Source: Planctomycetaceae bacterium (GTDB taxonomy: Bacteria; Planctomycetota; Planctomycetia; Pirellulales; Pirellulaceae). Taken from it: 50,651 bases of DNA. The notes beneath the pieces are model-generated. The model was given only the letters and a program-made list of their open reading frames with translations. It made no database searches and was not told the DNA's origin. The first letter of the stretch is position 1. Each line of letters opens with the position of its first letter. Made by a program: the position numbers and the translations under genes. The stretch spans positions 1 to 50,651 of the forward strand of contig PKCN01000398.1 of the NCBI GenBank assembly GCA_002862205.1. The letters run 5' to 3'. Shown here in pieces: positions 1-50,651 of this stretch.

Positions 1-2
1 AG

Positions 3-75
3 TGACCCCTACGGGACTCGAACCCGTGTTACCGCCGTGAAAGGGCGGTGTCCTAGACCGCTAGACGAAGGGGCC
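3..75 (-). tRNA. tRNA-Glu (anticodon UUC)
   Basis: Read on the minus strand, a full cloverleaf is visible. The acceptor stem GGCCCCT pairs with AGGGGTC (one G-T pair), the anticodon stem CCGCC pairs with GGCGG around the loop CTTTCAC, and the T-arm carries GGGTTCGAGTCCC. The loop centre TTC reads Glu codons GAA/GAG. The discriminator base is A at position 3 and the encoded sequence continues CT rather than CCA, so CCA is presumably added after transcription. It lies downstream of csrA on the same strand, separated by csrA's terminator. Confidence 0.96.
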
Positions 76-136
76 GTCTAACTTGTATTCGACAATGCGG
101 ACTCAAAATCTGAGTAAACCTCATCGGCGAAAAGGG

Positions 137-166
137 GTTTTACCTAAGAGATGGCAAACTCGTCAA
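137..166 (-). promoter_or_regulatory. Candidate sigma-70 promoter for tRNA-Glu
   Basis: On the minus strand TTGACG (166-161) is followed after 18 bases by TAAAAC (142-137), about 60 bases before the tRNA 5' end. It lies between the csrA terminator and the tRNA, where a promoter would be needed if the terminator works. The -10 match is poor, so this is a suggestion only. Confidence 0.3.
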
Positions 167-240
167 GGGTTCAATCAAAACACCCAAAAATCATCCCCAA
201 ACCACCAAACGATCCTTACGATTTTCAAACCCGGCAAGCC

Positions 241-262
241 AAAAAAGAACCCCCGAGGGCTC
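241..262 (-). terminator. Intrinsic terminator downstream of csrA
   Basis: On the minus strand GAGCCC - TCGG - GGGTTC forms a 6-bp stem (one G-T pair) with a UUCG-like tetraloop, directly followed by six T residues (246-241). It lies about 125 bases after the csrA stop and before the tRNA, so it probably ends the csrA transcript. Confidence 0.65.
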
Positions 263-388
263 ACTGAGTTACGGTGTCTCTGCACACGCCACTCACGCTC
301 TCAGGGGCTACACGACTACTCTGTACGGTATCGCCAAGCCGATCAAGCCTGATGGCCTCACGGATCAACGGACCGCAAACGGTCTGGC

Positions 389-583
389 TTACGACTCAAC
401 TGGAGCGTCACCCGACTCCAAACTACGCTGAATCGCGTCATAAACCTCGCGGCGGTGCACCGGCACTTCGCGTGGTGCTTCCACACCAAGCCGCACCTTA
501 TCACCACGAATCTCCACAACGACGATTTTAATGTCGTTGTTGATGACAATACTTTCGTTTTTCTTTCTTGATAAAACTAACAT
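389..583 (-). CDS. csrA: Carbon storage regulator CsrA
   Basis: A 64-residue RNA-binding global regulator. CsrA dimers bind GGA motifs in mRNA leaders and change translation or stability. The protein opens [10 protein letters not shown] and keeps the family's RNA-contact residues Leu4, Arg6 and Arg44 (in [11 protein letters not shown]). Its length is typical (60-70 residues). The ATG is preceded by AAGGA eight bases upstream, a good ribosome-binding site. It appears to be a single-gene unit with a terminator downstream, followed by tRNA-Glu on the same strand. No flagellar genes, the usual neighbours in Firmicutes, are present. Identification is secure; target genes cannot be read from the sequence. 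Confidence 0.97.
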
Positions 584-1243
584 GTTTCAGTCCTTATCTA
601 ACCGGCCCCATTCATTTTGACATCGTGTATGCCTACAGGTCCGAAGGTGGCAGGAACCATACTGTACTTCTGGTCCTGAAATCACCGCCACGCAGGCCGG
701 TTGTTTTTGCGAGCCGTTTCCATTAGGTGGCCGCTTTCCTTACACCCTCAACTCTATGCCAAAAAAAGTGCGCGTCAAGGAAATACGACTTGACAAGTAA
801 CGATTTTTGACCTTTGGACCGGCACAATGGGCAGGCAAAACTGAAAACCTATCCGTTTTTGCCAGCATTTACTCATGGGACTACGGCTACCCCTCCCCAA
901 AAAGGTAAACAACACCTACCCTGCGGGGGGGGTGTATTGGCAGCTAAAAAAAGTTCCCCAATCGTGTGACAGGACACTTGTCCCCGAACCTCCGACAGCA
1001 AGTTTCGCATCTCCAAGCTCCCGCCACCTTGCCGCGCCTTTTCTGGTGCGTATCATCCCCTAACAGCGAGAACCTGCGTAACGCAATCTCCAGCATCAAA
1101 AACGCACCCTGAACCGCCCGATTGAGAGAACCGTTTGCCTACCAAACTCGTCCTATTGAAGTAGGCTGCTGGTGAGCGACCAAGAAGCCGCTACCTGTGA
1201 TTTCTACCCTCCGTTCAAAACGCCCCGAACCAACAGCACCACC
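584..1243. other. Spacer between csrA and the DUF2203 gene; no convincing gene
   Basis: About 590-660 bases between divergent genes, so both promoters should lie here. TTGTCA and TTGACG words occur on the minus strand near 770-800 but without a clear -10 partner. Short reading frames in this stretch have unnatural composition and no recognisable motif. No repeat array of the kind seen elsewhere in the window was noticed. Confidence 0.5.
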
Positions 1244-1702
1244 ATGGTCCGTGCCATCGAAAACTCAGACGAACACTTGCCCACAAAAGTGGGTGAGCCG
1301 TTCACTGTCGAGACGGCAACACGAATGTTGCCGCTAGTTCGCCGCATCGTGGCCGACATGCAGCAACTCAACGAAACGGTACAACGTCAACGCGAACGTT
1401 TGGCTGTGATCGACCAACTGGCCGATACGATCGACCAGCCCGACTATCTGGAAGAATTGGCCGATATCCGCCGCTCGATGCAGACCGAAGAAGAGCGACT
1501 GACCGCCTGCATTCGCGAGTTGAATGTCCTGGGCGTGGAGCCCCACATGCCGTTTGACGGCTCCGTGGTATTTCCTGCAGTCATCAATCGCCGAGCCGTG
1601 TGCCTCTGCTGGCACCCCGATGATGAAACTGTTGAGTATTGGCACGAAATGGGCCAAAGTCCTTCCTTGCGTCAAAAGCTCGATACAAAAATCACGCAGT
1701 GA
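1244..1702 (+). CDS. DUF2203 family protein
   Basis: A soluble protein of about 152 residues resembling the DUF2203 family of unknown function. A charged helical N-terminal part (MLPLVRRIVADM, then ERLAVIDQLAD and EEERLTACIRELN) suggests a short coiled coil. The C-terminal part carries the family signature, a G-x-V-x-F-P segment followed by CLCWHPDD and VEYWHE. The ATG at 1244 is preferred because family members start shortly before the 'FTVETATRMLPL' region; a GTG at 1172 would add 24 low-complexity residues. It stands alone between the divergent csrA and a convergent dehydrogenase gene. The cysteine-histidine spacing in CLCWH could bind metal, but that is speculation. Confidence 0.8.
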   Translation: MVRAIENSDEHLPTKVGEPFTVETATRMLPLVRRIVADMQQLNETVQRQRERLAVIDQLADTIDQPDYLEELADIRRSMQTEEERLTACIRELNVLGVEPHMPFDGSVVFPAVINRRAVCLCWHPDDETVEYWHEMGQSPSLRQKLDTKITQ

Positions 1703-1740
1703 GCTGCGGTCTGCGGCAAGGTTCAGCAGCATGCTGCTAG

Positions 1741-1788
1741 GTGAAAACCGTGCTACGTGAAAACCGTGCCAAGTGAAGAACGCTTCAC
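1741..1788. repeat. Short tandem array, 16-bp unit x3
   Basis: Units begin GTGAAAACCGTGCTAC (1741), GTGAAAACCGTGCCAA (1757) and a diverged GTGAAGAACGCTTCAC (1773). The array is intergenic, 38 bases after the DUF2203 stop. Confidence 0.85.
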
Positions 1789-1914
1789 ACCAGACTCGGC
1801 CCCCGCGATGGCTTCGCACTCACGGATACATTTCATCAGTCGACAAGGCCCGGGCTGAGAAGCGGGCTGAGATTTTTCGCCGTCACAAGACAGTTGGAAT
1901 TGGTACCGCTGTGG

Positions 1915-1962
1915 CCAGAGCGTCTCAGGGCCAGAGCGTCTCAGAGCCAGAGCATCTCAGGA
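1915..1962. repeat. Short tandem array, 16-bp unit x3
   Basis: Units CCAGAGCGTCTCAGGG, CCAGAGCGTCTCAGAG and CCAGAGCATCTCAGGA lie head to tail. The period matches the array at 1741 but the sequence is unrelated. A 12-bp pair (CGGGCTGAGAAG, then CGGGCTGAGATT) lies just before it at 1851-1874. All are in the convergent spacer before the dehydrogenase gene. Confidence 0.9.
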
Positions 1963-2003
1963 CTTACCAGCCAATTCAGCCTTTGGCAGTCAATTCAGCG
2001 GCT

Positions 2004-3152
2004 TCACTTGATCAAGTGCTTGGGGAAGTCACGGGTCCTCTCACAGGCCAACTGTTCCATGACTTGTTGGACTTGGCGTTTGAGCATCGTGATCGTGTGA
2101 TGCCCTCCATTCTTTCCCAAGGCACCCACGCCGTACATGAACGAGCGTCCCATGAAACAGAACTTGGCACCGCTCGCCAGTGCGTTGGCAATGTCAGGTC
2201 CTGATCTCAAACCGCTGTCGATCATCAGGGTCGTTTGATCTCCAAACTTCTTTGCCAATTCGGTGAGCGGTTGGATGGTCGATTGACCATTATCCAATTG
2301 TCGTCCCCCGTGATTGGATGCGATGATTCCATCGACTCCGAGCCCGATTGCCTTCTCAGCATCTTCTTCGTTGACGATCCCTTTGACGACAAGTTTACCT
2401 TTCCATCGTTCCCGAATCGCCTCAATTTTTTTGGCATTGAGTCTGCCGGAGAACGTCTTATTCATGAAGAGCCCAAGATGCTTCATGCTGAGCCCCTTGG
2501 GAATGTAAGGTTTCATGGTTTTGAACTCGGGCACACCGGCGGCGAGTTGCCCAAGGCACCAGGCAGGCCGCGTCGTCATCTGGGCGATATTCCGCAGCGT
2601 CATTTTGGGAGGAATTGAAAGCCCGTTGCGAATCTCTTTGGGGCGCCAGGCAAAAGTGGGTGTATCGGCCAGAATCACCAGCACCTGACATCCTGCCGCG
2701 GCAGCACGATCGAGAAGTTTGTCCCGCAGTTCATCCTCAACCGGATGGTAGAGTTGAAACCAGAAATTTCCTTCGGTGATTTCAGACACGGTTTCGATAC
2801 TGGCAGTCGCCACCGTACTGAGGATGAATGGCACATTTTCAGCGAATGCGGCCTGCGCCAAGTATTCGGTCGCTTTCGGCCACATCATTCCCTGCAACCC
2901 GATGGGCGAGATTCCGAACGGTGCACCTCTGGTTTGACCGAACAACTCGGTTTCAAGATTGGACCCGGCGTAGTCGCGCAAATAATACGGACGCAATTGA
3001 ATCTGACGAATTTCATCCGTATTTCGCCGCAAATTCACTTCGGAAAAACAGCCGCCTTCGAGATACTCAAATGCAAAGCGAGGCATCCGTTGTCTAGCTC
3101 GTTCCCGGAGATGCTCAATCGAAGGATACCGGGAGTCAAAGTAATCTGTCAT
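2004..3152 (-). CDS. FMN-dependent alpha-hydroxy-acid dehydrogenase (L-lactate dehydrogenase / glycolate oxidase family)
   Basis: A 382-residue TIM-barrel flavoprotein of the family that oxidises L-2-hydroxy acids such as lactate, glycolate or mandelate to 2-oxo acids. Visible signatures are FAFEYLEGG near the N-terminus, PFGISPIGLQGMMWP for FMN binding, the FMN lysine in LVVKGI (Lys257), the catalytic SNHGGRQLD (His281, Arg284) and MIDSGLRSG for phosphate binding. Length is normal (about 350-390). No signal peptide or membrane anchor is obvious, but these enzymes are often membrane-associated. The physiological substrate cannot be fixed; L-lactate is the default guess. It lies upstream of a convergent spacer full of repeats and has no obvious operon partner; the flavodoxin upstream is on the same strand but almost 400 bases away. 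Confidence 0.9.
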   Translation of the reverse strand: MTDYFDSRYPSIEHLRERARQRMPRFAFEYLEGGCFSEVNLRRNTDEIRQIQLRPYYLRDYAGSNLETELFGQTRGAPFGISPIGLQGMMWPKATEYLAQAAFAENVPFILSTVATASIETVSEITEGNFWFQLYHPVEDELRDKLLDRAAAAGCQVLVILADTPTFAWRPKEIRNGLSIPPKMTLRNIAQMTTRPAWCLGQLAAGVPEFKTMKPYIPKGLSMKHLGLFMNKTFSGRLNAKKIEAIRERWKGKLVVKGIVNEEDAEKAIGLGVDGIIASNHGGRQLDNGQSTIQPLTELAKKFGDQTTLMIDSGLRSGPDIANALASGAKFCFMGRSFMYGVGALGKNGGHHTITMLKRQVQQVMEQLACERTRDFPKHLIK

Positions 3153-3541
3153 GAGGTATTTTTTTCAGGATTCATGTGGGGCCAAGCTATCCAATCACTG
3201 GCCGATTCTGGAGCTTCCATGGTATCCCGCGTGGGTAAAAAACGCCACCACTGCAGCATTGACCACCGATACGTGCGCAGCCGGGCTCGGGTCCTGAAAT
3301 CGGGTCCTGAAAACTGGATCTCAAGTGTGAACTCCTCCTCAATCATCTTGGCAGCCAAGAACTGCGGTGCAGAAATCTCCGCAGGACTTAGGCGGTCCGC
3401 CTGAAACTTGCCGCAATCGCCCGGTCATGCCCGGTCATGGCCGATGGCCGATGGCCGATGGCCGATGGCCGATGACGTTTTCCGTCAGAGTCCTAACTGT
3501 GGTGATTGAAAATTCTGGATATCGGCGTTGCCGTGGCCAAG
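3153..3541. repeat. Spacer with heptamer array (GGCCGAT x5) and two direct-repeat pairs
   Basis: Between the flavodoxin and dehydrogenase genes, both minus strand. It holds CGGGTCCTGAAAT repeated at 3288 and 3301 (13-bp period), a 10-bp pair CCGGTCATGC / CCGGTCATGG at 3421-3440, and immediately after it five perfect copies of GGCCGAT at 3439-3473. No gene is apparent in the rest. Confidence 0.9.
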
Positions 3542-4081
3542 TCACGGGCCGTCCACACCCATCAGCTCACGTTTGATTTGTTCCACCCATCGGTCGACCC
3601 GCTCGTCGGTATATTCGGGTTCGCTATCTTCGTCGATCACGAGGCCGAGAAAATGGTTTTCATCAAACATGCCACGTGAGTCATCGAAGATATATCCTTC
3701 CTTCGACCAAACCCCAATCAACGGTGGACGTTCTTTGCCAACACACTCCCACAGGATTCCAAGGCCATCGACGAACGTATCTGGATATCCTGCACTGTCG
3801 CCAAGCCCGAACAATCCAACACGCTTTCCGGAAAAGTCCCTGGTTTTGAGATCGTCGAGCAGATCTTCCCAACTGCACTGAATTTCACCGATGTTCCAAG
3901 TAGAAACTCCGAACAAAAGAACTTCGAAGTCCATGAATTCATCAACAGAGCTTTTGTCGATATCTTTGCATACAAATTCGATTTCGGGCAAGCGTTCACC
4001 GATCATTTCGGCGATTCGCTCGGTGTTTCCAGTATCGGAGCCAAAGAAAATACCGATCGTGGGTATTGAATCGTGGGACAT
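3542..4081 (-). CDS. Long-chain flavodoxin
   Basis: A 179-residue FMN electron carrier. The phosphate-binding loop GSDTGNTERIA is close to the N-terminus. The 50s and 90s loops (VSTWNIGE; GLGDSAGYPDTFVDG) are those that enclose the isoalloxazine ring, and the extra segment near GYIFDDSRGM marks the long-chain type (FldA/NifF-like). The ATG at 4079-4081, giving MSHDSIPTIGIFFG, is chosen because the upstream extension (14 residues) is not family-like. Flavodoxins replace ferredoxin under iron limitation or serve specific reductases. No Fur-box-like sequence was identified with confidence. The neighbouring dehydrogenase is a flavoprotein but uses other acceptors, so a partnership is not implied. 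Confidence 0.93.
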   Translation of the reverse strand: MSHDSIPTIGIFFGSDTGNTERIAEMIGERLPEIEFVCKDIDKSSVDEFMDFEVLLFGVSTWNIGEIQCSWEDLLDDLKTRDFSGKRVGLFGLGDSAGYPDTFVDGLGILWECVGKERPPLIGVWSKEGYIFDDSRGMFDENHFLGLVIDEDSEPEYTDERVDRWVEQIKRELMGVDGP

Positions 4082-4479
4082 TGTGAGCCTCGCATCAAAG
4101 TAAGAGCGAGCCACAGCCATCAACCAGAGCGATCAATCAGCGTGTACTCGCATTTTCATTGCGCCTAGCTACACACTCCTCGCGGGACGACCAGCCATTT
4201 TGTTAACCGTTAGCAGTGGTGTTTGTCAAGCTTGCTTACCCCAACAAGGTGGGTAGGACTTGGCTGGTGGCGCAGGTCGTTTCTGGCGATTTTCGACAGC
4301 AGACCGCTGTAGCGCCCACGCTGGTCGTGGGCAAAAGCGACCGCGGCTTGGGCTGAACCGTTTTTTAATTTTGAATCAGCCAACTGTTTGAGTTGGGTTT
4401 CGCCGTTAAAATCAGAAGATCCGGTCCGGCAACCGACGCCGTTCAGGCTCCACGCACGCCAGCAAGTAGACAGTCGCCC

Positions 4480-5940
4480 ATGTTCGTCCACCAACCGATT
4501 CCCAACGATGATCGCCCCAATATCATCTTTATCATCACGGATCAGCAGCGTTACGACACGATCGCTGGTCTGGGCTATGAGCATATGGACACGCCAAATC
4601 TGGACCGATTGGTCCGTGAAGGCATTTCGTTTGACCAATGTCATGTCACTGCCGCTTCGTGCGCTGCAGCCCGAGCGAGTCTTTTCAAAGGCTACTATCC
4701 CCACACCACGGGGATTCTCAAGAATGCCGACTCCTGGCGGCGCAGCTGGATTCAACATCTCAATGACTCCGGGTACTACTGCACCAACATTGGCAAGATG
4801 CACTCGTGGCCGTTTCAAACCGAACTGGGTTTCCATGAACGGTTCGTGGTTGAGAACAAAGACCGTTATCTCGAAGGGCGGTATTACTTTGACGAGTGGG
4901 ACCGCGCATTGCGTTACCGGGGCCTCGTCAAACAACAGCGTGAACAGTATCGAAAGCGAGCTGATTACGATGCCGCGTTGGGAGCTTTTGAATGGGAACT
5001 TCCCGAGGACACGCACCCGGATGTGTTTGTGGGAGACATGGCAACGTGGTGGATTGACAACAAGCCGAAAATGAAACCGCTGTTTTTACAAATCGGTTTC
5101 CCCGGCCCCCATCCACCCTATGATCCGGTGCAACGCTACGCCGAACCCTATCTGCAAAAAGATCTGCCGCTGCTGGAGGTCACCGAACAGGAACTGGCAG
5201 GTCAACCACCGGCGTTGAAAGAACTGCGTGTTCATAATCAGGAGATCGATCACGACTCGGTGATCATGGACCTGAATCCGAGTCACGAGCAACGCCATCG
5301 CCAGCGCGCCTACTATTTGGCAAATGTGACCATGATCGACGAGAAAGTCGGGGAGATCATCGATGCCCTGGAACGCAATGGCTATCTGGATAACTCCATC
5401 CTGATCTTCACCAGCGACCACGGCGACTGCCTGACTGATCATGGGCACAGCCAGAAGTGGACCATGTATGAACAGATCACGCGTGTGCCCATGATCGTTT
5501 GGGCGCCGGGTAAGTTCGGTGAGCCACGCGCGATTGGACCGATGGTGCAGCAAATGGATCTCGGGCCCACCATCCTGGAATGGGCCGGCATCACACCGCC
5601 TGCTGATTGGGAAGCACAATCACTCAACCAGGCACTTGATCCCGAGACGACGGATGATTTCGCCGGCCGAGAGTATGTCTACTGCGAACAAGTCAAAGAT
5701 GCGGTGCTGACCGGATGTGAGTTCATGACGATGGTGCGCAGCAAGACTCACAAACTGGTTCATTTTCTGGATGAGCCATACGGGCAATTATTTGATCTGG
5801 TTGCCGATCCCAACGAACTGAACAACCTTTGGGATGCCCCCGAGTGCATTCCGGTCAAGGACGAATTATTGAACGAACTTCGCGAATGGCGGATTCGCAG
5901 CGGCGTTCACACCAAAGATTGGTGCAGCGAATGGCGGTAG
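4480..5940 (+). CDS. Sulfatase (alkaline-phosphatase superfamily), apparently cytoplasmic
   Basis: A 486-residue sulfatase or related phosphonate/sulfate ester hydrolase. With the ATG at 4480 the N-terminus is MFVHQPIPNDDRPNIIFIIT and has no signal peptide, unlike most planctomycete sulfatases. The metal site includes Asp21 (ITDQQRYD) and Asp313-His314 (TSDHGD). The formylglycine site reads C61-A-A-A-R65, a CxAxR motif instead of the commoner CxPSR, followed by ASLFKGYYPHTTG. This form and the DQQRYD start recall the choline-sulfatase / phosphonate-monoester-hydrolase branch. An upstream in-frame ATG at 4393 would add 29 unconvincing residues. The C-terminal LFDLVADPNELNNLWD segment is typical of the family. 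No sulfatase-maturating enzyme lies in the window. The substrate is unknown. Confidence 0.9.
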   Translation: MFVHQPIPNDDRPNIIFIITDQQRYDTIAGLGYEHMDTPNLDRLVREGISFDQCHVTAASCAAARASLFKGYYPHTTGILKNADSWRRSWIQHLNDSGYYCTNIGKMHSWPFQTELGFHERFVVENKDRYLEGRYYFDEWDRALRYRGLVKQQREQYRKRADYDAALGAFEWELPEDTHPDVFVGDMATWWIDNKPKMKPLFLQIGFPGPHPPYDPVQRYAEPYLQKDLPLLEVTEQELAGQPPALKELRVHNQEIDHDSVIMDLNPSHEQRHRQRAYYLANVTMIDEKVGEIIDALERNGYLDNSILIFTSDHGDCLTDHGHSQKWTMYEQITRVPMIVWAPGKFGEPRAIGPMVQQMDLGPTILEWAGITPPADWEAQSLNQALDPETTDDFAGREYVYCEQVKDAVLTGCEFMTMVRSKTHKLVHFLDEPYGQLFDLVADPNELNNLWDAPECIPVKDELLNELREWRIRSGVHTKDWCSEWR

Positions 5941-6682
5941 GAAGGCAAACAAAACGCCAATCATAGAAAACGTTACTCAGGCAGAGAATCTCGAGCTTGC
6001 GTTCGCGTTGGCCAGTGCACGAGAACCCTCCTATTTCTCCCCGCTCGCCAAGTCCCCCCATGCCTCCACGAGTGCAGCACTGCGAGTTGCCCGCGATGAC
6101 GACACGCTGAGGAACTGGGCCCATGAAGTGTTTGTCCGTGGCTTGGCGTCCCATGCAGGAACTGACCGTGGGCTCCGTTTCGATACTTCTTGGCGAGTTG
6201 GCATCGAGACGAGATCCGCGTTGGTCTCCTCGACGGTGCTTCAAAGGCCTACGGTGCTTCAAAGGCCTAAGGTGCTTCAAAGCAGCACTATGTTTGCGGG
6301 TCTCGGCGTGAAGCCTTTGCTCATGAGCCAATCGCCCCATGATCGTCTCGCTGTGTGAAGGGTCAGCAGGACGACAGTGAAACTGCTACTCAAATAACAC
6401 TCAATTCGTTGTCATGGCGACGCGCAGGCAGTTAACACGCTGCAGAGAAGTTCGTAGGATATGGCGATGGTGTGCGGGAGGTTCTGTGACGCGGATGAAA
6501 TTCTGCATGCCCACTCGTTTTTGATCGCTGATCATGAAGGCATTCTGTTGACCGCTACGGGCCAACGCTCAGGTCGAGAAGCTCTGCCGCACAATGCAAG
6601 ACCGCAAATGCAAGCATTGTGTTTTGAAATGATTGCGGTCAGCTGATCCCGACCTTCGTCCTTTCAACCCAACGAAAGCATC
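5941..6682. other. 742-bp spacer with one tandem array; no gene supported
   Basis: Between the cytoplasmic sulfatase and the M13 peptidase. Overlapping open frames on both strands have shuffled-looking composition and no domain features. The only clear structure is the 18-bp array at 6233-6286. The M13 promoter should be near 6560-6660, but no confident -35/-10 pair was seen. Confidence 0.5.
6233..6286. repeat. Short tandem array, 18-bp unit x3
   Basis: Two perfect copies of ACGGTGCTTCAAAGGCCT (6233, 6251) are followed by a third that keeps AGGTGCTTCAAAG and then diverges (6269). Intergenic. Confidence 0.9.
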
Positions 6683-8722
6683 GTGTTCAAACATTCCCTT
6701 CAGATCGTCGCATTGTTGACATTCCTGATGCCTACCGCAGCCACTGCCGCGGACCCCACGTCGGGTGAAGGCAAGGTCTCGGGCATCGACAAGGCACTTT
6801 TCAGCCCGGACATCACGCCGGGTGAGAATTTTTATCGGTATGCCAACGAGGAATGGTTGGACAAAACGGACATCCCTGGCGACAAATCGAACTACGGTAT
6901 TTTCACGGTTCTGGATGACAAGACGCGTTCCGAAGTTCGTGCTTTGATTGAGGCAGCTGCTGAATCCAACGCAGCCCCCGGGACGCCGGCCCAGAAGGTC
7001 GGCGACCTGTACAAATCGGTGCTCGACATGGAAGCGCGCAACGGCGCTGGCATCAAGCCGATCCTTCCGCTGCTGAGAAAGGTCGGCAAGATTGCATCGA
7101 CCGAAGAGTTGGCCACGACATTAGGCTTTTTAATGGAGGCTGGCGTCTACGGACCCTTGGCACCGTACATCAATGCTGATGCTCGCAAAAGTGACCAGTA
7201 CACGGTTTACGTAACGCAGTCCGGCCTGACGATGCCTGACCGCGACTACTACCTGGAGGACGACGAGCGTTACACGAAGTTGCGTTCAGAGCTGCTTGCC
7301 TACGTGGCAGACATGCTTGCTGCCACGGGAGTAAAGTCCCCGGAAGACTCAGCCAAGGCTATTTTTGAATTGGAGCGAACGCTTGCACAGAAGCAGTGGA
7401 CCAAGACCGAGAACCGCGATCCTGAAAAAACCTACAACAAAAAAACCAACAAAGAAATGCAGGCCATCTTGGGCGATTTCCCATGGGCAGCGTTTGCGAA
7501 GACCGCTGGGTTGTCCAAGCAGAAAGAGTTTGTGGTTCGTCAGCCCAGCTATCTCGAAGCCCTCGGCAAGTTGCTGACCGAAGTCGATCTGGAAACGTGG
7601 AAAGATTATCTACGTCTGCAGGTGATCGACAGCTACTCGAGCAGTCTGACGGAAGAACTGGAACTGCGCCATTTCCAATTTCACTCAACTGCCATTAGCG
7701 GCGTTACCGAGCAGGAGCCGTTGTGGAAACGGGGTGTGAACGTGACCAGCAGTGTACTGGGTGAATTGGTCGGACAGCTGTACGTCGAAAAGTACTTCCA
7801 GCCTGCTGCCAAGAAACGCATGAATGAATTGGTTGAAAACCTGAAAAAGGCATTTGCTGAGCGGATCACGACCCGCGACTGGATGGGCAAGGGAACTCAA
7901 AAGCAGGCACTGGAAAAGCTGTCCATGTTCACCACAAAAATTGGATACCCGGATGCCTGGAAAGATTACACAGGTTTGAAGATTGCGTCACCGATTCTGG
8001 CGACCAACCTATTGGCTTCCTCACGTTTTGAAACGAAAGAAGAGTTAAAAAAACTTGGGGGACCGATCGATCGCAACGAGTGGCACATGACTCCACAGAC
8101 CATCAATGCGTATTACAACCCGGTCATGAATGAGATTGTATTTCCTGCTGCGATTCTGCAGCCACCGTTTTTCAACATGCAAGCTGACGACGCGGTGAAT
8201 TACGGGGCGATTGGCGCGGTTATCGGCCACGAGTTGAGCCACGGTTTTGACGATAAAGGCAGCAAGTACGACGGCAATGGCAACTTGCGAAAATGGTGGA
8301 CCGAACTGGACCGCGAAGAATTTGAGCGACGGGCCAAAGGTTTGGTCGCCCAATACGACGCGTTCGAGCCCGTTGAAGGCAACTTTGTGAATGGAAATTT
8401 GACGCTGGGTGAAAACATCGGTGACCTCGGTGGTCTGAGTGTTGCGTACAAGGCCTACCGCTTGTCGCTCAACGGCAAAGCCGCTCCCGTGATTGATGGT
8501 CTCACAGGAGATCAACGATTTTTCCTGGGATGGTCCCAGATCTGGCGACGTCTGTATCGCGAGCCTGAGCTGCTGAAGCGTCTTGTGACCGACCCGCACA
8601 GCCCAAGCGAATACCGCGTCAATGGAATCGTGCGTAACATGGACGCGTGGTACAAAGCGTTCGGCATCAAACCCACCGACAACTTGTACCTGAAACCCGA
8701 AGACCGAGTACGAATCTGGTAG
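6683..8722 (+). CDS. Secreted M13-family zinc metallopeptidase (neprilysin/PepO-like)
   Basis: A 679-residue endopeptidase of family M13. A GTG start gives a signal peptide (MFKHSLQIVALLTFLMPTAA, cleavage near ATAA-DP). The N-terminal M13 domain starts at ITPGENFYRYANEEWL. The catalytic domain has the substrate-binding NAYYNP motif (residues 475-480), zinc site HELSH (His516, Glu517, His520) and third ligand Glu577 in GENIGDLGG. The protein ends in RVRIW, the usual family terminus. Length is normal (about 670-700), so it is intact. No lipobox cysteine is seen, so it is presumably periplasmic or extracellular and takes part in peptide turnover. It is monocistronic: the next gene follows after a likely terminator. 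Confidence 0.96.
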   Translation: MFKHSLQIVALLTFLMPTAATAADPTSGEGKVSGIDKALFSPDITPGENFYRYANEEWLDKTDIPGDKSNYGIFTVLDDKTRSEVRALIEAAAESNAAPGTPAQKVGDLYKSVLDMEARNGAGIKPILPLLRKVGKIASTEELATTLGFLMEAGVYGPLAPYINADARKSDQYTVYVTQSGLTMPDRDYYLEDDERYTKLRSELLAYVADMLAATGVKSPEDSAKAIFELERTLAQKQWTKTENRDPEKTYNKKTNKEMQAILGDFPWAAFAKTAGLSKQKEFVVRQPSYLEALGKLLTEVDLETWKDYLRLQVIDSYSSSLTEELELRHFQFHSTAISGVTEQEPLWKRGVNVTSSVLGELVGQLYVEKYFQPAAKKRMNELVENLKKAFAERITTRDWMGKGTQKQALEKLSMFTTKIGYPDAWKDYTGLKIASPILATNLLASSRFETKEELKKLGGPIDRNEWHMTPQTINAYYNPVMNEIVFPAAILQPPFFNMQADDAVNYGAIGAVIGHELSHGFDDKGSKYDGNGNLRKWWTELDREEFERRAKGLVAQYDAFEPVEGNFVNGNLTLGENIGDLGGLSVAYKAYRLSLNGKAAPVIDGLTGDQRFFLGWSQIWRRLYREPELLKRLVTDPHSPSEYRVNGIVRNMDAWYKAFGIKPTDNLYLKPEDRVRIW

Positions 8723-8785
8723 AAGCAATTCCTCGCGACACATCGTCCCGCGCGGCGATCGCGTTCACGGAATCTGTAATGCGAT

Positions 8786-8814
8786 GGGAGTGGCACCTTT
8801 TGTGCAGCTCCCAT
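8786..8814 (+). terminator. Probable intrinsic terminator after the M13 peptidase gene
   Basis: GGGAG (8786-8790) and GCAC (8793-8796) pair with GTGC (8802-8805) and CTCCC (8808-8812) around a CTTTT loop, with a 2x2 internal mismatch TG/AG. An outer T-A pair extends the stem, and the sequence continues ATTTTC. It lies 64 bases after the M13 stop. The T-tract is short, so efficiency is uncertain. Confidence 0.55.
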
Positions 8815-8989
8815 TTTCATTGCCCAAACTCTGTTTCCGGCGTCTCCGCCCCGAGTGGAATCTGAAAACCGATGCCTTTGCTCGGCCCGGGATGGTAGGA
8901 TCAGACAGAATTGGGGTGGCAACCCATGATCGGCGTCGATCGTCATCTTGCCGTTTCGTACCCGACTAACCCCACCGCACATCACCCGC

Positions 8990-9850
8990 ATGAGTCAGGA
9001 CGAGATTTCGCAAACGAGGCCACCGCTTGACGCGGGTGAACCCGCGTCAGCGGGCATCCGTGCCAATGAACCGGAAAGCCCATCGGCTGATGCATGCTCG
9101 CAAATCGACGATGGTGTCGAGCCCCGCCTGACTCGCAATCATCGCAAACTGTTGCTTCTTGCCGTCCTCGCCGCCGTCGCGGGCATTCTGGCGTGGCAGT
9201 TTGGTTCGTTCCTGAAATTGGAGTACCTCGCGACCCAAGAAACCAAGCTTCGAGCACTCCAGCAAGACTCACCCCTGCTGGTCTTCGGCGCGGCGTTTCT
9301 GATTTATGTGTTGGTGACCGGCATGTCGCTGCCGGGGGCGGCTCCCTTGACGCTTCTTTATGGATGGTATTTTGGGTTTGCGCCGACTCTTGTCCTGGTA
9401 AGTTTTGCTTCAACCGGAGGAGCAACGATCTCATTTCTCACGAGCCGATACTTTTTGCGTGACAGCATTGAGCAGAAATTTGGTGACCGATTACAGCAAT
9501 TCAATGAACACCTGGAAAGAGAAGGCGCGTTTTACCTGTTCACATTGCGGTTGATTCCCGTCATCCCGTTTTTCGTCATCAATCTGGTGATGGGCTTGAC
9601 CCCCATTTCCACTCGCACTTATTGGTGGGTCAGCCAGTTGGGCATGCTGCCCGGGACCGCCGTTTATGTGTATGCGGGTTCCAGCGTTCCAAATTTGAGC
9701 CAACTGGCAGAGCAGGGGGCAGCGGCCGTTTTGAGTCCACAGCAGTTATCTCAACTGTTCATTGCTTTTGCTTTACTTGGTGCATTTCCCTTGCTTGTCA
9801 AGCTGTTGATGAAATGGATTGGTCGGGGCGCGCCCCCGACAGCTGAGTGA
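8990..9850 (+). CDS. TVP38/TMEM64 (VTT-domain) membrane protein
   Basis: A 286-residue inner-membrane protein of the VTT / SNARE-associated-Golgi family. After a polar N-terminal tail it has a first membrane segment (LLLLAVLAAVAGILAWQFG), then the VTT core with the hallmark SLPGAAPLTLLYGWYFG, the FASTGGATISFLTSRYFLRD loop and LRLIPVIPFFVINLVMG followed by a Pro/Gly-rich re-entrant segment (GMLPGTAVYVYAGS). A last helix lies near the C-terminus. The ATG at 8990 (MSQDEISQ) is preferred over a TTG 14 codons upstream. It is followed after 69 bases by a mercuric-reductase-like gene on the same strand. The same pair is widespread and sometimes fused in other bacteria, which implies a joint role, perhaps in redox or metal handling at the membrane. 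The exact activity is unknown. Confidence 0.88.
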   Translation: MSQDEISQTRPPLDAGEPASAGIRANEPESPSADACSQIDDGVEPRLTRNHRKLLLLAVLAAVAGILAWQFGSFLKLEYLATQETKLRALQQDSPLLVFGAAFLIYVLVTGMSLPGAAPLTLLYGWYFGFAPTLVLVSFASTGGATISFLTSRYFLRDSIEQKFGDRLQQFNEHLEREGAFYLFTLRLIPVIPFFVINLVMGLTPISTRTYWWVSQLGMLPGTAVYVYAGSSVPNLSQLAEQGAAAVLSPQQLSQLFIAFALLGAFPLLVKLLMKWIGRGAPPTAE

Positions 9851-9919
9851 CTGTCCCCACTGCCTGCATCGCTTAACCTTATTATCTTCAGAAACGCCTC
9901 CCACGGTCTGAACTGCACC

Positions 9920-11440
9920 ATGTCGAAGCCTGCAGCACTGCAACCCTACGATGATTTCAACCGCGAATTGGAATCGCATGTCCATCCGCCTGATTGGGCC
10001 AACCCCCAACCTGCCGATCGATACAACCTGGTCGTGGTCGGTGGAGGTACAGCAGGCCTGGTTAGTGCGATGGGCGCGGCTGGTCTGGGAGCCAAGGTGG
10101 CATTGATCGAGCGTGATCTGCTGGGTGGCGACTGTTTGAATGTGGGCTGTGTCCCCTCCAAAGCGATGTTGAGCGTAGGGCGTTTCGTCCACAATTTGAA
10201 GCGGGCCGAAACGCTTGGCGTGCAGTTGCCGGGCGCCCCAGAGGTAGACTTTCAGCAGGTGATGTCCCGCCTCCGAAAGCTTCGCGCCCAAATCAGTCCT
10301 CACGACTCAGCCGCGCGTTTCCGTGAGGCGGGAATCGATGTGTTCATGGGACACGGTCAATTCACCAGCCGTACCGAAATTCAGGTCGGTGAAAGCGTGC
10401 TGAAATTCAGCAAGGCCGTGATCGCCAGCGGCGCCAAAGCCGCCACATTGGACATTCCCGGTTACAAGGAAGCGGGTGTCTTGACCAATGAAACGGTCTT
10501 TTCACTGACAGCATTGCCCGCTCGTCTGGTCGTCGTGGGGGGCGGACCGATCGGATGCGAACTTGCACAAGTATTTGCTCAACTGGGCTCACAAGTCACG
10601 CAGCTTGAACGTTCCCCACGGATTCTGCCACGTGAAGAGTCAGACGCATCCGAGCTGGTCAACAAGTCGATGCAGGGCGACGGCGTGACCATCCTGACCA
10701 ACACCGAAATCACTCGCATGTCGCAACAAGCCGAGCAAAAGGTGGTGACCATCAAAGACCATGATGGGGAGCGTGATCTGGTCTGCGATGCAATCCTGAG
10801 TGCTGTGGGTCGTGCGCCAAACGTCACGGGAATGGGTCTGGAATCAGCTGGGGTTTCGCATGATCCTCGAACTGGCATAGAAGTCAACGACAAACTACAG
10901 ACAACGAACCCCAATGTTTATGCCGCAGGAGATGTAGCATCACGGTATCAATTCACACATGCCGCAGACTTCATGGCAAGGGTGGTGATCCAGAACGCTC
11001 TTTTTCTGGGACGCCAGAAAGTCAGTTCCCTTCTCATTCCGTGGGCGACCTACACATCACCCGAAGTGGCACATGTTGGTATGTATCCGGACGAAGCCAA
11101 AGCCCGGAATATTGCGACCGACTGCTACGAAGTCCACTTCTCAGAAGTGGACCGATCGATCCTCGAGAGCGACACGGATGGATTTGTCAGGGTGATCGTG
11201 GCACGCGGCAAGGATAAAATTCTCGGCGCGACCATTGTGGCGCCACACGCGGGCGACTTGATCAGCGAACTCACTGTGGCGATGAAAAACAAGATCGGCC
11301 TGAAAGGCATCGCAAACACTATTCACCCCTATCCCACTCATGCCGAGGCCTTACGAAAGCTGGGAGATCAATACAACCGGACGCGTCTGACCCCGCGGGT
11401 CGCTGGGATCATGCGGCAATGGCTCAAGTTCCGCCGCTGA
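9920..11440 (+). CDS. Mercuric-reductase-like FAD-dependent disulfide oxidoreductase
   Basis: A 506-residue member of the pyridine-nucleotide-disulfide oxidoreductase class I family. It has the FAD-binding VVVGGGTAGLVSA, the redox-active pair Cys72/Cys77 (GGDCLNVGCVPSK), the NAD(P)H motif VVVGGGPIGCELA, the second FAD motif (VYAAGDVA), and the dimer-interface HPYPTHAEA with His469, His474 and Glu476. The C-terminus ends LKFRR and lacks the vicinal Cys pair that true MerA uses to bind Hg(II); the N-terminal heavy-metal domain is also missing. Hence a housekeeping or unknown disulfide reductase is more likely than mercury detoxification. There is no merR, merT or merP nearby. It is partnered with the VTT protein just upstream. 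Confidence 0.9.
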   Translation: MSKPAALQPYDDFNRELESHVHPPDWANPQPADRYNLVVVGGGTAGLVSAMGAAGLGAKVALIERDLLGGDCLNVGCVPSKAMLSVGRFVHNLKRAETLGVQLPGAPEVDFQQVMSRLRKLRAQISPHDSAARFREAGIDVFMGHGQFTSRTEIQVGESVLKFSKAVIASGAKAATLDIPGYKEAGVLTNETVFSLTALPARLVVVGGGPIGCELAQVFAQLGSQVTQLERSPRILPREESDASELVNKSMQGDGVTILTNTEITRMSQQAEQKVVTIKDHDGERDLVCDAILSAVGRAPNVTGMGLESAGVSHDPRTGIEVNDKLQTTNPNVYAAGDVASRYQFTHAADFMARVVIQNALFLGRQKVSSLLIPWATYTSPEVAHVGMYPDEAKARNIATDCYEVHFSEVDRSILESDTDGFVRVIVARGKDKILGATIVAPHAGDLISELTVAMKNKIGLKGIANTIHPYPTHAEALRKLGDQYNRTRLTPRVAGIMRQWLKFRR

Positions 11441-11494
11441 GTGCAAACAGACAGGACGGGCAAGCCATCGTGAATCCAGTGCAGTAGCATACCG

Positions 11495-11513
11495 GCCGGC
11501 GAATGCCGCCGGC
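11495..11513. terminator. GC-rich stem-loop 55 bases after the reductase stop
   Basis: GCCGGCG pairs perfectly with CGCCGGC around a 5-base loop (AATGC). No T-tract follows, so it may be an RNA 3'-end stabiliser, a Rho-associated hairpin, or chance. Confidence 0.35.
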
Positions 11514-11720
11514 ATGAACGCCGTCAACTGCGAACAACAACCACATTAGGGTCTCTGCCTGAGTGTTTCACTGGCTGGCTGGCAGCTCACGAGGCCTCGT
11601 GTTGCAAACAGTCACGATGATCTTCTATCCGTTTCATGAACGATGCACCAGAGAACAAACGACGCGAGGCCCGATAGCAACCACGATCTTCAACGGCAGC
11701 GATAGCTCGCCCCTTGAACC

Positions 11721-11795
11721 AGTACAGCCTGCTGCAGTACACCCTGCTGCAGTACACCCTGCTGCAGTACACCCTGCTGCAGTAAATTCTGCTAC
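11721..11795. repeat. Short tandem array, 15-bp unit x5
   Basis: Unit AGTACACCCTGCTGC. Copy 1 has one change (AGTACAGCCTGCTGC), copies 2-4 are identical and copy 5 is diverged (AGTAAATTCTGCTAC). Intergenic. Each unit junction contains the palindrome CTGCAG. Confidence 0.95.
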
Positions 11796-12097
11796 CAGTC
11801 ACTTTACTCAGCTGACGCACACGAAACCATGTTGTCAGTATTTTCCAACAATCGCGTGGTATCGAAAAACTTGCATCACGGCGTGTATGCTAAAAATGGG
11901 ATTCAAACATCCTTGATTCAGACAATTTCCAGCGAATTTGTGGAAACATTGATAAACTGCGGGGGCAGCTTTGATGCCCAAGTTGCTATGACTGGCGTTG
12001 GCTCAGGCTCACTGGCTGCCTGTCAGGGACGCGGGCTTGGCCACGGGTTCGCCCGCCCCCGATAGAATCAACGTCTTGCAGTGGATACGATACTGAA

Positions 12098-12161
12098 GCA
12101 TGCACTGACCGATACCAGTGCGTGCACTGCCAGATACCATTGCGTGCACTGACAGACGGGG
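12098..12161. repeat. Short tandem array, 22-bp unit x3, upstream of the MoxR operon
   Basis: Three imperfect copies sharing GCRTGCACTGMC and GATACCA start at 12098, 12120 and 12142; the third is truncated after GACAGACGGG. The array ends about 65 bases before the MoxR start codon, so it sits in the likely promoter or leader of that operon. Confidence 0.85.
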
Positions 12162-12228
12162 CGGCAAACAATCGACCGCTTCAGGGCACTCAGGAACTCC
12201 TCAACTCACGAACAGGCTCGATTTGATC

Positions 12229-13170
12229 ATGTCGCAGGATGCGTTTGAAACCTCACGTTTGCTGCGAAGTAACATTGAGAGCGTGGTGCTGGGCAAGCCC
12301 GAAATTGTCCAACTGTTGGTAACGTGCCTGTTAGCCGGCGAGCACCTGCTACTAGAAGACGTCCCTGGGGTCGGCAAGACGCTGGCAGCCAAAGCGATGT
12401 CGCAAAGCATCGAAGGCTATTTCGCTCGACTTCAATTCACTCCTGATCTATTGCCAAGTGACATTACCGGTAGCGTAATCTACCGCAGCGACACGCGGGA
12501 ATTCGAATTCAGTCCTGGTCCAATTTTTGCCAACGTTGTGTTGGCCGACGAGGTCAATCGAGCTCCACCTCGCACGCAATCTGCTTTGTTGGAAGCGATG
12601 AGCGAGAGTCGCGTCTCGATAGATGGAACCACGCACGATTTGCCACAACCGTTTATCGTTGTCGCGACCCAGAATCCATTTGAATACGAAGGAACCTACA
12701 CGCTTCCGGAAAGCCAGCTGGATCGTTTTCTGATGCGAACCTCCATCGGTTATCCGCAGCGTGAAATAGAACGCACAGTGCTACAGACTCATCGTGAGGG
12801 CGAACCGGTCGATCAACTGAAACCTGTTGTCTCCACCGATGCTCTGTTAGCCGCCCAGCAAGCTGCTCGCAATGTACGATTCGACGAGACTTTGGTGGAT
12901 TACCTGCTCAACATTGTGGAAGCGACACGCAAACATGAGGGTTTTCAGGTCGGTGTCAGCACAAGAGGCGCGCTGAGTTTCTATCGCGGTTGCCAAGCGA
13001 GAGCGATTACAGACGGGCGAGACTTTGTGACCCCCGATGACGTCAAAGTCCTTTCGGTTCCATGTCTCGCCCACCGCGTATTACCGCGTGGCATTTTCCA
13101 AGGCGCTAACCGAAACGAAGTGGAGTCGGAATTGTCGGATGTGATTCAGGAGATCCCCGTCCCCATCTAG
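12229..13170 (+). CDS. MoxR-family AAA+ ATPase
   Basis: A 313-residue AAA+ chaperone-like ATPase. Walker A is GVGKT (residues 47-51, in EDVPGVGKTLAAKA), Walker B is VVLADEVNRAPP (Asp107, Glu108), sensor 1 is VVATQNPFEYEGTY and the arginine-finger region is LPESQLDRFLMR; a lid domain follows. The ATG at 12229 (MSQDAFETSRLL) matches the usual family start; upstream in-frame codons are low quality. MoxR proteins act with DUF58 and von-Willebrand-type proteins in maturing metalloenzymes or assembling envelope complexes. The next genes encode DUF58 and transglutaminase-like proteins, the standard order of this operon type. Confidence 0.95.
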   Translation: MSQDAFETSRLLRSNIESVVLGKPEIVQLLVTCLLAGEHLLLEDVPGVGKTLAAKAMSQSIEGYFARLQFTPDLLPSDITGSVIYRSDTREFEFSPGPIFANVVLADEVNRAPPRTQSALLEAMSESRVSIDGTTHDLPQPFIVVATQNPFEYEGTYTLPESQLDRFLMRTSIGYPQREIERTVLQTHREGEPVDQLKPVVSTDALLAAQQAARNVRFDETLVDYLLNIVEATRKHEGFQVGVSTRGALSFYRGCQARAITDGRDFVTPDDVKVLSVPCLAHRVLPRGIFQGANRNEVESELSDVIQEIPVPI

Positions 13171-13251
13171 ACTTGAGGCACTTGCCGCGCGACCAAGCGC
13201 AATCGATACCCAACAACCCCGTCAATCGCAGCAACACCCAAGGAGAAGTGT

Positions 13252-14703
13252 TTGGCCGCCACACCTCAAAGCGACACGAAACGAAAGCACAGGCTGACCA
13301 AGCTTGGATTCCACTTTCTGTTCGTTGGTGCATTTGCAATGTTTGGCGGTGCCTGGCGCAGTTCCAACCTGTTGCTGATTCTTGCCGCCTTGGTCTTTGG
13401 TGCTTTGCTGATGCAGTGGCGATGGTCACGCAAATCAGCCGAGAGTGTCAGCATCCGAAGAAGATTTCCACGGGAAGCCTTTGCGGGGCAACCGTTCAGG
13501 GTCCGATACCGATTCACCAACCTCAGTCGGTTGCTTGCCGTTTGGACCTTGAGGGTTGAAGACGAAATCGAATCGTTGGATGGAACCGCAAAGAGTGTTG
13601 CAATCAGTGGGGTGGGTCGCTTGAGCCCCCAACAGACCCTGATCAGTTACTGCGATTGTTTGTTCACAAAGCGAGGGCGTTATCGCTTCGGTCCGATCGC
13701 TCTGATGACCACCTTTCCTTTTTCGCTCTTCAGTTCGCGCCAGTACAGCGAGCAGACCAATGAATTGCACGTGTTTCCTTCGTTGCTGAAACTTCGCAAC
13801 CGTTGGCAGACACGTCTTGCAAGCCGGAGCGGTGGTGAATCAACGACCGCAAGGCAAAGCGGATCTGTCGAGGGGGATTTCTTTGGGTTGCGTGAATGGC
13901 AAACCGGCGATAGCCGGAAATGGATACACTGGCGTACCACGGCTAGACTGGGTGAGCCCGCGGTGCGTCAATTTGAACAGCAACGCCGATTCGACACGTG
14001 CATTGTGGTTGACGCATTCTGTACGGACGAGGAACCCAATGACGAGCTGGAACTGTCAATCAGCTTGGCCGCGACTTTTCTGACGCACCTGTCATCGTCA
14101 CCCTCCAATCGAATGGTTCTTGCATTTGCCGGTACTGAATCAGGCGCCGTGATTGGCGGTGGCTCAACCGCGGGAAAACGTCGCATGCTGGAGATGTTGA
14201 GTGAACTCGCCCACTCACCCCAACCCGATCTACAGTCGGCAATCCAGCAAGCGACTCAAATCGTTGGTCGCGGGCAGGACTTGCTGGTGATCAGCCCTCG
14301 GTCACTGGAACAGGCGTTGGCAGAGGTCGACGATCTACAACGCTGCCTCGCACCGTGGATGCGGACGGGAAGTTTCCGTTGGATCAACGTCAGCAGCCGA
14401 GAGGTCGAACAGTGGGTAGTTTCAGCCCGAAAGGAATCATCCCGGTCCAGCAACAACAAAACCACCGCGTCGAGCCAGAATCCCAGCGAACACAACCGCG
14501 GTCAAATCCAGGAAACGGTTGAGCCTGCATCGTCCCCGTCTGAGCCTTTGCACGCTGAAACCGCCAATACGGGAAGTTCAGATCCTGCAGCTTCCGATCC
14601 CATTCACGCCGCGGTCAGCGACTCCACTATCAAGGCGACTACCCAGTCAGCAGGCGAGTCTGGTGAAACGTTCTCTGAGACCGGGGAGAACCGTCAGCCA
14701 TGA
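13252..14703 (+). CDS. DUF58 domain membrane-associated protein
   Basis: A 483-residue partner protein of MoxR ATPases. Two hydrophobic segments lie near residues 18-55 (FHFLFVGAFAMFGGAW; LLLILAALVFGALLM). The DUF58 signature GDFFGLREWQTGDSRKWIHW is at about 208-228, followed by REFEQ-like VRQFEQQ. A von-Willebrand-A-like fold follows (CIVVDAF; MVLAFAGTESGAV; DLLVISPRSL). The last 80-90 residues are a Ser/Thr/Glu-rich tail with no fold. The TTG at 13252 is chosen because AGGAG stands six bases upstream and the frame fits the family start. It is 81 bases after moxR and overlaps the next gene by four bases (ATGA), so it is co-translated with it. Confidence 0.92.
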   Translation: MAATPQSDTKRKHRLTKLGFHFLFVGAFAMFGGAWRSSNLLLILAALVFGALLMQWRWSRKSAESVSIRRRFPREAFAGQPFRVRYRFTNLSRLLAVWTLRVEDEIESLDGTAKSVAISGVGRLSPQQTLISYCDCLFTKRGRYRFGPIALMTTFPFSLFSSRQYSEQTNELHVFPSLLKLRNRWQTRLASRSGGESTTARQSGSVEGDFFGLREWQTGDSRKWIHWRTTARLGEPAVRQFEQQRRFDTCIVVDAFCTDEEPNDELELSISLAATFLTHLSSSPSNRMVLAFAGTESGAVIGGGSTAGKRRMLEMLSELAHSPQPDLQSAIQQATQIVGRGQDLLVISPRSLEQALAEVDDLQRCLAPWMRTGSFRWINVSSREVEQWVVSARKESSRSSNNKTTASSQNPSEHNRGQIQETVEPASSPSEPLHAETANTGSSDPAASDPIHAAVSDSTIKATTQSAGESGETFSETGENRQP

Positions 14704-17321
14704 CCTCCGCCAGTCCCGAATCTTCGCTGCCGCTCCAAAACGTCAATCATCGGATTTACGAGCGACTGAAACTTTATTTTGCGATCCTGACGGGCTTGGG
14801 TGGATTGGTATTATTTCTGTGCAGTGACGGTGATTCAACGCCACTGGTAGCGATATTTTTCGCGATCTTTGGTTACATTTTTGTCGATTGGCTGCGTATC
14901 TTTTCGCTGCCCCCAGTCATTGCATACGCAGCAATGGCCGTGACGGCGGTTTACAGTACCAGCGACATCATCCTGCCACTGTTTGGTGGCAACAAGGCGG
15001 ACCAGAATAATGGCGACACGGCAATGGCTGCCGTAGCTCAACTGCTGGTTCTGGTACAAGCCATCTTGATGCTCCAAAAAAAGAACCGACGCATCTTCGA
15101 GCAACTCGGTGTGTTTTGTCTGCTTGATCTGGTAGTTGGTGCAGTTTTCGGAAATACAATCGCGTTCGGGCTTCTGATGATCCCATTGTGCGTGACGGCG
15201 GCACTCGCGTTGTCACTGCTGGCCGTGGTCTCGGCATCCGAAGGCTTGAACAACCTGGAAGGTCCCGATCCAAAAATCCCCGGCTCCAAACGCACGCCAA
15301 CGCATAGCGTTGAAAAGACCATCACGGTGACTTCGCCTGATGGCGCCAGGTCCATTGCAGCTGCCTCATCTCGCTTGCCGCTGCTGGCGATTCTCAGCGT
15401 GGGGCCGTCAGTGATCCTGCTAGCCACGGTCTTTTTCTATCTGCTCCCACGCACTGGCAATGCGGCGCGTGATTCCAGTCAAGGCAAGACATTGGTGGGT
15501 TTCAACGACCAGGTGAACCTGAAACAGATCGGAAAAATGCAACAAAACCCGGCCATTGCATTGAGAGCAAACATCACCAATCGAAAGACGGGCAAGCCTT
15601 ACAAGATCGTCGGCGACTTGTATTTTCGAGGGAAAGTTCTTGAACGCTACGAAGTGCTTCCGACTCGGCGCGGGGTGACTTCCGCCCAGTGGACCTCAAT
15701 TCCGCTTGGTCGCCTGGGAAGTGGCAAACCGCTTCCGCTCGAACCGAATCCCAGTCGACCATCCGAAACCAACTTCTATGATGTCACCGATTTTGATGTC
15801 ACGTGCAGTGCCATGCGGTCACCATCGCTGTTTTCGCCGGCACCCTACCACCGCAGCGGGTTCAATAGCGATGCCGCTCATCTCCCGGATCGTTGGACCT
15901 TGGTGCGCACGGCGCCCGGAACGCTTAGCCATCATCCGCGTCTCCGTTACAAGTTTGCCAGCCATGCCTTCAAAGATGGGTTACAAACCGAGTTGATCGC
16001 TCGCTTTGCGATTGGTGACTCAACCCAACAACCCGATCCGTCCGTCCGTGCATCCGAGCAACTCTCATTCAGCGAGCGTGAAACAGAAGATTACGTTGCC
16101 AACTTGCTCGAATATAATGTTGATGACATTCCCAGTGCTGCCGCGTTTTCCGAGCGATTTTCCGGCACAGATCAGGCCAACACTCCCAACGATTATGACC
16201 TCGCAAAATCTCTGGAACGTTATCTTGCTTCGTCACCTGACTTTTCTTACACGCTTGATCTGAGTGCGGAGTCCATCCCGGGCGTTGACCCTCTGGAACA
16301 GTTCCTGTCCTTTGACAAGCGTGGACATTGCCAGTACTTCGCTGCTGCGTTAGTCATGATGTTGCGTAGCCAGAGCATTCCCGCGCGACTGGTCGTGGGC
16401 TACAAAACGAACGAATACAACGATTTGGCGAACCAGTACGTGGCCCGACAGATGCACGCACATGCCTGGGTCGAAGCCCTGATTGATCGCAGCCAGATTG
16501 ACTCCAACCGGAATATTTACGGACAGCCCAAGTCCGCGCAATACTGGCTTCGGTTGGACCCAACCCCTTCTTCCAGCGTTACGACGAATCGTCCCAGCCG
16601 AGTCACCCAGGTGTTGGATGTGGCTCAAAACGCCTGGGAAGACTATGTGGTTGATATGGACCGAACGAGGCAGGAAACGTCTTTGATCGGTGGTGGCATC
16701 ACGCCAAAGAATAGTTCCTATGAACGCTTCGTCGCCTGGCTCAGCGGCAACATGCGAAAAATGAATGATGGGACCTTGTTGTCTTCCAATGGAAATGGCA
16801 GCAAGATTTTTTCATTACCTGCAGCGATCATCGGTTTCATCTTGACCCTGGCTGCTGTCATCCTGTTTCGTGTGCCTTTGCCAAAATGGATCAAACGCCG
16901 CATCGAAAACAAGCGTGAGCGGAAGATCATGCGACCGTCGATTGATTTCTACGCTCGCACGCTTGACCAGCTCGTGCGGCTGGGAATCACTCGCAAAGCC
17001 TCCCAGACTCCGGCAGAATTGCTCGTCGAATTCAAAACACGCATCGGGGATTCCACCGACGAAAAGCAACTGGGAACAATCGACGCAAAGCAACTGGGAA
17101 CAATCGACGAAAAACTGCATTTTCTCACCGCACAGTTCTACGTCAATCGTTTCCGCGGAGCACAAATCCCTCGCCCACCTGCCGGTTCCCATCTTGATTC
17201 CGGTGGCTGGATTGTGGATGCTCCTGCATCACGGGATTCGATTGAGCAGGCTTTGCGTGACCTGACACAAAACATCGACGAATTGGTTCTGGAACCTTCG
17301 CGCACGAAGTCTTCAACATGA
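14700..17321 (+). CDS. TgpA-like membrane transglutaminase-domain protein
   Basis: An 873-residue polytopic protein. Several membrane helices fill residues 20-190 and one more lies near 225-250 (DUF3488-like region). A large extracytoplasmic part contains the transglutaminase-like core with catalytic triad Cys544 (KRGHCQYFA), His588 (HAHAWVEA) and Asp620 (LRLDPTP). A C-terminal helix (AAIIGFILTLAAVILF) is followed by a DUF4129-like cytoplasmic tail. The start overlaps the DUF58 stop as ATGA, and its own stop overlaps cmk the same way. Family members are putative cysteine proteases or transglutaminases of the envelope, linked to MoxR/DUF58. Near the C-terminus a 24-bp in-frame duplication adds a repeat DEKQLGTI / DAKQLGTI (nt 17058-17105). 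Confidence 0.92.
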   Translation: MTSASPESSLPLQNVNHRIYERLKLYFAILTGLGGLVLFLCSDGDSTPLVAIFFAIFGYIFVDWLRIFSLPPVIAYAAMAVTAVYSTSDIILPLFGGNKADQNNGDTAMAAVAQLLVLVQAILMLQKKNRRIFEQLGVFCLLDLVVGAVFGNTIAFGLLMIPLCVTAALALSLLAVVSASEGLNNLEGPDPKIPGSKRTPTHSVEKTITVTSPDGARSIAAASSRLPLLAILSVGPSVILLATVFFYLLPRTGNAARDSSQGKTLVGFNDQVNLKQIGKMQQNPAIALRANITNRKTGKPYKIVGDLYFRGKVLERYEVLPTRRGVTSAQWTSIPLGRLGSGKPLPLEPNPSRPSETNFYDVTDFDVTCSAMRSPSLFSPAPYHRSGFNSDAAHLPDRWTLVRTAPGTLSHHPRLRYKFASHAFKDGLQTELIARFAIGDSTQQPDPSVRASEQLSFSERETEDYVANLLEYNVDDIPSAAAFSERFSGTDQANTPNDYDLAKSLERYLASSPDFSYTLDLSAESIPGVDPLEQFLSFDKRGHCQYFAAALVMMLRSQSIPARLVVGYKTNEYNDLANQYVARQMHAHAWVEALIDRSQIDSNRNIYGQPKSAQYWLRLDPTPSSSVTTNRPSRVTQVLDVAQNAWEDYVVDMDRTRQETSLIGGGITPKNSSYERFVAWLSGNMRKMNDGTLLSSNGNGSKIFSLPAAIIGFILTLAAVILFRVPLPKWIKRRIENKRERKIMRPSIDFYARTLDQLVRLGITRKASQTPAELLVEFKTRIGDSTDEKQLGTIDAKQLGTIDEKLHFLTAQFYVNRFRGAQIPRPPAGSHLDSGGWIVDAPASRDSIEQALRDLTQNIDELVLEPSRTKSST
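17058..17105 (+). repeat. In-frame 24-bp tandem duplication inside the transglutaminase gene
   Basis: Two copies differing at one base (GACGAAAAGC... and GACGCAAAGC...), with a third partial start GACGAAAAACTG. They encode DEKQLGTI and DAKQLGTI followed by DEKLHF, in the cytoplasmic tail, and keep the reading frame. Confidence 0.92.
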
Positions 17322-18007
17322 TTGTTACCATTGATGGTCCGGCGGGTGCCGGCAAAAGCAGCATCGCGCGTGAACTCGCTCGATCATTGGGATTCAGCTT
17401 TCTTGACACAGGAGCGATGTATCGTGCGATCACCTTGGGCGCGATCCGCAAACAGATTGATTTCAGTGATCAGGCCAGCCTGATCCTCCATGCCCAAGCA
17501 TCGCGTATTCGTTGGCAAAACGACCAAATCTTTCTCGATGACGACGATGTCACACGTGAAATTCGCACCCCCGTCGTGACCGACTCAATCAAATACGTCG
17601 CTAATATCAATCAGATTCGTAACGCCCTGTCGCAACAGCAAAGAGAGATTGCGGCAAGGCAGGACATAGTCACAGAGGGCCGTGACCAGGGCACTGAAGT
17701 GTTTCCTGACGCCCAATGCAAACTCTTTCTCACTGCATCGCCCGCCGAGCGGGCCCAGAGGCGTCACCAACAACTCGCTGAACTGGGCCGCCCGATTCCA
17801 CTCGAGGAAATACGGGCGACTCAGGATCGACGAGACGCCGAAGATCGCGAGCGACCCCAAGGGGCGCTACGCCCCGCGGATGACGCTGTCATCGTCAATA
17901 GTGATGGACTCAACCGTGAACAAGTTGTCGAGATGATGCTGGTCACCGTTCGCAACAAATTGGATTCGCAGGCGAAATCCGCGTCCAACAACCGTTCCAA
18001 CGCCTGA
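17318..18007 (+). CDS. cmk: Cytidylate kinase
   Basis: A 229-residue (d)CMP kinase that converts CMP and dCMP to diphosphates in pyrimidine salvage and supply. The P-loop GPAGAGKSS is at residues 7-15. FLDTGAMYRAIT is the CMP-binding region, TEGRDQGTEVFPDA matches the family's (EGRDIGT-VFPDA) block and ERAQRRHQQL is the lid. Length is normal. Its ATG overlaps the stop of the transglutaminase gene (ATGA), so it is translationally coupled to the MoxR operon although functionally unrelated. An SDGLNREQVVEMM helix and a Ser/Asn-rich end close the protein. Confidence 0.96.
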   Translation: MIVTIDGPAGAGKSSIARELARSLGFSFLDTGAMYRAITLGAIRKQIDFSDQASLILHAQASRIRWQNDQIFLDDDDVTREIRTPVVTDSIKYVANINQIRNALSQQQREIAARQDIVTEGRDQGTEVFPDAQCKLFLTASPAERAQRRHQQLAELGRPIPLEEIRATQDRRDAEDRERPQGALRPADDAVIVNSDGLNREQVVEMMLVTVRNKLDSQAKSASNNRSNA

Positions 18008-18146
18008 ATACGACTCGCGGTTGTACCCATTTCAATCCTGAGTGAGGTGATCCGCGCGGGCCCGGACAGCACTGAGATCGCCATGAAACATGCGCTCGCG
18101 AGGGTCACGTTGCCTCTGATACCGCGTCATGCTGACCACAGCCTTT

Positions 18147-18180
18147 CAGTGCCCACAAGAAGTCAGTGCCCACCTCGGAC
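18147..18180. repeat. 17-bp direct repeat x2 at the 3' end of the PilZ-like gene
   Basis: CAGTGCCCACAAGAAGT is followed directly by CAGTGCCCACCTCGGAC. The second copy lies within the last codons of the minus-strand PilZ-like gene and the first begins in the spacer, so the duplication spans or creates the 3' end of that gene. Confidence 0.7.
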
Positions 18181-18669
18181 AAGCTCGCCCATCCCTGACC
18201 AGAGCCACAACACCGCGGATTCAATTTTGGGTGCAGTTCCCAATGCATCGCCGATTCCAGGCATGGCTAGCACAAGAAAGATGACCAACAACAAGCCGGT
18301 GTAGACGAGACCCGAGAATCCCATGTCATGAATGGAAGCGGAGCGCCATTTCGAAAACAGCGGCCCTGTCGGCGATCCCGGTTTGGTGAGGTCACGGAGT
18401 CGCCTGAGTCCCATCTGGACGTGTCCATCGGGCGAATTGAAAAACCACTGCCCGTGGACTTCCACGCGTGTTCCCTCATATTCGAGCACCCACGGGCGTC
18501 CGATGGTCAAACGATTCGCATCGCAAGGCTTGACCAACACGGTAAAACCATCGATGGATGTCTCTTGCACAAGAACCTTCAAGCGTCTTCTTCGACTGCA
18601 TAGCACCGCCTCAGCATGATCCTCATGCACTGGACAGCGGTAATAGCTTGGATCTTGCGTTGCACTCAT
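18163..18669 (-). CDS. PilZ-like domain protein with one C-terminal membrane helix
   Basis: A 168-residue protein, start at the ATG 18667-18669 (MSATQDPSYYRCPV). The N-terminal part resembles a PilZ beta-barrel: a strand ending in SRRRRLKVLV, then ETSIDGF in place of the canonical (D/N)xSxxG, then VHGQWFFNSPDGHVQMGLRRLR. The acidic residue of the c-di-GMP motif is Glu, and the Arg-rich RxxxR-like element is close to it, so ligand binding may be weak or lost. The C-terminus has one clear membrane helix (GLVYTGLLLVIFLVLAMPG) and a short tail. It is convergent with cmk and not in an operon. A role in c-di-GMP signalling at the membrane is inference; otherwise hypothetical. Confidence 0.55.
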   Translation of the reverse strand: MSATQDPSYYRCPVHEDHAEAVLCSRRRRLKVLVQETSIDGFTVLVKPCDANRLTIGRPWVLEYEGTRVEVHGQWFFNSPDGHVQMGLRRLRDLTKPGSPTGPLFSKWRSASIHDMGFSGLVYTGLLLVIFLVLAMPGIGDALGTAPKIESAVLWLWSGMGELVRGGH

Positions 18670-19029
18670 TCTGGCAGTCAATACACCTGACGGTTTCAAA
18701 GCTCGCTCAAAGTGTGCGTGATCGACGAACCCGAAAGTCGCCTGAATCGGCCAACGGCGCACAGTTCACCAAAACCTAGCTCACGAACACCACACATGTG
18801 CATAACTTGAACAAATTTCCCACGTAACCGGCAAGTCTTGTGAAATTCCCTGATTCCCTGCCTTTGCCTTGATTGAGTCCAGAAATGCTTGCCGTAAACC
18901 GTAACGGTCGCACCGTCTTTACTCAGGTACCGCATTAGGAGCGTTCTGAGGGTCCTTCCGTGTCGATGGATTGGAAAAGGTGTGTCACGCTTACTCACGG
19001 CCTCGGAAGAACCTGCCCACTCTAGTTTC

Positions 19030-21099
19030 ATGACTCGACTGTCTGTTGCACGGATCGCGTTTTGTCTCTTTGCTCTATTGCCAGCCTGGCTCGTTGCCCA
19101 GGGTCCACAAGAGCAACCTGACAACAACCCCACTCGGCGAATTCCAAAAAGAATCGCCGCTCAATGGAGCGCGCGAGTGGTGGCAGCAATGCAGCAGTCT
19201 GAGACGAACGACAGCGACGCCGCTAAAAGCGCGGCAGGCAGGAATCGCACAGCCATGACCGAGCAGGACGTGTTGAACCTGCTCGATGGTTCCCAACAAC
19301 TTCTTCCCGGCGACCCCGAATCGTTGCTGCTGGATCCTTCTGGTAATCCCGCCGACCCTTTGAACGACTTGCTTGGTCCTCAAGATGCAGGTGACCCTTT
19401 GGATTTGTTGGCACCCCGGCGTTTGCCCCCGACGGAGCAAACCGCGCCAGGCGAAGATCCGCATGAAGGTCTCTGGACAGAAACCTGCTACCCCTCAGCG
19501 GAAACCTGTCGCAAATGTCATCCTTCCCAATATGACGAGTGGCGGGCAAGCGGTCATGCTTATGCAACCATCTCACCGATGTATCAGCGTTTTGAACAGG
19601 CAATGACGGATTACACGCGGGGAACGGTGGGACATTTTTGTGTTCGCTGTCATTCGCCCGTTGCAACCCAACTGGAACTGCCGCGTTCAAAAAGCGTCCT
19701 TGAGATGCCCCAAGTGGTTCGTGAAGGTGTCACCTGCATATCATGCCACCGAATTCGCGAACACTATGGTCGCAGCAATGGCGACCGTCGCATCGAACCG
19801 GGCGATATCTATCAACCGATTGGTGGAGGAGGAAATGGAGCCAGCCTTGCCAAAGCCATCAGTCAGGCAGAGAAGTACAAATTGAAAACCAGTTCCCACG
19901 ACACGGGTACCGGCCAACCGATTCACCGATCGAGCTACTTCTTTCAACCGTTAACTAATAGTGATGTATGCATTTCCTGCCATCAGGTTGCCGTCCACCC
20001 GGGAATCTGGCTTGAAGTCGTCCATGCGCAATATCGCCACAGCCCGGCCGCTCACAAAGGAATCACTTGCCAACAGTGCCACATGGGGGCGGTGCCTGGC
20101 AAACCGGACGGATATGACTGGGCACACGTCGCCGAACTCAACGGCAAACCATTCGGCGAACCCCGCAAGCATTCAAACCATACCTTCTGGGGACCGGGTT
20201 ACTCGATCGCTCACCCCGGACTCTTTCCTATCAACCACGATGCCAAGCGTTTCAGCCCTCGTCAATGGCTTGACTTTGATTACCGCGCCGGTTGGGGAAC
20301 CCAAGCATTTGAAGATAACCTGCCACCCAATGCCACATTCCCGCCCCCGTGGGACACTGTGGATGATCGTATCGATGGACGACGCATCATCGCAGCCAAT
20401 CTCAAAAAGCTATCGCAAAAGCGTGCCAACGCTACCATGACGATGGAGGCGAGCGTGGATATCAAAGGACCGATCTTCTACCGCAACCCTCGCTCCGGAC
20501 AACCACTCAAAATTGGCTATCGCGTTACCAATACCAGCGAAGGCCACAACTTGCCCTCAGGCTCACTCGGTGCGCAACCTCAATTATGGCTGAACGTCGT
20601 CCTGATTGATCCGGATGGTTGCCGCGTATGGGAAAGTGGGTACCTGGACAGCAATGGCGACCTCGCAGACATGCATTCCATTGATGTTGCCAAAGGTCGT
20701 ATTCCACGCGACAAAGATCTGTTCAATCTGCAAACCAAATTCCTGATCAATAATGTGCGGGGAACCGATCGCGAAGTAGCGTTACCGCTGAACTTCAGCT
20801 TGGATCAGCTGGCCCTGCTACGGCCTGCCAACATCCCTGTCAGCGTCCTGAATCATCCCCCCTTGATTCGAATGGAGGCGCATTCCATACCCGCATTGGA
20901 TCATCGGATTCCAAAATACAACATCCCAGCCTCGGCACTGACGAAACGCGGCGTCTACCGACTTAGCGTACGAATGCGAAGTCGACCCGAACCGATTTAC
21001 TTCATGCGGCAAATTCACAGCACACCGGACATGATTCGCAGAATGAACGAAAACATGTTGGACCTTCGCATCAGCAGTCACACATTCATGGTGAAGTGA
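19030..21099 (+). CDS. Secreted pentahaem cytochrome c (cytochrome c554/c'-like)
   Basis: A 689-residue exported protein starting at ATG 19030 with a signal peptide (LSVARIAFCLFALLPAWLVA-QG). After a low-complexity region of about 120 residues, five CxxCH haem-binding motifs appear: CRKCH (Cys160), CVRCH (204), CISCH (236), CISCH (314) and CQQCH (347). Histidines that could be distal ligands lie between them (SGHAYATI, KHSNHTFWGPG). The C-terminal 300 residues have no haem motif and look beta-rich (ASVDIKGPIF..., GYRVTNTSEGHNLPSG), as in large cytochrome c554-family proteins of planctomycetes. Seven bases downstream begins a beta-barrel protein, so they form one transcription unit. Likely role: periplasmic or surface electron transfer; the redox partner is unknown. 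Confidence 0.92.
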   Translation: MTRLSVARIAFCLFALLPAWLVAQGPQEQPDNNPTRRIPKRIAAQWSARVVAAMQQSETNDSDAAKSAAGRNRTAMTEQDVLNLLDGSQQLLPGDPESLLLDPSGNPADPLNDLLGPQDAGDPLDLLAPRRLPPTEQTAPGEDPHEGLWTETCYPSAETCRKCHPSQYDEWRASGHAYATISPMYQRFEQAMTDYTRGTVGHFCVRCHSPVATQLELPRSKSVLEMPQVVREGVTCISCHRIREHYGRSNGDRRIEPGDIYQPIGGGGNGASLAKAISQAEKYKLKTSSHDTGTGQPIHRSSYFFQPLTNSDVCISCHQVAVHPGIWLEVVHAQYRHSPAAHKGITCQQCHMGAVPGKPDGYDWAHVAELNGKPFGEPRKHSNHTFWGPGYSIAHPGLFPINHDAKRFSPRQWLDFDYRAGWGTQAFEDNLPPNATFPPPWDTVDDRIDGRRIIAANLKKLSQKRANATMTMEASVDIKGPIFYRNPRSGQPLKIGYRVTNTSEGHNLPSGSLGAQPQLWLNVVLIDPDGCRVWESGYLDSNGDLADMHSIDVAKGRIPRDKDLFNLQTKFLINNVRGTDREVALPLNFSLDQLALLRPANIPVSVLNHPPLIRMEAHSIPALDHRIPKYNIPASALTKRGVYRLSVRMRSRPEPIYFMRQIHSTPDMIRRMNENMLDLRISSHTFMVK

Positions 21100-21106
21100 C
21101 CGACTC

Positions 21107-23215
21107 GTGAAGCAAGAACCCAAGCAAGACGAACCAGCAACCATCGCACCTCACCCGGTGCGATGGTTTCGATTGCGCGCAGCTATTCTGCTGATCTTGT
21201 TTCTGACCCACAACACCCTGACCACTGCGAATGCGATCGAGCGTCGTCCCGAAAAAAGCCCCCCCGCCGCTCAATTCTCCAACAACACCTCCGCGGCAGC
21301 AAATGGCAGTCCCCAGGTTCAATTGCGACGTCTGCCTGCCACGTCCGCAAAACCTACAGCAACAAGCCCATCAGCAACAAGCTCACCAGCATCAAGCCCA
21401 CCAAAATCACGCGTGCTCGAGTTACCGCGGGGCATTTTCACCGGCCCTGCGTTCCGCCCTGGGTTCCATTCCACTGCAAATGCCCCCGCCCTCGCACCCA
21501 CACAAGGGACGATGGGTAAAGCGAAGGTTGCCCTGGGAACTCCGCAACCACAAGTCACCCCGCTGGCAACGCTGCTGAGTCCCGTTCCAGTCCCCTCCGA
21601 GTCCGGAACCCTCCCTCGTCGAAATCAGCCTGGCGGGTTTGAAGTCCCTTTTTGGCTTACCCCGTCCTCGACTCGTGAAAGGCCGCCCACTGGGGCATCC
21701 TTCTCAGCGGCATCTCGCAAGGATGCAACCCAAGATCCTGCCAATGGAACTGATTTTGGCGTCACAGTTCCCACTGGGCCAAGTCCTCTCGAGCGTATCC
21801 CGTCCGGGCAGATCCAAAATCAACAACCGAGCGCGGACTGCGATACCTCAACAAGCTTCTATGACGACTTTTCTGCTACCCCTATCGACAACGCTTCGCT
21901 GTACCATGACGGGCTACGCGAGCAGTGGGTCTACGACAACCGGTACGATGTCCCGACGCAGCAACCATGGGTGGAGTGGGGACGAGTTTTCTACGGAAAC
22001 GGGATCACACCTCGTGGCAAAAACTGGTTCGGAGCCATGAACCTGGTACGGCCAGAGTTTTATGTTTATGGAGATTTTCGATCTGGGATCCTTGCGGGTC
22101 GAAACGCAGCGGGTCGATCGGACAACTGGGCCAATCGATTGAATCTGGACATGGACCTGAAAATCACAGACAGCGAGCACTTCCATGCATTCATTGGCCC
22201 GATCGAAAACGAAGGGCAATTCACGCGTTTGGAACTGATTGACGGTGATCTCCAATACCGTCAGGAAGTCGACATCACGCCATTCACTGGTTACTTCGAA
22301 GGCGACTTGGGATCCATGCTCGGCGGCCTGACCCAGCAGAGTTCTGCATTCGAGTTACCCATCACCTTGGGGCTGATTCCGTTGTTTTTCCAGAATGGAA
22401 TTTGGATGGAAGACGCCGTGACGGGCGCGGCCTTCAGCCTTCCCGCCCGTCACAGCAATCTATTGAACTGGTCCAACTACGACGCGACCTTTTTTGCAGT
22501 TTTTGACCAGTTGAACAGCCCTGCTTTTGGGAACAACAATCATGCAGCGCAAGCGTTTGGGACAGCCTGGTTCATTGAAGCCTATAAGGGTTACATTGAG
22601 ACTGGGTATGCGTATGTCCGGGATCGCAATCAGTCTGAACTCAGCTACCACAACATGACGGCAAGCTACACACGCAGATACCTTGATCGGATCAGCAATA
22701 GCGTTCGAGTAATCGTGAACACTGGCCAGGATCTGCCTGCTGCCGAACGAACGGCCGATGGTGTGCTGCTGCTTGTTGAAAACAGCTGGATTACAGCGAA
22801 TCCACTCACATTCGTCCCTTATGCGAACTTCTTTGCTGGCTGGAACCGTCCACAATCGATCGCCCGAGCGGGGATCGCGGGTGGGATTCTTCGTAACACG
22901 GGTATCAATTTTGATACGGATGGTGTCAACGGGCTGGCAACCCTCGATGCCTCTGGCAGCGATACCGCTGGCGGATCTGTCGGGCTGGATCTGCTGGGGA
23001 ATGATTTGGAGAAGCAACTTTTACTCGAAGCCTCCTACCTGACGCCTCATGGCAACAGGAATGCCGCCGTCAAGGGCGATCAGTATGCATTGGGAATGCG
23101 GTTTCAAATCCCACTCAGCAACTCCACATTATGGCGTTTTGACACGATGTACGGCTGGCGTCGCGGTTTAGAGGATGTTTATGGAACGCGGATGGAGTAT
23201 CGTTGGAAATTCTAA
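21107..23215 (+). CDS. Outer-membrane beta-barrel protein with Pro/Ser/Thr-rich N-terminal segment
   Basis: A 702-residue protein starting at GTG 21107, seven bases after the cytochrome stop. A long signal peptide (RAAILLILFLTHNTLTTANA) precedes about 190 residues rich in Pro, Ser, Thr and Ala, then a C-terminal region of about 420 residues with alternating aromatic/polar strands (EFYVYGDFRSGILAG, YIETGYAYVRDRNQ, LLLEASYLTPHG) ending in YRWKF. A terminal Phe is the recognition signal for outer-membrane barrel assembly, so an outer-membrane location is likely. It contains an in-frame 15-bp repeat at 21357-21401. No match to a named porin family is claimed. Pairing with the pentahaem cytochrome suggests a shared job in envelope redox chemistry. 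Confidence 0.75.
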   Translation: MKQEPKQDEPATIAPHPVRWFRLRAAILLILFLTHNTLTTANAIERRPEKSPPAAQFSNNTSAAANGSPQVQLRRLPATSAKPTATSPSATSSPASSPPKSRVLELPRGIFTGPAFRPGFHSTANAPALAPTQGTMGKAKVALGTPQPQVTPLATLLSPVPVPSESGTLPRRNQPGGFEVPFWLTPSSTRERPPTGASFSAASRKDATQDPANGTDFGVTVPTGPSPLERIPSGQIQNQQPSADCDTSTSFYDDFSATPIDNASLYHDGLREQWVYDNRYDVPTQQPWVEWGRVFYGNGITPRGKNWFGAMNLVRPEFYVYGDFRSGILAGRNAAGRSDNWANRLNLDMDLKITDSEHFHAFIGPIENEGQFTRLELIDGDLQYRQEVDITPFTGYFEGDLGSMLGGLTQQSSAFELPITLGLIPLFFQNGIWMEDAVTGAAFSLPARHSNLLNWSNYDATFFAVFDQLNSPAFGNNNHAAQAFGTAWFIEAYKGYIETGYAYVRDRNQSELSYHNMTASYTRRYLDRISNSVRVIVNTGQDLPAAERTADGVLLLVENSWITANPLTFVPYANFFAGWNRPQSIARAGIAGGILRNTGINFDTDGVNGLATLDASGSDTAGGSVGLDLLGNDLEKQLLLEASYLTPHGNRNAAVKGDQYALGMRFQIPLSNSTLWRFDTMYGWRRGLEDVYGTRMEYRWKF
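21357..21401 (+). repeat. In-frame 15-bp tandem array x3 in the beta-barrel gene
   Basis: CAGCAACAAGCCCAT, CAGCAACAAGCTCAC and CAGCATCAAGCCCAC lie head to tail and encode a repetitive Ala-Thr-Ser-Pro stretch of the linker. Unit length is a multiple of three, as in the other intragenic arrays. Confidence 0.85.
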
Positions 23216-23353
23216 CGCAGATTTCAGAATGAATTCGACATTCATCGATGCTTTTCGTGCCCAGTACTCAGCCACGATAGCCAGCCACTTGAAACAACAC
23301 GCCCTGTCACGCTCCACTCCGCGTCCGCTTCGCAACTCAACCCAGACAAACTG

Positions 23354-24595
23354 ATGTCACCAACCCCAGATCGAGTTCAACGTCGCCGTGAGAGTCTGCG
23401 TCCCGAAGGCAAAAACCTTCGCGGTACCATTTACGACATCATTTTTGAAGCTGACACACCTGCGGGTCGCGGTTTTGACATTGCCCTGCTGGTTGCAATT
23501 CTCGCGAGTATCACGATCGAGTCGATGCAGACCGTGCCGGGTTTTACCCAGCAGCCGCAACTGCTGAGCCTATTCAACATTGCTGAATGGGTTCTGACCT
23601 TTCTTTTCACGATTGAATATGTACTTCGTTTGTACTGTGTCCGAAAGCCGCTCCGCTATGTCTTCAGCTTTTGGGGCTTGATTGACGTGCTGAGCATCAT
23701 GCCATCGTACATCACGTATTTCATCGGCACTTCCTCACGATCCTTTGTGATCATTCGCAGCATTCGACTGCTCCGAGTGTTCAGGGTCCTGAAGCTTTGG
23801 CGGATGATGAACGAGGCTGACGAACTGGCGTCGGCGATCTGGAAAGTACGCGACAAAATCATCGTCTTTGTTGCCGTGGTTCTGGTTGCCGTCACCATCA
23901 GTGGCACCTTGATGTACCACATTGAAACCTATTCCCAAGGGATCATTGATGAATCACCACAGGATCTCGCTGTGGTCTTGAAAATTGATCCGGTTGCCAT
24001 TGGCAAAGTGCTGGACCAGGAGAATTACATTGTGCTTGACAGTGGAACCACGCCGCTGAAGTATCACCAACTGCTGTCACCACGCGAATACCTGAGCGCT
24101 CAAAAAGATTACAAAGATGACACATTTTCGGCCGACATCGGTCCAGATGCCATCGTCAAGATGGTAGCTGCCGTCAACCTTGAGGACATGGTCGACCAGC
24201 TGCAGGCCAGAATCGAAACGGCCTCAACCCCCGCGTCCAAGGATAGCCTGGAACAAGAACTTGACGTCGTGACGTCCATTCGTGAGATCAATAGCCGCCC
24301 CAAAAGCAAGTTCACGTCCATTCCGCAATCGATGTATTGGGCAATCGTAACCATGACCACGGTCGGCTATGGCGACGTGGTTCCTCAAACTGCCGCAGGA
24401 AAAGTCATTTCGGCCATGTTGATCTTGCTTGGCTACAGCCTGATCATTGTGCCATCCACCTTTGTCAGTGCAGAATTCATTCAGCAACACCAGAAAAACA
24501 CCGACCAAGCCGCGCCCTGTGAACAATGTGGGGCAATCGGCCAACGTAAAGACGCCGATTTCTGCTACCGTTGCGGTATCCGCTTTCAGCGATAA
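23354..24595 (+). CDS. Voltage-gated-type potassium channel with large pre-pore insert and zinc-ribbon tail
   Basis: A 413-residue ion channel. S1-S4 occupy about residues 40-150; S4 carries regularly spaced arginines (RSIRLLRVFRVLKLWR). S5 is KIIVFVAVVLVAVTISGTLM (about 170-190). The pore helix MYWAIVTMTT leads to the K+ filter TVGYGD (336-341), then S6. Between S5 and the pore helix lies a polar insert of about 120 residues (from YSQGIIDESP to SRPKSKFTS) where other Kv channels have 10-40, so an extra periplasmic domain is present. After S6 a short tail ends in a zinc ribbon, CEQCG (Cys389/392) and CYRCG (Cys404/407). It is a single-gene unit. Conductance of K+ is inferred from the filter; the insert's role is unknown. 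Confidence 0.9.
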   Translation: MSPTPDRVQRRRESLRPEGKNLRGTIYDIIFEADTPAGRGFDIALLVAILASITIESMQTVPGFTQQPQLLSLFNIAEWVLTFLFTIEYVLRLYCVRKPLRYVFSFWGLIDVLSIMPSYITYFIGTSSRSFVIIRSIRLLRVFRVLKLWRMMNEADELASAIWKVRDKIIVFVAVVLVAVTISGTLMYHIETYSQGIIDESPQDLAVVLKIDPVAIGKVLDQENYIVLDSGTTPLKYHQLLSPREYLSAQKDYKDDTFSADIGPDAIVKMVAAVNLEDMVDQLQARIETASTPASKDSLEQELDVVTSIREINSRPKSKFTSIPQSMYWAIVTMTTVGYGDVVPQTAAGKVISAMLILLGYSLIIVPSTFVSAEFIQQHQKNTDQAAPCEQCGAIGQRKDADFCYRCGIRFQR

Positions 24596-24620
24596 CCATC
24601 CAACCACCCACGTCGACCCA

Positions 24621-24710
24621 CGAGGCTCAGCATCGCTGCAGCAGCAAGCACGAGGCTCAGCATCGCTGCAGCAGCAAGCAAGGGGCTCAGCATTCCTGTA
24701 GCAGCAAGCA
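24621..24710. repeat. Short tandem array, 30-bp unit x3
   Basis: Two perfect copies beginning CGAGGCTCAGCATCGCTGCA (24621, 24651) and a third with five changes beginning AGGGGCTCAGCATTCCTGTA (24681). The array is in the convergent spacer between the channel gene and apt, 25 bases after the channel stop. Confidence 0.95.
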
Positions 24711-24828
24711 AGGGGTTGTTTGGATGCCTGGCAAACCGCGCACGCCAAACGGTCACTGCAGCACGCCTGTGGCTGCGACAAGCTCGCAGAAACCTTCCGG
24801 ACTGGCAACGCTCATTGCTTCAACGAGC

Positions 24829-24879
24829 GATGCCTCACAGGATGCGATGCCTGACAGGATGCGATGGGCGACAGGAGGA
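24829..24879. repeat. Short tandem array, 17-bp unit x3
   Basis: GATGCCTCACAGGATGC, GATGCCTGACAGGATGC and a diverged GATGGGCGACAGGAGGA. It ends 20 bases before the apt stop codon. Together with the 24621 array it fills much of this 304-bp spacer; nothing else is recognisable there. Confidence 0.85.
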
Positions 24880-24899
24880 ACAGGGCCGCGGGCCGCACC

Positions 24900-25421
24900 C
24901 TAGCCGCCGTAATTCAGCACTGATCGACATCGATGAGGCTCAAGCCTTCGCTCGCCGCCAAGTTCGACGAGATGGATCAGGAACGCACACCCCACGACTT
25001 CAGCCCCTGTCTTTTCCAGCAAGCGGCAGCACGCCTCCATGGTTCCGCCTGTAGCCAGAAGATCGTCAACGAGCAGAACTCGCTGCCCCTTCTCCACCGC
25101 GTCCACGTGCAGATGGAGCTCATCACTGCCATACTCAAGATCGTAGGAGTGTGTGTGCGAGTCATACGGCAATTTGCCAGGTTTCCGAATGGGTACAAAT
25201 CCAACCCCCAAACGCAGGGCCAGGGGAGCGGCAAAAATGAACCCACGAGCCTCAGCGGCCGCGATCACATCGATGTCCTCACCTTCGAACAATTCGGCCA
25301 AGGCATCAGTTGCTGCTTCTAAAGCATTTGCATCTGCCAACAGGGGTGTGATGTCTCGAAAGATGATCCCGGGCTTGGGGTAGTCTGCAACATCTCGAAC
25401 AAATTTTTTCAAATCAACCAT
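24900..25421 (-). CDS. apt: Adenine phosphoribosyltransferase
   Basis: A 173-residue purine-salvage enzyme making AMP from adenine and PRPP. The start [18 protein letters not shown] aligns with the normal N-terminus of the family and has AAGG five bases upstream; an ATG at 25433 and a TTG at 25442 are weaker. [10 protein letters not shown] is the Apt hallmark, [13 protein letters not shown] the hood region, and [13 protein letters not shown] the PRPP-binding loop. Length matches Bacillus-type Apt. It is divergent from dapF, with about 300 bases between them for both promoters. Confidence 0.96.
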
Positions 25422-25730
25422 GGATACCTTCATTGCGATCAACAGCGGAAAGCGGCGGCAAACTTAGCATTGGACGTACAAACACTAAAGGACTCATCCC
25501 CATCAGGGAAGTGGCGGTCACCGGTTGGTAACCCGAAACCCCCTCGAATCAACTCACTCCAGCACCTCTCTGGCTTGTGCATGGTTCAAGTGAACGCTGG
25601 CCGGCCTTTGCCCCGAATTTTCGCATCGGTGGCAGGAACAAGCAGAGCAGGCCAAAATCCCGGAAAATCACTATCTCTGGCTGCCAACGTCGATTCACTT
25701 TGGTTCCAACTCTCGACCAATCACGGTAAC
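25422..25730. other. Divergent spacer apt / dapF
   Basis: About 309 bases between the two start codons. An open frame in phase with dapF runs through it but its residues are not family-like, so it is taken as leader DNA. No repeat array, riboswitch fold or clear promoter was recognised. Confidence 0.45.
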
Positions 25731-26582
25731 ATGAACACCATGAAATTCACCAAGATGCATGGTGCCGGCAATGACTACGTTTACGTGGATTGTTTCGCCG
25801 AGAAAGCGCCTTCGAACCTACCAGAACTTGCTCGCAACCTCTCACATCGTCACTTTGGCGTTGGTGCAGATGGTTTGATTTTGATTCGACCCAGCGAGAT
25901 TGCCGACGCCAGAATGCAGATGTTCAATGCGGACGGCAGTGAATCAGAAATGTGCGGCAATGGAATCCGTTGTGTCGCAAAATACGTGCATGATCATGGA
26001 CTCGCCAAAAAAACGTCGCTGAAGATCGAGACCGGTGCGGGGGTACTTGGAATTGACCTGCATGTGGCACCGGACGGAAAAGTGTCACAAGTGACAGTCG
26101 ACATGGGAACACCGGAACTCGAAGCGTCAAAGATACCGACGACACTGCGGGACACCGGGCAAGTGATTGACATGGACGTTGAATTTGGCGGACAGGTCTT
26201 CAAGGCGACGTGCGTTTCGATGGGCAACCCGCATTGCATCGTTTTCGTTCAAGCAGCAACCGATGATTTGGTGCTTGGACTTGGGCCCGTGATCGAGAGT
26301 GATCCGCGTTTCCCCAATCGTACGAACATCGAATTCGTCGAAGTGATTTCACCCACCGAGGTTCGCCAACGGACTTGGGAACGGGGTTCAGGAGAAACCT
26401 GGGCATGTGGCACGGGCGCATCGGCCGTTTGCGTTGCCGGTTTCCTGACCAACCGCACCGAGCGTCGAATCACGAATCATTTGCTTGGAGGCGATCTGGT
26501 GCTGGAGTGGAATGTGTCAAACCAACACGTGATGATGACCGGGCCCGCCACCGAAGTGTTTACAGGATCCTGGAATCCCTGA
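25731..26582 (+). CDS. dapF: Diaminopimelate epimerase
   Basis: A 283-residue PLP-independent racemase converting LL- to meso-diaminopimelate for lysine and peptidoglycan synthesis. The two catalytic cysteines are Cys75 (EMCGNGIRC) and Cys226 (WACGTGASA). [15 protein letters not shown] opens the protein and [13 protein letters not shown] is a family block. Starts at 25731 and 25740 are both possible; the open frame extends further upstream but is not family-like. Presence of DapF in a planctomycete agrees with a meso-DAP peptidoglycan or lysine pathway. It is followed 137 bases later by xseA. Confidence 0.96.
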
Positions 26583-26719
26583 ACCATTCACCCATGCGTC
26601 TGTGAGATTAGAAACTGCGGGCGGGCGTTAGCACAAATCCATGGCATGCACAGGCGGCAATTGTCACAGCCAGCCATCAGCCAAAAGCAGTCGACCACTA
26701 CCAACCGAAAGTCAGTACT

Positions 26720-27937
26720 TTGAGCACCGCCCCCGCACGCCCCGTGTCAGTCAGTGAATTGACCGGGCATATCAAAGCGATCCTTGAAGGCACGTTCCCC
26801 TCCATATGTGTCGAAGGTGAGATATCCGATCTCACGAGGCCCCGCAGCGGCCATCTGTATTTCACTCTCAAGGACGAACATTCTCAGATCCGCGGCGTGA
26901 TCTGGCGCAGCACTGCGGCCAGAATGAAAACACAGATCAAAGAGGGTCAATCAGTTCTGTGCTTTGGTGACGTCGAGGTTTACGGTGCAAGGGGCACTTA
27001 CTCGCTTGTGGTGCGCAAGGTGCAAACACAGGGTCTGGGGCCGCTTCAACAGGCGTTCCTGGAACTGAAACAGAAGCTCAATGCAGAAGGCCTTTTTGCA
27101 GCAGAGCGCAAACGGCAACTGCCACGTTTCCCAAAACGACTGGGAGTGGTCACGAGCCCCAGTGGTGCGGCCATCCGCGATTTTCTCAAGGCGGCCGCAC
27201 AACGTTGGCCGGGCGTCGAGATTCTGATCATCCCAACCCTTGTTCAAGGACAGGGGGCATCGGACTCGATCGCCAAAGCAATCGAGTCGGCCCAACAAAT
27301 CACCCCCCGGCTCGACACATTGGTGGTAACACGCGGAGGTGGCAGTCTGGAAGACCTGTGGTGCTTCAACGAGGAAAGCGTGGTCCGCGCCATTGCCCAG
27401 TGCCAGATCCCTACCATTTCCGCCGTCGGACACGAAGTCGACATCACCCTTTGTGACCTCGCCGCTGATGTCCGTGCTTTGACACCCACCGATGGTGCCA
27501 CCTGCGCCCTTCCTGATCGAGATCTGATAATAGGAAGTCTGAATGATCTGCGATCCCGCTTGCATCGCAGCGTCAGAAATGGCCTCAAGGCGAGAAGGAA
27601 TCGACTCAATTCACTCCAGACACGCTCCATCCTCAAACGTCCCCACGAATTGGTACAACGCAGATTCCGGCAACTCGATGAACTTGATGCCCGTGCCAGA
27701 AAATCCATGTTCACCCGCATGGAACTCAACAAAGCCAAACTTGGAAAAGCCGCGGCAACCCTGTCTGCTCTGTCACCCCTGAATGTGCTGGCTCGAGGAT
27801 ACAGCGTCACACTCGACTCAGAGGACAACACAATCCAAAACCCCTCCCAGCTTCAGCCCGGAGACACGATTCGCAGCCGTGTAGAACATGGTGATATTGA
27901 ATCTGTGGTGAAGACCATCACTACCTATGACGATTGA
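26720..27937 (+). CDS. xseA: Exodeoxyribonuclease VII large subunit
   Basis: A 405-residue nuclease subunit. The N-terminal OB fold has VSVSELTGHIKAILEG, ICVEGEISDLTRPRSGHLYF and the catalytic core has FPKRLGVVTSPSGAAIRDFL, VTRGGGSLEDLWCFN, the metal-site region SAVGHEVDITLCDLAADVRA and PTDGA. A coiled-coil-forming C-terminal half follows and the end contains LARGYSVTLD. The start is TTG at 26720, in phase with the conserved N-terminus. In many bacteria xseB (small subunit) follows directly; here the next gene encodes an esterase and no xseB-like small gene is visible in the window. Confidence 0.95.
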   Translation: MSTAPARPVSVSELTGHIKAILEGTFPSICVEGEISDLTRPRSGHLYFTLKDEHSQIRGVIWRSTAARMKTQIKEGQSVLCFGDVEVYGARGTYSLVVRKVQTQGLGPLQQAFLELKQKLNAEGLFAAERKRQLPRFPKRLGVVTSPSGAAIRDFLKAAAQRWPGVEILIIPTLVQGQGASDSIAKAIESAQQITPRLDTLVVTRGGGSLEDLWCFNEESVVRAIAQCQIPTISAVGHEVDITLCDLAADVRALTPTDGATCALPDRDLIIGSLNDLRSRLHRSVRNGLKARRNRLNSLQTRSILKRPHELVQRRFRQLDELDARARKSMFTRMELNKAKLGKAAATLSALSPLNVLARGYSVTLDSEDNTIQNPSQLQPGDTIRSRVEHGDIESVVKTITTYDD

Positions 27938-27978
27938 ATCTCAACCTTGGCTGTACTCCCCAAATCTTGCCGCATGCA

Positions 27979-28797
27979 ATGAACCACCTCACCACCCACC
28001 ACCTCGCTCCTCATCTTGCCTGTTTCCTGCTTGCAATCTTTTTGACAGGAACGGTCAGTGCACAGACCAACAAAGTCAAAGCTGCATCTGAAACATTAGA
28101 GTCATCGCAACAGATGACCAAGCCGGTCGGAGACCAGCAATTGAAATACCTGCTGCAGGAACCCTCGGGCGATGCACCTCAGCAAGGCTGGCCTGTGTTG
28201 CTGTTCCTGCATGGCTATGGCGAGTGCGGTGACGACCTTTCACAAGTCAAGAAACACGGCCCCCCCAAACTGATCGGTCGTTTTGAAGAACTGGCGGGTT
28301 GCATCGTGATTTCACCGCAGTGTCCGCGTCACAGTTGGTGGCGTACCGAGACCCTCAAATCCCTTGTTGACGAGGTCATCGCCGAACGTGATGACGTTGA
28401 CAGGACTCGCTTGTACGTGACCGGACTCAGCATGGGTGGATATGGAATCTGGAGTTTCCTGTCCCGCCATCCCAACTATTTTGCCGCTGCGATTCCGATT
28501 TGTGGAGGTGGAAACCCGTTTAATCTGCCGGCCAACCGACCGGGTAGAAAGAGTGGTATTACCAATGAGTTCTCTCTCGCTGGATTGAAGAAAGCCAACA
28601 CCCTGCCAATCTGGACATTTCACGGATCCGAGGACAGTTCCGTTCCGCTGGTAGAAACCAGGGTTCTTGTTGACACACTTCGTCAGGCGGGTAACCGGAA
28701 ACTGAAGTTCACCGTCTACCAAGGTGCCGGACATGTCGCCGCCTGGGAACAGGCATACGACTCGCACGACACCTGGAAATGGCTTTTTTCCCAGTGA
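27979..28797 (+). CDS. Exported alpha/beta-hydrolase (esterase / prolyl-oligopeptidase-like)
   Basis: A 272-residue secreted hydrolase. Starting at ATG 27979 it has a signal peptide (LAPHLACFLLAIFLTGTVSA-QT). The oxyanion/lid segment LFLHGYGECGDD precedes the nucleophile elbow GLSMGGYG (Ser151), with Asp219 (GSEDSSVP) and His252 (GAGHVAAW) completing the triad. Relatives are planctomycete 'phospholipase/carboxylesterase' or polysaccharide-associated esterases with a PQCPRHSWW-like block. It begins 41 bases after the xseA stop, so it may be co-transcribed, but functional linkage is unlikely. The substrate is unknown. Confidence 0.87.
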   Translation: MNHLTTHHLAPHLACFLLAIFLTGTVSAQTNKVKAASETLESSQQMTKPVGDQQLKYLLQEPSGDAPQQGWPVLLFLHGYGECGDDLSQVKKHGPPKLIGRFEELAGCIVISPQCPRHSWWRTETLKSLVDEVIAERDDVDRTRLYVTGLSMGGYGIWSFLSRHPNYFAAAIPICGGGNPFNLPANRPGRKSGITNEFSLAGLKKANTLPIWTFHGSEDSSVPLVETRVLVDTLRQAGNRKLKFTVYQGAGHVAAWEQAYDSHDTWKWLFSQ

Positions 28798-29141
28798 GCC
28801 TGCGAGGCCAACCTACCCAAGTCATTGATAAAAAAGCATCTGGCAACATGTGCGTCACATGTGATGTTCTCCCTCCAACTCTCACATCGATTCATTTAGT
28901 CTGAATCGGAACAAGCGTGTTTGCCTCAATGCGTGTCCCGCAGCAACGCTTACTCTGCACATCTCCACTCAAAGTGGCATCGGCACAGTCGGTTGCGGTC
29001 ACTCGATTTCCCACAACGCAACCGCGTGAATTTAATTGTCACAACTGGAACGCATGGCATTAAAATCGATCACCTGTCCTTCATTTCGCGACTGTCCGTG
29101 GGTGCGGTGGCGTGTTATCGTTTCTGTTACTGGGGCGAATC
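28798..29141. other. Spacer with a dyad element before the exported sulfatase
   Basis: Contains a perfect 7-bp dyad ACATGTG - CGT - CACATGT at 28846-28862, 49 bases after the esterase stop, without a T-tract. It could be an operator or an RNA 3' hairpin. No gene or tandem array is visible. Confidence 0.4.
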
Positions 29142-30800
29142 ATGACCCTTTACCGCAGTGAGTCCCACCTCGCAGCAATGCCCCGTTCCATGCCAACAGA
29201 CCATCAACGAGTCCCCACCGTGAACCGCTCACTTCGACGCCTGACGCTTCCTGTTCTGACGCTTCCGTTTTTGGTTTTGTTTTTGTGCAGCGGCGTCAGC
29301 GCTGAACGCCCGAACATCCTGTTCTTATTTTCTGATGATCACGCAATCAAATCCATCTCGGCATACGGTGGACCGCTCGCCGAGGTTGCCCCAACCCCGA
29401 ACATCGATCGGATCGCCCGGCAAGGTGCGGTGTTCACAAATTCCTTCTGCGCCAACTCAATCTGCGGGCCATCTCGGGCAACCATTTTGACGGGTAAGCA
29501 CAGCCACAAGAACGGTTTCATGCGAAATGGAAACACGTTTGACCCGAACCAGTGGACGGTAGCCAAATCCCTTCAACAGGGAGGGTACAACACCGCAGTG
29601 ATCGGAAAATGGCATCTTAAAACAAACCCGGTCGGCTTTGACCACTGGGAAATTTTTCCTGGGCAGGGCAGCTATTACAATCCCGTGTTTATCCAAATGG
29701 ATGGCAGCAAACAGCGATTTGAAGGGTACGCCACCGACCTGACCACACAGAAGGCAATCAACTGGCTGAATGAGCGTGACAAGACAAAACCATTTTTCTT
29801 GATGTGCCAGCACAAAGCACCTCACCGCACATTCTCCCCGGCAATGCGTCACCTTGGATCATTCGATAATGCACAGATCCCCGAACCGGAAACATTGTTC
29901 GATGACTATTACAACCGCCATCCTTCTCTGGCGAAAAACGAAATGGAAATCGACCGCCACTTTGACTGGGCCTACGATGCAAAGGTCCGCAAGGATGAGC
30001 GTGGCGATGTCACACTTCCCAAGCCTGACCGGTACGGAACTCCCGAATACAATCGCATGACGCCTGCGCAAAAGAAGGAATGGGATGCTTATTTTGCACC
30101 CCGCAATCAAAGATTCCTCCAAGAATTCGCTACTGGCAAGATGAGTGACCAGGACGTTGTAAGGTGGAAATATCGTCGCTACATGCGCAACTATCTCAGC
30201 ACGGTCAAAGCAGTCGATGAAAGCGTTGGGCGAATGCTCGACTATTTGGATGACAACGGCTTGGCTGACAACACGATTGTCATCTACTCATCAGATCAGG
30301 GATTCTTTCTTGGCGAGCATGGCTGGTACGACAAACGCTGGATGTTTGAAGAGTCGTTTCGGATGCCGTTTCTCATCCGTTGGCCCAACAAGGTGCAAGC
30401 CGGTTCACGTCCCGAACAACTGATTCAAAACATTGACTATGCACCCACGTTTCTTGATATCGCAGGGCTGGAAACACCGGAGGAAGTCCAAGGTGCATCC
30501 TTGGTCCCTCTGTTTGGAAAACAACCTAAGCCCTGGCGTGATTCGCTCTACTACGCCTACTACGAACTGGGTGAACATGCGGTGCCTCAGCACTTCGGGG
30601 TCCGTACCCAAAACCACAAGTTGATCTACTTTTCCAAAAGTGACCAGTGGAACCTGTATGACCTGAAGGAAGACCCCAACGAGTTGCGCAGTGTTCATGA
30701 TGAACAAGACTATCAGGCAATCCGAACCGCCTTGACTGACGAGTTCACACGACTTCGTGAACTCTACGATGCACCACCTTTCCCCGCCCGTGCGAAGTAA
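29142..30800 (+). CDS. Exported sulfatase
   Basis: About 552 residues. Sulfatase of the alkaline-phosphatase superfamily with metal residues in FLFSDDHAIK and YSSDQGFFLGEHG and the formylglycine site C108-G-P-S-R (SICGPSRATILTG), the classic CxPSR form. The hydrophobic segment LTLPVLTLPFLVLFLCSGVSA just before ERPNILFLFS is a signal peptide. A GTG at 29220 would start right before it (VNRSLRRLTL) and may be the true start, while ATG 29142 gives a long n-region. The C-terminal NLYDLKEDPNELRSV block is typical. Substrate is unknown, probably a sulfated polysaccharide or glycan fragment. It has no sulfatase cluster partners except the distant cytoplasmic sulfatase near 4.5 kb. Confidence 0.93.
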   Translation: MTLYRSESHLAAMPRSMPTDHQRVPTVNRSLRRLTLPVLTLPFLVLFLCSGVSAERPNILFLFSDDHAIKSISAYGGPLAEVAPTPNIDRIARQGAVFTNSFCANSICGPSRATILTGKHSHKNGFMRNGNTFDPNQWTVAKSLQQGGYNTAVIGKWHLKTNPVGFDHWEIFPGQGSYYNPVFIQMDGSKQRFEGYATDLTTQKAINWLNERDKTKPFFLMCQHKAPHRTFSPAMRHLGSFDNAQIPEPETLFDDYYNRHPSLAKNEMEIDRHFDWAYDAKVRKDERGDVTLPKPDRYGTPEYNRMTPAQKKEWDAYFAPRNQRFLQEFATGKMSDQDVVRWKYRRYMRNYLSTVKAVDESVGRMLDYLDDNGLADNTIVIYSSDQGFFLGEHGWYDKRWMFEESFRMPFLIRWPNKVQAGSRPEQLIQNIDYAPTFLDIAGLETPEEVQGASLVPLFGKQPKPWRDSLYYAYYELGEHAVPQHFGVRTQNHKLIYFSKSDQWNLYDLKEDPNELRSVHDEQDYQAIRTALTDEFTRLRELYDAPPFPARAK

Positions 30801-30911
30801 CAAGGTGCAGACACCTGACTTGCGTGCTGGACCAACGTGGTGGTTCCACGCCACTCGTCCATCGCCCGACCTGCGCATCTCGTGCACAAAATTCTGCCGA
30901 CCCTGTGCCGG

Positions 30912-30963
30912 CAGTGTTTGCAGTCAGTGTTTGCAGCCAGTTCCTGCAATCAGTGCTGGCCGT
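30912..30963. repeat. Short tandem array, 13-bp unit x4
   Basis: CAGTGTTTGCAGT, CAGTGTTTGCAGC, CAGTTCCTGCAAT and CAGTGCTGGCCGT lie head to tail in the convergent spacer between the sulfatase and PQQ-propeller genes. It shares period and the CAGTG start with the array at 39744. Confidence 0.85.
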
Positions 30964-30971
30964 GTGCCTGA

Positions 30972-31000
30972 CTGGATCGGTGTCCGTTCACCCGATCCAG
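30972..31000 (-). terminator. Strong stem-loop after the PQQ-propeller gene
   Basis: On the minus strand CTGGATCG-(G)-GTG pairs with CAC-CGATCCAG around a 6-base loop: 11 pairs with one bulged G. It starts eight bases after the stop codon. No T-tract follows, so it may act with Rho or protect the mRNA 3' end. Confidence 0.5.
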
Positions 31001-31008
31001 AAACCCCC

Positions 31009-32244
31009 TTATTTCCACTGATAGACTTTCAGTGCCTTGAGGTCGCGCACGATCACCAGATCATCCTGGATTGCGATGTGTGCCCATGAATTATCGGCCA
31101 CTTTCATCCGATCATCAACTTCCAAAGCGACGCTCGATGGCGTGACCAACAGCAATTCCCCTGAGTTATCGAGTGCCAGGATCTTCTGTCCGTTGGTAGC
31201 CATGCTCCAGTACTTACCGAAGGGCGAACTGGTCCATCGGATTTCTCCATCTTCGGTACCAAGGGCTGTGGCTCGCTGATTTTTCTGATGCAGATAAATC
31301 GTGTCACCGATCAGGACAGGGGATGACATGTACCCTTGGCTTTTCTGGCTCCAAACCTCAGCAATGGACCACGCGTCGTCGTCACCTTTGGTGACTTCGA
31401 ACAGTTGAGCTTTTCCACTGTGCGCGGTGTTGAATATACGATCGCCCTTGATGATAGGCGTCAGAATATTCATTCCGCGAAATGACTCAATGGGCTGCTT
31501 CCAGAGCACTTTGCCGTTTTCCAAGTCAACACCACAAAGTGCCTGGCGAGTCTGGACAACGAGTTGGCGTTTTCCTGCCAAGCTAGCGATGACGGGACTT
31601 GAGAACGACCCGCTACTCATCATCCCGTTGGTGTCTTCGAGGGAGGACCAGAGTACCTTCCCATCGGCCATGGAAACTTTGACTAGGGCGCCGCCAGACT
31701 GGACGTAAGCGACTTCGCCGTCGATCAAAGGTGAGCACACTGCCCCGAACGCGGGCAGAGGTGAACCCGTCTTGGAAGGAAAGTCGAGTCGCCAGTTCTC
31801 TTTCCCTGTTTTCGTATCGAGGCAAACAAGAACATCCCGCATCCCGAGGATCAGCAGGTTGTTGCCGGAGACTGCAGGGGTCGAACGAATCCAGTCTCCG
31901 TTGGACGCAGCAAAGAAAGGCACAGCCATTGCACCGGGCCATTCCTTTTCCCACACCAGGTCACCCGTCTTAACATCGTAGGCAGTGACTTTCTCCGTGG
32001 TCTTGTCAATCGTCTCTGTCGTGAACACGATTCCATCCTGGGTGATGGGACCGCTGTAACTTGGGGCGTGTGGTTTCTCCCACAACAGTTCCATTCGACC
32101 GTTGAGTGCATCGGGCCACTCACTTTCCGACAGTTGACTATCGCGGTTGGGTCCCCGCCACTGGTTCCAGTCGGCGGCAACAGCGTAACCGGGCAGAAAG
32201 GTGGAGAACGCGAGTAACGCATAGGAAAACGACTTGAGACACAT
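31009..32244 (-). CDS. Exported PQQ-like beta-propeller repeat protein
   Basis: A 411-residue protein with a signal peptide (LKSFSYALLAFSTFLPGYAVA-AD) followed by WNQWRGPNRD, the opening seen in many planctomycete exported propellers. Blade signatures recur: AYDVKTGDLVWEKEW, CLDTKTGKENWRLDF, VSMADGKVLWSS, GVDLENGKVLWKQ, ALGTEDGEIRWTSS. The residues needed for PQQ-dependent alcohol dehydrogenases are not apparent, so it is more likely a BamB-like scaffold or binding protein. The ATG has AAGGG about eight bases upstream. It is 38 bases downstream of the UvrC-like gene on the same strand and ends in a strong stem-loop, so it probably closes that transcription unit. Confidence 0.9.
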   Translation of the reverse strand: MCLKSFSYALLAFSTFLPGYAVAADWNQWRGPNRDSQLSESEWPDALNGRMELLWEKPHAPSYSGPITQDGIVFTTETIDKTTEKVTAYDVKTGDLVWEKEWPGAMAVPFFAASNGDWIRSTPAVSGNNLLILGMRDVLVCLDTKTGKENWRLDFPSKTGSPLPAFGAVCSPLIDGEVAYVQSGGALVKVSMADGKVLWSSLEDTNGMMSSGSFSSPVIASLAGKRQLVVQTRQALCGVDLENGKVLWKQPIESFRGMNILTPIIKGDRIFNTAHSGKAQLFEVTKGDDDAWSIAEVWSQKSQGYMSSPVLIGDTIYLHQKNQRATALGTEDGEIRWTSSPFGKYWSMATNGQKILALDNSGELLLVTPSSVALEVDDRMKVADNSWAHIAIQDDLVIVRDLKALKVYQWK

Positions 32245-32282
32245 TGCAAACCCTTTGGAAGGAGTCAGTTGAAGTGATTTGG

Positions 32283-33488
32283 CTACTGTAGGGTATGGGT
32301 AACCCCTGGCCCCACGCGTTTGCGGGGGCGATTCGGCTGAAAGTTCTGGGATGTGGGAAAGGTGGCATCCAACTCATCACGATGCTTGCGAAACCACGAG
32401 GCCACCAGCTGCAGGGTATGCGGATACTGGCCGTGTCCCCGCGGCAACCGTTCGGATGTCACGGCGGACCAATGACCAATTTTTTCATGCAGAAGATCGT
32501 ATTCGCGTTGATCCCGCGGGGCCGCGACCACATCGGCGAGCTCACCGCAATGGATCAGATACCATGACCCACATCCGTCATAGCCTGGTACCGCATAAAT
32601 AAAAGTGTATCGCCTACGGGCACGCGATAACATCACCAGCTTCCGATCGATGTATTCGAGTGATTTGATTGCCTCGTGAGCCCTCCCGGCGAGTTCATAT
32701 TGCCGGTTTGCCGTCGCATTGCGCATCTGTTCGCGCATGGCTGCCAGCGGCTCATGATTGAATCCATCCAAAAAACTCTCGGCAGCGTTCACTTGCTGAT
32801 CGTACTCGCTCCGTGTGCAGCCAGCCGCGCAGGGCCCAACACAGGTCCCAACTTCAAGCCGAAGGCATCCCGGACGGTGCTCAAGATCGAACAACTGCAA
32901 CTGTTCGGCAAAATGAAACAGCTGTTTTTCACTACAGTCGCGCAGTAGGAACACCTTGTTGAGGCAGTCCACCGCACTGCGCATCCGAGCGGCCCCGTAG
33001 AACGGACCCTCAACGCCAATGCAATTGGGTGGAGGCACTGCAGCGAGGAAAAAGAACGCAGGGCTTTTCCCCAGGCACAGATAGACAGGTCGCTGACGTT
33101 GCGGGACACCCTGAACATTCCAGCGGGGCGAGAACCTGCGAATCAGATGCTGTTCGCGGACCAAAGCCGCAAATTCACTGGGCTGAGTTTCCCACTGGAT
33201 CGCTCTGGCATTCTCAATGATCCTGCCACCTTTTTCTCGCGCATTGGAAGCCGCGAAATAGCTCAACAACCGCGACCGCAGCGATTTGCTTTTGCCCACA
33301 TAGATCAGGCATCCCTTGCGATCCAACATGCCGTAAACGCCAGGCACGCGTGGACACGACTGCATGACCCGCTTTCTCAACTCATCCGCAGATTTTCCAC
33401 CCACCACCTCAACCGGGCGTGGCTTGTGCGGATTGAACGGATCGGCCCCAAACCCGATCACTGGTTCGTCCCGCAAAATTTCATCCAT
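32283..33488 (-). CDS. UvrC-like GIY-YIG nuclease lacking the C-terminal half
   Basis: A 401-residue protein, start chosen at ATG 33486-33488 (MDEILRDEPV). The GIY-YIG endonuclease domain is at about residues 48-130 (VPGVYGMLDRKG, LIYVGKSKSLRSRLLSYF). A UvrC-type cysteine block (TCVGPCAAGCTRSEY, about 215-229) and a UVR helical hairpin (NRQYELAGRAHEAIKSLE, about 260-278) follow. The UvrC RNase-H-like endonuclease domain and the (HhH)2 domain are absent: E. coli UvrC has about 610 residues. It therefore resembles Cho or other partial UvrC paralogues that make only the 3' incision in nucleotide excision repair. Whether a full UvrC exists elsewhere in the genome is unknown. It lies 158 bases after phhB. 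Confidence 0.85.
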   Translation of the reverse strand: MDEILRDEPVIGFGADPFNPHKPRPVEVVGGKSADELRKRVMQSCPRVPGVYGMLDRKGCLIYVGKSKSLRSRLLSYFAASNAREKGGRIIENARAIQWETQPSEFAALVREQHLIRRFSPRWNVQGVPQRQRPVYLCLGKSPAFFFLAAVPPPNCIGVEGPFYGAARMRSAVDCLNKVFLLRDCSEKQLFHFAEQLQLFDLEHRPGCLRLEVGTCVGPCAAGCTRSEYDQQVNAAESFLDGFNHEPLAAMREQMRNATANRQYELAGRAHEAIKSLEYIDRKLVMLSRARRRYTFIYAVPGYDGCGSWYLIHCGELADVVAAPRDQREYDLLHEKIGHWSAVTSERLPRGHGQYPHTLQLVASWFRKHRDELDATFPTSQNFQPNRPRKRVGPGVTHTLQ

Positions 33489-33646
33489 GATGTCCCGTCC
33501 TTGAAACCCATCTCCCACATGATCATGCAATCCAACGATCGCGTGTTCCGCCAACGCTTCCAACGCCGCTGTCAACCAGAACTCTCTTCCCACCCGTCAT
33601 GCCTGCACGTTGCAACCAGCCCGTACGGTGGGGCGACAAGCCATGA

Positions 33647-33997
33647 TCAATCGAGCAATTCATCAATTTTGGCAGCCAGAATGAAGTCATTCTCGCTCAG
33701 ACCACCGATTGCATGAGTGGTCAAATCAATCTTCAACTTGCGATACCCTGTGATATGCAAATCGGGATGATGTCCATCCGCCTCGGCGAGCTCGCCGATC
33801 TGATTGACCTTACTCATCACTTCAACAAAGTTCTTGCAGACAACACTTCGAGACACCCACTTGGCATCTTCCGAGAGCACCCAGCTGGGGGTGGTCTTCA
33901 AATAGACAGCGGCCTGCCCGGCTTCAATCACCGGGACTCCCCCCTCACAGGGTAAACACTTTTTCTGTCTCAGTGATTCGGTTGTTGGCTCAGTCAT
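33647..33997 (-). CDS. phhB: Pterin-4a-carbinolamine dehydratase
   Basis: A 116-residue enzyme that dehydrates 4a-hydroxytetrahydrobiopterin to regenerate pterin cofactor. The signature EADGHHPDLHI carries the active-site histidines, and W-V-S--S..FKNF-like VVCKNFVEVM precedes it. Length is normal. The N-terminal KKCLPCEGG motif (CxxC) is also usual in bacterial members. No aromatic amino-acid hydroxylase is present nearby, so the partner is unknown; bacterial proteins may have other roles. It is 60 bases downstream of the S46 peptidase gene and probably co-transcribed with it. Confidence 0.94.
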   Translation of the reverse strand: MTEPTTESLRQKKCLPCEGGVPVIEAGQAAVYLKTTPSWVLSEDAKWVSRSVVCKNFVEVMSKVNQIGELAEADGHHPDLHITGYRKLKIDLTTHAIGGLSENDFILAAKIDELLD

Positions 33998-34057
33998 TCA
34001 GTTGGTTCCCTTGTCAGTTGTGTCAACACGTTTCGATCTTCCGGCGATACACGAAAC

Positions 34058-36112
34058 TCACTTGCCGATTTGGTCAGCGAGGTCGTTCGCGTTATAAATT
34101 GCTCTCAGCGCTTCAATGATCCCGACCCCTGCAACACTGACAGCACGAGCCTGCTGGTCGCTGTAGAGGTAGTCGCTGGTGAGACTTTGTATATTTCCAT
34201 CAAAGATCAATCCCACCAGTTCGCCGTCTCGATTGACCACGGGCGAGCCGCTGTTCCCGCCAATGATGTCAGCGGTGCAGACAAAATTCAGCTGAGTTTT
34301 CAAATTCACTTTTTTCTCAGCCGAGAGCCATGATTTTGGCAGATCAAAGTCCTGCTGGCCAGCATGAGCCAATGCATGCTGATAGGCACCTGCAAAGTCG
34401 GTGGTGGCAGATATTTTCTTACCATCTTCGACGTAGCCTTTGACTTCACCAAAGGCCAAACGCAACGTGAAAGTAGCGTCGGGGTAACCACCGGTTCCCT
34501 CGATCACGGTGACAGCCTGACTGACTTGGGCGTAAGCTTGACGTTCGCTTTCAGCGATGCGTTCATTTTCACTCCGCAGTCGGCGGTACTCTTTTTCCAC
34601 TGCAAGTGCCAACACGATCATGGGATCGGTGCTGCCCGAAATGGCCTCATTTCCACCATCCACCAGTTTTTTTCGCTCTGCAACCGTTCCCAGTTTGGTT
34701 CCATTGACCAATTCTGCGGCGCGTTCTCGGGGGCTTTTCCCAGCCAGAACCTGTACGACCAGAGGATGATCTGCTCCCCAAGTTTCAATGAAGCGTGATA
34801 ACTCGTCAGCGAGCTTGACCTGTTCGAGATCATCATAGACGGGCGCGGTGCTCAGCAGAGACTGCAACAGTGAATCGCGGGCTGCATCCGTGTAACCTCG
34901 TAAACGTTGCTCATTGGGCTTTTGGTCCTCTTGTCCTAACAGCACGATCTGCAATGCATACCCGAACAGACTGCTGCGAAAACTGACGGATTTTCCCAGC
35001 ATCCCCGCCTTTTCATCCTGAATCGCGGCAATCTCCGGCCATGCCTCGGCCAAATTGCTGTCGGTAGGATGCTTGGCGAGAGCGGCCAACAATGTTTCTT
35101 CACGGCTCTGCTTGTCCTGCAGAGTGAGTGGGTTTTGCAAACCTGCCAACATGCCAGTGTACGCCTTGCGTGAGTTCTGAATCCCAAACAATTCATCACG
35201 GGCACGGCGGGAAGCCTCCTTTCCCTCCAAACTGAATTGCTGCATCAGAATTTCTTTTCGACGCAGATAATCCAGCAGATAGGGAATCCTCGAGTCTCGC
35301 AGATATTTCAATGCGGCAACGGTAAAGATTCGTTGAGTGCGACCAGGGTTTCCACTGACAAAAACCAGCTCACCTGACTTGAGCGGCTCAGCACTCCACT
35401 TCAAAAAGTTCTTGAGCTGGGCAGGCTTGCCATCTTCATAAACCCGCATGATGGTCGCATCGAGGTTGTAACGTGGGTACTCAAAATTATCCGCGTCGCC
35501 GCCAAAGAACGCTGCTTCCGTCTCCGGTGCCCAGACCAATCGCACGTCCGTGTACTTCTTGTACCGATAAAGATGATACTTTGCTCCGCCGAATAAAGTC
35601 ACCACGTCACTGCGATACCCCGTGGCATCAAGCGACTCTTTCTCGATGTTTGCGATGATCGCCCGACGCTGCTTTGCCGATTCCGCTGGCGTCGCCTTCG
35701 CATCCACCGCCTGCTCGACACGACCCGTCACATCTTCGATCGACACCAACTGGTTCAATTCCAGATCCGGAGCCTTCAGCTCCTGTTCAATCGACGTCGC
35801 CAAGTAACCATGATCAATGAGGTTCCGCTCCGGAGTGCTCAGTTTGTGTAATGTGTCGCTGGCCACGTGATGATTGGTAAGCACCAACCCGTTACTGGAA
35901 ATGAACGATCCCGATCCACCACTGTTAAATCGGACCGAACTGAGTCGGAGGTGATTGGCCCACTTCTCCGAAGCATCGAATCCATATCGATCCTGCAACG
36001 CCTTTGCCGGCAAGTCATTGAACAAAAACATGCCCTCATCACCCTTCAACTGGGGTGCCGAGGACAGAAAGGCTAATTGGGTCATCAGAAGAAAAACCAG
36101 TTGGAACTTCAT
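34058..36112 (-). CDS. S46-family dipeptidyl-peptidase (DPP7/DPP11-like)
   Basis: A 684-residue exported serine exopeptidase. Starting at ATG 36110-36112 it has a signal peptide (MKFQLVFLLMTQLAFLSSA). The chymotrypsin-fold half has SGSFISSNGLVLTNHHVA (catalytic His) and GGNSGSPVVNRDGE (Ser621 with this start), and an alpha-helical domain lies between. The family cleaves dipeptides from N-termini. A residue near the end of the S1 site reads FDGN (Gly). In known DPP7 this position is Gly (hydrophobic P1) and in DPP11 Arg (acidic P1), so DPP7-like specificity is guessed. It is first in a probable minus-strand unit with phhB, the UvrC-like gene and the PQQ-propeller gene. Confidence 0.93.
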   Translation of the reverse strand: MKFQLVFLLMTQLAFLSSAPQLKGDEGMFLFNDLPAKALQDRYGFDASEKWANHLRLSSVRFNSGGSGSFISSNGLVLTNHHVASDTLHKLSTPERNLIDHGYLATSIEQELKAPDLELNQLVSIEDVTGRVEQAVDAKATPAESAKQRRAIIANIEKESLDATGYRSDVVTLFGGAKYHLYRYKKYTDVRLVWAPETEAAFFGGDADNFEYPRYNLDATIMRVYEDGKPAQLKNFLKWSAEPLKSGELVFVSGNPGRTQRIFTVAALKYLRDSRIPYLLDYLRRKEILMQQFSLEGKEASRRARDELFGIQNSRKAYTGMLAGLQNPLTLQDKQSREETLLAALAKHPTDSNLAEAWPEIAAIQDEKAGMLGKSVSFRSSLFGYALQIVLLGQEDQKPNEQRLRGYTDAARDSLLQSLLSTAPVYDDLEQVKLADELSRFIETWGADHPLVVQVLAGKSPRERAAELVNGTKLGTVAERKKLVDGGNEAISGSTDPMIVLALAVEKEYRRLRSENERIAESERQAYAQVSQAVTVIEGTGGYPDATFTLRLAFGEVKGYVEDGKKISATTDFAGAYQHALAHAGQQDFDLPKSWLSAEKKVNLKTQLNFVCTADIIGGNSGSPVVNRDGELVGLIFDGNIQSLTSDYLYSDQQARAVSVAGVGIIEALRAIYNANDLADQIGK

Positions 36113-36457
36113 TTGTCTTGAAACCAAGTCGGGGAATCGGAATCCGGAAGGTTTGATAGCAAACCGTTGGCGGTAGCATCATCGCGACCAGCGACTGCTA
36201 GTTTTAACGTTGAAAGATAGATTTTGCAGTGCCCTCTGAATTTCCACCCCAAAAAAAGCGAGGGAGGTCAAAAAACCGCGTTCCCGCGCGCAAGCAAGCG
36301 TTCCTATCGTAGAAAATCCAGCTTTTTCAGCCCCCCCATCGCTGGGCTGTTCACCATTGATGTGGCACATCGACCGGCAAAACGGTCTGGCAGCCTGCGA
36401 ATCGAGCTGTTTAGACTCCGGATTGAAACAGACCACTCCGCGCGAAGGATCGCAACG

Positions 36458-37513
36458 ATGTCGAAGAATGCTGCGCCCCGCATCCTCATTTGCCGAATGA
36501 GTTCACTTGGGGACACCGTTCAGACGATGCCGATTGCTTGTGCTCTGCGCGAAGCCTTTCCCAGCTCTCATCTGGCCTGGGTCGTTGAAAAGAGCTGCTC
36601 ATCGATCATTCGTGAGCACCCTGCATTGAGCACCGTGATTCCGCTGGATACCGGTTGGTCAAAATCGCCCACAGGAATTCGCGACGCGGTTCGCATGATC
36701 AAGGCAGAAGGCTTTGATGTTCTGATTGATTGCGAAGGGACGATCTGTTCAGGCCTGCTGGGTTGGCTGACTGCGATCCCCAAGCGGATCGGGTTTACAG
36801 GTTCTCACGCGAGCGTGTTCAATCGGATGTTGACCACCGAGCGGATTGCGCCTGTTTTTGATCATCTGACCGATCGCTCGCTGGAACTGTTGATCCCGAT
36901 CGGGATCCATTCTCCCCGCGTCCGTTGGCACTTACCGATTCCAGCCAAGGCGAGGTCATGGGCAACCCGCTGGCGGCGCAATATTCCGAATCCCAAAATA
37001 GCGATGCTTGATCCTGGCGTCGCACTGATGTCCGAACACTGGGACGCCAGAAATTTTGCAAGAATCGCGTGCCACCTTCGTGACGCCTATCAATACCGAT
37101 GCATCATCTGTTGGAGTAGCAACGCGGAACGCGAGTTTGCAAATCGAATTGTCGAGCACTCGCGCGGCTCGGCAAGTTTGGCGCCTCATACAGATCTACA
37201 ACACCTCGCAGCTTTATTGGAATTGTCAGACCTGTTCATCAGCGGCGACACTGAGCCATTGCATGTGTCGGTCGCTCTCGGCACTCCCACGATCAACCTG
37301 CACCCAGCGGCAACTCCCAAAAACAGCCGCATGTACCGTCAACTGACGCTGCAATCCGGTGTTGTCTCTGCAATCACGGAACACCCTGGAAAGTCTGAGG
37401 GCCGTTCAACACGAAGTCGCAAGAGTGTCCCCGCCCATGCGGTCAGCTACGCACGGGTCTGCGACGCTGTGGCTGAAATAGAAACCAAGCAGCGTCTATT
37501 GCGAGCCGGTTAA
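36458..37513 (+). CDS. Glycosyltransferase family 9 (ADP-heptose:LPS heptosyltransferase-like)
   Basis: A 351-residue GT-B glycosyltransferase. RILICRMSSLGDTVQTMPIA is the family N-terminal signature. FDVLIDCEGTICSGLLGWLT and KRIGFTG follow, and the C-terminal donor site includes the SGDTEPLHVSVALGTPTINL block (usual form D-G--H-A-ALG-P). The start at 36458 (MSKNAAP) has AAGGA upstream; the open frame extends 78 codons further but is low quality. GT9 enzymes add heptose or related sugars to LPS core on the cytoplasmic side. Planctomycetes make LPS-like lipid, so this fits. No other LPS genes are adjacent. It converges on nadE with 21 bases between stops. Confidence 0.9.
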   Translation: MSKNAAPRILICRMSSLGDTVQTMPIACALREAFPSSHLAWVVEKSCSSIIREHPALSTVIPLDTGWSKSPTGIRDAVRMIKAEGFDVLIDCEGTICSGLLGWLTAIPKRIGFTGSHASVFNRMLTTERIAPVFDHLTDRSLELLIPIGIHSPRVRWHLPIPAKARSWATRWRRNIPNPKIAMLDPGVALMSEHWDARNFARIACHLRDAYQYRCIICWSSNAEREFANRIVEHSRGSASLAPHTDLQHLAALLELSDLFISGDTEPLHVSVALGTPTINLHPAATPKNSRMYRQLTLQSGVVSAITEHPGKSEGRSTRSRKSVPAHAVSYARVCDAVAEIETKQRLLRAG

Positions 37514-37534
37514 AAACTCGAACCACGGCTTGCC

Positions 37535-39535
37535 TCAAGATTCACCGCGAAACATGTCTGCATCTGCATCGCTCGGCATTCTCCAGTCGCCACGCGGCGA
37601 GAGGCTGACAGATCCAACCTTGGGCCCATCCGGGACGCAATTGCGTTTGAACTGATTGGCAAAGAAGCGGGCAAGAAACTTATCGAGAGTCGCCTCAATG
37701 ATCTGGGCAGGGTAGGACTGTGTGAAGCTTGCATGTTGGGCCAGATACAGGATTTTCTCTTTACTGAATCCGTTCCGCACGAAGTGAAATAGAAAGAAGT
37801 CATGCAATTCATAGTCCCCGATTTCTGCCTCAGTGCTCTGCTGAATGGAGCCGTCAGCCGCAGGCGGCAGCAACTCGGGTGAAATGGGCGTATCGGCGAC
37901 GCGATCCAAAAGGTCTTTCAATTTGCCACCGAAATCGTGTTCGGCAGCATACCGCACCAAAAACCTGACCAACGTCTTGGGAATGGATGTATTCACGTTG
38001 TACATGGAAATATGATCGGCGTTGTAGGTGCACCAGCCCAACGCCTGCTCACTCATATCGCCCGTCCCCAGCACAAAACCACGACTCATCAGCAGCATGG
38101 TACGAACACGGGCCTGAACATTTTCAAAGGTGAGATCGGCTGTTCCCACTGGCACTTCAACCAGCTGTTTCTGCAATGCCTCGACGGTGGTTTGCGGATC
38201 GATTTCAACCCCGAGCGGTTGGTGGCCCAGGGAACGAAAGGTATCCAGGCACAAGGCACGGATATCAATGCATTCGCCTGTGATCCCAGTTGCCGCGATC
38301 AACTGGTCGGCACTTTGTCGCGTATGCTCGGTGGTTCCAAATCCCGGCATGGTCACGCCATGAACATCAGCCCTCGATCTGCCCACAACGTCACAGGCTC
38401 GAATCGCAACCAGCAAGGCCAAAGTGCTGTCGAGTCCCCCGGAAACGCCAATCGACAGGGTTGTGTCTGCGGGCAGTCGTGACAATCGCTTGACCAGCCC
38501 CGCGATCTGGATTGCAAAAATCTCGCTGCACCGGTCCGCAAGTTCCTGTTCACCCGACGGCACGAACGGCTGGCCATCCACGATGCGTTTGAGTTCAGGA
38601 CGGGTCGTTGCAGTGGGCTTGGATGCCGATTCACAATTGACGGTTCGGAATTCATGCTGGATTGTTCGCGCATCATCGAACGAGCCTGTCACGCGACGGT
38701 CGTGGTCCAGCCGCTGCAAATCGACATCTCTAGTGACGACCATCGAGGGCACGACCACCGGCTCGACACCATCGCCAATCCGGCGTGACTCACCGAGGAC
38801 CACACCGTTTTCGGCAATCATGCAATGCCCACCGAACACAAGATCGGAAGTCGACTCCCCAGGGCCAGCCGATGAATAGGCATACGCAGCCAAACATCGA
38901 CCTGATTGACTCCGCACAAGGTCGCGTCGCCAAGCCGCCTTGCCAATGGTCTCATTACTGGCCGACAGATTCAAAAGGACATTGGCACCTGCCAGCGAAG
39001 CATGGCTGCTGGGAGGGATTGGCATCCATAAATCTTCGCAGATCTCAATCCCAATGGTCGCTTGCCCACGCGAGAACAGAATGTCAGTTCCAAATGGGAC
39101 ATTCTGGCCCAGCACTTTGAGCATTTTTGGATCAGCCGCTGAAGCCGCGCGAAAATGGCGTTGCTCATAAAACTCGCGGTAATTGGGAAGATAGCTTTTC
39201 GGAACAATCCCGTGAATCGAACCATCAGCGACCAAAACCGCGCAATTCATCAACGCAGTTTGCACCGTCAGCGGCAGACCCACGACCACCATGGCTCCGT
39301 GACCGGCACTATGATCAGCGATCTGTTCCAGGGCGGCCAGACAACCACTCAACAGGCTGTCGGTCGCAAACAAGTCTCCGCAGGTGTATCCCGACAGCCC
39401 CAGCTCGGGAAGCACGATGAGGTCAGCATCCGTGCCATCAATCATCCCCACCGACGCCTTCGCGTTAGCCATCGGGTTGGCGACTGACAAGGCTGGCGCT
39501 GCGGCCGTGATTCGAAATATGCCGTGGTCGTACAC
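37535..39535 (-). CDS. nadE: Glutamine-dependent NAD+ synthetase
   Basis: A 666-residue two-domain enzyme making NAD+ from deamido-NAD+ with glutamine as amide donor. The N-terminal nitrilase-type glutaminase has the triad Glu44 (LPELGLSG), Lys113 (PKSYLPNY) and Cys166 (IEICEDLW). The C-terminal synthetase has the ATP P-loop SGGLDS (365-370) and the TGDMSEQALGWCTYNADHISMYN block. The start is GTG at 39533-39535. It is a full-length, mycobacterial-type NadE; in this form no separate ammonia source is needed. It is divergent from the DUF2461 gene across a repeat-rich spacer that must contain its promoter. Confidence 0.96.
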   Translation of the reverse strand: MYDHGIFRITAAAPALSVANPMANAKASVGMIDGTDADLIVLPELGLSGYTCGDLFATDSLLSGCLAALEQIADHSAGHGAMVVVGLPLTVQTALMNCAVLVADGSIHGIVPKSYLPNYREFYEQRHFRAASAADPKMLKVLGQNVPFGTDILFSRGQATIGIEICEDLWMPIPPSSHASLAGANVLLNLSASNETIGKAAWRRDLVRSQSGRCLAAYAYSSAGPGESTSDLVFGGHCMIAENGVVLGESRRIGDGVEPVVVPSMVVTRDVDLQRLDHDRRVTGSFDDARTIQHEFRTVNCESASKPTATTRPELKRIVDGQPFVPSGEQELADRCSEIFAIQIAGLVKRLSRLPADTTLSIGVSGGLDSTLALLVAIRACDVVGRSRADVHGVTMPGFGTTEHTRQSADQLIAATGITGECIDIRALCLDTFRSLGHQPLGVEIDPQTTVEALQKQLVEVPVGTADLTFENVQARVRTMLLMSRGFVLGTGDMSEQALGWCTYNADHISMYNVNTSIPKTLVRFLVRYAAEHDFGGKLKDLLDRVADTPISPELLPPAADGSIQQSTEAEIGDYELHDFFLFHFVRNGFSKEKILYLAQHASFTQSYPAQIIEATLDKFLARFFANQFKRNCVPDGPKVGSVSLSPRGDWRMPSDADADMFRGES

Positions 39536-39626
39536 TGGAGCGTGAGATCTGTTGAAAAGAAAAAAATACGTGCCAATCTAAATACTTGCCGGCAGTTGCA
39601 GCCAGCCAAAAGGAACGAGCCACCGA

Positions 39627-39728
39627 GCCGTTACTGTCTGAATGCCGTTACTGTCTGAAAGCCGTTGCTGTCTGAATGCCGTTGCTGTCTGAATGCCGTT
39701 GCTGCCTGAAAGCCGTTGCTGCGTGTAA
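39627..39728. repeat. Short tandem array, 17-bp unit x6
   Basis: Unit GCCGTTGCTGTCTGAAT. Copies at 39627, 39644, 39661, 39678, 39695 and 39712 differ at a few positions (TTACTG versus TTGCTG; GAAT versus GAAA), with the last one diverged at its end. This is the longest array in the window. Confidence 0.95.
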
Positions 39729-39743
39729 AAAGGTACCTGACAA

Positions 39744-39795
39744 CAGTGCTTGAAATCAGTGCTTGAAATCAGTGCTTGAAATCAGTGCTTGAAAT
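39744..39795. repeat. Short tandem array, 13-bp unit x4
   Basis: Four perfect copies of CAGTGCTTGAAAT, followed by a broken CAGCGTGCCC. It lies 16 bases after the 17-bp array. Confidence 0.97.
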
Positions 39796-39855
39796 CAGCG
39801 TGCCCACGTCACTGCCCGCCATGGGACGAGCATTTCGAGGTGCCTACCACCAACC

Positions 39856-39912
39856 TGTCCTGCACCTTGCCTCTTGTCCTGCACCTTGCCTCTTGTCCTG
39901 CACCTTGACTCT
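39856..39912. repeat. Short tandem array, 19-bp unit x3
   Basis: TGTCCTGCACCTTGCCTCT occurs twice perfectly, then once with one change (ACTCT for CCTCT), followed by a decayed TGCCGTGCCCT. Confidence 0.95.
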
Positions 39913-40104
39913 TGCCGTGCCCTCAGACTGTTGTTGGACCTCTAGTATAACCACGTCAGCTCAAATTGACTGCACTCACACCCCCATCAAGATGTTTCCA
40001 CCTCGGATCTTGCTTTTTTCATCCCCCGATTTGGTAGCCTTGCTGGCGGTCAGGCGGATATTCGATACAGCCGCCCCAGCCCCTTCACCGTTGCCAGAAC
40101 CCGC

Positions 40105-40785
40105 ATGTCACCAATCACTCCTGCCCTGTTTGAATTTCTCACCGAGTTGTCAGAAAACAATCGACGCGAGTGGTTCAATCTGCACAAGAGCCGGTATCAC
40201 GCGGATGTCCTTGATCCAGCCGTGGAATTGGTAAGCCAGCTGGTCAAACCGCTGGAAAGACTTGCACCGATGCTGGTCGCTTCACCCAAGCGTCATGGAG
40301 GCTCTGTGATGCGAATTTACAAGGACACACGTTTTTCCAAGGATAAAACACCCTATAAAACCAGCGTCGGGATTTCCTTACGTCATGAGGCAGACGGAAC
40401 GATCCATGCGCCTGGCATTTATCTTCATTTGAATCCGGACGAGTCATTTCTGGGGGTAGGCTGCTGGCGTCCCGAGAGAACAGCCCTCGCCGCGATCCGT
40501 GCTTCGATCGTTGAACAACCCCAGTCGTGGAAACGGGCGATCGCATCAAAGCGTTTCTGCGCTCATTACGAACTTTCGGGTGATTCTCTGAAAACAGCCC
40601 CGCGGGGGATTGCTCGCGACCATCCCTTGATTCAGGATTTGCGGCGAATCGATTTCATTGGTGTTTCGCCACTGAAACCTTCCGAGATCTGCGCGGCAGA
40701 ATTCATCTCTCAGTTGGAAATCCAAATCAAAGCCGCCAGACCAATGATGACCTTCCTGTGCGATGCCTTGAATGTGCCTTACTGA
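40105..40785 (+). CDS. DUF2461 domain protein (TIGR02453 family)
   Basis: A 226-residue cytosolic protein of a widespread family with no known function. The typical blocks are LFEFLTELSENNRREWFNLHK (family start L-FL-L--NN-R-WF----), MRIYKDTRFSKDKTPYKT, the GIYLHLNPDESFLGVGCWRPE segment and PRGIARDHPLIQDLR near the C-terminus. Length matches the family (about 220-230). The ATG at 40105 fits the family start. It is a single-gene unit. Its stop codon lies in the first copy of a 16-bp duplication. Confidence 0.9.
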   Translation: MSPITPALFEFLTELSENNRREWFNLHKSRYHADVLDPAVELVSQLVKPLERLAPMLVASPKRHGGSVMRIYKDTRFSKDKTPYKTSVGISLRHEADGTIHAPGIYLHLNPDESFLGVGCWRPERTALAAIRASIVEQPQSWKRAIASKRFCAHYELSGDSLKTAPRGIARDHPLIQDLRRIDFIGVSPLKPSEICAAEFISQLEIQIKAARPMMTFLCDALNVPY

Positions 40786-40814
40786 AGCAGCGGACGATTG
40801 AAGCAGCAAGGTTG
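40783..40814. repeat. 16-bp direct repeat x2 that includes the DUF2461 stop codon
   Basis: TGAAGCAGCGGACGAT followed by TGAAGCAGCAAGGTTG. The first copy starts with the stop codon TGA of the DUF2461 gene, so the duplication begins exactly at the gene end. Confidence 0.6.
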
Positions 40815-40931
40815 CACATCAGGGCAGCAGAACGCGGCTTGAACCATGAGTGCACGAAGGGCATTTCCAGCCTCCGAACATGGAACAACACCGACTCTGG
40901 AACGTGGCTTGTGCCGCTCGCTCGTTGAATC

Positions 40932-41876
40932 CTAGATCGCGTCCTCAGCACTCAATCGGCTCGCGCGCGGCGGCAGCATTTCATCGAGTTGCTTGAGACG
41001 AGCGGGCATTGGCTCAGTGCTATCAGTTTGGTTTATCCACCAGTGCGAGAGCGTATCGGCAATTTCTGCATCACCAAAGTGCCACAACTCCATCGCTTCG
41101 CTGACAGGCAGTTTCTCGGCTCGCACCAGTTCGAGTTCCCGACCTGCATTGAGCACAAGAGGAACGGACACCAGCGACCACGGCAGCATCAATCGCAGGT
41201 CGTTTGAGGTTTCCCGTGCGTAGGAGTCGATTGCCATGCTGGTCACAAGCCACGCTACTCTCAACACCTCGGGCACACCGGGTTGAACATCGGTCAACAT
41301 TGCTTCGAGCCAAAGTCTTGAGCTGGCAGCATCGTACCCACCATCTCCACCTCGCATGGGCTGCACCATGAGTGCAGTCACATGGGGCGTCCACCACTCA
41401 TCAGGCGGACTGTCTCTCCAAATCTGTTTACCGACCTGATTGAGCAATCCGGGTCCAACAGTTTCCCAACGTTCTTTGAGTGGTCGTGCTCGCAATTCGA
41501 GTTGTTCCGAGAGTTTGGGATACCGACTTAGAAATGCAAGTCTCGCATCCCGCAAGCGGTTCACGATCGCCTTGGTGGTCTGCTCAACCTGCATTTCATT
41601 TTCACCCGCGGAGAGCAAGGCAATTCCGCAAGCGTTTTCCATCGACACATTTGACATGATTTGCAGCAGATACTGTTTCCAGAACTGGCTCACATCGACC
41701 CCAGACGCAAACAGTCGATTGTTCACCTCGGTGACTGGCTGAACCAGCAGTTGTTCTGTTTTCCTGTCGTTGCACTGCGTGCGAGTCGCCACCACGTAGG
41801 CGGCATGCGCGGCACTCAACTCAGGATGCGGAACCCATTCGATTGTCGTTCTACCGGCCAAGGTGTTAGCCCTCAC
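40932..41876 (-). CDS. Hypothetical protein overlapping aroH
   Basis: About 314 residues starting at GTG 41874-41876; its first 11 bases overlap the end of aroH (GTGAGGGCTAA), so it is probably translated by coupling. I do not recognise a domain. Visible features are a mostly alpha-helical, soluble sequence, Trp-rich stretches (DEWWTPHV; SHWWINQTD), an Arg-rich helix (TTKAIVNRLRDARLAFLSRYP) and no signal peptide or clear membrane helix. The frame extends upstream into aroH by 19 codons but those would be antagonistic to aroH's own frame. Context ties it to chorismate mutase, but no function can be given. Confidence 0.7.
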   Translation of the reverse strand: MRANTLAGRTTIEWVPHPELSAAHAAYVVATRTQCNDRKTEQLLVQPVTEVNNRLFASGVDVSQFWKQYLLQIMSNVSMENACGIALLSAGENEMQVEQTTKAIVNRLRDARLAFLSRYPKLSEQLELRARPLKERWETVGPGLLNQVGKQIWRDSPPDEWWTPHVTALMVQPMRGGDGGYDAASSRLWLEAMLTDVQPGVPEVLRVAWLVTSMAIDSYARETSNDLRLMLPWSLVSVPLVLNAGRELELVRAEKLPVSEAMELWHFGDAEIADTLSHWWINQTDSTEPMPARLKQLDEMLPPRASRLSAEDAI

Positions 41877-42291
41877 ACATGTGATCGTTGATCCAATTTT
41901 CCAGTTCTTCAAAATCAACTGGCGGTAAAACATTCAGATCGGGCCGCAGTTTCTTGGCCTCATGCAAATAAATGTGCTGAATATCAGACTGCCCCTTGTC
42001 AGTATTCCAATGCAGCATCATTCGGATGCAGAGCGGCAATGAATCAGGGACCGACAATTCGTAAGCACACAGCAGCGGAACCTCGAGCCACCCCAATTGC
42101 CGTGCAGCCAAAGCGGGAAACTCTGCGGTCAAATCACGGGTTACCGTGAATACCACACTGGCAACATCCGATGCTTCAATTTCGTTGCGTCGGATCATCA
42201 AAGCCAGCATCTGCCGCGTCGCGCGCAAAATCTGGTCGCGATCGTCAGCCTCGACAGTTGTCGCGCCACGCACTCCACGGCAAACGGTCAT
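41866..42291 (-). CDS. aroH: Chorismate mutase, AroH class
   Basis: A 141-residue monofunctional chorismate mutase that makes prephenate for Phe/Tyr synthesis. It is the trimeric AroH (Bacillus) type: MTVCRGVRGATTVEADDRDQIL matches the N-terminal active-site strand (Arg at the R7 position of the Bacillus enzyme), VPLLCAYELSVPDSLPLCIRMM holds the Arg90-equivalent, and IYLHEAKKLRPDL the Tyr108/Arg116 region. The start at ATG 42289-42291 is chosen because the family begins there; the frame is open for 28 more codons. It overlaps the hypothetical gene downstream. Confidence 0.95.
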   Translation of the reverse strand: MTVCRGVRGATTVEADDRDQILRATRQMLALMIRRNEIEASDVASVVFTVTRDLTAEFPALAARQLGWLEVPLLCAYELSVPDSLPLCIRMMLHWNTDKGQSDIQHIYLHEAKKLRPDLNVLPPVDFEELENWINDHMCEG

Positions 42292-42453
42292 TCCCTGCTC
42301 ACTAAAAATTGAATAAAACGGATTCGTGGACGACGACCCGGCGTCCACCCTGCAAACCGAATCATGGTAAAGCAACTATAGATCCACATCGTGGAAGCCG
42401 ATACTCGGGTCAGTTCCCAAAATACGCAACCCGTCTTCGCTGAGAATCGCCAG

Positions 42454-42708
42454 ATGCCCCCCGAACGCAGCAGCCACCAGGAAAAGATTATCAAAAATTA
42501 CTATCGCAATCGAGATGCGATAGGACTGCAGAAGGCCCAGGAGGCAATCACCGAACTCTATCTCAGTGAGGGGAAAAAGCGGGTCACCATTTGGAAACGA
42601 CTTGCCAGCCACTTGGAAAAAGTCGGTTTGCCCGCTGACCAAATCGAGCATTTACGTCAGCAGGATGACCCCGAACTGGTCGCCAATATCCTCAAGAAAT
42701 TTGTCTGA
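42454..42708 (+). CDS. Small conserved hypothetical protein
   Basis: An 84-residue soluble protein starting at ATG 42454 (MPPERSSHQEKIIKNYYRNR). It is strongly helical and charged, with a block ELYLSEGKKR--IWKRLASHL and an end DDPELVANILKKFV. From memory this looks like a family of short planctomycete proteins without assigned function. Upstream ATG 42391 would add 21 less convincing residues. It is divergent from aroH. The codon pattern looks like the surrounding genes, so it is likely real. Confidence 0.7.
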   Translation: MPPERSSHQEKIIKNYYRNRDAIGLQKAQEAITELYLSEGKKRVTIWKRLASHLEKVGLPADQIEHLRQQDDPELVANILKKFV

Positions 42709-42814
42709 TAATTGAGCAACGTCCGCCCACAAGCGATGCCTCAAGCTCATGGGGCGTTACGGCTGCCCTCTCACCCGCGATGCAACACAACGTTGAGTCG
42801 CGTTGGACAGCAAA

Positions 42815-42839
42815 CCTCCCAGTTTTTCCACGTGGGAGG
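42815..42839 (+). terminator. Stem-loop downstream of the small hypothetical gene
   Basis: CCTCCCA pairs perfectly with TGGGAGG across an 11-base loop (GTTTTTCCACG), 106 bases after the stop. No T-tract follows on the plus strand; it is terminator-like but unproven. Confidence 0.3.
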
Positions 42840-42882
42840 AAACAAGACCTCAGCCAGAAGGTTTAATTTCCAAGAAAACCCC

Positions 42883-42977
42883 GCTTTCGGGCGAGAATCG
42901 AGCTTTCGGGCGAGAATCGAGCTTTCGGGTGAGAATCGAGCTTTCGGGTGAGAATCGAGCTTTCAGGCGAGAATCGA
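42883..42977. repeat. Short tandem array, 19-bp unit x5
   Basis: Unit GCTTTCGGGCGAGAATCGA. Copies 1-2 are identical, 3-4 share one C-to-T change and copy 5 carries G-to-A. It lies in the 716-bp spacer between the small hypothetical and floA. The overlapping frames on both strands that spell the repeat are not considered genes. The rest of this spacer (42978-43424) holds nothing I can identify. Confidence 0.95.
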
Positions 42978-43424
42978 GGTTGGGGTACTGGCACTGCGGC
43001 ATTAGGCATCACAAACGGAACGGTCAGCGAACAGAGCCCATGTCGCTCGGCAGTCCCGCAATGGCTCGAATGACCAACGCCGCTTTCATCGAATTGCCTG
43101 TGTTTTTGAATAGAAATGGCGATTCCACGGTCGTCGAAGGCCCCGGCGATTTGGACTGCTGACGATCTGTCTTGGCCTTCGGCACGAGCCAACCGATTGA
43201 GAGCCAGCCGTGCCTCTGCCGAGGCCAAAATCGAGCCCAACCCCATTCCGATGACCACATTCGGCCCCAAATTGTGTTGCCAGCAGACGCTAGAAACGAT
43301 CTCAGATGGGCGTCAGGGGCGTCCATTGTTCCCCCCCGCTTAACGGCCAGCCTTGCAGCAGCCGTCAGCACCCTTATCATTTGGGGCAAGGACTCCGGCA
43401 CGTGTGTATTTCAAAGGCCCCCCA

Positions 43425-44480
43425 ATGACATTGTTCTTCGGTGATTTCGCCAACCAGACAAGCTTGCTTGGGGCATCAATGTCCTCTGCAATTCTGACGC
43501 CCCCAGGGGCCCTGCTTTTAGGTCAGGACACTTCGATCGCCACCACCCTTCTCTACGGCGTGCTAGGTGTATGCGGTCTTCTGGCACTCATGGTTCTATT
43601 TTTTGTTGCCCGCTACTGGAAACTGTGGTTTCAGGCATACATGTCGGCGGCGGACATTCAGCTGCACAGTTTGATTCGCATGCATTTCACCAAAGTCAAT
43701 CCAAACGTGGTTGTGCAAGCCAAAGTGATGTCGGCCCAGGCAGAGCTCGACACCAACCGTGACACGGGTATCAGCACACGTCGCTTGGAAGCACATTATC
43801 TGGCCGGCGGCAACGTGATGAATGTGATTCACGCAATCATTGCGGCCCACCGTGCAGAGATCCCTTTGGATTTTGATCAGGCCGCAGCGATTGACCTTGC
43901 CGGACGCGACGTTCTGGATGCCGTTCAGACGAGTGTCTACCCCAAGGTGATCGATTGTCCGGACCCGAGCCGCAGTGGAAAGACAACCTTGAGCGCTATC
44001 ACCAAAAACGGAATCGAGCTTCGCGTTCGTGCACGAGTGACGGTTCGGACCAATATCGCTCAGCTGATTGGTGGTGCAACCGAAGACACCATCATTGCTC
44101 GCGTAGGCGAAGCAATCATCAGTTCGATCGGATCAGCGGAAACCCATTTCCACGTTCTCGAGAATCCCGACATGATCACCCGGGTGGTGTTGTCGCGTGG
44201 ATTGGATGCCCAAACGGCTTTTGAAATTGTGTCGATCGACATCGCTGACATTGACGTTGGCGAGAACATCGGTGCTCGGCTGCAAACTGACCAAGCAGAA
44301 GCTGACACGCGAGTAGCTCGAGCTCAGGCTGAACGAAGGCGTGCCGAGGCGATTGCTGAGGAGCAGCAGATGAAGGCAAGAGTTACCGAAAATCGCTCTC
44401 AATTTGTTCTTGCTGAGGCCGAGGTTCCCCGAGCCATGGCCGAAGCGTTCAAAGCCGGCCGCATCAACACCGGTTCGTAA
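43425..44480 (+). CDS. floA: Flotillin-like protein FloA
   Basis: About 351 residues. A bacterial flotillin of functional membrane microdomains. One N-terminal membrane segment ([25 protein letters not shown]) precedes the SPFH region with the family blocks [71 protein letters not shown] and [19 protein letters not shown]. The C-terminal helix is Ala/Glu/Arg-rich (coiled coil), and the terminal part is close to [16 protein letters not shown]. Starts at 43425 (MTLFFGDF) or 43479 (MSSAILTP) are possible. An nfeD gene, the usual partner, is not adjacent here. Confidence 0.95.
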
Positions 44481-44510
44481 TTCGTACAACCGTGGTTCGT
44501 ACAACCGTGG
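44481..44510. repeat. 15-bp direct repeat x2 immediately after floA
   Basis: TTCGTACAACCGTGG is repeated exactly at 44481 and 44496, starting at the base after the floA stop. The last codons of floA (GGTTCGTAA) already contain the first bases of the unit. The rest of the 259-bp spacer shows no gene. Confidence 0.8.
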
Positions 44511-44739
44511 CTGGTCAGTTGCGGTGTGCTGGGTTTTTCGCACGCTGCCTGGTGACCCTTTCTGCCTGATGAGATACGGGCCCCGATGAGACACCGGTGT
44601 TCACCGTTCGGGCCACACACATGTCTTTTGTGTTGGCTGAACCGATCTGCCAGCTCACTGAGTCACATTGACTGTCGATCGATGGTTGACCGTTTCCCCA
44701 GCGATCCATTTGGATCGTCCATTTGCAGAACATTGACAC

Positions 44740-45576
44740 TTGGCAAGCAAATCCTATCGCGTGAGTTTCCTTGGCGGAAACGGTTATCAGCTCGCTGGCA
44801 TTGTTGATCCGCCGAACCAGAGCGAAGAGGACAATCAACCCGACCACGTTGATGCTCCGCCGGTCGCAGTCTTCAGTCATTGCTTTACATGCAACAAGGA
44901 CTTGAAGGCCATTGTCCGCATCTCACGTGCTCTTGCCGCGCAGGGGATCGCGGTTCTTCGTTATGACATGACAGGGCTGGGCGGAAGCGGTGGTGATTTT
45001 GCCGAAACCAATTTCAGTACGAATCAAAAAGACCTGTCAGCCGCGATTCGTTTTGCTGAGTCAGAACTTGGCCCGGTCACTGCCCTGATTGGGCACAGCT
45101 TTGGTGGCGCAGTCTCACTTGCCCATGCAGGTCAAGCCTCAGATGGTAACAGCGAAACACTCAAGGCAGTGATCACACTCGCCTCACCCAGCGACACTCA
45201 ACATCTGGCAACCTTATTGTCGCGCCGTGACCCTGACATTGAGAAACTGGGCAGGGGCAGTGTCACCATTGGCGGCATCCGCTGGGAAATCACCGAGCAG
45301 ATGCTAAGGGATTTTCGCTCACACGATCTCCCCAACATGATTACCGGTATCAAAGCAGCCACGCTGCTCTTCCACTCACCGACCGATGAGACGGTGAATT
45401 TTGACCATGCTCTCAGAATCATGGGTCTGATCCAAAATGCACCCAACAACCCCTGGTTTCCCAGCCTGATCGCGCTCCACGGGGCTGACCACCTGCTGGT
45501 CAAAGCGTCCGAGGATATTCCATTCGTGGCAGACAGCGCTGCGACATTTCTGCACCGCTACGCGAGCCAAACCTGA
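44740..45576 (+). CDS. Alpha/beta-hydrolase of the hydrolase/OsmC fusion type, OsmC part absent
   Basis: A 278-residue hydrolase starting at TTG 44740 (MASKSYRVSFLGGNGYQLAG). The oxyanion region is VFSHCFTCNKDLKAIVRIS, typical of the proteins fused to an OsmC domain; the nucleophile is Ser120 (GHSFGGA), with an acid in the PTDETVNF segment and His in LHGADHLLV. The usual fusion protein is about 400 residues; here the coding sequence stops after the hydrolase domain and no OsmC-like sequence follows. It is a stand-alone gene upstream of a convergent repeat array. Substrate is unknown. Confidence 0.85.
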   Translation: MASKSYRVSFLGGNGYQLAGIVDPPNQSEEDNQPDHVDAPPVAVFSHCFTCNKDLKAIVRISRALAAQGIAVLRYDMTGLGGSGGDFAETNFSTNQKDLSAAIRFAESELGPVTALIGHSFGGAVSLAHAGQASDGNSETLKAVITLASPSDTQHLATLLSRRDPDIEKLGRGSVTIGGIRWEITEQMLRDFRSHDLPNMITGIKAATLLFHSPTDETVNFDHALRIMGLIQNAPNNPWFPSLIALHGADHLLVKASEDIPFVADSAATFLHRYASQT

Positions 45577-45681
45577 GCGACGCGGACCAATTCAAAACGT
45601 TGACCGTCTCTGCCCCCTGCTACCTTCAAAGCCTCGCTCGACGTGGAAGTGACGCCGGAACTTGCCCCAAAGTCTCGCCTC

Positions 45682-45764
45682 CACCCAGCAGCCCTGCACC
45701 CAGCAGCCCAGCAGCCCTGCACCCAGCAGCCCTGCACCCAGCAGCCCTGCACCCAAGCCAACCT
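45682..45764. repeat. Short tandem array, 15-bp unit, about 5 copies
   Basis: Unit CACCCAGCAGCCCTG at 45682, 45720 and 45735, with a shortened copy plus a 9-base fragment between the first and second and a decayed last copy CACCCAAGCCAACCT. It is in the convergent spacer between the hydrolase and GspE-like genes. Confidence 0.92.
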
Positions 45765-45884
45765 CTTTGCTTTTGGCTCAAACATGGTTCCCGAATTGAT
45801 CGCTGATTTTTTCCCAGCTCTGTTCGGCGCCTGAAAACTACGGCTGTGGCGTTTCAGTTGAGCGGCTTCACACATCCGATCCAA

Positions 45885-47141
45885 TCAACGCTTGCCGAGC
45901 ACACGATAGACCTCGGCAGCATCTGTCACCCCACGCTGCACATAAGATGCAGCCATGTCATGCAGATCAACGGCTCCCTGTTCGCGTGCAGCCGTTCTCA
46001 TTTTCTGAATTGACTCGCCCGCTTGCAGTGTATCCGCGAGGGCTTCCCCCACAGGGTCTCGGGTATCCAACCGTACAATCTGCGAGATCGCGACTCTTCC
46101 TTGATAGCCTGTTCCCGTGCAATCGGCACAGCCATCACTGGTCGCGTGCACGGTCGCCTGTCGGGCTCGTACGCTGCTGCTGTGGGTTTGATCGCTGCTG
46201 CTGTGGGTTTGATCGGCGTGACAGGTTTTGCAGATTCTTCTCAGGAGACGTTGATTGATCACTGCTCTCACGCCACTACGAACCAGATGGTGTGGGACCC
46301 CCAACTGTGTGAGTCTTCGCAGCGCGGAGGCAACGTCGGTGCTATGCAGCGACGAAAAGATGAGGTGTCCCGTCAGCGAAGCTTGCACCGCAGCCTCGGC
46401 TGTTTCTGGATCACGAATTTCACTCACCAGCAGCACTTCGCTATCCTGCCGGACCGCACTCTTCAGTGCGCTGGCAAGCGTCAAACCACTGACAGGATCC
46501 AGTTCGCTTTGGCTGATCGATTCCACAAGCGTTTCGACGGGATCCTCGATGGTCATCACGCTTCGCCGGGGCTTGCCTGCTGCGATCTCACGTAACAGCG
46601 CATACATTGTGGTGGTCTTTCCGCTTCCCGCAGGGCCAGAAAGCAAAACAAGCCCATTGGTCTGCTCACATAACGTGACAAGCGTCTTCTGCTGCTCATC
46701 ATCGAGCCCCAACGACGACACCGTCTCAAAAGCTCCTTGCTGCCGCAGAATCCGCACCACTCCTCGCGGCCCATGGACGGTGGGAAATACACCAAGCCGC
46801 ATCGAGATGGTCCCCTGAGTGCGTTTCTCATCCTCTGTCCCACTCCATGCCAACCGTCCTTCCATGGGCGTTCCACTACGATAAGTGGGCAGCCCCGCCA
46901 ACACCATCATTCGCGAGACAGGATCGCCCGAACCACCCCCGGGCAACGTCCCCCTGACCGAAAGCACGCCATCTACCCGGAACAGAATTTCCCAACCTGC
47001 AGCGCGTGGCTGCAGATGGATGTCGGACGCACCACAATCAATCGCCAGCGTTAGCACGGCGTTGACCGCATCAACGGCAAAATGTTCGTCCTTGGGGTTC
47101 AGTTCTGGAAGGTTAAGCCGAGTTTCCAAGTGGGACGTCAT
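45885..47141 (-). CDS. GspE/PilB-family secretion or pilus ATPase
   Basis: A 418-residue ATPase starting at ATG 47139-47141 with GAGGAAG upstream. SDIHLQPRAAGWEILFRVDG opens the N2 domain; Walker A GPAGSGKTTTMYALL, Asp box (MTIEDPVE), the Walker-B-region VLLVSEIRDPETAEAAVQ and the His box LIFSSLHSTD follow. A zinc-binding CxxC (CKTC) pair and second CADC are separated by about 35 residues. The usual N-terminal N1/MshEN domain is missing, so it is a short form. An in-frame 21-bp duplication between the cysteine pairs adds DQTHSSS twice. No other type II or type IV pilus genes lie in the window, so the complex it serves is unknown. Confidence 0.93.
   Translation of the reverse strand: MTSHLETRLNLPELNPKDEHFAVDAVNAVLTLAIDCGASDIHLQPRAAGWEILFRVDGVLSVRGTLPGGGSGDPVSRMMVLAGLPTYRSGTPMEGRLAWSGTEDEKRTQGTISMRLGVFPTVHGPRGVVRILRQQGAFETVSSLGLDDEQQKTLVTLCEQTNGLVLLSGPAGSGKTTTMYALLREIAAGKPRRSVMTIEDPVETLVESISQSELDPVSGLTLASALKSAVRQDSEVLLVSEIRDPETAEAAVQASLTGHLIFSSLHSTDVASALRRLTQLGVPHHLVRSGVRAVINQRLLRRICKTCHADQTHSSSDQTHSSSVRARQATVHATSDGCADCTGTGYQGRVAISQIVRLDTRDPVGEALADTLQAGESIQKMRTAAREQGAVDLHDMAASYVQRGVTDAAEVYRVLGKR
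46173..46214 (-). repeat. In-frame 21-bp tandem duplication inside the GspE-like gene
   Basis: Two perfect copies of a 21-bp unit (GCTGCTGCTGTGGGTTTGAT plus C on the plus strand) encode DQTHSSS twice on the minus strand, in the loop between the two zinc-binding cysteine pairs. The frame is kept. Confidence 0.96.
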
Positions 47142-47450
47142 GCACTTCTTCCTCTCGGGCTTCCGGTTGAAAGCCTCCAACAAACCGTAGCCAGCATCAC
47201 AATGATCTCCTGACCTTTGGCGTTACTTTAACGGATTCACTCGTGCACGCCCTTGGCACGCTGCAGATTCGCGTCAGGAAAGGTGCCGATCTACGTCATT
47301 GAATGCTCGCTCATGAGCGAAACAAAAGGTTTTCCAGTCTTCAACTTAGGGGATCCCAGTTTGACCCCGTGCATCCAAACCAGGTCCCATTGCCCGCAGC
47401 AGTGACCATCCCTAATCCTCCGGCATGGCTTGTCGTCTCACCTGACGCAC

Positions 47451-47486
47451 AAAAAAACCCGACTCGAATCAACCTTCGAGTCGGGT
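47451..47486 (-). terminator. Strong intrinsic terminator
   Basis: On the minus strand ACCCGACTCGAA pairs with TTCGAGTCGGGT (12-bp perfect stem) around a 6-base loop, followed by seven T residues (47457-47451). It lies 36 bases after the stop of the Lys-rich exported protein. On the plus strand the run of A precedes the hairpin, so it works in the minus direction. Confidence 0.95.
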
Positions 47487-47521
47487 CATGGATAGGTTTT
47501 CAAGCTGCCTGCTGGGCAAAC

Positions 47522-48079
47522 TTACTCTGCTGCTGGAGCGGGCTTTTTCTTTTCTGATTGATCACCTTTGCCTTGGCCGCCTTTTTTCTTGCCTTTTTTG
47601 GTGTTAGTGAACCGCTTCATCCGGGCAGGAAGTTTGGCTTTTTGATCATCATCAAGCAAAGCCACCACTGACTTGTGAAACTCCATTCGAACTTCGTTGC
47701 AAACTTTCAGAGCCTTGGCGTGCGCTTCGCTGAAACCAGCTTCTTTGTTGATCGCCTCTACCAACTCAGCACCTTTCTTCTCTGAATCCTGCATAGCTTT
47801 GAAAACTTCCTGACGCTTTTTCTGCAGTTCGCTGGTAATGCCCGCGTCATCTTTGATCTTTTTCATTTTCGCAGTAACGTCTTTGCCAAGCTCTTTTACC
47901 TTGGCAACCTGCTCATCAGTGAGCCCTACATCTTGCAGTTGCTTCAATAGCTGCCCGCCCGCATTGTATTGGCCCTTGTTTCCTTTTTTCTTTTTCTTCT
48001 CTTTCTCATCATCCGCTGCGAACGCTGGAATGGTGATCAATGCCGCCAAAGCAAGCAGGCCAAACACTTTGAAATTCAT
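47522..48079 (-). CDS. Lys-rich exported helical protein (Spy/CpxP-like, uncertain)
   Basis: A 185-residue protein starting at ATG 48077-48079 with a clean signal peptide (MNFKVFGLLALAALITIPAFA-AD). The mature part begins with a Lys/Glu tract (DDEKEKKKKKGNKGQ), then LTDEQVAKVKELGKDVTAKMKKI and LLDDDQKAKLPARMKR, helical segments that recall the LTxxQ repeats of Spy/CpxP chaperones, and it ends in a basic GKKKGGQGKGDQSEKKK tail. The family assignment is a resemblance only. It is a single-gene unit with a very strong terminator, which suggests it can be highly expressed. Confidence 0.75.
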   Translation of the reverse strand: MNFKVFGLLALAALITIPAFAADDEKEKKKKKGNKGQYNAGGQLLKQLQDVGLTDEQVAKVKELGKDVTAKMKKIKDDAGITSELQKKRQEVFKAMQDSEKKGAELVEAINKEAGFSEAHAKALKVCNEVRMEFHKSVVALLDDDQKAKLPARMKRFTNTKKGKKKGGQGKGDQSEKKKPAPAAE

Positions 48080-48475
48080 AAAAGTCTCGTCTATGTAATG
48101 GAGTTGAGTATTCGCGTTCCAATGAGTGAGGCCGCGACGATCCAAGAGTGTAATCACTCATCAAACCGATCGTCCACCATTGCCATGCGATTTCTCGTTT
48201 CGGTCATGACGGTTTGTCCGTTTGTACGCCCTACAGATCGATACGCGAGCTACTGCGGCGTTATCGGGGAAGTACCGGGGCGACCTGCTGCCCCCAAAAA
48301 AGCGACTCACCACTTCCCCACTTCAAAACTTCAGCTCAACCGCCTGCCAGCCAGCATGACACGAGATCACAGCTCACGAGATCACCACTCACCCCTAGCC
48401 GACGGTTCCCGCCGATTTATCGTTGCTGCAATTTGATCGTGCCAGCTGCACTCACCCCAGCCAATGTTCGTTGGC
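48080..48475. other. Spacer with a 15-bp repeat pair and a small dyad; no gene
   Basis: 396 bases between the Lys-rich protein and the SDR gene. CACGAGATCACAGCT at 48360 is followed by CACGAGATCACCACT at 48375. A perfect dyad GAGTG - TAAT - CACTC at 48146-48159 stands about 65 bases upstream of the Lys-rich protein's start and could be an operator. The promoter of that gene must be here but was not resolved. Confidence 0.5.
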
Positions 48476-49231
48476 TCAACCGAGGGTTTGACCGCCATCA
48501 ACGCTGAGCAATTGCCCCGTCGCCATGCTTGTTCCCAATGCGAAAAAGACGACGGCATCGGCGATGTCATCGGGCATCGAAGCCTTGGGTAACGGGTAAT
48601 CTGCCACCATATCTTCGATCCTGGTCCCAGGGTTCCCCTCACGAATCCAACGGCTTTCAATCGGGCCCGGACAGACGGCGTTGACACGAATCTCGGGAGC
48701 CAATGCACGAGCCAAAGATTTGGTCATGGTATTGAGTGCGGCTTTGCTGGCGCAATAGGCAACCGACGAACCACTTCCTGTAATTCCGGCGACCGAACTG
48801 ATATTCACCACCGCTCCCCCGTCACCTTCTTTTAACAGAGATGTAGCGGCCCGCGTTACAAAGAATGCTCCCTTGACATTGACGGCGAGAATGCGATCCC
48901 ACAATTCTTCTGTCATCGCATCGAGATCTGCGTGCTCGATGAAGCTGGTCGTGGCCGCATTATTCACCACCACATCGAGACGCCCAAACTGATCCTTGAT
49001 CTTACCAATCATTTGCTGCACCGACGCATCATCAGACACATCGCACTGGCTGAGCAACACCTTGGCACTGAGGGACTTCGCTTTGAGGACCGTTTCAGCA
49101 GCCTCATCGGCACTGCGTGAATAATTCACAATCACGTCAAATCCACGGGCTGCAAACTGCAACACACACGCCCGCCCGACTCCTGTGGCTGATCCGGTTA
49201 CCAATGCAACGGGTCGATCCTTGGAATTCAT
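48476..49231 (-). CDS. Short-chain dehydrogenase/reductase (FabG-like)
   Basis: A 251-residue classical SDR. ALVTGSATGVGRACVLQFA is the nucleotide-binding TGxxxGxG motif, NNAATTS the NNAG-like block, Ser in NISSVAG and the YCASK (YxxxK) catalytic pair follow, then NAVCPGPIESRW and the C-terminal GQLLSVDGG. Beta2 ends VIVNYSRSADEA; an Arg/Ser after it suggests NADP(H) preference. Similarity to FabG is general to this subfamily, and the true substrate cannot be inferred. The start has GGAGAGG upstream. It is minus strand, 166 bases after birA's end. Confidence 0.93.
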   Translation of the reverse strand: MNSKDRPVALVTGSATGVGRACVLQFAARGFDVIVNYSRSADEAAETVLKAKSLSAKVLLSQCDVSDDASVQQMIGKIKDQFGRLDVVVNNAATTSFIEHADLDAMTEELWDRILAVNVKGAFFVTRAATSLLKEGDGGAVVNISSVAGITGSGSSVAYCASKAALNTMTKSLARALAPEIRVNAVCPGPIESRWIREGNPGTRIEDMVADYPLPKASMPDDIADAVVFFALGTSMATGQLLSVDGGQTLG

Positions 49232-49308
49232 CTCAACACCTCTCCATCATTCGTTCATTGAAACGTTCTGTTTATCACGGTGTATCTTTCATCGGCAAGA
49301 CGGATTTC

Positions 49309-49356
49309 GCTCAGATTTTTGCTCAGATTTTTGCTCAGGATTTCGCTCAGGATTTC
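49309..49356. repeat. Short tandem array, 12-bp unit x4
   Basis: GCTCAGATTTTT twice, then GCTCAGGATTTC twice, so the array is a duplication of related pairs. It is intergenic between birA and the SDR gene and lies in the SDR promoter/leader region. Confidence 0.95.
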
Positions 49357-49397
49357 GCAGCACAAAAGTACGCCCACTTCGGAGCGATCTGTTCTCT

Positions 49398-50228
49398 TCA
49401 GATCTTTAGAATCCGAACCAGCCTGGCTTCACCGCTGCTGACCTCGTGGGTCCCTTCCGCTGTCTTGACCAGCAGTGCGCCACCTTCGGATATTCCTGCC
49501 GCATGTCCCACACACTCGCGGTTCATGTGCTGAAAGCTTATCTGCTGTCCGGTCAGTAAACACCTGCTACGAAAACCCTCAACAACGCTTTTTGGCAAAT
49601 CGAGGGCTTCAGCAACCGCGCTGAGAATGGATTCCACCAGCGGTTGCAGAATTTCATATCGGGCAAGTTGTCGCCCCACCACCTGCGACAAACTTTTCGA
49701 AGAGATCCCAAGGGCATTCCTTTCCAGGCCAGGTTCTGAGGACACATTGAGCCCGACGCCTATCACGGTCAATCCAGTCGCTTCAGCGCTGGTTTCCAGC
49801 AATACTCCCGCTACTTTTCCACCGCTAATGTACACATCATTGGGCCACTTCAGTTTTGCGTTCAGAGGTGCAAACTCGAAATCGATAAATCGTGCAATGC
49901 CCAAACCGACTGCCAATGGCAAAAGCCGACTCTGCTGGACAGCATTTTCTGGCCGTGCCACAACCAGCGAGAACGTCAATGTGCCACCATCGCTTTGCCA
50001 CGACCTACCGTGACGTCCTCGGCCCGCGGTCTGTTGATCCGTCAGATAACAACGCGGCAAGAGCGACTCCTGGATCACTCCACTGCGGACATCCTGCAAT
50101 GCTTTGGTGTTGGTTGACGGCGTGGTTTTACAATAATCCACAGAACCACAGACACCGGACTCAATCAAGCCTTCAACAGCCCGAACCCCAGCCAATTCGA
50201 CATCTCCGTCCACAACAAGCACTGTCAA
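49398..50228 (-). CDS. birA: Biotin-[acetyl-CoA-carboxylase] ligase, no DNA-binding domain
   Basis: A 276-residue protein-biotin ligase (BirA/BPL class I). The biotin/ATP loop is TAGRGRHGRSW, with KWPNDVYISGGKVAGVLLE as the second signature and a C-terminal SH3-like domain (CLLTGQQISFQHMNRE...). The N-terminal winged-helix DNA-binding domain of E. coli BirA is missing; an N-terminal stretch of about 35 residues takes its place, so it attaches biotin but should not repress bio genes. Start TTG 50226-50228 or GTG two codons later; AGGAG is just upstream. It lies 63 bases downstream of the zinc-ribbon gene on the same strand. Confidence 0.95.
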   Translation of the reverse strand: MTVLVVDGDVELAGVRAVEGLIESGVCGSVDYCKTTPSTNTKALQDVRSGVIQESLLPRCYLTDQQTAGRGRHGRSWQSDGGTLTFSLVVARPENAVQQSRLLPLAVGLGIARFIDFEFAPLNAKLKWPNDVYISGGKVAGVLLETSAEATGLTVIGVGLNVSSEPGLERNALGISSKSLSQVVGRQLARYEILQPLVESILSAVAEALDLPKSVVEGFRSRCLLTGQQISFQHMNRECVGHAAGISEGGALLVKTAEGTHEVSSGEARLVRILKI

Positions 50229-50291
50229 TCCACTCCTATCGCATTTATCCTGTCGACGTCATTGGGATCCATACGTGATTCGCAGCCCAAT

Positions 50292-50561
50292 TCATCGCAA
50301 GGCGACAACATACAGCAGAGCCAACAACACAATCAGCCCCACTGCGACCCATCTCCAAATTGCAGGTGTCTGACGATTCAAACCCGACTCGGAAAACTCA
50401 TCCGCAATGTAATCGTCATAGTCGAAGTCATCTTCTCCCGTGTCGATTTCCTCACTCCATCCATCTGTATCACTACTGCCGCACTCGCGACAGAAGTTGG
50501 CACCCCCGGCTAGCACTGCGCCGCAATGCGGGCATCCCATGTAATCATCGCGTTCAGACAT
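50292..50561 (-). CDS. Zinc-ribbon membrane protein, hypothetical
   Basis: An 89-residue protein from ATG 50559-50561 (MSERDDYMGCPHCG). A double-CxxC zinc ribbon (CPHCG, then CRECG 14 residues later) is followed by a very acidic linker (EEIDTGEDDFDYDDYIADE) and one C-terminal membrane helix (WRWVAVGLIVLLALLYVVAL). It resembles the many short zinc-ribbon proteins that precede unrelated genes in planctomycetes. It probably shares a transcript with birA. No function is assigned. Confidence 0.8.
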   Translation of the reverse strand: MSERDDYMGCPHCGAVLAGGANFCRECGSSDTDGWSEEIDTGEDDFDYDDYIADEFSESGLNRQTPAIWRWVAVGLIVLLALLYVVALR

Positions 50562-50651
50562 CATCCCAGCAGGATATCGCACCGGCTTGCCCGAAAGGAA
50601 CCCCGGCTGCCCCATCATCAACTTGAGCTCCCCGGGTGATCGAGCAGAGAC
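50562..50651. other. Window edge upstream of the zinc-ribbon gene
   Basis: 90 bases with no recognisable gene start or end. They could hold the zinc-ribbon promoter, or be its coding sequence if an upstream start is used. Confidence 0.4.

What the first reader, a model, noticed from the sequence alone, without database searches (positions are those of the whole stretch)
1741..49356. Recurrent locus-specific short tandem arrays: a possible genome-wide local-duplication process
At least 20 head-to-tail arrays of 2-6 copies, units of 7-30 bp, are scattered across the window: 1741, 1915, 3288, 3439, 6233, 11721, 12098, 17058, 18147, 21357, 24621, 24829, 30912, 39627, 39744, 39856, 40783, 42883, 44481, 45682, 46173, 48360 and 49309. 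Unit sequences are mostly unrelated between loci, so this is not one repeat family. The inner copies are often identical and the outermost copies decayed, as expected if arrays grow by duplication and then erode. Most are in spacers; those inside genes (17058, 21357, 46173) have units of 24, 15 and 21 bp, all multiples of three. Ordinary bacterial DNA rarely has one such array per 2-3 kb. A replication-slippage, polymerase or repair trait of this lineage is a plausible cause.
Basis: partly seen in the sequence, partly recalled or inferred. Interest (0 to 1): 0.75.

Follow-up and report, generated by a model that had tools for sequence, protein, structure and literature searches.

The report
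Genome-wide locus-specific short tandem duplications
This planctomycete's DNA is sprinkled, mostly between genes, with many unrelated short sequences copied head-to-tail two to ten times; this looks like copying slips left to accumulate, more often than in most of the bacteria sampled here, and not like a purpose-built element.

Summary
The window comes from a Rubripirellula-like planctomycete. In 800 kb of the same genome outside the window the density is 2.24 per 10 kb, against 0.10 in 100 kb of E. coli K-12 and 1.11 pooled over 15 congeners. 89% of units are 12-24 bp; they share at most a weak motif and lie in spacers roughly by spacer length. None of the 21 was seen at the matching site in the sister genomes compared; sisters carry other arrays. 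In genes, 61 of 67 periods are multiples of three. Best reading: recurrent slippage-type duplication and unit-step expansion, filtered by selection. Ku end-joining is unlikely (0 of 37 family genomes); six repair or replication families searched gave no candidate cause. Intergenic tandem-repeat plasticity of Planctomycetota is already in print (PMC9426551). New here: density, unit size, turnover and a roughly two-fold excess over sister species. The cause remains unknown.

The parts
1735..1777 (.). tandem array, 16 bp x 2.7, spacer
   Evidence: TRF score 65; location
1913..1961 (.). tandem array, 16 bp x 3.1, spacer
   Evidence: TRF score 84; location
3287..3312 (.). tandem array, 13 bp x 2.0, spacer
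   Evidence: TRF score 52; location
3437..3474 (.). tandem array, 7 bp x 5.4, spacer
   Evidence: TRF score 76; location
6233..6282 (.). tandem array, 18 bp x 2.8, spacer
   Evidence: TRF score 93; location
11720..11784 (.). tandem array, 15 bp x 4.3, spacer
   Evidence: TRF score 123; location
12101..12156 (.). tandem array, 22 bp x 2.5, spacer
   Evidence: TRF score 91; location
17057..17113 (+). in-frame tandem array, 24 bp x 2.4, inside ORF 14700-17321; one 8-aa unit longer than five of six sister orthologues (the sixth has a 12-aa gap)
   Evidence: TRF score 107; protein alignments
21357..21403 (+). in-frame tandem array, 15 bp x 3.1, inside ORF 21107-23215
   Evidence: TRF score 73; location
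24624..24715 (.). tandem array, 30 bp x 3.1, spacer
   Evidence: TRF score 149; location
24827..24866 (.). tandem array, 17 bp x 2.4, spacer
   Evidence: TRF score 73; location
30912..30941 (.). tandem array, 13 bp x 2.3, spacer
   Evidence: TRF score 53; location
39627..39721 (.). tandem array, 17 bp x 5.6, spacer after the NAD synthase gene; no array with this unit in five sister spacers
   Evidence: TRF score 155; sister comparison
39744..39798 (.). tandem array, 13 bp x 4.2, 100% matches, same spacer
   Evidence: TRF score 110; sister comparison
39856..39914 (.). tandem array, 19 bp x 3.1, same spacer
   Evidence: TRF score 111; sister comparison
42883..42978 (.). tandem array, 19 bp x 5.1, spacer
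   Evidence: TRF score 171; location
44481..44510 (.). tandem array, 15 bp x 2.0, directly after the FloA stop codon
   Evidence: TRF score 60; ORF end
45678..45751 (.). compound tandem array (TRF period 38 x 1.9, also read as 15 or 23), spacer
   Evidence: TRF score 134; location
46172..46215 (-). in-frame tandem array, 21 bp x 2.1, inside GspE/PilB-like ATPase ORF 45885-47183
   Evidence: TRF score 88; protein alignments
48360..48392 (.). tandem array, 15 bp x 2.2, spacer
   Evidence: TRF score 52; location
49305..49358 (.). tandem array, 12 bp x 4.5, spacer
   Evidence: TRF score 66; location

Best explanation
The arrays are footprints of a diffuse, unprogrammed mutation process. (1) Inferred: a nascent strand slips back 9-25 nt, in part of the cases between short direct repeats, and copies a segment twice. 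(2) Inferred: once two copies exist, further slippage by one unit makes 3-10 copies. (3) Shown: arrays are about ten times denser in spacers than in genes, in genes nearly always keep frame, and in co-directional spacers thin out towards the downstream gene; inferred: this is selection removing harmful ones. (4) Shown for this window: none of its arrays was seen at the matching site in the sister species compared; inferred: arrays turn over faster than these species diverged. This lineage makes or tolerates more such events than most sampled relatives; why is unknown.
For: 21 arrays against 0.2 in shuffles. Genome-wide: 179 in 800 kb, 2.24 per 10 kb; E. coli 1 in 100 kb. Counts in 391 spacers of 60 bp or more follow spacer length without excess clustering (114 arrays, p 0.83). 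At most a weak motif; no excess folding of units. 121 in spacers (8.96 per 10 kb of spacer), 67 in genes (0.94 per 10 kb of gene), 12 on edges; 61 of 67 genic periods in frame. Microhomology: of 50 exact two-copy arrays with clean flanks, 15 have >=4 nt of extra repeat where blunt duplication predicts about 1. Window arrays not seen at sister sites, sisters with different arrays in some of the same spacers. In ORF 14700-17321 five of six sister proteins lack exactly one 8-aa unit. The spacer after the NAD synthase gene is 123-209 bp longer than in five sisters, and its three arrays account for 160 bp.
Against: No mutation was observed directly: no reads, no strain pairs. 28 of the 50 clean two-copy arrays have only 0-1 nt of microhomology, so slippage between direct repeats is supported for a minority only; about 3 exact duplications of 9 bp or more are expected by chance in 850 kb. 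Plain slippage does not predict the narrow unit size (89% at 12-24 bp); TRF's threshold explains part of the lower limit, not the upper one. Spacers of the sisters are largely too diverged to align, so 'absent in sister' rests on TRF and unit comparison by eye. The spacer-length test counts the arrays' own length in the spacers. Spacer length differences against sisters scatter widely.
Confidence: 0.7

Rival explanations
1. Staggered double-strand breaks are filled in and joined by Ku/LigD end-joining, which duplicates the overhang.
For: Over half of the clean two-copy arrays (28 of 50) have 0-1 nt of microhomology; the size range would suit staggered ends.
Against: Ku (PF02735) was found in 0 of 37 family genomes, own included (some of them incomplete); the hits, in 9 of 60 genomes, lie in other families of the order. 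End-joining by itself does not make arrays of 3-10 copies. LigD was not searched.
Confidence: 0.04
2. The lineage lost or altered a repeat-stabilising or repair function, raising slippage.
For: About two-fold higher density than five sisters pooled.
Against: ExoVII large subunit (window ORF 26720-27937), RecJ, PolA 5'-3' exonuclease, MutS and DnaE are all present in this genome. Presence is not activity, and only these families and Ku were searched.
Confidence: 0.15
3. The arrays are functional elements (binding-site clusters, terminators, phase-variation switches) kept by selection.
For: Convergent spacers hold more arrays per kb (23 arrays in 12.3 kb against 91 in 112 kb, p 0.0008, post hoc). 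CACAG is weakly enriched in units.
Against: No strong shared motif, no folding excess, placement by spacer length, fewer near downstream gene starts, and no array seen at the same place in sisters.
Confidence: 0.05
4. Mobile-element scars, target-site duplications or a dispersing satellite family.
For: Scattered direct repeats can be such scars.
Against: Units are mostly unrelated; 12-24 bp exceeds usual target-site duplications (recalled), and excision scars would stop at two copies, whereas half of the arrays have 2.8 or more.
Confidence: 0.03
5. Chance or assembly artefact.
For: The genome is a draft of 451 contigs.
Against: Shuffles give about 0.2 per window. Low-contig assemblies of the genus show the same kind of array (G018, 9 contigs, 2.0 per 10 kb; G003, 1 contig, 1.0 per 10 kb). 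Genic arrays keep frame.
Confidence: 0.02

Closest known systems
Intergenic tandem repeats of lake Planctomycetota linked to structural variants (PMC9426551; passages and section 10 read)
   Same: Same phylum; [quoted passage not shown]
   Different: Freshwater metagenomes with long reads showing segregating variants; the text I read gives no unit sizes, densities per genome or sister-species comparison
Mutually unrelated satellites scattered over one genome, Methanobrevibacter ruminantium (PMC6749651; passages and section 6 read)
   Same: Unrelated units scattered over the genome, read as a potential to grow satellites; the same paper lists Rhodopirellula baltica with 29 satellites, 4.06 per Mb
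   Different: Their definition needs at least four repeats, and the M. ruminantium group described has units over 30 nt. My re-implementation gives 42.5 per Mb here (34 in 800 kb) against 23.0 for their top bacterial replicon and 89 for their top archaeon, but it is not their program
Over-representation of close direct repeats in prokaryotes including Planctomycetes (PMC4060949; passages read)
   Same: Planctomycetes score 2.75 for clustered octamers (8n4g24)
   Different: Pattern scores per phylum (Actinobacteria and Cyanobacteria score 3.00), without arrays, turnover or unit-size analysis in what I read
Tandem repeat content of planctomycete genomes (PMC4807772; table passages read)
   Same: R. 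baltica 12.2 repeat bases per kb, six other planctomycetes 10-19.7, P. mikurensis 93.5, a Bacteroidetes 19.3
   Different: Method not seen; my figure for this genome is 12.2 per kb for periods 7-60, so total repeat content is not extreme by that yardstick
Variable-number tandem repeats / minisatellites of bacteria (recalled)
   Same: Unit lengths and slippage-type growth
   Different: Usually a few tens of loci per genome (recalled); here 2.24 per 10 kb over 7.77 Mb would mean well over a thousand arrays of about two or more copies (extrapolated)

Membership tests
Minisatellite / VNTR loci | head-to-tail copies of a unit of roughly 7-100 bp | tested here: met
   21 arrays in the window, 179 in 800 kb outside it
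Minisatellite / VNTR loci | copy number varies between strains of a species | not testable with these tools
   one genome per species held; no reads
Dispersed satellite family (one unit spread over the genome) | shared unit sequence between loci | tested here: not met
   among 119 spacer units only CACAG is weakly enriched, in 15 units
Replication-slippage duplications | flanking microhomology above chance | tested here: inconclusive
   15 of 50 clean two-copy arrays have >=4 nt where about 1 is expected, but 28 of 50 have 0-1 nt
Ku/LigD end-joining duplications | Ku present in the genome | tested here: not met
   0 of 37 family genomes, own included
Regulatory repeat elements (iterons, terminators) | conserved motif, structure or position | tested here: not met
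   only a weak motif, no folding excess, no array seen at the same place in sisters
Genes with selected amino-acid repeats | repeat conserved in orthologues | tested here: not met
   the two window genic arrays with several sister alignments (17057, 46172) show no matching repeat in sister proteins by eye; 21357 was aligned with one sister protein. The other 64 genic arrays of the 850 kb were not tested

The most novel reading that the evidence does not exclude
This Rubripirellula species, and perhaps others such as G018, carries a heritable replication or repair state that makes 12-24 nt back-slips and unit-step expansions more often than in sister species; the narrow unit size is the fingerprint of a specific enzyme geometry (for example a polymerase, clamp or translesion complex) rather than of generic slippage.
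Probability: 0.18. Interest if true: 0.65.

Novelty: new member of a known kind. Interest (0 to 1): 0.4.

Why it matters
If the excess over sister species is a rate difference, the genus offers a natural comparison for finding what controls 10-25 bp duplications in bacteria, a class that mismatch repair handles poorly. It also suggests that intergenic regions of these large genomes are rewritten quickly by local copying, so apparent spacer 'elements' there should not be read as regulatory without conservation. If it is only relaxed selection in large genomes, it is a useful caution and little more.

Tried and rejected
Ku end-joining: rejected, Ku in 0 of 37 family genomes. Loss of PolA 5'-3' exonuclease, ExoVII large subunit, RecJ, MutS or DnaE: not found, all present in this genome. 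A second DnaE-type polymerase as cause: present in all 11 genus genomes searched (in G020 in pieces), rich and poor alike, and in two other family genomes; G029 and G030 show one. Shared motif in units: only a weak CACAG signal. Hairpin-driven duplication: no folding excess. Outside-in decay of arrays: a first count was inflated because the right-hand flank included partial copies; the corrected count leaves a small effect. Dispersed family, mobile-element scars and artefact: see rivals.

I therefore dropped the wording 'several-fold' and lowered the probability of the novel reading from 0.22 to 0.18.

Limits: own-genome figures come from the first 20 kb of the 40 longest contigs other than the window's own (C1-C22, C24-C41), so contig starts are over-represented. 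The genome was picked because its window looked array-rich, although the window is left out of its density. Sister genomes are partly fragmented and repeats break assemblies, which would lower their counts. Gene calls are my own hexamer-scored ORFs, not an annotation. Counts leave out 2 of 202 arrays with periods over 60. In one search one of 12 array-bearing spacers had no sister comparison. In one search, 59 of 109 exact two-copy arrays were dropped for repeat-like flanks. Controls outside the phylum are few: E. coli K-12 2 x 50 kb, S. meliloti pSymB 50 kb, Rhodococcus pRHL1 50 kb.
Full report
WHAT WAS CHECKED. TRF on the window gives 21 separate arrays of score >=50. Forty 1-kb-block dinucleotide shuffles give 0.175 on average (maximum 2) and forty order-4 Markov sequences 0.25 (maximum 1).

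WHERE IT IS. The window is G000:C23:1-50651 of a 7.77 Mb draft of 451 contigs. The best named matches of its FloA gene are Rhodopirellula and Rubripirellula records, so I take it as a Rubripirellula-like member of the Pirellulaceae. Among the 20 ORFs scanned, NCBIfam models match ordinary genes such as NAD synthase, DapF, FloA, a GspE-like ATPase and a biotin ligase.

GENOME-WIDE DENSITY. In 800 kb from 40 other contigs of the same genome there are 179 arrays, 2.24 per 10 kb (95% interval 1.92-2.59); the window has 4.15 (21 against 11.3 expected, p 0.006). Congeners: G018 2.00, G020 1.71, G016 1.50, G010 1.28, G005 1.19, G017 1.14, G003 1.00, G011 0.67, G008 0.53, G001 0.40. Other genera of the family: 0.50 and 0.62; other families of the order: 0, 0.33, 0.83, 1.33. 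Controls: E. coli K-12 0.10, S. meliloti pSymB 0.40, Rhodococcus pRHL1 1.20. None of the 9 control arrays reaches 2.8 copies; 89 of 179 do here (all). Five further congeners with 20-40 kb each gave 0.5-1.0. All 15 congeners pooled: 140 arrays in 1.26 Mb, 1.11 per 10 kb.

IS IT A LINEAGE TRAIT? Including this genome, the rates of the six syntenic species differ (chi-square 30.7, 5 df, p 1.1e-5). That rests mostly on this genome: 2.24 against 1.18 per 10 kb for its five sisters pooled (p 7e-7), while the five alone differ only borderline (p 0.054) and the 15 congeners modestly (p 0.029). Named planctomycete loci L043-L112 average 1.0 per 10 kb (104 arrays in 1.04 Mb). Of 67 named loci of at least 10 kb, 4 reach 3.4-5.7 per 10 kb; of 40 own stretches, 8 reach 3 or more. 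So the kind of array is spread over the order and dense patches occur elsewhere.

ANATOMY. In 850 kb including the window there are 200 arrays of period 7-60: 121 in spacers, 67 in genes, 12 on edges. That is 8.96 per 10 kb of spacer and 0.94 per 10 kb of gene; 61 of 67 genic periods and 50 of 121 spacer periods are multiples of three. The spacer share is not clearly above one third (p 0.067). 89% of 202 arrays of any period have units of 12-24 bp, most often 15. Periods above 30 bp are rarer than in the named loci L043-L112 (8 of 202 against 19 of 104, p 7e-5). Counts per spacer fit spacer length (p 0.83). Convergent spacers carry more per kb (p 0.0008, post hoc). In 56 co-directional spacer arrays the numbers fall towards the downstream gene (16, 15, 11, 8, 6 in fifths; p 0.016 for the outer two fifths on each side).

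TURNOVER. Synteny with G017, G005, G010, G008, G020 and, for part, G012 let each of the 21 arrays be compared with at least one sister. Nineteen lie in gaps between matched stretches: no sister gap holds an array whose unit resembles the window's by eye, and several hold other arrays. The remaining two (17057, 46172) lie inside matched genes; their sister proteins show no such repeat by eye, and at 17057 five of six lack exactly eight residues, one unit. Array-bearing spacers are longer than in sisters by a median of 46 bp over 11 spacers, near the mean array excess of 57 bp; 13 array-free spacers show a median of -39 bp. The scatter is wide and no test was run on it.

MECHANISM. Exact two-copy arrays with clean flanks (50 of 109) were tested for microhomology: 28 have 0-1 nt, 15 have >=4 nt against about 1 expected for blunt duplication. 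That supports slippage between short direct repeats for a part and leaves the rest open. Ku was found in 0 of 37 family genomes, which argues against end-joining. ExoVII large subunit, RecJ, PolA exonuclease, MutS and DnaE are present in this genome. No hairpin excess and only a weak motif were found. I conclude: recurrent slippage-type duplication, expansion by unit steps, removal or tolerance by selection. Duplication, expansion and selection are inferred; the distribution and the differences from sisters are seen.

WHAT IS KNOWN. Lake Planctomycetota have many structural variants, the non-coding deletions often at intergenic tandem repeats (PMC9426551, passages and section 10). Satellites unrelated among themselves and scattered over one genome are described for M. 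ruminantium, and R. baltica is listed at 4.06 satellites per Mb (PMC6749651, passages and section 6). With my re-implementation of that definition this genome has 34 in 800 kb, 42.5 per Mb, against 23.0 for the highest bacterial replicon and 89 for the highest archaeon in their table; G020 has 4 in 58 kb, G018, G003 and G001 1 each in 100 kb, G005 1 in 59 kb, G008, G010 and G017 none in 50-96 kb, 20 stretches of other family and order genomes 3 in 400 kb, named loci 12 in 1.04 Mb, E. coli 0 in 100 kb. The comparison is not calibrated against their program, and their table shows only species with more than 20 satellites. Planctomycete tandem repeat content is tabulated in PMC4807772 (passages), where this genome's 12.2 repeat bases per kb would be ordinary. 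Close direct repeats are scored by phylum in PMC4060949 (passages). Ten literature searches listed no paper that I recognised as describing such arrays in Rubripirellula; the two papers that hold both 'Rubripirellula' and 'tandem' were not read, and the library lacks most subscription journals.

VERDICT. A real, genome-wide and strong case of a known kind of repeat. The part that could be more than ordinary is the excess over sister species with one narrow unit size; its cause is untested.

Noticed in passing
window 26720-27937: The window itself encodes the ExoVII large subunit (XseA, PF02601), one of the exonucleases recalled as stabilising tandem repeats in E. coli; two parts of the profile match in the same stretch.
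   Followed up: partly
convergent spacers of G000 (65 spacers, 12.3 kb): Arrays are about twice as dense per kb in spacers between converging genes as elsewhere.
   Followed up: partly
G000 C9:9599-12556 and C21:3179-6301: Two DnaE-type polymerase genes in all 11 genus genomes searched (in G020 in pieces) and in two other family genomes; one in G029 and G030.
   Followed up: partly
window 23354-24595: ORF with matches both to potassium-channel families (residues about 320-364) and to a segment of RNA polymerase beta' (199-318), all below the curated cut-offs; an odd combination.
   Followed up: no
window 32283-33593: Protein resembling the N-terminal part of UvrC and DEDD exonuclease fusion proteins, below family cut-offs.
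   Followed up: no
order of the window's genome: Ku is found in 9 of 23 genomes of other families of the order but in 0 of 37 of this family.
   Followed up: no
L089, 17.5 kb of another Pirellulaceae MAG: Ten arrays with periods 9-36, 5.7 per 10 kb, denser than the window.
   Followed up: no
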